Assembly (NCBI GenBank): GCA_023053545.1
Contig: JAKZAN010000001.1
Coordinates: 1,384,565 to 1,448,564 of the forward strand
Reading direction: 5' to 3'
Length of the DNA stretch: 64,000 nucleotides
Origin: Lepidurus packardi
Lineage: Eukaryota; Arthropoda; Branchiopoda; Notostraca; Triopsidae
Shown here: positions 1 to 64,000 of the stretch, piece by piece
Numbering within the stretch: position 1 is the stretch's first letter
How the letters are laid out: each line of letters opens with the position of its first letter
Program-made: the position numbers and the translations under genes
Notes under the pieces: model-generated
The model's database searches: none
What the model saw: the letters and a program-made list of their open reading frames with translations, nothing else
Told to the model about the DNA's origin: nothing

Positions 1-556
1 TCAAAATGAATAAGATTTAAGATGTAAATGAATAAGATCTAGTATTTTTTAGTATTTTTTATTTCCTTGAAAATTAACTTCCGCTGTAAATGACTTTCGT
101 TTTCTTTTCTGAGCTTTAATTCACTTCATCATTTCTCCTTTGTTTTAAGATTAAAATTTGAGAGAAATCTAAATTCAAAATGAATAAGATTTAAGATGTA
201 AATGAATAAGATTTAATATGTAAATGAATAAGATCTATTATTTTTTAGTATTTTTTATTTCCTTGAAAATTAACTTCCGCTGTAAACGACTTTCGTTTTC
301 TTTTCTGAGCTTTAATTCACTTCATCATTTCTCCTTTGTTTTAAGATTAAAATTTGAGAGAAATCAGTTTAAATTCAAAATGAATAAGATTTAAAATGTA
401 AATGAATAAGATTTAAGATGTAAATGAATAAGATTTAAAATGTAAATGAATAAGATTTAAGATGTAAATGAATAAGATTTAAAATGTAAATGAATAAGAT
501 TTAAGATGTAAATGAATAAGATTTAAGATGTAAATGAATAAGATTTAAGATATACA
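1..556. repeat. AT-rich tandem repeats in a ZO intron
   Basis: Two repeat scales are visible. A unit of about 22 bp (core AATGAATAAGATTTAA) is iterated at 1-45, 177-235 and 375-555. A longer segment of about 125 bp (polyT, then CTTCCGCTGTAAA, then TTTGAGAGAAATC) occurs at 45-170 and again at 238-365. No coding potential was seen. The block ends just before the polypyrimidine tract and AG acceptor (607-608) of the first visible ZO exon, so it is intronic. Confidence 0.85.
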
Positions 557-608
557 TGATTAACTTAAAAGAAGTTATTAAAAGGATTTATTATTATTTT
601 TTTTTCAG

Positions 609-3600
609 AATAAATGACCGAGTTTTGAGCGCCAATGGCGTGTCGTTGGACAACGTGGATTACGCCACGGCCGTTCAAGTATTACGAGACAGTGGTGCCG
701 CGGTTCACCTGGTTGTGAAACGGAGGATTGTCCACGCTTCTCACGCGCATGTACCCAGCGACACGTACAAAGTGACCCTCTCCAAGAGCAAAAAGAAAGA
801 AGATTTCGGTCTTACCTTGGGATCGCGACTCTATGTCAAAGAGCTCAATCACAAAGCTCTCCAAGAACAGCACGGCTTGCAAGAAGGCGACTGGATCGTA
901 CAAATCAACGCCACGCCCACTGAAGGGATCAGTCTGAAAGAAGCCAAAAAGCTGATGGATGCAGCCAAAGACAAGCTCACCCTCACGATCCGACGCGAGC
1001 AGCCGTCCTTGGTGTCGAATGGCGGGAGTCCAGGGGGAGGAGCCACAGGTTTGGGCACGAATGGCCACATATTGGGTATGGGACCCTTGACGCCCTTAAA
1101 TGGGCGTTTACATGACCCAAATGTGTACGATCCTGCCCAAAGCCATCCCAAAGGTAATCTAATGCTTTATTGGCTTATATATAGTTTTTTATTTTTCATG
1201 TATTCATGCATTTTGGGGGCTATTTTGGTTAGAAGGTTATGGGAATTATGAAACCCGAGGAGGCTATTCACACTCGTCGCAGAATTTGTATGTCCAGCCG
1301 CCGACGAGGGGCGGATCCGTGGATTATAACCGCTTGAGTGGGCAGCATCAGTCGCCCAGCAACCCATACGAAGAAAAGAGCAATCTTTCTCGAGTTCAGG
1401 GACAAAATGGGAATGCGAGTCAGGGGCGATCCCGAGGACCGATCATGGATTTATCCCTAAGTCAGCTGGATCAGCCTTTAGAGCGACGAGAAGAAGGGGA
1501 GGATCCACCCCCTCCCCGTCCGCCCCCTCCCCGACCCGAGGGTAAGTTTCCTAAACCGAAACGTTTTGTTTTACATTGTTTTTTAATACATAAGTTTGGA
1601 TGTTGTTGTTGTTGCAGATTATTATACGAGTGGACGGAGACATCCGTCAGAGGATCTGAGCAAAGTCCCCATGTAAGTCCGTTTTTCTTTCAGTTAAATC
1701 TTTGGGTGATTCGTTTCGAGACTTTCCTTATATTATGGGATGGTAAGGTTAGAGAGAAAGCAGGCCAAGAGGATGAAATGTGGCGTTTTCTCATAGCAAT
1801 TGTGTTGTTTCAGGCCGGATCCTCGGTTCATCAGTTTCCAGAAGGAAGGATCTGTGGGAATTCGCTTGACAGGCGGCAATCATGTGGGCATTTTTGTAAC
1901 TGCAGTCCAACCGGGCAGCCCCGCAGCTTTGCAGGGTCTGACGCCGGGTGATAAGATACTCAAGGTAGAAACCTTGCCTTAAGAACTTTTTTTGTTTTTG
2001 AAGGACAAGAAAAAATCAATAAAAAGTGGACGACTTCCCAGATCCGAGCATTGTAAAGAATGTACAATTTATCTGTCTGTCTAGGTTAACGAAATGGATA
2101 TGAAAGGGGTGACTCGTGAAGAAGCTGTTCTATTTCTACTTAGTCTTCAAGATCAAATTGACCTGATTGTACAACATCGAAGGGATGAATATGACATGGT
2201 TCTCGCCTCTGGGCATGGAGATTCTTTTTATGTCAAGTAAGTGGAATATTTGTCTGTTTAATGAATTACACTTCAAAGCTTATTTTATCTGTGTATTAAA
2301 AAACAACTACTTGTAATGTTTATTTCTTTAAAAAAAGAATGTGCTATCGTCGTGTGGTTGAAATCGATTAAACTTGTGTTGAATCGATTACTGGCGTCGA
2401 GTGTCCCAGAAAGGTTGTTTACGAAGGATTCAATCATGAATCCCATGTTTAATCTCGTTGATTATGGTTAGAAATTCTTTGCACCAGACTTACGCGAATT
2501 GACTAGTAAATTATCTATTGATTCAAAGAATGAAGCACAAAATTGATTACTCTCCGGTAGTGGAATTGAAAAGGCTAATTTGGGCTTCATTTTTTCTTTG
2601 TTCTAGAACTCATTTTACATACGAAAATCCTAAAGCCGGGGAACTGGCCTTTAGGAAAGGAGAGGTTTTCCACGTCCTTGACACTTTGCATAATGGAGTA
2701 GTAGGGGCTTGGCAAGTGGCCCGGATTGGTAAGTTGCTGGGGCTTTTTTTTTTATTGATGTTTTTAGACCTTTTTTAACGTTTTTTTATAATTATTTTTT
2801 CTTTTTTAAGGGGCAAGCAATACCGAGGTTCAAAAGGGAGTCATTCCCAACAGTTCCACAGCGGAAGAATTAGCTACAGCTCAGTTTAATGCTGCCAAAA
2901 AAGAAGCCACTGCTTCGGAAAGCCGAGGTTCATTTTTCCGAAGGCGACGTTCGTCTCAACGACGTTCCAAATCGTTAGGAAGGGTAAATTTTGTTAGTAC
3001 TTGTTGTAAATTTGGAATTCAATTTGGAGGGGTTAGGAAAAGGCTCTTCGTGTGTCTCTTTCAACCCTTTTTACATGGCTTGTAATACTCGTTTCGATCG
3101 GATTTCTTTTCTTTTACTTAGGATCATTGGGACGAAGTGGTTTTTGCGGAAACATTGTCCAAGTTTCCCGCCTACGAACGCGTGGTTTTGCGCCACCCAG
3201 GTTTTGTCCGCCCCGTAGTGTTGTTTGGCGCCGTGGCAGATTTAGCACGCGATAAATTGCTGAAAGATTACCCTGACAAGTTTGCCTCGCCTTTGGACAC
3301 GTCCCACAGTCATTCGCAGCGCATCGAAGACACCTCATCAGAGCGGAATGGCCCCAGTAATGGCGGCATTGTTCGCTTAAGTGCCATACGCGATTTAGTG
3401 GAAAAAGGAAGACACGCCCTCTTGGATATCACCCCTGGGGCGGTCGATAAACTCAACTATGCTCAGTTTTACCCCGTAGTCATCTTCCTTAGACCTGATT
3501 CCAAGCACGCTGTCAAGGAATTACGCGCTGGAGTTCCGAAGTAATACTTTTCTTCCTTTCTTCTTTCCTTTATAAACAAAAAAAAAACAGATTATTTTTT

Positions 3601-6600
3601 CTTTTTTTTTAAAAACAAAATATAAGGGATACGGTTTCGGGAAATAATGCGTTAATTTGGCTCTATTGTTGTTCAGCCCTGCCTCTCGGCTGGAACTATT
3701 CAAATGGTAAGTCGAGAGTGGGCGTGGTTTCCGAATTTCTTAGATCAAGTCAGATACAAGTGGGGATTGTAGCGATTCTTTTCTTCTGAATCCTCTCCAA
3801 GAGACTTTTCTGTTTTTTGATGAATTTTAAATTGCGGGATTTTGCTTTGTGTTATGAGAGGAGCTTAAGGGATTGAAAAGGGTTCTTTCATGACGTTTTT
3901 TTGATGGTTTTTGCAGGAGTGCACATCGAAGCAGCAAGAAAATGTACGAACAATGCGTGAAATTGGAGAAATTATGGAGTCATGTGTTCACCGTGGTGGT
4001 TCCCACCACTTCACGCGATACGTGGTATCGCAAACTCCGCGAAGCCATTGATCGCGAGCAAAATACACCAATTTGGGTCTCGGAAACCAAGGTAACCCTT
4101 TTTTTTTATATTTTTTTTTTTTTTTTTATTCTTTACCCCATGCAAGTTTCCTTTATTCGATCTCTTTTATTCTCGGTGTCGAGACAGACAAGTTTTTGGT
4201 TAGGATGATTTTTTTTTTTTTATTGGAAGTTTTCCCTTTCAATTTTTTTTTTTTTTTTTTTGACAAGTCTGGGAATATCGGGGAATGACGCTTTTTCTTG
4301 TTGTTTTTTCTACACTTCCGGTTCTGGGTTCTCGCAGCGTGTTGAATTACCTACCGATACGTTACTCCCCCCCTTGTTACCCACCTCACTAGCCCCGCCC
4401 CGTTTCCCTCCGCCCCCTTTGGTGTCGGACTTTCCTGATTGGTTAGACGAAGACGAAACCCAGTGGCATCCCGAACGCTTTTATGATTTCGAACCCTTTT
4501 CCTTATCATCACGCCCGGTTCCTGTAGTCTTTAATGCCACGCCTCCTCAGCCACGCCCCCTTCCTGTCATCCCTGAGGAAAATAACGCCTCAAGTTACCT
4601 TTAACGCTTTTGCTTGCTATCTTTTATGTCTTTTTTTTTTCTCCTAATTTTGACTTCACCTCATTACAATGAAGTTGCTTTGTCTTATTTTTGGAATGTG
4701 ACATTTCCATCCTTGCTTTATGTTCAGCTTTTTGTTCAAAAGGTTTGTGAATGGCGGGACAAGTGCGAAGCCAATGAGTATGGGGCTTCTAGGTTGTGCT
4801 GATGAAGCTTGAGCTTTTCGTGTTTGGTTATCGTTAATTTATTACTACCATTGGACTGAATCGACTGTTTTTTGTTTGTTTTTTTTGGCACGCGTGTCCT
4901 GTTTTCGGCTTATTTGACCCCGTTCTGCAATTTTTGGCAGCTGGACGAGTACTTGTCGGACGACTTCTTGTTCCCTATGACGTCACGCTTGTCCTACGCT
5001 TCCTCGCCTGAATCGGACTTGGATCTTTCCCCTGAACCGCGGCCGGCGACCTCTGGGGGAGGCGCGGGGGCCGGGACTGGAGCCAAAACCGCCCATGCCA
5101 CCTCTTCCCCATCGGCAGGCGCTAATGGCGGACCTCGCCTTGTCAAAAGCTCCAGTGACCCTAGTATCGCCACCCAGGAAGACCTAGGCCACTCCCATAT
5201 AAACCATTTCCAGGCCCATCCCGCGCCGCCACCTTATGCGCATGTTCCCAGCCAACAAGTAAACACATTTTGTTCCATTCTTTATTTCGATTTTAAAAAA
5301 AAAAAAAAAAAAAAAACGTTGAGACTATTGATGTTTTGTTTTACTTTTTGGTTAGTTCGAACCACGCGGCTATGAACCTAGTCCAAAACGCCCCTCTTCG
5401 GACGCGAAATATGGATTTGGGTCTAGTAAAGAGTCTCGTGGCCGCCATAGCACGCATCAGGGTGGCAGTGAGATGCCCCCGCCTGATTTACCGCCCAGGG
5501 TTGACCGATCCAGCAAGCCTTTTGCTGGAAGCACTCCAGAAGGCGGTAATGGCAGCCGGGGAGGGAAAATGCAACATTCGAGTAACCCAGCCGCCACTTC
5601 CACGAGCCGATCCGCCCAGGAGCGCTTGTTTGGCGTCAAAGAAGAAAGCCCAGGTGATGAAACTGGACACGGCAATGGAAATACCTCAGCTTGGCCCTCC
5701 AAAGACCGCCCAGCACCTGACAACTACCCTGTAAGCTTAATCCTTGATTTAGAAACATCTTTGTCGAAAAATCGTTTTTGTCCGTTGAACGCTATTTGAA
5801 TATTAATGCGTATATTCGCTTTCTTAAGTTCGCGAATCGTTGTTTGGTGCGATGGATTTAGTCATTGACATTTTTTGACATTTTGTTGACTTTTCTCTCG
5901 ACAGGGAATGAGTTACGATAGCTCTTCGTCCTACGAGTCATACAATCGGCTAGGCCTGAGTTTAGCCCTGCCGCCGCCAGGACACGGCTTAGAACCCAGA
6001 GATCATTCTAGGGAGGATCCGAACAAAAACGGGGGAAGATCCGCCCCTCCACTTACGCCTACTTCGCCCACTTCGGGTCGTTCGCCTCACGACCCGTACC
6101 GTTTCACCCGGTCGACTTCCCAACCCGTCCGTTCGCCTAACGACCCGCCCAGTGCCGGTCCTTCAGGCACTACTTCTCATTTAGACCACGCCGCCAAGTA
6201 CAGGTAATAAGGGCTTCTTGTGTTACTCTTAATTGTTATAGGGGGAATGTATGACAGACCAATTCAGTAGTTCTGAAACGGTAACCTATTTCGAAAACGC
6301 TGCTTTTGTCGTTTGAGACGAAAGGAAGATGAACATTATAGTTATGGCCAAGAAGCTCCGCCCCTTTTCAGGTCCACCGTAACAAATGGGGTAGAAGTAT
6401 TTCATGAACTTGGAAAGTGATATTAGTTTTACTTCTCATAACAAAGCGGTTTGCAGGTTTTATTTACAAGCAATTGCGTGTCACGCTTGAGAAAAAAAAA
6501 AACGGAAAAAACGCAACAGGTCTTATAAAGATTAATTCTCAAAGATTTTACTGCCCGTGTGATGGCTTCACTCAAAGCGGCAAGATACTCAGGGAAAACT

Positions 6601-9600
6601 AAAATTAACATTTGGGCGAACTCTTTTTAAGGCTCCCGTTTACCGTAGCTTGGGGAAGTTCGGAATAAGTGAAAGATAATAGCTTGTAGTAAGGCGATAG
6701 TTCAATTAAAACCTTGCTCGAGACCTGTATTGACTTTTCGATTTCAAAGAAATTCAAATTGCAATTCAAACAAAGAATTCAAAAGAAAGACAGACCCAAA
6801 TAATGCTAGATTTCATGAAACAATTCTTTGACAAGACGCTTGAGCTCGCTAACAGGTAGTGCATAAGCAAAGAAGGTTTTTCCAATGAGTAATACATTAG
6901 CAATAGGCAAATGAACTTTGCAACTATGAGAAATGTGTCATTTGGTTGTGCACTAGCTAATAAAAGAAAGATTTGGCGACTTGATTTGGGACGTTGTGCT
7001 GCTACAGCAAACTGTGGTGACAAATTGTACTTATCGGAGCTAAACAAGCCCGCAATTAGCTATCTGTTTCATTTTTGCCTTCTTAGGCGATGCTTTCGCA
7101 AAACAATAACAAACATCAGCGCCATCTATGACTCTTTCCCATCAATAAGCTGAAGTACACGAGAGCCTTTAAATATTGACTATAGCGAAGTTAGCTTTCT
7201 GTTCATTGTATGAATTACTACTGTATTTTGTTGCACTGCGCATATTGTCATTAGTGATGGGCGGAGCTAAGTTAGGACTCGATGCACAAATAGGTCTCAG
7301 TGACTTTAAACCCTTAAAAAGATGAATGAACTTTATTTGAGCTATTCTGTCAAATATTCTGTAAATGATGCTTTCACAAAACAATAACAAACATCAGCGC
7401 CATCTGTGACTCTTTCCCATCAATAAGGCTGAGGTATACGAGAGCCTTAAATATTGACTATAGCGAAGTTAGCTTTCTGTTCATTGTATGAATTACTACT
7501 GTATTTTGTTGCACTGCGCAAATTGTCCTTAGTGATGGGCGGAGCTAAGTTAGGACTCGATGCACAAATAGGTCTCAGTGACTTTAAACCCTTAAAAAGA
7601 TGAATGAACTTTATTTGAGCTATTCTGTCAAATGATGCTTTCGCAAAAACAATAACAAACATCAGCGCCATCTGTGACTCTTTCCCGTCAATAAGCTGAG
7701 GTATACGGGAGCCTTAAATATTGACTATAGCGAAGTTAGTTTCTTGTTCATTGTATGAATTACTGTTGTATTTTGTTGCACTGCGCATATTGTCATTAGT
7801 GATGGGCGGAGCTAAGTTAGGACTCGATGCACAAATAGGTCTCAGTGACTTTAAACCCTTAAAAAGATGAATGAACTTTATTTGAGCTATTCTGTCAAAT
7901 ATTCTGTAAATGATGCTTTCACAAAACAATAACAAACATCAGCGCCATCTGTGACTCTTTCCCATCAATAAGGCTGAGGTATACGAGAGCCTTAAATATT
8001 GACTATAGCGAAGTTAGCTTTCTGTTCATTGTATGAATTACTACTGTATTTTGTTGCACTGCGCAAATTGTCCTTAGTGATGGGCGGAGCTAAGTTAGGA
8101 CTCGATGCACAAATAGGTCTCAGTGACTTTAAACCCTTAAAAAGATGAATGAACTTTATTTGAGCTATTCTGTCAAATGATGCTTTCGCAAAAACAATAA
8201 CAAACATCAGCGCCATCTATGACTCTTTCCCATCAATAAGCTGAGGTATACGGAGCCTTAAATATTGACTATAGCGAAGTTAGTTTCTTGTTCACTGTAT
8301 GAAGTACTACTGTATTTTGTTGCACTGCGCAAATTTTCATTAGTGGTGGGCGGAGCTAAGTTAGGACTGGGTGCACAAATCGGTCTCAGTGACTTTAAAC
8401 CCTTAAAAAGATGAATGAACTTTATTTGAGCTATTCTGTCAAATATTCTGTAAATGATGCTTTCGCAAAACAATAACAAACATCAGCGCCATCTATGACT
8501 CTTTCCCGTCAATAAGCTGAGGTATACGGGAGCCTTAAATATTGACTATAGCGAAGTTAGTTTCTTGTTCACTGTATGAAGTACTACTGTATTTTGTTGC
8601 ACTGCGCAAATTTTCATTAGTGGTGGGCGGAGCTAAGTTAGGACTGGGTGCACAAATCGGTCTCAGTGACTTTAAACCCTTAAAAAGATGAATGAACTTT
8701 ATTTGAGCTATTCTGTCAAATATTCTGTAAATGATGCTTTCGCAAAACAATAACAAACATCAGCGCCATCTATGACTCTTTCCCGTCAATAAGCTGAGGT
8801 ATACGGAGCCTTAAATATTGACTATAGCGAAGTTAACTTTCTGTTCATTGTATGAATTACTACTGTATTTTGTTGCACTGCGCAAATTGTCATTAGTGGT
8901 GGGCGGAGCTAAGTTAGGACTCGGTGCACAAATAAGTCTCAGTGACTTTAAACCCTTAAAAAGATGAATGAACTTTATTTGAGCTATTCTGTAAATGAGT
9001 CTGATGTGTTGAGCAAACCTAACCCCTTTAATGGGTATGTGGGGGTGGAGAGGTTTTGCAGGAGTCGTTTGGCACTTTCTTTTCTCTTTTCTTTTTCCTT
9101 TTTGCCACTCGTGACGGGGAAGTGATTCAAAGCGATGCATTTTTCTCTATTCCTCCGCACTTTTCCGTCGTCCCTTCAACAGGGCGCGTCGCCATCGCAG
9201 ACGTCGACTTCCCATTTCACTTGTCTGAAAAAACGCAACTTTTTCCTCTATTTTTTCCCTTCATTTATTTATTTATTTATTTGTGTTTTACTTTCTCTTT
9301 CACCCTCATTCTTTCCTCATTTCTTGAAAAAAGCTCTTGAATAACTTATGCCTTTCTATTTATGTTGATTGCCTTCATTTTGTGTTTTGCGTTTATTTTA
9401 TTTCACCATTTTTTGTTCATTTTTTTTACTCCTCCCCTTATTTTTTGCCCCCCACCCCCCAAAAAAAAGCAGTCGCAGCAATTACGAGTATAAGCCATCC
9501 CCACCACCTAAATCGTACAAACCTGTGCCCCCGCCTAAACCGAAAAATTACCGCCCTCCCAACCTGGCCATTCCTACCATTCCTACCACGCCCACCAGTC

Positions 9601-11126
9601 CCAGCACGAATACGACAACGACCATGACAAATAATCACTCGAGCCATAATTATTGGAACCACAGTCCGCCCTCGACGCTCCATTACTACCAGGCCAATGG
9701 CTCCGCCCCCAGAGGTCGGGTGCCGAACGGGGTTGCCGAAGACGTGGACTCGGGACAAGGTAGCAGCTTGGATAGACACCCTCCCACCACGCCCACCAGC
9801 CCGAGGAGCCAATATTACTACAATCTGCCGCCTCCACGCGTCGATTTGGCCCAGCACCGGGAACGAGGCTCAGCTTTCGAGCTCTATCAGAAGCCCAAAG
9901 ACCCCAGGGCGCCATACCACGCCCACCATGCGGAACATAACGTTAGGTAATTCCGTTCTTTTCATTCTTTCCATTCTTTCCATTCTTCCATTCTTCTTTC
10001 GCCACCTTTCAAGCTACTTTGGGTATAGTGCGACAATTCCGGTATTCTCACTAGGAATGTACTGGCTAGTTTACGGTTGTTTATGGTTATGGAGTATTAA
10101 CTTTATCGAACATGACTTTCAGTTTCCAAGACGAAAAATAGGTACACAGTTCTCGTTCTCGTCTCTCGTTCGCAAGAGGAATTTTTGAAATAATTCATAC
10201 CATAACTGAACTCGTCACGGGTGCACTCGTCGGCGAAGGGTATTTACTGTATTAACCAAACTGGGATTTTTTTTTTTTAAATTAAATTCGCATTCGCTCA
10301 TTAAAAAAACACTACAGCTCATTAACCCCTTGTTTCGCTCTTTTTTTTCGAATGGTTACTTTTCCCCCCCCTTCCACATTCAAGCGCACCTCCCAAGAAC
10401 TCGGTGCTGTCCACTGCCCGAGGGTGGTTCGGTTCCGAAGGCGGCCGCTTGGACACGCCTGAGGGCGTGGCTTTAATCGTGCCGCCTGGAGCTTTACCAG
10501 ACGGCAGTCGCCAAGAAATGTATATCCAGGTGTGTGGCGACCAAGCGCTCTATCCACCTCTTGATCAAGACAAAGGTATTTTTTTCTGTTTGACAGTCGT
10601 TGTCTTTTGTCTTTACCACGCCTACTTTGGGACGTTGGACTTTTGGCCTTTTTTAACCTTTTTTAACCCTTTTAACGCATGCAAGGAATGTTAGTGTCAC
10701 GTGGTTGTGGCATGAAACCAAACAGGGGTGTTTTAGTGTGATTCAATCACTTCTTATTTGAAACATTTTTTGGAGATTTTATTTTGGGAAAAGAGAAAAA
10801 GAACAAAGACGAAAAGGTTACGAGCACCAACCCAAATGTGACCATTTTTAGGTGAACAACTGTTGAGTCCATTGGTTCTTTGCGGTCCGCACGGCCTGCG
10901 GTTTCTCCGCTCCGTCGAATTGCAGCTCCCGCACCATGCCCCGCCCCCTGACGCTAGCACCGCCCTCACCGATGCGCCCACGGTTGCGCCCTCACCCGCT
11001 TTCCGCATGGCGCTCAAAGCCAGCGATACCGCGCAGGCGCAGTGGCAACAATTACCCTTGGATGCTCATAACCAGCCAAGCCCCAACAATAGTAATAAAG
11101 TCTCTGTCTTTGTTGATCACTTTTGA
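609..11126 (+). CDS. TJP1: Zonula occludens (ZO / tight junction protein / polychaetoid) scaffold, 5'-partial, 15 exons
   Basis: Membrane-associated MAGUK scaffold of cell junctions that links transmembrane junction proteins to actin. Exons: 609-1153, 1233-1541, 1618-1672, 1814-1964, 2085-2236, 2607-2728, 2811-2983, 3122-3540, 3917-4091, 4941-5258, 5356-5730, 5905-6203, 9473-9946, 10385-10575, 10852-11126. All introns are GT-AG, the phases agree, and the exons give 1343 complete codons plus TGA. Domains in visible numbering: C-terminal half of PDZ1 (1-39), PDZ2 (about 53-130, GLTL loop), PDZ3 (about 304-385, VGIRL loop), SH3 (about 405-460), a basic linker ([13 protein letters not shown]), a guanylate-kinase-like domain without a P-loop and so catalytically dead as in the family (about 510-700), a proline-rich region, and ZU5 (about 1195-1343) ending VSVFVDHF, like vertebrate ZO-1. 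The 5' exons lie outside the window. The 3.3-kb intron 6204-9472 holds a mobile element; the 438-bp intron 9947-10384 shows nothing notable. Paralogue-level naming (ZO-1, -2 or -3) is not possible. Confidence 0.94.
3677..3706 (+). other. Candidate 30-nt alternative microexon in the ZO GUK domain
   Basis: Inside the 376-bp intron between ZO exons 3122-3540 and 3917-4091, a 30-bp segment is preceded by TTGTTGTTCAG and followed by GTAAGT. It is exactly ten codons long and keeps the phase-2 junction, so inclusion would insert about ten residues ([10 protein letters not shown]) before the SAHRSSKK stretch of the GUK domain. Vertebrate ZO-1 goes directly from the equivalent of the flanking exons, so skipping is the default I assumed. 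No transcript evidence is available here. Confidence 0.35.
4338..4604 (+). other. Candidate alternative terminal exon of ZO (PDZ-SH3-GUK isoform)
   Basis: Between ZO exons 3917-4091 and 4941-5258, a good polypyrimidine tract plus CTCGCAG at 4331-4337 opens an 88-codon frame. It is in phase 0 with the upstream exon and ends at TAA 4602-4604. The peptide is proline-rich and acidic ([14 protein letters not shown]) and ends SSYL, which fits a class I PDZ ligand (S/T-X-hydrophobic). Use of this exon would end the protein right after the GUK domain, removing the proline-rich tail and ZU5. Alternatively, weak phase-0 donors inside it (before GTAGTC or GTCATC) could make it a cassette exon. The open frame begins upstream at 4260, within the intron, so part of it is not exon. 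No AATAAA follows within 300 bp, which weakens the terminal-exon reading. Confidence 0.4.
6627..8998 (+). mobile_element. TTAA-flanked non-autonomous element, copy A, with tandem subrepeats (ZO intron)
   Basis: The left end is TTAA + GGCTCCCGT (6627-6639). A unique head follows to about 7160. After it come seven tandem units starting near 7169, 7447, 7714, 7992, 8258, 8535 and 8811, so the period alternates between about 278 and 267 bp in the first part. Each unit ends with or near the inverted copy of the terminal sequence, TATACGGGAGCCTTAA. The minus-strand frames of 73-74 residues in each unit are by-products of the repeat. The last unit stops at about 8998 without the right terminus. There is no transposase, so this is a MITE-like element. 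TTAA target sites recall piggyBac-type insertion, but the termini are not ones I can assign to a superfamily. Confidence 0.75.
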
Positions 11127-11335
11127 GCCACCAAACAAGAAACATACTTAACGGAATTTTTTTCCTGTACATTTTCTGTAAGCCAAAGTTGTACCCTCCC
11201 CCCCCCCCCTTTCTTTCTTTCATCGCTTTTTATGAATGGAGAAAAAGTGTTCACAAGTTTTGTCATTTCACCCCACCCCCCCTCACGCCAGCCTCCCGCC
11301 CACCCACGCCTATGCGTTAGTTTTTGTAAAGTTCG

Positions 11336-11366
<31 letters not shown>

Positions 11367-11892
11367 TATTATTGCAGATGTGAATATGGTCGCGCTCCAC
11401 GCGAGAACATTCTTAAACTGTTGTGTTTTGTGTTTTAGGAAGAGAGAAAATAACAAGGGTGCCTTTTAAAAACGCGTGACATTTTTTTTTTTTATCTATG
11501 TTTGTTATTGTTTTAAAGCAGACCCTGAAAAAGATGAGTAATTCTTGGCTCTTGTGTTGGTAACAATAATTAGATTTTTTGAAAAAGCGGTTGTTTATTC
11601 CGTTTTTTTTTGCGTTATTTGAGTTTTGACAGCCATTATTTTCATAGTTTGATTACAGTTGTTTTACTAACTTAATTTTAGAAAGTACAATTTAAAACTG
11701 CTATTAAATATAATAGCAGCAATATTAACAATAATAGCAGTACATATTTTTGGAATGTATTGAACACAATTCTCATATTTTAAGGTTTGATTAGGTTATG
11801 TTATTCTTTTCCATAACTTCAAATGCAAGTAATTCGGGTATTTTGGGAAAGGTATTTTTCGTTAGGGTTTGGACGAACGAAATCGAGAACGG
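11127..11892. other. ZO 3' flank, no gene seen
   Basis: Follows the ZO stop codon directly. Contains homopolymer C and T runs (11198-11207, 11337-11363) and an ATTAAA variant polyadenylation hexamer at 11703-11708 that could serve ZO. Otherwise no feature is supported. Confidence 0.5.
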
Positions 11893-13680
11893 TTAAGGCT
11901 TCTGTAGAACTGAGCTCGGTATAGGCGGTTAGCATGGGGAATTTCGAAACAACTTTCTGAGAAAATCAGTGCATTTATTGAAAAAATTCAGGTAGTACAA
12001 AATGCACAATTATTTTCAATGAGTAATACATTTGCAATATGCAAATGCATTTTGCGAATATGAGAAATACGTTTCCTAAAAAGCGGTCCTATATTTGTGC
12101 ACTAGCTATTAACAAAAGAAAACTTGGCTTTAGATTGCTGTAAAATCTGCTAGGCCGTTTTCGAGAAATCTTGTTCCGAAAGTTTGGGACATTGTGCTGC
12201 TACAACAAACTGTGGTGATAAAAAAATTGTACATTTTCAGAAGCAAAACAAGCGTAGAAACTGTTGGCAATTAGTTCTTATTCTTACGCATGGCTTTGGC
12301 AAAACCATAACAAACATCAGTGCCATCTGTGACAGCTTCGCATCAATAAGCTAAGTTATACGGGAGTCTTATATTATTGCTACCACAAACTTTTTTTTGA
12401 TAAATTGTACATTTTCAGAAGCAAAACAAGCGTAGACACTGTCGGCAATTAGTTCTTATTCTTACGCATGGCTTTGGCAAAACCATAACAAACATCAGTG
12501 CCATCTATGACAGTTTCGCATCAACAAGCTAAGTTATACGGGAGTCTTAAGTAATATTATTGCTACCACAAACTTTTTTTTTATAAATTGTACATTTTCA
12601 GAAGCAAAACAAGCGTAGAAACTGTTGGCAATTAGTTCTTATTCTTACGCATGGCTTCGGCAAAACCATAACAATTATCAGTGCCATCTGTGACAGCTTC
12701 GCATCAATAAGCTAAGTTATACGGGAGTCTTAAGTAATATTATTGCTACAACAAATTTTTTTTTGATAAATTGTACATTTTCAGAAGCAAAACAAGCGTA
12801 GAAACTGTCGGCAATTAGTTCTTATTCTTACGCATGGCTTTGGCAAAACCATAACAAACATCAGTGCCATCTATGACAGTTTCGCATCAATAAGCTAAGG
12901 TATACGGGAGTCTTAAGTAATATTATTGCTACAACTATTGCTACTACAACAAACTTTTTTTTATATAAATTGTACATTTTCAGAAGCAAAACAAGCGTAG
13001 AAACTGTCGGCAATTAGTTCTTATTCTTACGCATGGCTTTGGCAAAACCATAACAAACATCAGTGCCATCTATGACAGCTTTGCATCAATAAGCTAAGTT
13101 ATACGGGAGTCTTAAGTAATATTATTGCTACCACAAACTTTTTTTTTATAAATGGTACATTTTCAGAAGCAAAACAAGCGTAGAAACTGTCGGCAATTAG
13201 TTCTTATTCCTACGCATGGCTTTGGCAAAACCATAACAAACATCAGTGCCATCTATGACAGCTTCGCATCAACAAGCTAAGTTATACGGGAGTCTTAAGT
13301 AATATTATTGCTACCACAAACTTTTTTTTTATAAATTGTACATTTTCAGAAGCAAAACAAGCGTAGAAACTGTCGGCAATTAGTTCTTATTCTTACGCAT
13401 GGCTTTGGCAAAACCATAACAAACATCAGTGCCATCTATGACAATTTCGCATCAATAAGCTAAGTTATACGGGAGTCTTAAGTAATATTATTGCTACAAC
13501 TATTGCTACTACAACAAACTTTTTTGTTTATAAATTGTACATTTTCAGAAGCAAAACAAGCGTAGAAACTGTCGGCAATTAGTTCTTATTCTTACGCATG
13601 GCTTTGACAAAACCATAACAAACATCAGTGCCATCTATGACAGCTTCGCATCAATAAGCTAAGTTATACGGGAGCCTTAA
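11893..13680 (+). mobile_element. TTAA-flanked non-autonomous element, copy B, with about 182-bp tandem subrepeats
   Basis: Starts TTAAGGCT (11893) and ends GGAGCCTTAA (13671-13680), which are inverted termini shared with copies A and C. The head shares GGTATAGGCGGTTAGC with copy C and the downstream blocks (ATGAGTAATACAT, GTGCACTAGCTA) with both. Eight subrepeats follow, with TCAGAAGCAAAACAAGCG near 12237, 12414, 12598, 12780, 12979, 13165, 13346 and 13545. Spacings are about 176-199 bp. The subrepeat core (AACATCAGTGCCATCT) is a diverged form of the core of copies A and C (AACATCAGCGCCATCT), so this is a subfamily. No coding sequence. Confidence 0.75.
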
Positions 13681-14585
13681 GTAATATTAAAATTTCTACA
13701 ACGTGACCAACAATAGATATGAAAGCCAATTAGCGAACAACAAAAGCAGAAAATTAATGCTAACACACTTAATTTTTAGAGCAATTTCGTGAATTTAATT
13801 CACGCTGCTTTATTTGTTCACGGGTGACGCCATTTTATTGGTCAGTTTAGGTTTCTATTCTTTATTTATGTTAGCAGGAGAAAAAATGGACTGAAAACTT
13901 ATTTTCTTATCCTTAATCAATTGGAAGAGACAAAGTTCGTAAGTTTTTAGGACCATTTTTTTTTAAGAAAGTTTTTTTTTTAAATCTATTGCCACTTTTC
14001 CACCGCCAAGGCAGACACACCTGTACCGAGGCAAGGAGGCGAGGCGACGAGGCCGCGAGACAGCACTGCGGGCCAGACAGGTGTGGAAGTGTTTTGTGGT
14101 ATATATGTATACGTGTGTGTGATGATGCTGGTGGCGGCAGTATGGCGCCAAGCCCCGGTTTCCCGGAAAGGCGCCTCACGGACCGGGACTCCGGGCCCGG
14201 CCGACCGACAGCCCGAGTAGACAGACACACACGGCGACGTGATAGACAAGACAAGATATACCAACACTTCCGCCCTTCCCCCTCCTCAACTCTCCTCTTT
14301 CATGGATATTATACTGCGTCGTATAAGCCCCGGCTTAGTCCGCGTTCGACAACAAACTACAATGACCTGACTTGATGGCGCCAAACAAAAGGCGCTCCTT
14401 TTTTTCTTTTTTTTCCCCTTTTTTTTTAGTATTATTATTCCGTCCCCTCATTTGGTCAACGCTTTTTTCTTGTTTTCTCTTTCAACGACAATAGGGCAGG
14501 AAACTGAATTCTGTTAACTACAGTGCATGAGCCTAAACTGATACATTGTTGGGGGGTGGCTTGTATAGAGGGACTTGGTATACTT
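13681..14585. other. Intergenic region upstream of I-Smad, GC-rich from about 14,000
   Basis: AT-rich to about 13,980, then GC-rich. Three GGCGCC hexamers (14144-14149, 14170-14175, 14377-14382) and several CAGAC half-sites (for example near 14078 and 14217) are present. These are known Smad-binding core motifs, but they are short and expected by chance in GC-rich DNA. No open frame looks like an exon. Confidence 0.4.
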
Positions 14586-14593
14586 GTCTAGAC
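14586..14593. promoter_or_regulatory. Palindromic Smad-binding element GTCTAGAC
   Basis: Perfect 8-bp palindrome GTCTAGAC, the canonical palindromic Smad3/4 binding element. The same palindrome is known from vertebrate SMAD7 promoters, where it drives TGF-beta-induced negative feedback. Here it lies 2.85 kb upstream of the I-Smad start codon on the same strand and about 260 bp upstream of a TATAAG (14849-14854), which would fit an upstream promoter with a non-coding first exon. That the site acts on this gene is inferred. Confidence 0.5.
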
Positions 14594-17439
14594 TAAGGGA
14601 CGCCCTCGACGCCGATTAGGCCTACTAATAATCCGTTTTTAGTCATCGTCAGGTGCCAGAAAGACGGCGAGCGGCATATGGAACGCGGGGCAGATACAGC
14701 GAAAAGAGAACCCGGGGGCTGTGAAGCGAAGCCGGCGACGCCACTCAGTCCGACGCCGCTGCGGCTGAGTGCTTAGGGATGCGGGGCTCCCACTGGCTTT
14801 AAGGCCGCGACGACGACGCCATGGAAATTTTGGCGAGCACGAGCGAGCTATAAGAAAAGGGAGACAACGAGAGAGAAAGAATGGAGAGAGAGCGTCGCGA
14901 CGCGTTCGCTTGTGCCACCAGACTGACGCCGGTCGTTGGCGCCCTTCAAGTGAGGGTGCCCAAGACGTCCCTGTGTGACATTGAAGGAGAAGGCAAAGGG
15001 AAAAGCGACGTCGCCGCCCGTGCTTCCATTATCCACGGCAACCCGCAAAAGATCCATTGTGGGTGCAGGTTTTTGAATGTCCCTCTCGCGTCTAGCCTTG
15101 GGTTTTCGGGTTTTATGGGGGGTGGGGTGGGTGGTGCGCCCTTTTCGCCTTGCTCGCCCGGTTCTCTCCCGGAGCGGGAGAAGTGGGCGTCGTGTTTGTA
15201 ACGCTCGTGGAAAAGTCCGCGGAACGTGAAGGGGCAGGCGCCAGTCTTCCTGGTGCCGTTGGTCTGCCTTGCCTTGGTGGCCCCTGGCTGGCGGCCCTCC
15301 TTTTCCTACATGGGCATCTCCAACGCAAAACATGGGGGGGAAAAGAACAGGCAAAGGGAAACATTCCCGAGAGCCCAAAATTGCGCACAATTATTTTCTT
15401 AACCAAAAGTTCCTCGCTTAAGAATCTTCACCTTGACTGCCTGTCTTGAACAGGGACTCTTTGAAAAATTGGCGATATTTGAAAAATCCCTAGAATTGCC
15501 ACAAGCTTGGGATGCAAAAGTAGAATTCTGCTGGTTTTTCGCGAAAATGACTGGATGAATAATTAATGGGGTTATGAAATATTTAAATTCATAGAGATGA
15601 ACCTATGCAGCAATAAAAACGCGGAATGTGTGAGCCTTGAGAGTATTTTTTAATAATTATATGGAGGGTCAATATCATATTCAATACATGGGCACGATTA
15701 TCGCTTAGCGTAAGCATGGCCAAGGTAATACGGCCGTATAACCTGGCCAAAATAGCGCTAGTCGGCTTGCTGGATAACAGTTTTGGGCCACGGAAAGATG
15801 GAGTGAAATAGAAGACAGAAAAGGAGTATCGATCATGCAATCAACCTGTATGTTATCATAATCAAGGTGCTGTAAAAATACGCCAGGAAGTTTAGAATTT
15901 CGCAAGCTTTGTCTAAATTAAAGTCTAAGCCTAGTTTACTTTGTCTAATGCAAAATTAAGGTCAAAATTAGGAAGGTCAAATTGCCTAATTAATAAGGTG
16001 GAAGGGAATATAATTATGTTCCGCACTTTCGGAGAAGTTTTACATCATATTCACGAAACCACGGTAGGAGTTGGCCTCGTTTCGCCCATAATTGGCTATG
16101 AGAAGGGTAGTTTACAGCATTAGCAGCTAATGGCGCTGCTGTAGGAACTAGGGAAAATAGGAAGGAGTGACCTTGCTGTAGCTTACTACATATCGTTGAA
16201 AAAGAGAACGTTTTTGCGGCCGAGGAGAAAAGTGAGCGCGAGACGGGGAGCCGAGGTGGATCACAGACAGACATGGGGGATAAAGAAGGAACGGGGCTGA
16301 GTTGGCTCGCTAGCGGCATCCTTGTGGCGCTTACGCGTCGGCGGATTCGGGACCAGGTCCGGGCTTGCCGGCGCCGCGCTGCGGCTTATCCTGGCGGACC
16401 CGCATCTCGGATCTCGTGCGCCCAATGGGAAGCGCAGTCTCAGGCATGGCAAGGGACGAACCTGAACCAGCGCCTAACCCAAGTCGAGTCAGTCGGGTCG
16501 AGACAGTCTGAGGCTGAGAAGCGTGAGAGCGGGACTAAGATAAGCAAGATGAAAACAACTTTCTGCAGAGTGAAAGCGTTCGTTTAATTCATTGTTTTAA
16601 ACTCTCCATTTTATCAATGGGTTTTCTTACGTTCCCAAAGCCCTAAAAGGAATAACAAAGTGCCAACAATGCAAACCCTTTCCATTCTTTTACCGGATTA
16701 AAAAAAAAAAAAAAACGCTGCGGAAATCTTGGAGTTTTTCTCGTCTGGTTAGAGCGTCTGTGTCTGTCGTTTTCATTCCAGTTTGAAAATAAGTGAACTC
16801 ATTCTCCATTTTCGTTACGTTTACGCCTGGAAGTTTTGTCGTTAGCATATCTGTGCAAAAAGTGTGCCAAAAATTGGTGGGTCCCTTAGCTGTAGCGTCT
16901 GCTCCTTTTCTCAGCTTTCGTTTCGCCGAGCCACGAAAAGAATATCTCTTCTTACTCTGTCTCCCCCCCGTTTGAGGTGGAACTATCGTCCTTTTGCCGG
17001 AGAGGCAAACTCTACTTCAACTCGCTTGGGTCCCAAACCCCCTAAAAACCTGTTGCCCAGCCCTTTTCCTTAGGTTTCGGGACGTTTCCAAAAAAAAAAC
17101 TTGGATTCCCCATATAGAAACCCCAAAAGAAACCATCTTGACGCCCCAAAACTCAGACAATCCCTCCTATGGAATGCCCTCTAGAGGCGTGGAGCTTTTT
17201 GCGTTACCTCATGGGCGGAGTCTAACGACGCCAGTGTTTGTAAGCGCAGCTATTTCCAGCTAAATTTCGCGCTATTGGACACCAGTACCGTGGATTTCAG
17301 CCCGGTTTTGGGGCCGCGGAGGTGTTGATGGGCGGGGCCTCAGCCCATCAGCACGGCTCCCATCCTGGCCCCGCCCCCAGCGCCGGCGTCCGCTCCCGCC
17401 TCCGGTGGCCACGGCTGGTGCAGCCAAGTCTTGGCTTTG
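14594..17439 (+). other. Putative promoter and 5' UTR region of I-Smad
   Basis: A TATA-like TATAAGAAAA begins at 14849. A possible non-coding exon could end at a good donor, TTCAA|GTGAGG (near 14949), and an acceptor TATTTCCAG lies at about 17251-17259, before the coding exon. This exon model is inference only. The stretch 15450-16200 is AT-rich and shows nothing. GC-rich DNA resumes at 16200-16550 and at 17280-17440. No other gene was recognised. Confidence 0.35.
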
Positions 17440-20400
17440 ATGTTCCGGAGTCGGCGGACGTCCACCTACAAACTGCTCTGGCGGGCGGCCGCCAAACGAC
17501 GAACGTCTATTGCCACGCCCACCGTCGGCGCGGCAGCTGCTGCAACTGGGGTTCGTCCACCGTCGCAACACCAAGCGTGGTTGGAGGATCCGTTCATCAA
17601 GTCTCAACTTCACGCATTTCTCAAGGTAAATTATACTTTATTCCAATTATAATTCTACTATAATTGTTTTACTTTTTTATTTTTATTTTCGGGGGGGAGA
17701 GATTGGCGTCAAAATCGTCGAAATCGTCGAATCTGAGGAGAGTTAAGGATTTTACATATGAAGTATGAGATTGGTTAATGAGTGGGGTTTTGACCTGTCG
17801 GGTGAAGATTGCTAGGAATGTCCCGCAGTTGTTGCCAGCTTTACAGGAATGATAAAGGGAGGGGAAGGGGGGGTGGGGTGGACGTCTATCTTTCCGTGAG
17901 CAAGGTAGAGGAGATCTTGAGCTGATTAAACTTCACATTCCTGGGTGAACTTGTGAACGAAGAAGAGGCTTAGGTAGGGGATTTCTTAGCGCTTACGGGT
18001 TCTAACGAGGGAAGATTGGTATGGCAGATTTTTCACATTTTCTTGACGGTAATGGAACGAGTTTTTTCGTAACATGGTTCGAGAGATTTTGTTTTTGAAT
18101 TGGATAGAAGTTTGCGACTTGGAATTGTTGGGTATTTTTGGTTCCTTTCGAAAAGTAGAAAATGGTGTCAGAGCTTACACCCCAATTGTAATGAACTTCC
18201 AGCAATATTGTTGAGAGGAATGTAGGCCATATTCGTGCTCCAGTGAATGGTCGTTTTTGTAGCTTCAATTCGTCCAATTATGCCCAGAGCGTGAAAAGGC
18301 TGCAAACAGGAATGTTCGTAGGATTTCATCCTGGAAGCGAATAAACTTGCCAAATTGCGGATTGGATTTCAGTTATTACACGAACAGAAACAAGACCATT
18401 GATTTAATTCAAAGCTTCTCTTTACTGCTTAGTAAATTCGCGTTTCAATAATTGCTTCCTGGACGTATGTGCAATTACATGGAGAATTAGCAGTTGCGCG
18501 AAAATGTAACGAGTTTCTGCTAGACAATAGGGTAATTCCGTGTTTCGTTTCAAATTGCAGTCACTATTTTCACACTATTTTCAAACTATTTTCACACCGG
18601 TGTTGCAGTTCCAATTTGAATGTACCAAAATACAGAGTTTGCATTTGTATAAGCTTAGACAATAGTCAATATATGTATACCGTTTACTTGTATATACTTG
18701 TCTTAGACAATAGTGAATATTTTGCATTTTGCATTTGTATAAGCTTAGACAATAATCAATATATGTATCCCGTTTACTTGTATATACTTGTCTTATATTG
18801 TATTATATTGTATATTGTGTTTTGATATTGTATATTGTGTATTGATATCGTATATTATGTATTGATATTGTATTTGTAATCGATATTTTATCTTGTTTTG
18901 AAAGAAAGACTCGTTGTGTCTTTATATATTATATTGTATTGTATTATATTATAATTATATTGTATATTGTGTATTGATATCGTATATTATGTATTGATAT
19001 TGTATTTGTAATTGATATTGTATCTTGTTTTGAAAGAAAGACTCGTTTTGTCCAATGGCAAGAAAATTCGATTATTAGCTAGTCAATCTCGCACACTGTT
19101 TTTGCACTGAAATACCAGGCTTTTTTAGGGAGCACGTGAGCACAGCTATGTCATGTTGTCTGCAGTCCTTTTTTTAGCTTTTTATATTTCTTCCCGGTTT
19201 TTGTCGTAAACTATTTAGGGTATACGTGAGTCTTAAAGCGTTTTACATCTTCTCGTTTGGGTTACGGGTTACGCAAAAACGCAGACTTGTTTGTTGCTTA
19301 TGAAACGGCGTTTTTATGTCTCCCGGACGTTCGTCTTCTTTGGCATTCACACTTCCCGTTTAGTATTCATTGTCGAGTCCTTTTTTTTGCCGAGTCTTTT
19401 CTTTTGTTAAATTAGTATGAGGATTCGTTTTTGCGTTTCTCGTGTTCCGAGAATGAATCGAAAACAAAATAGTGTACAAATATGTGGCGACGACTGCTTT
19501 GGCGGCAGTATTGATTAAAAGCGTGTAGGTGCGAAAGAAAAGCTCCCAAAAAACCATTAATTCACCCAATATTGTCGTTTTTTTTTTTTTTTTTTTTTAC
19601 TTTTTGCAGAAATTGAGCGAAGCGGATTTGGAGTCATTACAACGTTGCGTTCTGAGCAACGGCGCGGATTTAGCACCTTGCATCTTCTTAGACCCCGCCC
19701 CTTTTCTTGCCGCGAAAGCCGAAGACACGCCCACCTTCCCTGCCCCCCTTGCTCCCCACCTGTTGGCGTGTCGAACTTGGAGATGGCCAGATTTGGAGGC
19801 CGAAGCTCAACTACGGCATCTGCACAGCCTCTGTCCGGGCCAAGATGGCAGTGGGCGTGTCTGCTGCAATCCACATCATTGGAGCCGGCGCTGCTTACCA
19901 GGTAAAACCTTTTTTTCTCCCGTTGAGAAGATTTTTTTCGCGTTTTGTTCTCAAACTTGGATTATTAGGACGAATTCCGAAGCTCTTATATTTCAGTTTT
20001 GGCATCTGTCTTCCCCCCTCTATGCACACATACACACACACACTTCCCATCCTTTTTTACCTTGTATCCCCCCCCTCGAAAGCACGGTGGGTGGGCATGA
20101 CGTCACGGATCAGCCAGACTGGCGCCGGACAAGGCCAAAAATCCTCCTGCCCCGCCCACTTTGCCCCTCTTTTCGTTTTACCTCTCGCTCCATCTTGTCT
20201 TCGTCCAGTTTTAAGATACTGTGGATCCTTGATCCCACTTTGGTTAATGAAAGCTAATTTCTGCTCTCTTTTTTTTTCTTTTTTGCAAACAGAGTCTCCG
20301 CCTCCTGCCTACAGTCGGTTGCCTCTACCCCTGGCTGCGAATTGTTGCTACCCGCCATCGATGTTAGGTAACGTAGCGCTAGAGCAAAACATAACCCACC

Positions 20401-20435
<35 letters not shown>

Positions 20436-23400
20436 TCCCGAAACTCATGACTGTTATTAGGTGTGGAAAATGTGAGTGGAAGTACGACGCCACCACCCGA
20501 GTCTCAAGAAACGCATGGGTCGCTGCCGTTGGGTTCTACAGGCGCAGGTAGAAATCCTCAAAACTTTGGCCAGAACAATAAATAAAAATAAAAGACACGA
20601 AACTCTAATGTTTTCGTACAATATACACGGGGGGTGGGAGATAGGGAGTAGAAGAGAGGAGAGAAGAGGAGTGAAGGATCATTAAAGGACTTGCATGCTA
20701 ATGAAACAGAAAGCTTTGGGACCTCTTCAAAGTCCATTACCTATCGCCGCCATTTTTTTATTTTATTTTTTTTTGGGGGGGAAAGGGATGGGTCTTGTCA
20801 TTATTATTCCAAGCCAGGAAAGAAAAAACGAGAATAATGATTGGCGTTTGAATTTTTATCTTTTTTTAAAAAAAAAAAGTTTGGGAGGCGACGTCCGGTT
20901 GCCGGCAAAAGGAGGAAGAGGTGTTGATGAAGATAGGGAAAGACAGGGTCTCGAAGAAGACTGAGAAGAAGACTGAGAAGAAAAAAGGAAAAGAAAGACG
21001 AAGAAGGTAAGCAGTGGAATGCGGGGCTGGCCCCTATTTGCATATTCCAGCCCGGGGCCCGCCCGTGTATATTCCGGTACTCTTGGCCATGGGTTTGTCT
21101 TTTGCCTTGGTGGTTTGGTGTGTGTGCATACCGATGAAATGTTAAAACAAAAAGGATGAATGGGGAAGGTCTCCACCGCGTCGAAAAGGTAAAGACATAA
21201 GGGAACGCGAAGAAGAGAAGACAAAAGAAACGGCGGAAAGGAAACCATAAAAGAAAATTATGGTAAAAGAAACGACACGGATTTGGACCACGCCTATTAC
21301 GAGATGATCCATGGCCCGTTTTGACTGGCGCTCGACGCTGATTTTTTTTTTTTTTTTTTTGCTAAAAAATTGTCTTTTTTTTCGGTTTTGCGGGAGCTTT
21401 TTGGGGGGTTTTGAATAGATGGTCTTGTTTTATTCAGCGGGATTTGAGATGTTTGCGTCTCTCTGATCGTGCATCGGTTCCTTAAAATAAACCCGCTGTG
21501 GTTGTTCGTAGCAGACACGATCCCGATAATTTTTTGGCAGACGAAGCGAAAAACAAGACAGACAGACCCTTTCCTAAATAATTGACGACTCTTTTTTTTG
21601 TGTCTTTCGATATTATTTAGACGGCGTCCGAGTCAGACCGTGGGCCACTTTGGCGTACTGGGAAGGACGGAAACGGGTGGGAAGGTTGTTGCCCGTGACC
21701 ACGCCCGCTGTGGCTGTTTTTGCCTCGAAAGGGGCCGGACCACCCCAACCAGGCAGTCAAGCCTTGGGGCTGTGCTTAGCCACGCTGACCCAAGCCGCAC
21801 CACCGGACTCGGACCAAGTCCGGAGAACACGGGAAAAAATAGGCCTTGGTAAGTCTTTTTTTTTTTTATTTACTTAGTATTTAAACCTTAGGCTTGTGGC
21901 CTCTGGCGTTCTGTGTAATAAGCTGACGAGGTTAACATGCCGGATCTCTTGCAGATATAGAAGTTCATTGTTGTCGAGTTAAAGTAACTGTAGGAGAGTC
22001 AATTTGAACAGTAAATGCAATATTAACAATAAATTCAATATTAAATGCACCGTTAATTAAAAAGTACATTCAATTATTAGCCCTTAAATAACAAGCCAAC
22101 TAACCTTAATTTAAATTACTACGTATTAGGCAATTTGCAGGCTTTTTCTGGCAATTAATGCATATTAAATGCATATTAAGGCTCCCGTATACCGTAGCTT
22201 GGTATAGGCGGTTAGCATGGGGAAGTTCGGAATAAGTGAAAGATAATAGCTTGTAATAAGGCAATAGTTCAATTAAAACTTTGCTCTAGACCTGTATTAC
22301 GAGTTTTCAATTTTAAAGAAATTCAAATTGCAATTCAAACAAAGAATTCAAAAGAAAGACAGACCCAAATAATCTTACATTTCATGAAACAATTCTTTGA
22401 CAAGACGCTTGAGCTCGCTAACAGGTAGTGCACAACCAATGAAGGTTTTTCCAATGAGTAATAAATTAGCAATATGCAAATGAAGTTTGCAACTATGAGA
22501 AATGTGTCATCTGGTTGTGCACTAGCTGATAATAAAAGAAAGATTTGGTGACTTGATTTGGGACGTTGTGCTGCTACAGCAAACTGTGGTGACAAATTGT
22601 ACTTTTCGGAGCTAAACAAGCCCGCAATTAGCTATCTGTTTCATTTTTGCATTCTTAGGCGATGTTTTCGCAAAACAATAACAAACATCAGCGCCATCTG
22701 TGACTCTTTCCCATCAATACGGCTGAGGTATACGAGAGCCTTAAATATTGACTATAGCGAAGTTAACTTTCTGTTCATTGTATGAATTACTGTTGTAATT
22801 TGTTGCACTGCGCATATTGTCATTAGTGATGGGCGGAGCTAAGTTAGGACTCGATGCACAAATAGGTCTCAGTGACTTTAAACCCTTAAAAGGATGAATG
22901 AACTTCATTTGAGCTATTCTGTCAAATGATGCTTTCGCAAAAACAATAACAAACATCAGCGCCATCTGTGACTCTTTCCCATCAATAAGCTGAGGTATAC
23001 GGGAGCCTTAAATATTGACTATAGCGAAGTTAGCTTTCTGTTCATTGTATGAATTACTACTGTATTTTGTTGCACTGCGCAAATTGTCATTAGTGGTGGG
23101 CGGAGCTAAGTTAGGACTCGATGCAAAAATAGGTCTCAGTCACTTTAAACCCTTAAAAAGATGAATGAACTTTATTTGAGCTATTCTGTCAAATGATGCT
23201 TTCGCAAAAACAATAACAAACATCAGCGCCATCTGTGACTCTTTCCCGTCAATAAGGCTGAGGTATACGGGAGCCTTAAATATTGACTATAGCGAAGTTA
23301 GTTTCTTGTTCATTGTATGAATTACAACTGTATTTTGTTGCTGTGCCATATTGTCATTAGTGGTGGGCGGAGCTAAGTTAGGACTCGGTGCACAAATAGG

Positions 23401-24515
23401 TCTCAGTGACTTTAAACCCTTAAAAAGATGAATGAACTTTATTTGAGCTATTCTGTCAAATATTCTGTAAATGATGCTTTCACAAAACAATAACAAACAT
23501 CAGCGCCATCTGTACTCTTTCCCATCAATAAGCTGAGGTATACGGGAGCCTTAAATATTGACTATGGTGAAGTTAGTTTTTTCAAACAATTCAAACAAAA
23601 ACATGTCCTTTGGTTGGGCACTAGCTGCTAAGAAAAGAAAACGTTTTGTTTTAGTTTGCTTTCAAATCTGACAAGCCATTTTCCAGAATTCTTGTTCCGA
23701 AAGTCGTCGATTTGTTTTAGGACATATTTGTGTTAGAATTCAATTTTAGGTATTACTTTATTATTTAAAATTTGTACTTAGTTACTATTACTTGTTTAAT
23801 TAATTTAATTATTATTTGTTACTTAGTTACTATATTTCTACGTAACAGAAGCTAAATGAGGTACACAGTTTTCTCCAATATTTACACTAGAATCAAGAAA
23901 AAATTCTGGACCCAAAACTTCACAAACTTGTCTTAATTGTCTTACTGTTAGTGGGAATATTAACCAAGTAGAAAATGATCTATTTTGTCTGTGAAACGTT
24001 TCTATTGTGTCTCTGGCTTTAATGACATGTATATTCATTGTTGTTGTGTAGGGGCACTGCTCGAAAAGGTGGGAGGGGAAGTGTGGCTCTACAATCGTTC
24101 AGACTGGCCCATTTTCGTGCACTCGCCTACGTTAGACCCACCTCCTGCCACGCCCACTGCCCGGACGCTTGTAGTGTACAAAGTGCCGCCAGGGTACGCC
24201 CTCCGCATCCACGACGAAGACCGTGCGTTTTTAAGCCAGCAGCTAGCCCGCAGAGGACGAACGTGGGAGTTTTCTTCCGAAGACTCCACCTCCACGAAAA
24301 CTCTTTCCTATTTCCAACCCACGCCTCCTCCAGGCACAGCCACCACGCAAGGAGCGTGTTCGGCCCAAGAATGGACCGAATTCAGTGATGGGCCCTATGA
24401 CCCGAACGCTGTGCGAATTAGTTTCGCAAAAGGCTGGGGGCCCAAGTACTCGCGCCAGTTTATCACTTCCTGCCCGTGTTGGCTTGAAGTCTTGTTAGCC
24501 ATGCCGTGTCGGTGA
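17440..24515 (+). CDS. SMAD6/7: Inhibitory Smad (Smad6/7, Dad type), complete, six exons, 443 aa
   Basis: Antagonist of TGF-beta/BMP receptor signalling that binds activated type I receptors and recruits Smurf ubiquitin ligases. Exons: 17440-17625, 19610-19901, 20293-20367, 20461-20547, 21621-21848, 24052-24515; 444 codons including TGA. The start is supported by the I-Smad-typical beginning [15 protein letters not shown] (compare MFRSKRSGLVRRLWR of SMAD7). Residues about 63-159 form a divergent MH1 domain ([14 protein letters not shown], then [12 protein letters not shown]). The linker has [12 protein letters not shown], with a PPxY Smurf-binding motif at 163-166. MH2 is about 214-443: [42 protein letters not shown], and the L3-loop region [26 protein letters not shown] split over residues near the C-terminus. 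There is no C-terminal SSxS, as expected for an I-Smad. An insertion of about 30 residues rich in S, T and P lies inside MH2. Intron 1 is phase 0; introns 2-5 are all phase 1. Confidence 0.95.
18639..19048. repeat. Two local tandem duplications in I-Smad intron 1
   Basis: A segment of about 76 bp (GCATTTGTATAAGCTTAGAC and following) occurs at 18641-18714 and again at 18731-18804, an offset of 90 bp. A second, of about 85 bp (GTATATTGTGTATTGATATC through GAAAGAAAGACTCGTT), occurs at about 18831-18915 and 18962-19047. Both are AT-rich and non-coding. The rest of the 1984-bp intron shows nothing else supportable. Confidence 0.75.
22176..23554 (+). mobile_element. TTAA-flanked non-autonomous element, copy C (I-Smad intron 5)
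   Basis: The best-preserved copy: TTAA + GGCTCCCGTATACC at 22176-22193 and TATACGGGAGCC + TTAA at 23539-23554, so the inverted termini and both TTAA flanks are intact. The head is nearly identical to copy A. Tandem units follow from about 22741, 23007 and 23287, each closed by the right terminal motif. No transposase. Copies A and C share the same 270-280 bp unit, so they are close relatives. Confidence 0.8.
23555..23730 (+). mobile_element. Fragment of the copy-B-type head next to copy C
   Basis: After the TTAA that closes copy C, the sequence resumes with an element-internal start (ATATTGACTAT). It then matches the head of copy B (GGGCACTAGCTG, AAGAAAAGAAAACG, CTTGTTCCGAAAGT). This suggests a nested or recombined insertion of the B subfamily. 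Boundaries are approximate. Confidence 0.5.
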
Positions 24516-25596
24516 CACGAGTTGTGAAGAACATGAAAAAAACTCAACTTAACTGAATCGAGAGAGAAAAAGTGAGAGTGAATCCAAAAAAACTGTCTCA
24601 AGCCACAACAGTTTCCTTTTTCTCAACAAGTGTCCCAACTTATAAGTCATATTTCTAGCATACTCTGGTTTTTGTCTACGTTGTAAACAAAAAAGGAAAA
24701 AAGACCGTGAGGCAAGTGAGACTTTCATTCGGAATTTTGTGTAGGGCTTCCAAGACGGCGGCTATTGGCAGTTTTTTTTTTTTTTTTTTTTTCTTGGGAA
24801 CTTTTTTCTCTCTCTCCTGGCTTTTTCCAAGTTCTGGGAGGGAGGGGTTAAAGCGTGTATAGCATATCTTTCGTTCTGGGGCAAGCAGACAAAAAAAAAA
24901 AAAAAGAAAATAACCTCCGAAACGCAAGTGAAATTGTACTTCGTCGCTAGCAACTTTTTTCATACGGCAGGTTTCTGTAAAGTTTACAGCAAAAGGAGAT
25001 GAAGCAGAGATACTTTGTACAGTGTTTGGATTCTGTTTATGGACAATTTACCTCAGGACGATGCCAGTGGTTTACATCTCCCTTATTCCTCCCTTCGATT
25101 TGCCCACGACGAGGGAAGTAAAGAGGGGGAAATGGAGCGAGTGTTTTTTATTTTATTTATTTTTTCGTTTTTTTTTGTTTGTTTTTTTAAAAGCGTGTGC
25201 GAATTGGTGTAAAACAGAAGAAAGAGATAGTTGAAACGCAACTGAGGTTGTAAAAACGGCAGCGAATCTCAGCTACAAACTTTGGGTGAAAAAGAAAACG
25301 ACGGAAAACATCCATGAACTTAACAATACTCTTCATTTTCGTCCGATTTGGGAGAAGAAATGGCGAGTTTTGAGTTGTCGACAATGAAACGTGTACAATA
25401 TTTACTCTGGATGGCAGGGACAAAACAAAATGTACGCCCAGTGCAGATTTGGAAGAACGTGTTGTGTACTGTACATTTAACAAACGCCAAAAAAGAAGAA
25501 CCGACAGGTGCAACGGATAAATAGAGAAAAACAAAATCTGTTATTTCAGAATAATTGTATAGTTTGTTTACTTTAAGCAAGATTGGGAATTCTTCA
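24516..25596. other. Convergent I-Smad / TTI2 3' regions
   Basis: About 1.08 kb between the two stop codons. Contains poly-T and poly-A tracts (24771-24792, 24891-24907, 25141-25190). No AATAAA was found on the + strand for I-Smad. On the minus strand, overlapping AATAAA hexamers read from 25161 down to 25147 and could end TTI2 transcripts with a 3' UTR of about 440 nt. No gene was seen. Confidence 0.4.
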
Positions 25597-27121
25597 TTAT
25601 AGTAATGAGACGGCTTGGAAGATTTCTTGCAACTTCCCAAGTACTGGGTTATGTTCGCTCGTTGTAAGAAAATCTCGCAATTGGTCCCCCAAGTGGGGTA
25701 GAAACGTTTCGGCTTGCTGTTTCCATGACTTCAATAAGTCTGCTAACGAAGATTCAATTTGGGGCGTCCACTGCTCGTGGCAGACGAGGTTGTATATACA
25801 GAGCAAAATGCTACGAAAAATTTCTTCTTCGTAACGCTGAATTCGAGGCTGGGCGCACATAAGCAGCACCTTGAGCACCTTTAATAAAAAAAAAAAGAAA
25901 AAGGTTAGCATGAATGGGAATTTTATTCATCTGTACTTTACTCGAAACGTTTCGATGTGGATTATCCCTTTGGGGTCACTGGGCGTCTCTAAGGATGCGT
26001 CAATGACAGGTAGAATCTTTGGCAGCCAGCGGACTGAGGTAATTTGCATAGCTGGAATAATCTGTTGCAAATTGACGAGGAAGAGTGTTTTCAGTTCAAC
26101 AGACTGGGCCAGATACAAGTCAGAAAGCAAACGATCCATGACAGTATCGTATGGAGTTACCTGCGAAGTGAGACAAATAAAAGAGAAAGGAAAGGGTGTG
26201 TTTTGGGAGCAATTAGTTTCTACTTGAGTCTGCTGTTCAGGATGTGGGCAGTTGACCTTGAGGATGGAGAAAAGTGGGGGATAGACATGTTCGAGAAGAC
26301 GCACTTCATGTAAGCAAGTTAGCTTGACCAGAACGTCCCAAATGACCTCAGACTGGTTATAATATCGTAATTCGCTAGGCGTCTATAGGAAAGATGCAAT
26401 ACTTAATGGCTTGATGGGATTTATGGAGGCTTTTTTTTTTCTTTCTTACTGTCTGATGAATTATGTGGGTTAGGCACTGGAGGCCTTGGATGCGGCTTTC
26501 GTCTTCGAAGTCATCGACCAGAATTAAAGCTGTGGGAAGCACAAAGGGTAGCATTTCACCGAGGTGGGGGAACTTGAAGGAAGAATACGGATTTGCGAGC
26601 ATTAAACAAAGTAGACAAGACCAGACAACTCCTAGTTTCATGTTTGTTTTATGTATTTTTACTTGGTGTAGGTGAAGAAGCCAAGAGTAAGCTTGTATGG
26701 CACCGGGATTTTGTTTCCATGTTTCTTTGAGTAATTTCGGGCGTAAAGCATCAAAAGCTAGTTTACTTAGCTCAGGGTGATTAGCGAATAATTCTTGAGG
26801 GCTGGTACAGGCAAAGACGTTGCAAATTAGATGTAAAACTTGTTGAGAGAAAGCCCGGCTTTGCTCGGAAGTCCACAACTTAGTTCCAGACTGTTCACCA
26901 CATATTAAGAGCAATGGAACCCATTGTTTTGGTGATCCAGAACTAACAATCACTTCAGTCGGACTACTTAATAAGGGAATTATTGCTTGGCAGGCTTCTG
27001 AAACTTTGTCTGCGACACACACAAAATCCTCGGGACCAAGAGGTTGAATATCTGCATTGGGGAAATTAGGAAGTAAAGAATTTTGGGCCAAAGCTGAAGC
27101 TTTGGCTAAATTGAGTTCCAT
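25597..27121 (-). CDS. TTI2: TELO2-interacting protein 2 (TTI2), five exons, 413 aa
   Basis: Helical-repeat subunit of the TELO2-TTI1-TTI2 co-chaperone complex, which stabilises PIKK kinases (ATM, ATR, mTOR and relatives). Exons in transcript order: 27121-26663, 26572-26450, 26382-26224, 26160-25942, 25878-25597. Every intron is phase 0 with GT-AG ends. Order of similarity to vertebrate TTI2: HPELSKLAFDALRPKLLKETW, then FPHLGEMLPFVLPTALILVDDF, LQCLTHIIHQT, YYNQSEVIWDVLVKL, TPYDTVMDRLLSDLY, HIETFRVLKVLLMCAQPRIQ. The chosen start is the ATG at 27121-27119 (MELNLAKAS). The protein is about 95 residues shorter than human TTI2, all at the N-terminus, so an upstream coding exon may have been missed. 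The frame stays open upstream to 27232 without convincing similarity. The gene converges on I-Smad. Confidence 0.86.
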
Positions 27122-27270
27122 TGAGCTTACGGGAAGTCTTGGAATCGAACAAATGTTTCTATTTTGGAGCTTGAATTTTCTGTTTCCTACATTCTTGAAA
27201 TTCATTGACAGCATACGCCACCTAGGGCCCATAATAGTAAGCTATTTAAATTTCTAAACAACTACATGTA

Positions 27271-27814
27271 CAGTGAAAACCATTTCGATTTCCTAACACG
27301 AAATCGAAGGGAACGGAATATTTTTTCGTGTTAAAAAGAATCCGTGCTAACAGATGGATGCAAAAAACCTAGTTAACACAATAACTGTCGTGATAACAAA
27401 GTTAATATTCAAGTTTACACACGTACATTGACAGTCTATCCATTTTAAAGCATACACAATACATTTTAAAGCGTTATAATAGACTAAATAAAAATTAAAT
27501 GTTTTAACTGTGGGCAGTCAAAGCATTTCATTTTGAAAATTTGAACTTAAGGCAGGGATGTTGTTAAGGATCTACAACCCTTCCCATTGGCAGAGGGAGA
27601 CGGTTGGTAAGAATAAAAAAGTATGTTGTCGTCCAAAAATATTTGAGCGCAACAAAACTATCTTGTCGTTCTTTCAAGACGCGAGTTTTTTTCGTGCTAA
27701 GCGGTTTCTGTTTCGTGTTAAAAGGAAACAAATGTATGGAATTGCATAACGTTTTGTCTGGATTAGAATACCATTTTGTGTTAACAGCTTTTTCGTGTTA
27801 AACGGTTTTCACTG
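27271..27814. mobile_element. pogo-like (Tc1/mariner superfamily) MITE, 544 bp
   Basis: The left end CAGTGAAAACCATTTCG (27271) is the inverted complement of the right end AACGGTTTTCACTG (27801-27814), apart from mismatches. Each end is flanked by TA (27269-27270 and 27815-27816), the Tc1/mariner target duplication. Termini beginning CAGT and an A/T-rich interior without a transposase fit a pogo/Tigger-type MITE. Internal sequence near both ends shares the motif CGTGTTA/TAACACG, which extends the terminal inverted repeat to about 30 bp. Confidence 0.75.
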
Positions 27815-28945
27815 TACCTTATACTGAACACAAAGCAAAGCAGAAACTTGGCGAAGAAATCCGTGAACTCGTCCATGTTAATCGTTAGTTTATGTTAAAG
27901 AAAGGTATAATAGTGAGCTTAACCACTAAGCTTAACTACAAAAGCTTAACCCACTCGTGCCAACCACACAGGAGCCTATTGAAACGAAATGAAAGTATCT
28001 GGGTTATGCTGGCTAATTTTTATAGGCCTATTGCTGCAAAGTTAAACCTAAGAAAAATTTGTTTTAGACAATTCCATCGAGTTTGAATAGTGCGCGTTAC
28101 TGGAACGGCCACAACCGGCCGCTTTGTCCCACTTGCAGCCTCAGTCGCGCTCGCAAAGTCGGACAAGCTACATGTTCAGACAGAAACTATAGTTATGCAT
28201 AATTTTATATATGGAATAGTTGTGTTTTTAGCTGAATTTACGTAACTTAGGCTGTCAGCAGTTACGAACAATATTCCTGTTCATTTATAAGCATTAATTC
28301 AGCTTGATGTGTGGATTTTGTGCGTGTTTTCAGTGCGAAGTTTCATTCAAACGTTTGGGCGTGTAGGCCTTTTTTAACGGCGAAAACGGACGATTTTGTG
28401 AAATTTGGGCTGGACAAGCTCAAACAAGATGCCGCTGGGTTATTCTTTTTCACCTTTTGCCTGCTCCAGTTGGTAATTATTATTTGAATTTTTTAGGAGA
28501 GACATCCTTATTTCTTCGCCTGTTATGCCAATGAAGCTGAGTGAAAACATAGCATGCCACGTGGGACAGTCATGTGCGAGATTAAGGAAAGATATTTTTA
28601 AATGTATTTAACAGTTTAATTTAGTGCAATAGATCAGTAATAATAAAAAGAATAAAATAGGTCCGTCCTCTTTACGTCGCAGCTCTCGTTCTTATGAATT
28701 CGGCTTATTAGTTAGTTATTTATGCATATAAACAAATGTTTATACTTCTCCATTCATACATCGTCGTAAGCAATTGTAAGCTTTTTTGCTTAATCTCCAA
28801 TTGTGGCTAGGAGACGTGGACTTTCCACAAGTTTCGTGCCTATCCATTTCTTGTGTACAGTTACTTGTGCACTTATTTGTTGTGTACAGTTATTCATTGC
28901 CATTTTCCTTAATTTTTCTTTTTGGGGGGGAATAGTATGGCTAGA
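27815..28945. other. Intergenic stretch, nothing recognised
   Basis: AT-rich, non-repetitive within the window, with no exon-like open frame. It separates the MITE from the first repeat block. Because the window ends at 64000, inside the mirrored arm, it cannot be decided whether this stretch also has an inverted copy. Confidence 0.5.
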
Positions 28946-31900
28946 ACGCAGAATGCCAGAATACGGAATTAAAAAAAAACTACCCAACGCAGTGCCCAAT
29001 CACGTTGCTCATTGCTAACGTTGCCATAGCCTCTGGCGAAATGGATACAGCCCTCTGTAGGCACTCGCCGCCACTTTGCTTAGCAGACGGAATTAATCCC
29101 GTCAGCCATTTTGTGAACAGACGCCAAGCCGACTCCACGTCAGGTAATTTGCTCCCGTTTTATTCAAATTTTTCGACTCCCATCCGACTTTTATCAAACT
29201 GAAAGGCAAACTGACTTAAGTGTTATGCAATCAGCTTGCAAATTATCACATTTTCTTAATAAAAAGTAACAATATTGATAATGTTCGACATTATTCCCAG
29301 GGGTAAGCGTCAGTAGATTTCGAACGTTTTCAAATTCATTCGCTCCCACTGGCTACATATTGCCATTAATTCAATTAACAACTACTAGGAAGTTACCATA
29401 TTCTGTCTTCCGTTTCCTCTAGTTGGGCGAAGATTTTGTTTATCCTATTTTTTCACGCAAATGTTCAAAATCCGATTTGAGCAATTTCCAGATTTCTTTT
29501 AATTCCTCAAACCTCATGACTACCAACAAAGATACACCCCGGAGTGTAGTCCCGTTTTTGGATTTAAAAAATATCAATGCAAACAAATTTAGCATTTTTC
29601 CGGCTAAAAAACGTAATATTAAAAATTCCCGCATGGCCGCCATTGTCGGTCCCGGTCAAAGCTCCAGCGAACGTTTTTGTCCCAGCCCTGTTCCGCCATC
29701 TTGATTTGTGTAGTCGGGTGGGATGACGTACTTTTTTCGCGACTCAAATTCAACTTGTCAAAGCGTACAACCGTGTTAAATTGTGTTTAAAGATGAACAG
29801 TATTACTAAGAGTTGTCCCTTTTCTATTTCTTAGGTGGTGACACATTTCACAAACAGTTCTATTGTTACAACGTGTTAAGTGTGTGGTCCCTTCCCTCCT
29901 CCCGTTCCACTCAGCCAACTTTATCCCCCTGCCTTTTGCCATCCTTTTGGAGAAGAAAAACAGAACAGCAACGTTTTTGTCTGCTAAGCTGAGGATGCGT
30001 GGAGACAGCTATTATTTCATCTTCTGTGGGAGCCGCCAGGAGAACCAGAAGAAAAGGTATGCCAGGAGTTCAAAAGTGTTGTGGTCAGTTAGGTCTTTAG
30101 CTGCAACATTTGAACTTCCTGGGGGACAGAAAAGTCTTCGCTGTGCCATACAATAGGTCTTAAATGGCAAAAACAGCGAAAACTTTTCTGGGGTCAGGGG
30201 TCAAACGGATGGTGGAAGCCTCGACTGAAGAACGCGTAGACGCCGCCAGGCAGGGGGAAAGAGTTTCGTCTGTGGACATTTCTGGCTGAGTACATTCTTT
30301 TCTACTGAATTTAAATATTGGTAACATTGTTATTAACTAACTTCCATCTCCTTTACAGGCTTTCACTCCGTTTGGGTCCCTTAGTGCTCCGGCTGGGATT
30401 TTGCCGTGTTTTCAAGATTGTTGCTGTTTTGGGGGGGATCCACGTGTTCGCTCAGTCGAAGTAAGAACTTGTTTGGATTTTTTCCAAAGTGGCTTTCTGG
30501 TTTCTTTCCCTAATCGAAGAGTCCATTTTATGTTTGAACATGTTGGTTAACATGGCCATAGAAGATAGAATGCTTGGAAAGTTTTTAAAATGGCTCAGTT
30601 TTACAGTTTTTGTTCATATTTTATAGTTTTTATTCTTGTTCTTTTTTCCTAGGACGTTCACGAGACCGCGAGAAAAGGGAGGGCGAAGTCTCGGAAGGCT
30701 ATTGGTCGTAGGAAAGCAAAGCAAAAAAAAGGGGAGCAGAACCTGCACCTGGTCGACTTTGGGCAAAATCTCCGCCTTTCCCACACTTGCTATGTCTCCA
30801 GCCGGCGAAAATGGATACATTTGAGTCTTCTGAAAAAGGGAAGCACATTTTGTGTATTATTCTCTGCTTTCGTCTGCGTTCGTCTTTGTTGGGCAATTCA
30901 AACTTTTTTTTTTTTTGAATGTGGTAGTTTGTTGAGTTTGTGCAGAGAAAGCTTCGCTAATGCTAGCCACGCCAAGCTTTTGGGTTTGGAAGAATGAAAC
31001 AGTTCTTGGCCAGAAGTGTTTTATTTCGGTCAAACTTTGCCGCATTGAGTCATTTTTGAGTTAGTTTTCATCCCAGTGAGGGTTTATTTCTTGCCCATTT
31101 CTGAGAACGCGCCCGGAAGAGAACGTATCGTGTTCATTGGAATTCTATTGATGCTTTTCTCGTTTATTTTCGTTTTTCCTTCCGAGTGGACGTGGGACAC
31201 CTTGATAGATTTGATCCTCTGCCATTCTTACATAAAGTTTATGGCCTTTTTGGTGCTAACTTTCCCTAATCGGGTTTGGAAAGATTAGCGCTTTGTGTTG
31301 GACGGTGCGTAATCCCTGTGATCTGGTCCCTTGGTGAACTTTCTTCAATTCCGCGGTGTTTTCAAGACGTTTTCGGTGTTTTCAAGAAGAAGTCGAGGTA
31401 ACCTTTTCGTTTTCCCGTGGAAATTTTTTAAAATGTATTCTTGTTTATCTCACCCCTCTTTGCTCTAGGCTTCCTCTTTTGAGCCCCTAGTGCTCTTTCC
31501 TCGCTGATTAGTAGCGCAGGCATTCCTAAAGAAGATTATCCGTGCATTAATGGCGATTCCTCCAGCTGCAATACCAAAGATCATCGTCATCATCAGCTCT
31601 TCCCTCAACCCTTGCCTTGCCTTTAAGCGCCGCCGTAGCTGATCCCGTTGATGTTCTTCACGTCGCCTTTGATTCGGATTTCGGATTCGCCCTTTCTTGT
31701 GATGGAACTGGAGACCCAGAGGGCATAAGGTATGCTAGGAGGTTTGGCTGCGGTAATTCGCTTAAAGATTTGCTGCCATCCAACTTTCTGGGGGGCAGAA
31801 AGGTTTCCGTTGCTGCATGATTCGTTAGGTCTTTAATGGTAGCAACGGAGCTTCTCTGTTTTTTTGGGGGGGGGCGTGGTTTAGGTAGATTTTGGATACC

Positions 31901-34363
31901 GATGGAAGTCAGGCAGGCCAGGGTTGAGTTCATCTGTGGATTGAAGAAGTGGAGTAAGTTTTTCCCTTATTTTTTGTTTATTGAATATTAATAGTTTTAT
32001 TTGTAATTCAACAAGGCTTCTCAACCGGATTCCCTGCGTTACTACCCGAGATTATCTTCATTTGAAGCCTTTGTGAGGCTAAACTCCGTGTGGCCTCACA
32101 TTTTCAGTGTGTTAAGTCTGAAACGGTTGCAACGGAGCTTCTCTGGGTTTTGGAGGGCGCGATTCGGGTGCATTGTGGGGCCTATGGAGGACCAGCAGGA
32201 AAGGGGCGTTATATTCGGGTGTGGTGATGAAGAGGCGGAGTAAGTTTTGACTTGTTATTTTTTTTATTCTCTATACTAGTGTTGTTGTTTTTATTCAAAT
32301 AGGCTACCCATTGGATCTCCTGCGTTATTACTTAACATCTCAATGACATTGTGCCTTTATGTTGTTAAATGCCGTCCATTAGAAGAAAGCAAAGACATAA
32401 GAAGTGGCTCGATTCTGGCCCTCGACCCACGTCGTAGTAGAATTCGCCAGAAGTTTCGGGTTTGCAAGCCGTTCTCTGATTCGCTACCATGGATTGACGA
32501 ACCCGAACCAAAGCTGCGCAGTACTTTCGTTGCTGTGAAAGCTGTGCTTTCGTATCAACATCAAACCGTGTCCGGATAGGTTCAAGAGAACGAATCCACA
32601 AGTGTGTTGCCTTTGAACGGATGTGCATCCTGAAGAACTCCCAGAACATCAGTTGCTCCCTAGCAAGCAGTTAGTGCAGACTTTCTTTTCTCCAGAGATG
32701 TTGTGAAAGCTAGTAGTGAGTTTATAGTTAAACATTACCAAGCATGTTGTACATTAACAATCCGCTTAAGCGTTATTTTCGAAAACATTACCAATTGGAT
32801 CTTCGAAAACCCTGAAGAACCCGTATAACGTCAGTTGCTCCCTAGCAAGCAGTTAGTGCAGACTTGCTTTTCTCCAGCGATGTTGTGAAAGCTAGTAGTG
32901 AAGCTAATAGTGAGTTTATAGTTGAAACATTACCAAGCATGTTGAACATTAACAATCCGATTAAGCGTTATCGTCGAAAACATTACCAATTGGATCTTCG
33001 AAAATCTGGAGACAATTCAAGTGTCAAGTGTGGTGTTTGGCAAAAGGCTGGCCAGGCCTATGCCAGTAAAACAAAATGTGTTGGTGTTAAGTGTGCTCTC
33101 ATCCCTCCCATTCATCCCTCCTGTCTACTTCATCCCTGCCTTACATCATCCTTCGCAGTCGACACAATTTACAACTTTAATCTGCTAAGCTGATACTTCT
33201 GCTACTTGGAGGTAGCTACTTACCTTCTGTGGGAACTAGGAGAACCAGAAGGAACAGGTATGCCAGGAGTTAAAGTGTTGTTGGCCGATTAGGTCTTTTG
33301 CCGCAACTTTTAATTTCCTGGGCGGCGAAAAGTCTTGGTTGTTGCCATTCATTAGGTCTTTAATGGTAACAACGAAGCTTTTCTATGTTAACGCGTGGTC
33401 AACGGATTTGGGGAGCCTCTATTGAAGAACGCAGCCCTGGCAGGGATGGCAGTTTCGCCCATTTGCCTGATCTTCGGGATTCCTTCATGCCCCTTCTTCA
33501 AATCCCCGTGTTTCCAAGAGTGAAAAGTGCCGCGATAAACCGTTCTTCGGGTTGGTCCCTTGGTGAGCTTTCTTCACATTCAGCGGTGTTCCCAAGATTG
33601 CCTGCTAAGCCAAAGTCAACTTTTGCAAGTCGGAGTGTTCGCGAGGTCGAGGTAAAAGATAATCTTTGTCGTTCCCATGTCATTTAGATTTTGATTCGTT
33701 TGTAAACATTTGGAACTTACTTTTTTCTACTTTACGTTTCGTTGCAGGATCTTTGGTAACGTTAATCGACTAAAGTGGGTGGAAGGTGGCAAAAGGGGGA
33801 GGACAACTGGGTGTTACGACGTTCATACGATGTCCTGAACCGGAAATGCAGAAGTGAAGTCGACTTGACGAACGTCTCAAACGTGTGCAACTTGTGTTGT
33901 TGTTTTTTATTTGTCCATCGAAAGTCTACAAACACAAAACTCGGCAAGTTTTCTACTTCTCCAAAGTCCTTCTCCTTTTCACATATTTTATGCAACTTGT
34001 GTTGTTGTTTTTTATGTGTTACCGGAAGTCTACAAACGCGAATCAGGACAAGTTTGATCCTTTTCATACGTTTTGCATTTTCACGCGTTTCGGGAGCCTT
34101 CCTCTGCGGATGTGTTTGTTCACACGTATTTGTAAGTTTTAGACATTTTGTTTATGAATTGATTTCATGCGTACTGATATTTTTCTCTTCTTCTAGTTTT
34201 CGGTGTCGAAATGAAGGGGAAGAGGAAGTAATCCTGTGCCAAGAGGTCAACATCTAACGAATCCGATTTCAGTTTAAAGGTCATGGGGAGCTTCGGAGTG
34301 ATTGTTGTAACACGTTAATTTACATTTATAAGTTTTTACTACTCATTGTTTCTTTCAGGCGAG
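28946..34363 (+). repeat. Alpha block: intron-bearing, non-coding modular repeat (left copy)
   Basis: From 29708 to 34257 this block is mirrored at 64000-59451 with a constant coordinate sum (93708), so there are no net indels. It is made of recurring cassettes. One ends TTTTCAAGA-variable-GTCGAGGTAA (near 30400, 31360, 33580). Another contains GTAGCAACGGAGCTTCTCTG (31840; variants at 32120, 33360, 30160). A third contains GGAGAACCAGA...ATGCCAGGAGTT (30040, 33240). Splice-like junctions flank the cassettes, for example GTAAG at 34132 to TTCTAG at 34191-34196. All frames have stops, so no protein is called. It shares a diverged order of segments with the beta block. Confidence 0.7.
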
Positions 34364-36172
34364 CATCGCTGAGGTCTTCACTATGGCGGTGGCTAACCAT
34401 AGACAGCAGTGGCGGTCTTTGGCGGGCAATTCCTATTGAAAACATCGTTGGAGGTTTTCATTAGGGCGGTGGCTAACTTAAGACAGCAGTGGCGGTCTTT
34501 GGCGGGCAATTCCTATTGAAAACATCGTTGGAGGTTTTCATTAGGGCGGTGGCTAACCATAGACAGTTGTGGCGGTCTTTGGCGGGCAATTCCTTTTGAA
34601 AACATCGTTGGAGGTTTTCAATAGGGCGGTGGCTAACTTAAGACAGCAGTGGCGGTCTTTGGCGGGCAATTCCTATTGAAAACATCGTTGGAGGTTTTCA
34701 TTAGGGCGGTGGCTAACCATAGACAGTTGTGGCGGTCTTTGGCGGGCAATTCCTTTTGAAAACATCGTTGGAGGTTTTCATTAGGGCGGTGGCTAACTTA
34801 AGACAGCAGTGGCGGTCTTTGGCGGGCAATTCCTATTGAAAACATCGTTGGAGGTTTTCATTAGGGCGGTGGCTAACCATAGACAGTTGTGGCGGTCTTT
34901 GGCGGGCAATTCCTTTTGAAAACATCGTTGGAGGTTTTCATTAGGGCGGTGGCTAACTTAAGACAGCAGTGGCGGTCTTTGGCGGGCAATTCCTATTGAA
35001 AACATCGTTGGAGGTTTTCATTAGGGCGGTGGCTAACCATAGACAGTTGTGGCGGTCTTTGGCGGGCAATTCCTTTTGAAAACATCGTTGGAGGTTTTCA
35101 TTAGGGCGGTGGCTAACTTAAGACAGCAGTGGCGGTCTTTGGCGGGCAATTCCTATTGAAAACATCGTTGGAGGTTTTCATTAGGGCGGTGGCTAACCAT
35201 AGACAGTTGTGGCGGTCTTTGGCGGGCAATTCCTATTGAAAACATCGTTGGAGGTTTTCATTAGGGCGGTGGCTAACTTAAGACAGCAGTGGCGGTCTTT
35301 GGCGGGCAATTCCTATTGAAAACATCGTTGGAGGTTTTCATTAGGGCGGTGGCTAACCATAGACAGTTGTGGCGGTCTTTGGCGGGCAATTCCTTTTGAA
35401 AACATCGTTGGAGGTTTTCAATAGGGCGGTGGCTAACTTAAGACAGCAGTGGCGGTCTTTGGCGGGCAATTCCTATTGAAAACATCGTTGGAGGTTTTCA
35501 TTAGGGCGGTGGCTAACCATAGACAGTTGTGGCGGTCTTTGGCGGGCAATTCCTTTTGAAAACATCGTTGGAGGTTTTCATTAGGGCGGTGGCTAACTTA
35601 AGACAGCAGTGGCGGTCTTTGGCGGGCAATTCCTTTTGAAAACATCGTTGGAGGTTTTCATTAGGGCGGTGGCTAACTTAAGACAGCAGTGGCGGTCTTT
35701 GGCGGGCAATTCCTTTTGAAAACATCGTTGGAGGTTTTCATTAGGGCGGTGGCTAACTTAAGACAGTTGTGGCGGTCTTTGGCGGGCAATTCCTTGTGAA
35801 AACATCGTTGGAGGTTTTCATTAGGGCGGTGGCTAACCTTTGACAGTTGTGGCGGTCTTTGGCGGGCAATTCCTTTTGAAAACATCGTTGGAGGTTTTCA
35901 TTAGGGCGGTGGCTAACTTAAGACAGCAGTGGCGGTCTTTGGCGGGCAATTCCTTTTGAAAACATCGTTGGAGGTTTTCATTAGGGCGGTGGCTAACCAT
36001 GGACAGTTGTGGCGGTCTTTGGCGGGCAATTCCTTGTGAAAACATCGTTGGAGGTTTTCATTAGGGCGGTGGCTAACCTTTGACAGCAGTGGCGGTCTTT
36101 GGCGGGCCGTTCGAACGTTAATTATGGCGGTGGCTGACCTTAGACAGCAGTGGCGGTCTTTGGCGGGCAATT
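34364..36172 (+). repeat. 80-bp satellite array 1
   Basis: About 22 head-to-tail units of 80 bp, core GGCGGTCTTTGGCGGGCAAT. Through about 35,590 two unit types alternate strictly: one with CTTAAGACAGCAG, one with CCATAGACAGTTG. This gives a 160-bp higher-order repeat; past 35,600 the order breaks down. Because 80 is not a multiple of three, minus-strand frames run 70 residues through three units; these are not genes. The array joins the alpha block through CATCGCTGAGGTCTTCAC and the beta block through AATTCACGGAATCC. Confidence 0.92.
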
Positions 36173-39100
36173 CACGGAATCCAAGGGCGCAAGACTCAAA
36201 ATCACGGAATTCAAGAACGTAATGCAAATTTAAGAAAAAAATGCTATTCTTTTAATGTTTTGTGTAATTTTTTGTAGATTACGCGGCCTTCGGTTTGGGA
36301 GAACTACTCTGTATTTTGAAGCCTGTGATAGGTAGTTCGCAGGATTCGTAATCCCTTTCGAGAGAGGCGCTGGAAGTCCTGCGATATCAGTGGTGTCCAG
36401 TGTTGTGCCTACAAAGCCTGGAACCCTGTCTGGAGGGATTGGCTGAGTATCAACATCAACGGGGTGAGGGACGCCAGCGTTGCTCGCTGACTGATGGCCA
36501 GGGATGCGAATCTTCTGCAGAGGTTTAGTTCTTTGCCAGGACCGGAAGGAAAGCGAAATGTAAGTTTTCTTTTGAATGCGTTTTACAATTTGATTAATTG
36601 GTCTTATCTTTATCTTATTATAGTTCAAGTGAAAATGAAGAAATAATCTCAAGTGATCCATCGCGGTATTGCCATGATGCGAATTTGTCCGCAGCGTGTC
36701 AGAGCACCGCAGATCCTCCATCGTCTAGCTTCCAAGGAAGGTGAATTAATTTCACATATACATAAGGATGCAATAATGGTGAATTACAACGGAAGAACGA
36801 CAAACAGTAGATGACACAATTTTTGTTAGGCAGAAGACCTGATCAAGCAGGAAATTATTGTGATTCTCAATTTGAAATCAACGTCCAGGATCGGATCAAT
36901 TTGATCGTCATTTTCGTAATTTAATTTGGTCCCTTACAAGATTATGGACTCGTCGGCTTTATGTCAGAATCCGGCGGCCTTCTTTGTTCAATTCCGCGGT
37001 GTTTTCAAGACGAAGTCGAGGTAATTTTTCGTTTTCCGCAAATTCTCAAACTTTTATTTTGAGGAAATTTTCCTTCTCATTTGAGTCTCTGTAGGCATTC
37101 TTTTTAAGGAGCGCTAAAAGGAAAAATGCTGAATTCATGGTTTCAATTTATCTCAACAGGAAAGCTTTTGGAAAGGTTCAGAAAACCATTTGGATGCGAA
37201 ATAAAACACCCACTTTCGAGAAGCCGAGGATACTTGTGAGCCGCGGTTACCAGATTCGTCTTTGGTGTTCATTACGCAAAGTAAATTTTTGATTTGAATG
37301 AACGCGATCTTTTGTATTAATATCTGCCTTGTCATTGTCTAATAGGCTTGAGATAGAGCTCCGTTTGGCTACTATTCCGTATTGGGAAATACCGCGAACA
37401 GGCCCGTTCAGTATTCATGGTCGTCTGGGTTTTGGTGGGCGTGGTTGTGGGGCCGGTGGAGGACCAGCAGGCAAGGGACGGTATTGCGTGTGTGGTGTTG
37501 AAGAGGGCGGAGTAAGTTTTGATTTCTTATTTTTTTTGAATTCTCTCTACTAATGTTGTTGCTTTTATTCCAATAGGCTATCCATTTATCCATTATTACT
37601 TAACAACATCTCCATGACATTGTGCCTTTATTGTGTCGTTCAATTCCGTCCATTAGAAGAAAGCGAAGAGTCTTGTGAGCTGTAGTTATCAAATCCCCCA
37701 GTTTCGTCCTTGGCGTTCACAACTGGAGTTGTGCGATGCTTTCCCTCCTCCGATTTGTTAATTTTTTGGTAAGTGATTTTTGTATTTGTATTTTCCTTCA
37801 TTTTTATGCGTATTATCCTTCATTTTAGAATGTCAGAATATGGAGTTTAAACACACTCACCCAGCGCAGTGCCCAATCAGGATGCTCGTAATGTTGCCAT
37901 GGTTTCTGGCGAATGGGTACAGCCCTCTGTCGGCGCTTGTCGGTGCTTGTCGATGACGACGGAATTAATCTCGTCTGCGAACAAAACTAGAACCTTCTAC
38001 ACGTCAGGTATTTTGCTCCCGTTTTATTTCAAGTTTATCGACTCCCATCCGACTTGTATCAAAGTGAAAGCATCCAACACTTGTATAGTATGCAAGCAGC
38101 ATGCATATTCTCACAGTTTGCTCATTAAAAGTAGCAATATTCAGCATTTTCGACATAATTCCCGAGGCTTAGCGTCAGTAGGTTTCGAACAATTTTTCGA
38201 ACGTTTTCAAGTGTCTTCGCTCCCCGTTGGCTACATATTGCCATTAGTGTCAAGCTCCCGCAGTGCCTTCCATTTCCTCTAGTCAGACAACGATTCGTTC
38301 TTTCCATTTTTCGCGAAATCCGATTTTCTTTTTAGCAATTTTCCAGTGGCTTTTTTGATGTGTCAAGTCGGGTGGGGTGACTGTTTTAGTGACTCAACTT
38401 AAACTGGACAAAGCTTACAAAGTTGTGCTTAAACCTTACAAAGTTTACCCTTACAAAGTTGTGCCTAAACCTGAACGGTATTTACTAAGAGTTCCTTTTC
38501 TATTTATTAGACGGTGCCACATTTCACAGTGCGTGATAGTATGACAACGTGTTAAGCGTGTGGTGCTCATCCATTCCCTCTTCCTGTTCTGCTAAGCTGA
38601 GGCTGTGGGGAGACAGCTATTGTTTCAAGTGCTGTGTGAGACGCCAGGAGAACCAGATATGCCCGGAGTTGAAGAGTGTGGTGGAATCCGGCTGCGATTT
38701 TGCCGTGTTTTCAAGATTGTTGCTGTTTTGGGGGAGGATCCACGTGTTCGCTCAGTCGGGTAAGAACTTATGGGAATTTTTTGTGTGGCTTTCTGGTTTC
38801 TTTCCCCAATCGAAGAGTCCATTTTATGTTTGCAAGCTGCGCTATCTACAAGCTGCGCTAAACACTACAAGCTGCAATAAACCCTACAAACTGCGACATC
38901 TAGTATCAACTAGTAGAGACTCACTGAACACCCCAAGACACGAACGAGCCAGCAGAAGTGTGTTTTTCTCCTAATACTTTTGACATAATACTGATGCTTG
39001 TCTCTTTTGTTCTAGAATTCTCGGAGTGAAAACGAAGGGAAGGCTTTCAACTGGATTCACTGCGTGACTACCCAAGATTAGAGCCATTTGAAGCCTTTCT

Positions 39101-41071
39101 GACGCTGAACTCCGCCCACTTTTGAAGAAGACGAGGAAACTTGTGAGCCGCAGTTACCAGATTCGTCTTTGATGTTCGTTACGCAAGGTCCATTTTTTAG
39201 TTTTAATGAACTCGATCTTTTTGTATTAATATCTGCTTTTGTCATTGTCCAATAGGCTTGAGGTAGAGCTCCGTTGTGCTAATATTTCGCATTGGGAAAT
39301 ACCACGAGTGTGTTAAGTCTTCAACGGTAGCAACGGACCTTCTCTGGGTTTTGGAGGGCGTGGTTCGGGTGCATTGTGGGGCCTGTGGAGGACCAGCAGG
39401 AAAGGGGATGTGGTGATGAAGAGGCGGAGTAAGTTTTGACTTGTTATTATTTTTTTTATTCTCTATACTAGTGTTGTTGTTTTTATTCAAATAGGCTATC
39501 CATTGGAACTCCTGCGTTATTACTTAACAACATCTCAATGACATTATGAATTTATGTTGTTAAATGCCGTCCATTAGAAGAAAGCGAAGACATAAGAAGT
39601 GGCTCGGTTCTGGCCCTCGAATCTTCCTCTGCGGATGTGTTTGTTCACACTTATTTGTAAGTTTTAAACATTTTCTTTATGAATTTGTACCGATATTTTT
39701 CTCTTTTCTTCTAGTTTTCGGTGGCAAAATGAAGGGGAAGAGGAAGTAATCCTGTGCCAAGAGGTCAGCATCTCCTAACGAATCAGATTTCGGTTTGGTT
39801 TGGCAAGCCGTTCTCTGATTCGCTACCATGGATGGACGAACCCGAACCGAAGCTGCGTAGCACTGCATGTGTTTTTCGTATAAACACCAAACCGTGTCCG
39901 GATAGTTTCAAGAGTTTGTTGCCTTTGAACGGATGTCCACCCTGAAGAACCCTATAACGTCAGTTGCTCCCTAGCAAGCAGTCAGTGCTCACCTGCTTCT
40001 CTCCAGCGATGTTGTGAAAGCTAGTAGTGAGTTTATAGTTAAACATTCCCAAGCATGTTGAACATTAACAATCGGATTAAGCGTTATCTTCGAAAACATT
40101 ACCAATTGGATCTTCGAAAACCTGGAGTCAATTCAAGTGCGCGTTTAAAGTGTTACGTGTGGTGTTTGGCAAAAGGCTTGTCAGGCCTATGCCAGTACAA
40201 AAATGTGTGCTCTCTACTTCATCCCTGCATTACACCGGAAATGCAAAAGTGAGGACGAATGTCTCAAACGTGTGTTGTTGTTTTCTACTTGTGTGTCTGG
40301 AGTCTACAAACACAAAATTCGGCAAGTTTTCTCCTCCTCCAAAGTCCTCCTCCTTTTCATACGTTTTCTGTTTTCACTCGTTTTGGGAGCCTTCCTCTGC
40401 GGATGTGTTCACACTTATTTGTAAGTTTTAAACATTTTGTTAATGAATTGATTTCATGCGTGCTAATATTTTTCTATTTTCTTCTAGTTTTCGGTGGCAA
40501 AATGAAGGGGAAGAGGAAGTAATCCTGTGCCAAGAGGTCAGCATCTCCTAACGAATCAGATTTCAGTGTAAACGTCATGGGGACCTTCGGAGTGATGGTA
40601 GTAACGCTTTAAATTTACATTTGTAAGTTTTTACTACTCGTTGTTTCTTTCAGGCTAGCAAATAGAAGGCTATTTGGATTGAAGTCGAATATGGATGACA
40701 AGATTTCGAAGCGGGTAGCAAAAAGCCGATTTACATGCAGTTTGTATTGTTGAGATTTCTTTTAAATTTTAATTTTCTTCCCTTTTCCCCAAGTCACGCT
40801 TTAGATTCGCCGCTTCTTCATTAGCCGTTCTCCTAGTACTTCAGGATTTAAGTTGAGTTTCAACTGACTTGACTTTTAATTTATTTTCTTAATTTTAAGT
40901 TTTATTTATTTGTTTGTTTTGTTTATTTGTTCGCCTTATTTGTTGTACCAAAAAGTTCCCCGTAAAATCTAGTTTCCAAAAATGTCCTTTTTGTATTATT
41001 TGCCACATTTTGCAATAAAAATTAAAATTTTAAATATTTTTGCGTGAATTTTCAAAAAATCCGCTAAAAAA

Positions 41072-41134
41072 GGGGGCGTGGTTTCCGAAATGGACGAATC
41101 CTATTGGTGGATTGGACCAAAAAGGGGGCGTGGC
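41072..41134 (+). promoter_or_regulatory. CCAAT/GC-box cluster in the palindrome arm
   Basis: Two GGGGGCGTGG boxes (41072-41081 and 41124-41133) flank two inverted CCAAT boxes (ATTGG at 41103-41107 and 41111-41115). These are binding motifs for KLF/Sp and NF-Y type factors. The mirrored copy lies at about 43041-43103. Related copies occur at about 52228-52290 (first GC box shortened) and 52881-52945. Promoter function is inferred only. Confidence 0.35.
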
Positions 41135-41407
41135 TCCTTTTCGAGATTTCGAAGCGTTTTCTGGGCTATTTTCCATAAGGATCCCTGCACGATCAAGGGG
41201 GTCCCCTTGAAAAATCGTCAAAAATTGAAGCCTCGCCCCTTTCCCTGTACCCCAACTCCCCTGCTCGGTTTCCTATCCACGATATTCGAGCTCGTAATGC
41301 CGAAGCATCACAATTTCGAATATGCGATTAGGAACCTTGCCGGGAATTTGGTCTATGGTACAGGGAAAGGGAGCCAATTAATATTTCGTTTATTCGACGA
41401 AATAAAG

Positions 41408-41478
41408 TGCCACGACCGGGAATCGAACCGAGGACCTTTGGGTCCCCAGTCATGCGTGGTATCCACGCGGTCATGGGC
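41408..41478 (-). ncRNA. tRNA-like, B-box-bearing sequence (SINE-head-like), left copy
   Basis: Reading the minus strand: GCCCATGACCGCGTGG (A-box-like), two perfect hairpins (GCGTGG-ATA-CCACGC and GGACC-CAAA-GGTCC), GGTTCGATTCC (B-box consensus), and TCGTGGCA as the 3' end, which can pair with the 5' end if one base bulges. The D and anticodon arms are not canonical, so it is a tRNA-derived or tRNA-mimicking sequence, not a tRNA gene. Confidence 0.45.
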
Positions 41479-41526
41479 TTATATATAATAGGCGTTGAGG
41501 CAGGTATATAAGCAACATAGGAACCA

Positions 41527-41620
41527 AGGTGTATGTATGTGTATGTATGTATGTATGTGTATGTATGTATGTCTGTATGTGTATGTATGTATGTATGTGT
41601 ATGTATGTATGTATACATGG
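41527..41620. repeat. (GTAT)n microsatellite, left
   Basis: Interrupted GTAT/GTGT tetranucleotide repeat between the tRNA-like sequence and the central tandem repeats. It is mirrored by the (ATAC)n tract at 42531-42648. Confidence 0.9.
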
Positions 41621-41639
41621 AGTACGTGTAGTAGGTATA

Positions 41640-42024
41640 CGTGCAAGGTTGCGAGAAGGTTATTTAAAGGTTAACTGAAGGGCATTGAGGTCACGGAAAG
41701 GTTATTTGAAGTCCGGGTAGCTAAAGGTGTACGTGCAAGGTTGCCTGAAGGTTATTTGAAGGTCATTGAGGTCATTTGAAGGTTATTTGAAGTCCGGGTA
41801 GCTAAAGGTGTACGTGCAAGGTTGCATGAAGGTTATTTGAAGGTCATTGAGGTCATTTGAAGGTTATTTGAAGTCCGGGTAGCTAATGGTGTACGTGCAA
41901 GGTTGCCTGAAGGTTATTTGAAGGTTATTTGAAGGTCATTGAGGTCATTTGAAGGTTATTTGAAGTCCGGGTAGCTAAAGGTGTACGTGCAATGTTGCAT
42001 GAAGGTTATTTGAAGGTCATTGAA
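41640..42024 (+). repeat. Central about 81-bp tandem repeats, left half
   Basis: About four units containing GGTCATTGAGGTCATTTGAA and GTCCGGGTAGCTAAAGGTGT, with spacing about 81-92 bp measured on GTGTACGTGC (41728, 41808, 41889, 41981). Sequence runs directly into the palindrome centre. Confidence 0.85.
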
Positions 42025-42030
42025 TTGGAT
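42025..42030. other. Centre of palindrome 1 (6-nt spacer)
   Basis: TGAAGGTCATTGAA ends at 42024 and its exact reverse complement begins at 42031; only TTGGAT separates the arms. With arms of more than 5 kb this would extrude or fold into a very long hairpin. Confidence 0.9.
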
Positions 42031-42505
42031 TTCAATGACCTTCAAATAACCTTCAAATAACCTTCATGCAACCTTGCACGTACACCTTTAGCTACCCGGA
42101 CTTCAAATAACCTTCAAATGACCTCAATGACCTTCAAATAACCTTCAAAAGACCTTCATGCAACCTTGCACGTACACCATTAGCTACCCGGACTTCAAAT
42201 AACCTTCAAATGACCTCAATAACCTTCAAATGACCTTCATGCAACCTTGCACGTACACCTTTAGCTACCCGGACTTCAAATAACCTTCAAATGACCTCAA
42301 TGACCTTCAAATGACCTTCATGCAACCTTGCACGTACACCTTTAGCTACCCGGACTTCAAATAACCTTCAAATGACCTCAATGACCTTCAAATAACCTTC
42401 AGGCAACCTTGCACGTACACCTTTAGCTACCCGGACTTCAAATAACCTTTCCGTGACCTCAATGCCCTTCAGTTAACCTTTAAATAACCTTCTCGCAACC
42501 TTGCA
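42031..42505 (-). repeat. Central about 81-bp tandem repeats, right half (inverted)
   Basis: Inverted continuation of the same unit, with about five copies (GCACGTACACC near 42076, 42168, 42249, 42331, 42411). It has about one more unit than the left half, which accounts for the shift in mirror symmetry outside the centre. Confidence 0.85.
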
Positions 42506-42530
42506 CGTATACCTACTACACGTACTCCAT

Positions 42531-42648
42531 GTATACATACATACATACACATACATACATACATACACATACAGACATACATACATACACATACATACAT
42601 ACATACACATACATACATACACATACATACATACATACACATACACCT
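42531..42648. repeat. (ATAC)n microsatellite, right
   Basis: Interrupted ATAC/ACAC tetranucleotide repeat, slightly longer than its mirror at 41527-41620. Confidence 0.9.
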
Positions 42649-42696
42649 TGGTTCCTATGTTGCTTATATACCTGCCTCAACGCCTATTATATATAA

Positions 42697-42767
42697 GCCC
42701 ATGACCGCGTGGATACCACGCATGACTGGGGACCCAAAGGTCCTCGGTTCGATTCCCGGTCGTGGCA
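42697..42767 (+). ncRNA. tRNA-like, B-box-bearing sequence, right copy
   Basis: Exact mirror of the copy at 41408-41478 (coordinate sum 84175), so two copies face each other across the palindrome centre. Confidence 0.45.
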
Positions 42768-45700
42768 CTTTATTTCGTCGAATAAACGAAATATTAATTG
42801 GCTCCCTTTCCCTGTACCATAGACCAAATTCCCGGCAAGGTTCCTAATCGCATATTCGAAATTGTGATGCTTCGGCATTACGAGCTCGAATATCGTGGAT
42901 AGGAAACCGAGCAGGGGAGTTGGGGTACAGGGAAAGGGGCGAGGCTTCAATTTTTGACGATTTTTCAAGGGGACCCCCTTGATCGTGCAGGGATCCTTAT
43001 GGAAAATAGCCCAGAAAACGCTTCGAAATCTCGAAAAGGAGCCACGCCCCCTTTTTGGTCCAATCCACCAATAGGATTCGTCCATTTCGGAAACCACGCC
43101 CCCTTTTTTAGCGGATTTTTTGAAAATTCACGCAAAAATATTTAAAATTTTAATTTTTATTGCAAAATGTGGCAAATAATACAAAAAGGACATTTTTGGA
43201 AACTAGATTTTACGGGGAACTTTTTGGTACAACAAATAAGGCGAACAAATAAACAAAACAAACAAATAAATAAAACTTAAAATTAAGAAAATAAATTAAA
43301 AGTCAAGTCAGTTGAAACTCAACTTAAATCCTGAAGTACTAGGAGAACGGCTAATGAAGAAGCGGCGAATCTAAAGCGTGACTTGGGGAAAAGGGAAGAA
43401 AATTAAAATTTAAAAGAAATCTCAACAATACAAACTGCATGTAAATCGGCTTTTTGCTACCCGCTTCGAAATCTTGTCATCCATATTCGACTTCAATCCA
43501 AATAGCCTTCTATTTGCTAGCCTGAAAGAAACAACGAGTAGTAAAAACTTACAAATGTAAATTTAAAGCGTTACTACCATCACTCCGAAGGTCCCCATGA
43601 CGTTTACACTGAAATCTGATTCGTTAGGAGATGCTGACCTCTTGGCACAGGATTACTTCCTCTTCCCCTTCATTTTGCCACCGAAAACTAGAAGAAAATA
43701 GAAAAATATTAGCACGCATGAAATCAATTCATTAACAAAATGTTTAAAACTTACAAATAAGTGTGAACACATCCGCAGAGGAAGGCTCCCAAAACGAGTG
43801 AAAACAGAAAACGTATGAAAAGGAGGAGGACTTTGGAGGAGGAGAAAACTTGCCGAATTTTGTGTTTGTAGACTCCAGACACACAAGTAAAAAACAACAA
43901 CACACGTTTGAGACATTCGTCCTCACTTTTGCATTTCCGGTGTAATGCAGGGATGAAGTAGAGAGCACACATTGAAGTAGAGAACACATATTTTTGTACT
44001 GGCATAGGCCTGACAAGCCTTTTGCCAAACACCACACGTAACACTTTAAACGCGCACTTGAATTGACTCCAGGTTTTCGAAGATCCAATTGGTAATGTTT
44101 TCGAAGATAACGCTTAATCCGATTGTTAATGTTCAACATGCTTGGGAATGTTTAACTATAAACTCACTACTAGCTTTCACAACATCGCTGGAGAGAAGCA
44201 GGTGAGCACTGACTGCTTGCTAGGGAGCAACTGACGTTATAGGGTTCTTCAGGGTGGACATCCGTTCAAAGGCAACAAACTCTTGAAACTATCCGGACAC
44301 GGTTTGGTGTTTATACGAAAAACACATGCAGTGCTACGCAGCTTCGGTTCGGGTTCGTCCATCCATGGTAGCGAATCAGAGAACGGCTTGCCAAACCAAA
44401 CCGAAATCTGATTCGTTAGGAGATGCTGACCTCTTGGCACAGGATTACTTCCTCTTCCCCTTCATTTTGCCACCGAAAACTAGAAGAAAAGAGAAAAATA
44501 TCGGTACAAATTCATAAAGAAAATGTTTAAAACTTACAAATAAGTGTGAACAAACACATCCGCAGAGGAAGATTCGAGGGCCAGAACCGAGCCACTTCTT
44601 ATGTCTTCGCTTTCTTCTAATGGACGGCATTTAACAACATAAATTCATAATGTCATTGAGATGTTGTTAAGTAATAACGCAGGAGTTCCAATGGATAGCC
44701 TATTTGAATAAAAACAACAACACTAGTATAGAGAATAAAAAAAATAATAACAAGTCAAAACTTACTCCGCCTCTTCATCACCACATCCCCTTTCCTGCTG
44801 GTCCTCCACAGGCCCCACAATGCACCCGAACCACGCCCTCCAAAACCCAGAGAAGGTCCGTTGCTACCGTTGAAGACTTAACACACTCGTGGTATTTCCC
44901 AATGCGAAATATTAGCACAACGGAGCTCTACCTCAAGCCTATTGGACAATGACAAAAGCAGATATTAATACAAAAAGATCGAGTTCATTAAAACTAAAAA
45001 ATGGACCTTGCGTAACGAACATCAAAGACGAATCTGGTAACTGCGGCTCACAAGTTTCCTCGTCTTCTTCAAAAGTGGGCGGAGTTCAGCGTCAGAAAGG
45101 CTTCAAATGGCTCTAATCTTGGGTAGTCACGCAGTGAATCCAGTTGAAAGCCTTCCCTTCGTTTTCACTCCGAGAATTCTAGAACAAAAGAGACAAGCAT
45201 CAGTATTATGTCAAAAGTATTAGGAGAAAAACACACTTCTGCTGGCTCGTTCGTGTCTTGGGGTGTTCAGTGAGTCTCTACTAGTTGATACTAGATGTCG
45301 CAGTTTGTAGGGTTTATTGCAGCTTGTAGTGTTTAGCGCAGCTTGTAGATAGCGCAGCTTGCAAACATAAAATGGACTCTTCGATTGGGGAAAGAAACCA
45401 GAAAGCCACACAAAAAATTCCCATAAGTTCTTACCCGACTGAGCGAACACGTGGATCCTCCCCCAAAACAGCAACAATCTTGAAAACACGGCAAAATCGC
45501 AGCCGGATTCCACCACACTCTTCAACTCCGGGCATATCTGGTTCTCCTGGCGTCTCACACAGCACTTGAAACAATAGCTGTCTCCCCACAGCCTCAGCTT
45601 AGCAGAACAGGAAGAGGGAATGGATGAGCACCACACGCTTAACACGTTGTCATACTATCACGCACTGTGAAATGTGGCACCGTCTAATAAATAGAAAAGG

Positions 45701-47639
45701 AACTCTTAGTAAATACCGTTCAGGTTTAGGCACAACTTTGTAAGGGTAAACTTTGTAAGGTTTAAGCACAACTTTGTAAGCTTTGTCCAGTTTAAGTTGA
45801 GTCACTAAAACAGTCACCCCACCCGACTTGACACATCAAAAAAGCCACTGGAAAATTGCTAAAAAGAAAATCGGATTTCGCGAAAAATGGAAAGAACGAA
45901 TCGTTGTCTGACTAGAGGAAATGGAAGGCACTGCGGGAGCTTGACACTAATGGCAATATGTAGCCAACGGGGAGCGAAGACACTTGAAAACGTTCGAAAA
46001 ATTGTTCGAAACCTACTGACGCTAAGCCTCGGGAATTATGTCGAAAATGCTGAATATTGCTACTTTTAATGAGCAAACTGTGAGAATATGCATGCTGCTT
46101 GCATACTATACAAGTGTTGGATGCTTTCACTTTGATACAAGTCGGATGGGAGTCGATAAACTTGAAATAAAACGGGAGCAAAATACCTGACGTGTAGAAG
46201 GTTCTAGTTTTGTTCGCAGACGAGATTAATTCCGTCGTCATCGACAAGCACCGACAAGCGCCGACAGAGGGCTGTACCCATTCGCCAGAAACCATGGCAA
46301 CATTACGAGCATCCTGATTGGGCACTGCGCTGGGTGAGTGTGTTTAAACTCCATATTCTGACATTCTAAAATGAAGGATAATACGCATAAAAATGAAGGA
46401 AAATACAAATACAAAAATCACTTACCAAAAAATTAACAAATCGGAGGAGGGAAAGCATCGCACAACTCCAGTTGTGAACGCCAAGGACGAAACTGGGGGA
46501 TTTGATAACTACAGCTCACAAGACTCTTCGCTTTCTTCTAATGGACGGAATTGAACGACACAATAAAGGCACAATGTCATGGAGATGTTGTTAAGTAATA
46601 ATGGATAAATGGATAGCCTATTGGAATAAAAGCAACAACATTAGTAGAGAGAATTCAAAAAAAATAAGAAATCAAAACTTACTCCGCCCTCTTCAACACC
46701 ACACACGCAATACCGTCCCTTGCCTGCTGGTCCTCCACCGGCCCCACAACCACGCCCACCAAAACCCAGACGACCATGAATACTGAACGGGCCTGTTCGC
46801 GGTATTTCCCAATACGGAATAGTAGCCAAACGGAGCTCTATCTCAAGCCTATTAGACAATGACAAGGCAGATATTAATACAAAAGATCGCGTTCATTCAA
46901 ATCAAAAATTTACTTTGCGTAATGAACACCAAAGACGAATCTGGTAACCGCGGCTCACAAGTATCCTCGGCTTCTCGAAAGTGGGTGTTTTATTTCGCAT
47001 CCAAATGGTTTTCTGAACCTTTCCAAAAGCTTTCCTGTTGAGATAAATTGAAACCATGAATTCAGCATTTTTCCTTTTAGCGCTCCTTAAAAAGAATGCC
47101 TACAGAGACTCAAATGAGAAGGAAAATTTCCTCAAAATAAAAGTTTGAGAATTTGCGGAAAACGAAAAATTACCTCGACTTCGTCTTGAAAACACCGCGG
47201 AATTGAACAAAGAAGGCCGCCGGATTCTGACATAAAGCCGACGAGTCCATAATCTTGTAAGGGACCAAATTAAATTACGAAAATGACGATCAAATTGATC
47301 CGATCCTGGACGTTGATTTCAAATTGAGAATCACAATAATTTCCTGCTTGATCAGGTCTTCTGCCTAACAAAAATTGTGTCATCTACTGTTTGTCGTTCT
47401 TCCGTTGTAATTCACCATTATTGCATCCTTATGTATATGTGAAATTAATTCACCTTCCTTGGAAGCTAGACGATGGAGGATCTGCGGTGCTCTGACACGC
47501 TGCGGACAAATTCGCATCATGGCAATACCGCGATGGATCACTTGAGATTATTTCTTCATTTTCACTTGAACTATAATAAGATAAAGATAAGACCAATTAA
47601 TCAAATTGTAAAACGCATTCAAAAGAAAACTTACATTTC
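42768..47639 (-). repeat. Beta block, right arm of palindrome 1 (inverted)
   Basis: Reverse complement of 36555-41407. The mirror sum is 84175 near the centre and 84194 outside an extra 19-bp piece at about 43970-43990. Apart from that indel I noticed almost no differences between the arms. The arm stops at the assembly gap in mid-module, just before the position that mirrors the rest of the 163-codon frame. Confidence 0.9.
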
Positions 47640-47739
47640 NNNNNNNNNNNNNNNNNNNNNNNNNNNNNNNNNNNNNNNNNNNNNNNNNNNNNNNNNNNNN
47701 NNNNNNNNNNNNNNNNNNNNNNNNNNNNNNNNNNNNNNN
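47640..47739. other. 100-N assembly gap
   Basis: Exactly 100 N, the conventional placeholder for a scaffold gap of unknown size. Sequence to the left is inverted beta block. Sequence to the right is satellite array in the forward orientation, so an array'-array junction or a misjoin is hidden here. Confidence 0.98.
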
Positions 47740-48168
47740 AGCAGTGGCGGTCTTTGGCGGGCAATTCCTTGTGAAAACATCGTTGGAGGTTTTCATTAGG
47801 GCGGTGGCTAACTTAAGACAGCAGTGGCGGTCTTTGGCGGGCAATTCCTTGTGAAAACATCGTTGGAGGTTTTCATAGGGCGGTGGCTAACCATAGACAG
47901 TTGTGGCGGTCTTTGGCGGGCAGTTCGAACGTTAATTTCATGATGAAGATATCGTTGGGTGGTTTTCATTGTGTGGTGGCTAACCTTGGACAGGAGTGGC
48001 GGTCTTTGGCGGGCAATTCATATTGAAAACATCGTTGGAGGTTTTCATTGTGATAGTGGCTAACCTTAGACAGCAGTGGCGGTCTTTGGCGGGCAGTTCG
48101 AACGTTAATTATGGCGGTGGCTAACCTTAGACAGCAGTGGCGGTCTTTGGCGGGCAATTCACGGAATC
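47740..48168 (+). repeat. 80-bp satellite array 2 (truncated by the gap)
   Basis: About five units of the same 80-bp satellite, forward orientation. It includes variant units with TTCGAACGTTAATT and ATGATGAAGATATCG, which recur in array 3 but not in array 1. Confidence 0.9.
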
Positions 48169-51100
48169 CAAGGACGCAAGACTCAAAATCTTGGAATTCA
48201 AGAACGTAATGCAAATTTAAGAAAAAAATGCTATTCTTTTAATGTTTTGTGTAATTTTTTGTAGATTACGCGGCTGTCGGCTTGGGAGAACTACTCTGTA
48301 TTTTGAAGCCTGTGATAGGTAGTTCGCAGGATTCGTAATCCCTTTCGAGAGAGGCGCTGGAAGTCCTGCGATATCAGTGGTGTCCAGTGTTGTGCCTACA
48401 AAGCCTGGAACGCTGTCTGGAGGGATTGGCTGAGTATCAACATCAACGGGGTGAGGGACGCCAGCGTTGCTCGCTGACTGATGGCCAGGGATGCGAATCT
48501 TCTGCAGAGGTTTAGTTCTTTGCCAGGACCGGAAGGAAAGCGAAATGTAAGTTTTCTTTTGAATGCGTTTTACAATTTGATTAATTGGTCTTATTTTTAT
48601 CTTATTATAGTTCAAGTGAAAATGAAGAAATAATCTCAAGTGGTCCATCGCGGTATTGCCATGATGCGAATTTGTCCGCAGCGTGTCAGAGCACCGCAGA
48701 TCCTCCATCGTCTAGCTTCCAAGGAAGGTGAATTAATTTCACATATACATAAGGATGCAATAATGGTGAATTACAACGGAAGAACGACAAACAGTAGATG
48801 ACACAATTTTTGTTAGGCAGAAGACCTGATCAAGCAGGAAATTATTGTGATTCTCAATTTGAAATCAACGTCCAGGATCGGATCAATTTGATCGTCATTT
48901 TCGTAATTTAATTTGGTCCCTTACAAGATTATGGACTCGTCGGCTTTATGTCAGAATCCGGCGGCCTTCTTTGTTCAATTCCGCGGTGTTTTCAAGACGA
49001 AGTCGAGGTAATTTTTCGTTTTCCCCAAATTCTCAAACTTTTATTTTGAGGAAATTTTCCTTCTCATTTGAGTCTCTGTAGGCATTCTTTTTAAGGAGCG
49101 CTAAAAGGAAAAATGCTGAATTCATGGTTTCAATTTATGCCAACAGGAAAGCTTTTGGAAAGGTTCAGAAAACCATTTGGATGCGAAATAAAACACCCAC
49201 TTTCGAGAAGCCGAGGATACTTGTGAGCCGCGGTTACCAGATTCGTCTTTGGTGTTCATTACGCAAAGTACATTTTTGATTTGAATGGACTCGATCTTTT
49301 GTATTAATATCTGCCTTGTCATTGTCTAATAGGCTTGAGATAGAGCTCCGTTTGGCTACTATTCCGTATTGGGAAATACCGCGAACAGGCCCGTTCAGTC
49401 TTCATGGTCGTCTGGGTTTTGGTGGGCGTGGTTGTGGGGCCGGTGGAGGAGGGCCGGTGGAGGACCAGCAGGCAAGGGACGGTATTGCGTGTGTGGTGTT
49501 GAAGAGGGCGGAGTAAGTTTTGATTTCTTATTTTTTTTTGAATTCTCTCTACTAATGTTGTTGCTTTTATTCCAATAGGCTATCCATTTATCCATTATTA
49601 CTTAACAACATCTCCATGACATTGTGCCTTTATTGTGTCGTTCAGTTCCGTGTCAATAAGAAGAAAGCGAAGAGTCTTGTGAGCTGCAGTTATCAAATCC
49701 CCCAGTTTCGTCTTTGGCGTTCGCAACTGGAGTTGTGCGATGCTTTCCCTCCTCCGATTTGTTAATTTTTTGGTAAGTGATTTTTGTATTTGTATTTTCC
49801 TTCATTTTTATTTTTATTTTCCTTCAAATTATTTGTATTTTCCTTCATTTTTATGCGTATTATCCTTCATTTTAGAATGCCAGAATATGGAGTTTAAACA
49901 CACTCACCCAGCGCAGTGCCCAATCAGGATGCTCGTAATGTTGCCATGGTTTCTGGCGAATGGGTACAGCCCTCTGTCGGCGCTTGTCGGTGCTTGTCGA
50001 TGACGACGGAATTAATCTCGTCTGCGAACAAAACTAGAACCTTCTACACGTCAGGTATTTTGCTCCCGTTTTATTTCAAGTTTATCGACTCCCATCCGAC
50101 TTGTATCAAAGTGAAAGCATCCAACACTTGTATAGTATGCAAGCAGCATGCATATTCTCACAGTTTGCTCATTAAAAGTAGCAATATTGAGCATTTTCGA
50201 CATAATTCGACATTAGTTTCTTCGCTCCCCGTTGGCTATTATATTGCCATTAGTGTCAAGTTCCCGCAGTGCCTTCCATTTCCTCTAGTCAGACAACGAT
50301 TCGTTCTTTCTATTTTTCACGAAATCCGATTTTCTTTTTAGCAATTTTCCAGTGGCTTTTTTGATGTGTCAAGTCTGGTGGGGTGACTGTTTTAGTGACT
50401 CAACTTAAACTGGACAAAGCTTACAAAGTTGTGCTTAAACCTTACAAAGTTTACCCTTACAAAGTTGTGCTTAAACCTGAACGGTATTTACTAAGAGTTC
50501 CTTTTCTATTTATTAGACGGTGCCACATTTCACAGTGAGTGATAGTATGACAACGTGTTAAGCGTGTGGTGCTCATCCATTCCCTCTTCCTGTTCTGCTA
50601 AGCTGAGGCTGTGGGGAGCTATTATTTCATGTGCTGTGCTGGTGGAATCCGGCTGCGATTTTGCCGTGTTTTCAAGATTGTTGCTGTTTTCGAGGGGATC
50701 CACGTGTTCGCTCAGTCGAGGTAAGAACTTGTTTGAATTTTTTCCAAAGTGGCTTTCTGGTTTCTTTCCCCAATCGTAGAGTCCATTATATGTTTGCAAG
50801 CTGCACTAAACCCTACAAACTGCGCGATCTAGTATCAACTAGTAGAGACTCACTGATCACCCCAAGGCACGAACGAGCCAGCAGAAGTGTGTTTTTCTCC
50901 TAATACTTTTGACATAATACTGATGCTTGTCTCTTTTGTTCTAGAATTCTCGGAGTGAAAACGAAGGGAAGGCTTTCAACTGGATTCACTGCGTGACTAC
51001 CCAAGATTAGAGCCATTTGAAGCCTTTCTGACGCTGAACTCCGCCCACTTTTGAAGAAGACGAGGAAACTTGTGAGCCGCAGTTACCAGATTCGTCTTTG

Positions 51101-52449
51101 ATGTTCGTTACGCAAGGTCCATTTTTTAGTTTTAATGAACTCGATCTTTTTGTATTAATATCTGCTTTTGTCATTGTCCAATAGGCTTGAGGTAGAGCTC
51201 CGTTGTGCTAATATTTCGCATTGGGAAATACCACGAGTGTGTTAAGTCTTCAACGGTAGCAACGGACCTTCTCTGGGTTTTGGAGGGCGTGGTTCGGGTG
51301 CATTGTGGGGCCTGTGGAGGACCAGCAGGAAAGGGGATGTGGTGATGAAGAGGCGGAGTAAGTTTTGACTTGTTATTATTTTTTTTATTCTCTATACTAG
51401 TGTTGTTGTTTGTATTCAAATAGGCTATCCATTGGAACTCCTGCGTTATTACTTAACAACATCTCAATGACATTATGAATTTATGTTGTTAAATGCCGTC
51501 CATTAGAAGAAAGCGAAGACATAAGAAGTGGCTCGGTTCTGGCCCTCGAATCTTCCTCTGCGGATGTGTTTGTTCACACTTATTTGTAAGTTTTAAACAT
51601 TTTCTTTATGAATTTGTACCGATATTTTTCTCTTTTCTTCTAGTTTTCGGTGCCAAAATGAAGGGAAGAGGAAGTAGTCCTGTGCCAAGAGGTCAGCATC
51701 TCCTAACGAATCAGATTTCAGTGTAAACGTCATGGGGACCTTCGGAGTGATGGTAGTAACGCTTTAAATTGACATTTATAGGTTTTTACTACTCATTGTT
51801 TCTTTCAGGCTAGCAAATAGAAGGCTATTTGGATTGAAGTCGAATATGGATGACAAGATTTCGAAGCGGGTAGCAAAAAGCCGATTTACATGCAGTTTGT
51901 ATTGTTGAGATTTCTTTTACATTTTAATTTTCTTCACTTTTCCCCAAGTCACGCTTTAGATTCGCCGCTTTTTCATTCGCCGTTCTCCTAGTACTTCAGG
52001 ATTTCAGTTGACTGAGTTTCAACTGACTTGACTTTTAATTTATTTTCTTAATTTTAAGTTTTATTTATTTGTTTGTTTTGTTTATTTGTTCGTCTTATTT
52101 GTTGTACCAAAAAGTTCCCCGTAAAATCTAGTTTCAAAAAATGTCCTTTTTGTATTATTTGCCAATTTTTCAATAAAAATTAAAATTTTAAATATTTTTG
52201 CGTGATTTTTCAAAAAATCCGCTAAAAAATGGGCGTGGTTTCCGAAATGGACGAATCCTATTGGTGGATTGGACCAAAAAGGGGGCGTGGCTCCTTTTCG
52301 AGATTTCGAAGCGTTTTCTGGGCTATTTTCCATAAGGATCCCTGCACGATCAAGGGGGTCCCCTTGAAAAATCGTCAAAAATTGAAGCCTCGCCCCTTTC
52401 CCTGTACCCAACTCCCCTGCTCGGTTTCCTATGCACGATATTCGAGCTC
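48169..52449 (+). repeat. Beta block, left arm of palindrome 2
   Basis: Second version of the beta block. Its mirror at 57825-53500 has coordinate sum 105991 with no net indel from 48217 to about 51720. It differs from palindrome 1 by substitutions and small indels (for example an 11-12 bp duplication near 49440 and an insertion near 49805-49840) that its own mirror arm shares. Relative to the right arm, about 820 bp containing one duplicated module is missing at about 51720. Confidence 0.85.
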
Positions 52450-52727
52450 ATACATACATACATACATACATACACACATACATACATACACCTTGGTTCC
52501 TATGTTGCTTATATACCTGCCTCAACGCCTATTATATATAAGCCCATGACCGCGTGGATACCACGCATGACTGGGGACCCAAAGGTCCCCGGTTCGATTC
52601 CCGGTCGTGGCACTTTATTTCGTCGAATAAACGAAATATTAATTGGCTCCCTTTCCCTGTACCATATACCAAATTCCCGGCAAGGTTCCTATTCGCATAT
52701 TCGAAATTGTGATGCTTCGGCATTACG
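52450..52727. other. Asymmetric centre of palindrome 2
   Basis: The left arm stops at CGATATTCGAGCTC and joins a short (ATAC)n tract (52450-52490). It then continues with sequence equal to the right side of palindrome 1 (from CTTGGTTCCTATG). The central 81-bp repeats and the left tRNA-like copy are absent. This is what an internal deletion from about 41312 to about 42600 of a palindrome-1-like sequence would give. Confidence 0.8.
52542..52612 (+). ncRNA. tRNA-like, B-box-bearing sequence, palindrome 2
   Basis: Same element as in palindrome 1, with one change next to the B-box (GGTCCCCGG instead of GGTCCTCGG) that improves pairing in the T-arm-like hairpin. Single copy in this palindrome. Confidence 0.45.
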
Positions 52728-55700
52728 AGCTCGAATATCGTGGATAGGAAACCGAGCAGGGGAGTTGGGGTACAGGGAAAGGGGCGAGGCTTCAATTTTT
52801 GACGATTTTTCAAGGGGACCCCCTTGATCGTGCAGGGATCCTTATGGAAAATAGCCCAGAAAACGCTTCGAAATCTCGAAAAGGAGCCACGCCCCCTTTT
52901 TGGTCCAATCCACCAATAGGATTCGTCCATTTCGGAAACCACGCCCCCTTTTTTAGCGGATTTTTTTAAAATTCACGCAAAAATATTAAAAATTTTAATT
53001 TTTATTGCAAAATTGGCAAATAATACAAAAAGGACATTTTTGGAAACTAGATTTTACGGGGAACTTTTTGGTACAACAAATAAGGCGAACAAATAAACAA
53101 AACAAACAAATAAATAAAACTTAAAATTAAGAAAATAAATTAAAAGTCAGGTCAGTTGAAACTCAACTGAAATCCTGAAGTACTAGGAGAACGGCGAATG
53201 AAGAAGCGGCGAATCTAAAGCGTGACTTGGGGAAAAGGGAAGAAAATTAAAATGTAAAAGAAATCTCAACAATACAAACTGCATGTAAATCGGCTTTTTG
53301 CTACCCGCTTCGAAATCTTGTCATCCATATTCGACTTCAATCCAAATAGTCGATCCAAATAGCCTTCTATTTGCTAGCCTGAAAGAAACAACGAGTAGTA
53401 AAAACTTACAAATGTAAATTTAAAGCGTTACTACCATCACTCCGAAGGTCCCCATGACGTTTACACTGAAATCTGATTCGTTAGGAGATGCTGACCTCTT
53501 GGCACAGGATTACTTCCTCTTCCCCTTCATTTTGCCACCGAAAACTAGAAGAAAAGAGAAAAATATTAGCACGCATGAAATCAATTCATTAACAAAATGT
53601 TTAAAACTTACAAATAAGTGTGAATACATCCGCAGAGGAAGGCTCCCAAAACGAGTGAAAACAGAAAACGTATGAAAAGGAGGAGGACTATGGAGGAGGA
53701 GAAAACTTGCCGAATTTTGTGTTTGTAGACTCCCGACACACAAGTAAAAAACAACAACACACGTTTGAGACATTCGTCCTCACTTTTGCATTTCCGGTGT
53801 AATGCAGGGATGAAGTAGAGAGCACACATAGAGATGAAGTAGAGAACACATATTTTCGTACTGGCATAGGCCTGACAAGCCTTTTGCCAAACACCACACG
53901 TAACACTTTAAACGCGCACTTGAATTGACTTGAATTGAATTGTTTTCGAAGATCCAATTGGTAATGTTTTCGAAGATAACGCTTAATCCGATTGTTAATG
54001 TTCAACATGCTTGGGAATGTTTAACTATAAACTCACTACTAGCTTTCACAACATCGCTGGAGAGAAGCAGGTGAGCACTGACTGCTTGCTAGGGAGCAAC
54101 TGACGTTATAGGGTTCTTCAGGGTGGACATCCGTTCAAAGGCAACAAACTCTTGAAACTATCCGGACACGGTTTGGTGTTTATACGAAAACACATGCAGT
54201 GCTACGCAGCTTCGGTTCGGGTTCGTCCATCCATGGTAGCGAATCAGAGAACGGCTTGCCAAACCAAACCGAAATCTGATTCGTTAGGAGATGCTGACCT
54301 CTTGGCACAGGATTACTTCCTCTTCCCCTTCATTTTGCCACCGAAAACTAGAAGAAAAGAGAAAAATATCGGTACAAATTCATAAAGAAAATGTTTAAAA
54401 CTTACAAATAAGTGTGAACAAACACATCCGCAGAGGAAGATTCGAGGGCCAGAACCGAGCCACTTCTTATGTCTTCGCTTTCTTCTAATGGACGGCATTT
54501 AACAACATAAATTCATAATGTCATTGAGATGTTGTTAAGTAATAACGCAGGAGTTCCAATGGATAGCCTATTTGAATACAAACAACAACACTAGTATAGA
54601 GAATAAAAAAAATAATAACAAGTCAAAACTTACTCCGCCTCTTCATCACCACATCCCCTTTCCTGCTGGTCCTCCACAGGCCCCACAATGCACCCGAACC
54701 ACGCCCTCCAAAACCCAGAGAAGGTCCGTTGCTACCGTTGAAGACTTAACACACTCGTGGTATTTCCCAATGCGAAATATTAGCACAACGGAGCTCTACC
54801 TCAAGCCTATTGGACAATGACAAAAGCAGATATTAATACAAAAAGATCGAGTTCATTAAAACTAAAAAATGGACCTTGCGTAACGAACATCAAAGACGAA
54901 TCTGGTAACTGCGGCTCACAAGTTTCCTCGTCTTCTTCAAAAGTGGGCGGAGTTCAGCGTCAGAAAGGCTTCAAATGGCTCTAATCTTGGGTAGTCACGC
55001 AGTGAATCCAGTTGAAAGCCTTCCCTTCGTTTTCACTCCGAGAATTCTAGAACAAAAGAGACAAGCATCAGTATTATGTCAAAAGTATTAGGAGAAAAAC
55101 ACACTTCTGCTGGCTCGTTCGTGCCTTGGGGTGATCAGTGAGTCTCTACTAGTTGATACTAGATCGCGCAGTTTGTAGGGTTTAGTGCAGCTTGCAAACA
55201 TATAATGGACTCTACGATTGGGGAAAGAAACCAGAAAGCCACTTTGGAAAAAATTCAAACAAGTTCTTACCTCGACTGAGCGAACACGTGGATCCCCTCG
55301 AAAACAGCAACAATCTTGAAAACACGGCAAAATCGCAGCCGGATTCCACCAGCACAGCACATGAAATAATAGCTCCCCACAGCCTCAGCTTAGCAGAACA
55401 GGAAGAGGGAATGGATGAGCACCACACGCTTAACACGTTGTCATACTATCACTCACTGTGAAATGTGGCACCGTCTAATAAATAGAAAAGGAACTCTTAG
55501 TAAATACCGTTCAGGTTTAAGCACAACTTTGTAAGGGTAAACTTTGTAAGGTTTAAGCACAACTTTGTAAGCTTTGTCCAGTTTAAGTTGAGTCACTAAA
55601 ACAGTCACCCCACCAGACTTGACACATCAAAAAAGCCACTGGAAAATTGCTAAAAAGAAAATCGGATTTCGTGAAAAATAGAAAGAACGAATCGTTGTCT

Positions 55701-57825
55701 GACTAGAGGAAATGGAAGGCACTGCGGGAACTTGACACTAATGGCAATATAATAGCCAACGGGGAGCGAAGAAACTAATGTCGAATTATGTCGAAAATGC
55801 TCAATATTGCTACTTTTAATGAGCAAACTGTGAGAATATGCATGCTGCTTGCATACTATACAAGTGTTGGATGCTTTCACTTTGATACAAGTCGGATGGG
55901 AGTCGATAAACTTGAAATAAAACGGGAGCAAAATACCTGACGTGTAGAAGGTTCTAGTTTTGTTCGCAGACGAGATTAATTCCGTCGTCATCGACAAGCA
56001 CCGACAAGCGCCGACAGAGGGCTGTACCCATTCGCCAGAAACCATGGCAACATTACGAGCATCCTGATTGGGCACTGCGCTGGGTGAGTGTGTTTAAACT
56101 CCATATTCTGGCATTCTAAAATGAAGGATAATACGCATAAAAATGAAGGAAAATACAAATAATTTGAAGGAAAATAAAAATAAAAATGAAGGAAAATACA
56201 AATACAAAAATCACTTACCAAAAAATTAACAAATCGGAGGAGGGAAAGCATCGCACAACTCCAGTTGCGAACGCCAAAGACGAAACTGGGGGATTTGATA
56301 ACTGCAGCTCACAAGACTCTTCGCTTTCTTCTTATTGACACGGAACTGAACGACACAATAAAGGCACAATGTCATGGAGATGTTGTTAAGTAATAATGGA
56401 TAAATGGATAGCCTATTGGAATAAAAGCAACAACATTAGTAGAGAGAATTCAAAAAAAAATAAGAAATCAAAACTTACTCCGCCCTCTTCAACACCACAC
56501 ACGCAATACCGTCCCTTGCCTGCTGGTCCTCCACCGGCCCTCCTCCACCGGCCCCACAACCACGCCCACCAAAACCCAGACGACCATGAAGACTGAACGG
56601 GCCTGTTCGCGGTATTTCCCAATACGGAATAGTAGCCAAACGGAGCTCTATCTCAAGCCTATTAGACAATGACAAGGCAGATATTAATACAAAAGATCGA
56701 GTCCATTCAAATCAAAAATGTACTTTGCGTAATGAACACCAAAGACGAATCTGGTAACCGCGGCTCACAAGTATCCTCGGCTTCTCGAAAGTGGGTGTTT
56801 TATTTCGCATCCAAATGGTTTTCTGAACCTTTCCAAAAGCTTTCCTGTTGGCATAAATTGAAACCATGAATTCAGCATTTTTCCTTTTAGCGCTCCTTAA
56901 AAAGAATGCCTACAGAGACTCAAATGAGAAGGAAAATTTCCTCAAAATAAAAGTTTGAGAATTTGGGGAAAACGAAAAATTACCTCGACTTCGTCTTGAA
57001 AACACCGCGGAATTGAACAAAGAAGGCCGCCGGATTCTGACATAAAGCCGACGAGTCCATAATCTTGTAAGGGACCAAATTAAATTACGAAAATGACGAT
57101 CAAATTGATCCGATCCTGGACGTTGATTTCAAATTGAGAATCACAATAATTTCCTGCTTGATCAGGTCTTCTGCCTAACAAAAATTGTGTCATCTACTGT
57201 TTGTCGTTCTTCCGTTGTAATTCACCATTATTGCATCCTTATGTATATGTGAAATTAATTCACCTTCCTTGGAAGCTAGACGATGGAGGATCTGCGGTGC
57301 TCTGACACGCTGCGGACAAATTCGCATCATGGCAATACCGCGATGGACCACTTGAGATTATTTCTTCATTTTCACTTGAACTATAATAAGATAAAAATAA
57401 GACCAATTAATCAAATTGTAAAACGCATTCAAAAGAAAACTTACATTTCGCTTTCCTTCCGGTCCTGGCAAAGAACTAAACCTCTGCAGAAGATTCGCAT
57501 CCCTGGCCATCAGTCAGCGAGCAACGCTGGCGTCCCTCACCCCGTTGATGTTGATACTCAGCCAATCCCTCCAGACAGCGTTCCAGGCTTTGTAGGCACA
57601 ACACTGGACACCACTGATATCGCAGGACTTCCAGCGCCTCTCTCGAAAGGGATTACGAATCCTGCGAACTACCTATCACAGGCTTCAAAATACAGAGTAG
57701 TTCTCCCAAGCCGACAGCCGCGTAATCTACAAAAAATTACACAAAACATTAAAAGAATAGCATTTTTTTCTTAAATTTGCATTACGTTCTTGAATTCCAA
57801 GATTTTGAGTCTTGCGTCCTTGGAT
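52728..57825 (-). repeat. Beta block, right arm of palindrome 2 (inverted)
   Basis: Inverted beta block containing the complete set of modules, including the piece lost from the left arm. It carries the intact 163-codon frame on + (57283-57774). Confidence 0.88.
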
Positions 57826-59349
57826 TCCGTGAATTGCCCGCCAAAGACCGCCACTGCTGTCTAAGGTTAGCCACCGCCATAATTAACGTTCGAACTGCCC
57901 GCCAAAGACCGCCACTGCTGTCTAAGGTTAGCCACTATCACAATGAAAACCTCCAACGATGTTTTCAATATGAATTGCCCGCCAAAGACCGCCACTCCTG
58001 TCCAAGGTTAGCCACCACACAATGAAAACCACCCAACGATATCTTCATCATGAAATTAACGTTCGAACTGCCCGCCAAAGACCGCCACAACTGTCTATGG
58101 TTAGCCACCGCCCTATGAAAACCTCCAACGATGTTTTCACAAGGAATTGCCCGCCAAAGACCGCCACTGCTGTCTTAAGTTAGCCACCGCCCTAATGAAA
58201 ACCTCCAACGATGTTTTCACAAGGAATTGCCCGCCAAAGACCGCCACTGCTGTCTTAAGTTAGCCACCGCCCTAATGAAAACCTCCAACGATGTTTTCAC
58301 AAGGAATTGCCCGCCAAAGACCGCCACTGCTGTCTATGGTTAGCCACCATCACAATGAGAACCTCCAACGATGTTTTCATCATGAATTGCCCGCCAAAGA
58401 CCGCCACAGCTGTCCTAGGTTAGCCACCGCCCTAATGAAAACCTCCAACGATGTTTTCAATAGGAATTGCCCGCCAAAGACCGCCACAACTGTCTATGGT
58501 TAGCCACCGCCCTAATGAAAACCTCCAACGATGTTTTCAAAAGGAATTGCCCGCCAAAGACCGCCACTGCTGTCTATGATTAGCCACCGCCCTAATGAAA
58601 ACCTCCAACGATGTTTTCAATAGGAATTGCCCGCCAAAGACCGCCACAACTGTCTATGGTTAGCCACCGCCCTAATGAAAACCTCCAACGATGTTTTCAA
58701 AAGGAATTGCCCGCCAAAGACCGCCACAACTGTCTATGGTTAGCCACCGCCCTAATGAAAACCTCCAACGATGTTTTCAATATGAATTGCCCGCCAAAGA
58801 CCGCCACTCCTGTCCAAGGTTAGCCACCACACAATGAAAACCACCCAACGATATCTTCATCATGAAATTAACGTTCGAACTGCCCGCCAAAGACCGCCAC
58901 AACTGTCTATGGTTAGCCACCGCCCTATGAAAACCTCCAACGATGTTTTCAAAAGGAATTGCCCGCCAAAGACCGCCACTGCTGTCTATGGTTAGCCACC
59001 GCCCTAATGAAAACCTCCAACGATGTTTTCACAAGGAATTGCCCGCCAAAGACCGCCACTGCTGTCTATGGTTAGCCACCATCACAATGAGAACCTCCAA
59101 CGATGTTTTCATCATGAATTGCCCGCCAAAGACCGCCACAGCTGTCCTAGGTTAGCCACCGCCCTAATGAAAACCTCCAACGATGTTTTCAATAGGAATT
59201 GCCCGCCAAAGACCGCCACAACTGTCTATGGTTAGCCACCGCCCTAATGAAAACCTCCAACGATGTTTCCAAAAGGAATTGCCCGCCAAAGACCGCCACT
59301 GCTGTCTATGGTTAGCCACCGCCATAGTGAAGACCTCAGCGATGCTCGA
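57826..59349 (-). repeat. 80-bp satellite array 3 (inverted)
   Basis: About 19 inverted units. A longer sequence of units is itself duplicated: the series with ATCACAATGAGAACC, CATCATGAATTGCCC and CTGTCCTAGG at about 58330-58440 recurs at about 59070-59170, and the unit with ATATCTTCATCATGAAATTA recurs at 58040 and 58850. The alternating 160-bp dimer of array 1 is not regular here. Confidence 0.9.
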
Positions 59350-62300
59350 CTGAAAGAAACAATGAGTAGTAAAAACTTATAAATGTAAATTAACGTGTTA
59401 CAACAATCACTCCGAAGCTCCCCATGACCTTTAAACTGAAATCGGATTCGTTAGATGTTGACCTCTTGGCACAGGATTACTTCCTCTTCCCCTTCATTTC
59501 GACACCGAAAACTAGAAGAAGAGAAAAATATCAGTACGCATGAAATCAATTCATAAACAAAATGTCTAAAACTTTCAAATACGTGTGAACAAACACATCC
59601 GCAGAGGAAGGCTCCCGAAACGAGTGAAAATGCAAAACGTATGAAAAGGATCAAACTTGTCCTGATTCGCGTTTGTAGATTTCCGGTAACACATAAAAAA
59701 CAACAACACACGTTGCATAAAATATGTGAAAAGGAGAAGGACTTTGGAGAAGTAGAAAACTTGCCGAGTTTTGTGTTTGTAGACTTTCGATGGACAAATA
59801 AAAAACAACAACACAAGTTGCACACGTTTGAGACGTTCGTCAAGTCGACTTCACTTCTGCATTTCCGGTTCAGGACATCGTATGAACGTCGTAACACCCA
59901 GTTGTCCTCCCCCTTTTGCCACCTTCCACCCACTTTAGTCGATTAACGTTACCAAAGATCCTGCAACGAAACGTAAAGTAGAAAAAAGTAAGTTCCAAAT
60001 GTTTACAAACGAATCAAAATCTAAATGACATGGGAACGACAAAGATTATCTTTTACCTCGACCTCGCGAACACTCCGACTTGCAAAAGTTGACTTTGGCT
60101 TAGCAGGCAATCTTGGGAACACCGCTGAATGTGAAGAAAGCTCACCAAGGGACCAACCCGAAGAACGGTTTATCGCGGCACTTTTCACTCTTGGAAACAC
60201 GGGGATTTGAAGAAGGGGCATGAAGGAATCCCGAAGATCAGGCAAATGGGCGAAACTGCCATCCCTGCCAGGGCTGCGTTCTTCAATAGAGGCTCCCCAA
60301 ATCCGTTGACCACGCGTTAACATAGAAAAGCTTCGTTGTTACCATTAAAGACCTAATGAATGGCAACAACCAAGACTTTTCGCCGCCCAGGAAATTAAAA
60401 GTTGCGGCAAAAGACCTAATCGGCCAACAACACTTTAACTCCTGGCATACCTGTTCCTTCTGGTTCTCCTAGTTCCCACAGAAGGTAAGTAGCTACCTCC
60501 AAGTAGCAGAAGTATCAGCTTAGCAGATTAAAGTTGTAAATTGTGTCGACTGCGAAGGATGATGTAAGGCAGGGATGAAGTAGACAGGAGGGATGAATGG
60601 GAGGGATGAGAGCACACTTAACACCAACACATTTTGTTTTACTGGCATAGGCCTGGCCAGCCTTTTGCCAAACACCACACTTGACACTTGAATTGTCTCC
60701 AGATTTTCGAAGATCCAATTGGTAATGTTTTCGACGATAACGCTTAATCGGATTGTTAATGTTCAACATGCTTGGTAATGTTTCAACTATAAACTCACTA
60801 TTAGCTTCACTACTAGCTTTCACAACATCGCTGGAGAAAAGCAAGTCTGCACTAACTGCTTGCTAGGGAGCAACTGACGTTATACGGGTTCTTCAGGGTT
60901 TTCGAAGATCCAATTGGTAATGTTTTCGAAAATAACGCTTAAGCGGATTGTTAATGTACAACATGCTTGGTAATGTTTAACTATAAACTCACTACTAGCT
61001 TTCACAACATCTCTGGAGAAAAGAAAGTCTGCACTAACTGCTTGCTAGGGAGCAACTGATGTTCTGGGAGTTCTTCAGGATGCACATCCGTTCAAAGGCA
61101 ACACACTTGTGGATTCGTTCTCTTGAACCTATCCGGACACGGTTTGATGTTGATACGAAAGCACAGCTTTCACAGCAACGAAAGTACTGCGCAGCTTTGG
61201 TTCGGGTTCGTCAATCCATGGTAGCGAATCAGAGAACGGCTTGCAAACCCGAAACTTCTGGCGAATTCTACTACGACGTGGGTCGAGGGCCAGAATCGAG
61301 CCACTTCTTATGTCTTTGCTTTCTTCTAATGGACGGCATTTAACAACATAAAGGCACAATGTCATTGAGATGTTAAGTAATAACGCAGGAGATCCAATGG
61401 GTAGCCTATTTGAATAAAAACAACAACACTAGTATAGAGAATAAAAAAAATAACAAGTCAAAACTTACTCCGCCTCTTCATCACCACACCCGAATATAAC
61501 GCCCCTTTCCTGCTGGTCCTCCATAGGCCCCACAATGCACCCGAATCGCGCCCTCCAAAACCCAGAGAAGCTCCGTTGCAACCGTTTCAGACTTAACACA
61601 CTGAAAATGTGAGGCCACACGGAGTTTAGCCTCACAAAGGCTTCAAATGAAGATAATCTCGGGTAGTAACGCAGGGAATCCGGTTGAGAAGCCTTGTTGA
61701 ATTACAAATAAAACTATTAATATTCAATAAACAAAAAATAAGGGAAAAACTTACTCCACTTCTTCAATCCACAGATGAACTCAACCCTGGCCTGCCTGAC
61801 TTCCATCGGTATCCAAAATCTACCTAAACCACGCCCCCCCCCAAAAAAACAGAGAAGCTCCGTTGCTACCATTAAAGACCTAACGAATCATGCAGCAACG
61901 GAAACCTTTCTGCCCCCCAGAAAGTTGGATGGCAGCAAATCTTTAAGCGAATTACCGCAGCCAAACCTCCTAGCATACCTTATGCCCTCTGGGTCTCCAG
62001 TTCCATCACAAGAAAGGGCGAATCCGAAATCCGAATCAAAGGCGACGTGAAGAACATCAACGGGATCAGCTACGGCGGCGCTTAAAGGCAAGGCAAGGGT
62101 TGAGGGAAGAGCTGATGATGACGATGATCTTTGGTATTGCAGCTGGAGGAATCGCCATTAATGCACGGATAATCTTCTTTAGGAATGCCTGCGCTACTAA
62201 TCAGCGAGGAAAGAGCACTAGGGGCTCAAAAGAGGAAGCCTAGAGCAAAGAGGGGTGAGATAAACAAGAATACATTTTAAAAAATTTCCACGGGAAAACG

Positions 62301-64000
62301 AAAAGGTTACCTCGACTTCTTCTTGAAAACACCGAAAACGTCTTGAAAACACCGCGGAATTGAAGAAAGTTCACCAAGGGACCAGATCACAGGGATTACG
62401 CACCGTCCAACACAAAGCGCTAATCTTTCCAAACCCGATTAGGGAAAGTTAGCACCAAAAAGGCCATAAACTTTATGTAAGAATGGCAGAGGATCAAATC
62501 TATCAAGGTGTCCCACGTCCACTCGGAAGGAAAAACGAAAATAAACGAGAAAAGCATCAATAGAATTCCAATGAACACGATACGTTCTCTTCCGGGCGCG
62601 TTCTCAGAAATGGGCAAGAAATAAACCCTCACTGGGATGAAAACTAACTCAAAAATGACTCAATGCGGCAAAGTTTGACCGAAATAAAACACTTCTGGCC
62701 AAGAACTGTTTCATTCTTCCAAACCCAAAAGCTTGGCGTGGCTAGCATTAGCGAAGCTTTCTCTGCACAAACTCAACAAACTACCACATTCAAAAAAAAA
62801 AAAAGTTTGAATTGCCCAACAAAGACGAACGCAGACGAAAGCAGAGAATAATACACAAAATGTGCTTCCCTTTTTCAGAAGACTCAAATGTATCCATTTT
62901 CGCCGGCTGGAGACATAGCAAGTGTGGGAAAGGCGGAGATTTTGCCCAAAGTCGACCAGGTGCAGGTTCTGCTCCCCTTTTTTTTGCTTTGCTTTCCTAC
63001 GACCAATAGCCTTCCGAGACTTCGCCCTCCCTTTTCTCGCGGTCTCGTGAACGTCCTAGGAAAAAAGAACAAGAATAAAAACTATAAAATATGAACAAAA
63101 ACTGTAAAACTGAGCCATTTTAAAAACTTTCCAAGCATTCTATCTTCTATGGCCATGTTAACCAACATGTTCAAACATAAAATGGACTCTTCGATTAGGG
63201 AAAGAAACCAGAAAGCCACTTTGGAAAAAATCCAAACAAGTTCTTACTTCGACTGAGCGAACACGTGGATCCCCCCCAAAACAGCAACAATCTTGAAAAC
63301 ACGGCAAAATCCCAGCCGGAGCACTAAGGGACCCAAACGGAGTGAAAGCCTGTAAAGGAGATGGAAGTTAGTTAATAACAATGTTACCAATATTTAAATT
63401 CAGTAGAAAAGAATGTACTCAGCCAGAAATGTCCACAGACGAAACTCTTTCCCCCTGCCTGGCGGCGTCTACGCGTTCTTCAGTCGAGGCTTCCACCATC
63501 CGTTTGACCCCTGACCCCAGAAAAGTTTTCGCTGTTTTTGCCATTTAAGACCTATTGTATGGCACAGCGAAGACTTTTCTGTCCCCCAGGAAGTTCAAAT
63601 GTTGCAGCTAAAGACCTAACTGACCACAACACTTTTGAACTCCTGGCATACCTTTTCTTCTGGTTCTCCTGGCGGCTCCCACAGAAGATGAAATAATAGC
63701 TGTCTCCACGCATCCTCAGCTTAGCAGACAAAAACGTTGCTGTTCTGTTTTTCTTCTCCAAAAGGATGGCAAAAGGCAGGGGGATAAAGTTGGCTGAGTG
63801 GAACGGGAGGAGGGAAGGGACCACACACTTAACACGTTGTAACAATAGAACTGTTTGTGAAATGTGTCACCACCTAAGAAATAGAAAAGGGACAACTCTT
63901 AGTAATACTGTTCATCTTTAAACACAACTTAACACGGTTGTACGCTTTGACAAGTTGAATTTGAGTCGCGAAAAAAGTACGTCATCCCACCCGACTACAC
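59350..64000 (-). repeat. Alpha block, right copy (inverted, runs off the window)
   Basis: Reverse complement of 29708-34363. Differences are few and concentrated next to the satellite array (for example around 59570-59720). The window ends inside this copy, so its outer boundary is unknown. Confidence 0.9.

Follow-up and report, generated by a model that had tools for sequence, protein, structure and literature searches.

A Probable Giant Foldback Element With IS3EU/GingerRoot-Type Ends at a Gap-Centred Palindrome of Lepidurus packardi

Sequence Organization of the Locus

The organization of a palindromic locus was evaluated in a window of 64,000 nt (C1:1384565–1448564), by which the whole stretch of DNA analysed is meant; coordinates below are window positions unless C1 is given. 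Host gene exons encoding a PDZ domain (538–1251) and a SMAD MH2 domain (23979–24515) were identified, and a TTI2 exon region was recognized from a Tti2 match (E = 0.0012) below the curated cut-off. Two arrays of a ~270-bp unit, ~93–95% alike, lie at 7089–8996 and 22661–23580, and an array of a 183-bp unit lies at 12224–13689. ARAGORN and Rfam (gathering thresholds) returned nothing across the window.

A sequence-only reading of the window had described a 34-kb mirror-symmetric region pivoting on an assembly gap. The symmetry was real and far beyond chance. Positions 29708–34257 aligned without gaps to the reverse complement of 59451–64000 with 5 mismatches in 4550 (paired positions sum to 93708), and 29781–33996 showed no mismatch to its counterpart at the same sum. 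With the arrays counted in, the BLAST match of 29708–35872 to 64000–57831 was inverted and 97.4% identical. A further 30 kb was fetched on either side of the window to follow the mirror outward, and the close inverted match then covered 28142–35872 and 65566–57831, with a fainter match (79%) reaching 28018 and 65722. The start given earlier, 29708, was therefore too far inward, and the other end lies beyond the window. The outermost 1.5 kb of the mirror was far more diverged than the rest, its first three 500-bp steps having 50, 8 and 7 mismatches.

The left side begins with a dispersed repeat (27294–27844) found by genome search, which is unrelated to the mirrored sequence and adjoins its left end. 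This repeat had at least 39 matches elsewhere in the genome (~450–545 bp, 74–82%; the best 40 of 187 candidates were scored), most of which begin near 27294. It is followed by a remnant of the left outer end (27845–28141, + strand), which aligns with positions 986–1242 of the outer end of a copy on C2; it lacks the outermost ~985 bp and, with them, the TATGGC terminus. Segment alpha of the left arm (28142–34257, +) matched 65566–59451 in inverted orientation with 70 mismatches in 6109, mostly in the outer 1.5 kb. The left array (34364–36107, +) contains 21.8 units of 80 bp, or 10.9 of 160 bp. The beta arm of the left contig (36174–42024, +; start approximate, taken from the array end), the palindrome centre (42025–42132, within an inverted array at ~41667–42480) and the inverted beta' arm (42133–47639, −) complete the left contig. 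Its palindrome pairs 36555–42024 with 47639–42133 (10 mismatches in 5459). Since 47639 is the mirror position of 36555, and 36107 is the last position of the left array, the contig breaks off ~450 bp short of the expected array.

The pivot is, as had been read, a scaffold gap of 100 N (47640–47739), and the order to its left (alpha, 80/160-bp array, beta, inverted beta') does return reversed to its right. The right contig runs from an array remnant (47740–48110) into a beta arm (both within 47740–52452, +), which is ~600 bp shorter than the opposite arm owing to a deletion, and continues with the inverted beta' arm (52724–57830, −), an array of 17.9 units of 80 bp (57892–59344, −) and inverted alpha' (59451–64000, −), which runs past the window to 65566. 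Outer-end remnants of the same family extend on the right to ~66132. The right-contig palindrome pairs 47740–51722 with 58251–54268 (3 mismatches in 3983), and BLAST of right against left contig matched 52449–55194 to 42608–45326 at 98%. A Pfam search of two open reading frames of 163–164 aa within the mirrored sequence recognized nothing, and no transposase was found in them.

Flanking Sequence Beyond the Mirror

The mirror inside the window had been taken to suggest that the whole region might be a haplotig placed in reverse, in which case the sequence beyond 64000 should continue as the reverse complement of the left flank through TTI2. It does not. The mirror halts at 65566 (weakly at 65722), BLAST at E ≤ 1e-5 with dust on found nothing in common between 20000–27844 and 66133–94000, and the TTI2 region had no match in the right flank (BLAST, 66133–94000). 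Moreover, each flank query matched the genome over its full length only once, so the flanks have no second haplotype copy in it. A gap-free palindrome of the same kind also exists at another site. The reversed-haplotig reading was rejected and retains only a negligible probability, and the mirrored stretch is not a second copy of the genome around it. False duplication thus fails for the region as a whole, whose flanks are unmatched, and is likely for the element centre only (~10 kb), both contigs carrying the whole centre.

A Gapless Palindrome of the Same Plan

A 1-kb alpha query had at least 46 matches in the genome (the best 40 of 219 candidates were scored). Five other C1 loci were fetched whole and named by their kb position (r525, r615, r784, r961 and r1132). 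The last, r1132 (C1:1136976–1164385), has no gap; its 27,410 bp make up one palindrome, arranged as alpha, array, beta, beta', array, alpha. Its main arm matches were 97.8% and 99.5% identical. Two long inverted arms, each with 80-bp arrays, take up nearly all of its length, which is the foldback (long-TIR) design. The left contig of the window covers positions 1–18922 of r1132 and the right contig covers ~8600–27410. The two contigs therefore overlap over its centre, and together they draw this centre twice.

An additional partial copy of a beta segment occurs in r961. Between its short inverted ends, L044 (2.35 kb) has a beta-like segment and a single 80-bp unit, and it plausibly represents a compact version related to the giant form. 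The 21.7-kb copy on C5 is a diverged foldback of the family with a nested Gypsy-type element; the 1355-codon open reading frame of the latter, named by its appearance, lies at L045–L046 (C5:8252921–8256985).

Number of Centres at the Window Locus

The number of centres was explored with a 903-base marker beside the palindrome axis, for which 47 matches were listed and the best 40 of 365 candidates were scored. At least 18 of the listed matches were near full length and formed nine plus/minus pairs, i.e., nine centres, all within C1:307851–1438205 (1.13 Mb). Among the matches listed, seven other C1 loci had one centre each, whereas the window locus had two, flanking the gap.

It would be very unlikely for the contigs to end at the palindrome centre with second halves that are false mirrors from chimeric fold-back reads. 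The near-perfect arms within each contig (10/5459 and 3/3983 mismatches) would fit such an artefact, but palindromes of the same kind occur in gapless copies with unrelated flanks. The right centre, in addition, has the 600-bp arm asymmetry and 24 mismatches in 890 between arms near the axis; near the axis, the left centre is symmetric (0/903), as is r1132 (0/929) and, nearly, r784 (2/914). The gapless loci r525, r961 and r615 each have the junction of the right-centre deletion contiguous in one arm as well, and hence the right centre appears natural. The fold-back artefact was set aside on account of this asymmetry common to gapless loci, and both window centres seem to be natural.

The relationship between the two centres was then compared in four segments. 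In one, they differed at 10 of 423 positions, while the left centre differed from r1132 at 3 of 427 and the right centre from r961 at 3 of 424. In a second, they were 8/902 apart, whereas one of them was 6/899 from another locus; in a segment near the array, 5 mismatches separated them, as against 3 and 1 to other loci. Only in the fourth were they closest to each other (6/755, vs. 12/753 or more). The description of the right contig as an allele-like copy of the left is thus a loose fit: in three segments another locus was nearer to the left or right centre, a pattern that plain alleles would not predict.

These distances, typical of copies from different loci in three of four segments, and the difference in type between the centres would suit a real double element (alpha-A-beta-beta'-[A'-A]-beta-beta'-A'-alpha') on one chromosome, as would the outer alpha arms, which are identical inside (0/3241) like the arms of one element. 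Such an element would arise by recombination between adjacent palindromic copies. Both the structure and this origin are considered unlikely: the seven other C1 loci among the matches listed are all single-centred, the sole double one has a scaffold gap between its centres, and each contig stops in an array or at most ~450 bp from one. Scaffolding probably set end to end two versions of one element's centre that belong to different haplotypes or copies. Of the exceptional structure proposed earlier, the giant palindrome is real, and it is probably single rather than quadruple.

Termini, Target Site Duplications and Transposase

Positions 28142 and 65566 were rejected as the true ends of the element, because homology among copies extends outward to TATGGC. 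A TATGGCATTC-like motif was outermost at 7 of the 24 ends searched, and 21 of the 48 matches of a 556-base end query started exactly at it. TATGGC...GCCATA bounds both L043 and L044, giving these relatives the TA..TA ends of IS3EU/GingerRoot. The C5 copy has GCCATA at its right end and TTTGGC at its left end, and both termini of the window copy are lost.

Four elements with both termini (L043, the C5 copy, L044 and r615) were available for target site duplications (TSDs). Exact 6-bp duplications were found in two, CTGCAA in L043 and TAGCAC in the C5 copy, and L044 had a near one (5/6 bases). The older, diverged C5 foldback did therefore insert with target duplication. No duplication was present at the ends of r615, the only C1 palindrome examined that has both termini; its flanks carry inverted, not direct, copies of ~27 bp, which recur at the right end of the 0.42-Mb locus. 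The lack of a TSD and the inverted flanks suggest that recombination, instead of plain transposition, may have spread or remodelled the C1 palindromes. A search for direct repeats of at least 8 bases, blind to a 6-bp duplication, yielded no convincing case around the apparent ends of six C1 copies. Three element ends at two loci (L018, L019 and L050) have 27–33 bp beyond the terminus in common, which means that the copied unit there takes in flank.

A possible source of transposase was found in L043 (C1; 8.0 kb; L043:318–8326), which has perfect TIRs of 256 nt. Its transposase matched the rva_4 integrase core at 1.6e-81, with matches to rve (6.5e-6) and HTH_21 (0.002) below the curated cut-offs; against the PDB, the open reading frame gave nothing at E ≤ 1. 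A HECT-like ubiquitin-ligase fragment is also present in L043, its HECT match being below the curated cut-off. The similarity of L043 to the family is confined to its outermost ~390 bp (78–83%), and no common stretch above 60 bases was found between it and the arm 27500–42079. Since only the ends are common, L043 is regarded not as the parent but as a candidate helper from within the superfamily. To judge from sequence, its rve-type transposase and related ends fit IS3EU/GingerRoot.

Nature of the Element and Comparison With Known Systems

The palindrome at this locus has definite limits, its plan recurs without a gap at another site, dispersed relatives have TA..TA ends and 6-bp TSDs, and a DDE transposase is encoded by an element whose ends are related. 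The palindrome sits between TTI2 and unrelated sequence and, among the matches listed, belongs to a cluster of about eight on C1. The best explanation, in which we place fairly good confidence, is a giant non-autonomous foldback element of IS3EU/GingerRoot type, ~27–28 kb long and almost all palindrome, whose centre the assembly shows twice. The family may have been mobilized through its ends by transposase supplied from elsewhere, and the element may have grown by taking inner sequence into the inverted ends and by expansion of the arrays. The contigs would have broken at the arrays, each with the complete centre of its own haplotype or copy, and would have been put end to end during scaffolding, which would account for the quadruple appearance. 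The alarming reading of 34 kb of false or quadruple duplication thereby gives way to a defined object. Giant foldback elements can cause scaffold gaps at which ~10 kb is counted twice.

Among the designs found in the literature consulted, the closest is that of the longest D. willistoni Galileo copy, which has 9,021 bp, two TIRs of 4.2–4.7 kb and no transposase; TIRs are described there as growing when tandem repeats expand and when inner sequence is recruited (PMC4168063). Like the window element, Galileo consists of just two very long TIRs with tandem repeats within and no transposase (PMC4168063). Galileo, however, belongs to the P superfamily with TSDs of 7–8 bp, whereas the window element is ~27 kb, three times larger, and has the ends of another superfamily, IS3EU-type, with 6-bp TSDs in its relatives. 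Complete IS3EU families are reported "always" to have TA..TA termini, with TSDs usually of 6 bp, and GingerRoot is similar (PMC10045372). The family resembles both in these ends and TSDs, and in the DDE core of rve type that L043 encodes downstream of a weak IS3-like HTH match, but differs in its giant foldback build with arms of ~13.7 kb. A non-exhaustive literature search for foldbacks of IS3EU type gave one paper, an oyster satellite study. The IS3EU share of the assembly is given as 0.00% for D. magna and 0.05% for D. pulex (PMC8594854). What is new here is probably the giant form of a known foldback design with IS3EU-type ends, together with a probable local assembly duplication.

Arm Identity and Gene Conversion

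Arm interiors were compared at six C1 loci, the set comprising the window and the five fetched loci and leaving out those near 0.31 and 0.42 Mb. At four of the six, the interiors were identical or nearly so, and the outer 1–1.5 kb differed. Arm-to-arm mismatches were 4 over 5 kb in r1132, 0 over 4.5 kb in r784 and 0 over 3.5 kb in r961, while r615 arms differed by 2.3–3.7% and r525 matches were 91–93%. Loci differ from one another by ~1% or more. For inner alpha, the window arms showed 0/3241 and the r1132 arms 3/3252 mismatches, against 32–35/3231 between window and r1132.

Two origins of this identity were weighed. The assembler may have collapsed the arms to one graph edge and written it twice, so that conversion need not be recent; zero mismatches over kilobases next to arrays that differ between arms could point to such a collapse, since the arrays were not homogenized although the segments on either side are identical. 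Isolated mismatches nevertheless persist in the near-identical parts (3 and 1 in r1132, 2 in r784), and large palindromes elsewhere show gene conversion. Collapse is a substantial but somewhat less favoured possibility, and arm-to-arm gene conversion is preferred with modest confidence. Pairing of the arms would then allow conversion to keep their interiors identical while the ends drift. The willow W chromosome is reported to carry large palindromes with signs of gene conversion, and mammalian sex chromosomes are named alongside it (PMC7023750). Those of the willow W resemble the present ones in large size, arm similarity and conversion signs (PMC7023750), but the palindromes here are transposon copies without recognized genes. 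Gene conversion in palindromes is usually a sex-chromosome topic, and if the arm identity is biological, it could be studied here on replicated transposon copies of common ancestry.

Exchange between loci was also considered. The r784 and r961 copies were identical over 914 bases, yet differed at 32 of 757 positions in another segment; that r784 segment differed from the extra copy in r961 at 18 of 758. With sites taken as independent, Fisher tests of the contrast gave 7e-12 and, for the extra copy, 6e-7. Identity in one segment beside divergence in another suggests exchange of sequence between C1 loci. It is a tentative and rather doubtful extension that the foldback transposon forms self-homogenizing giant palindromes, similar to those of sex chromosomes, in which interlocus exchange and arm-to-arm conversion act on about eight loci in 1.1 Mb while the ends age independently. 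The region of the C1 palindrome cluster may have reduced crossing-over. TTAGG repeats, which point to an arthropod, occur at the extreme end of C3. Partial relatives of the centre, among the matches listed, are spread over C2, C3, C5 and C16.
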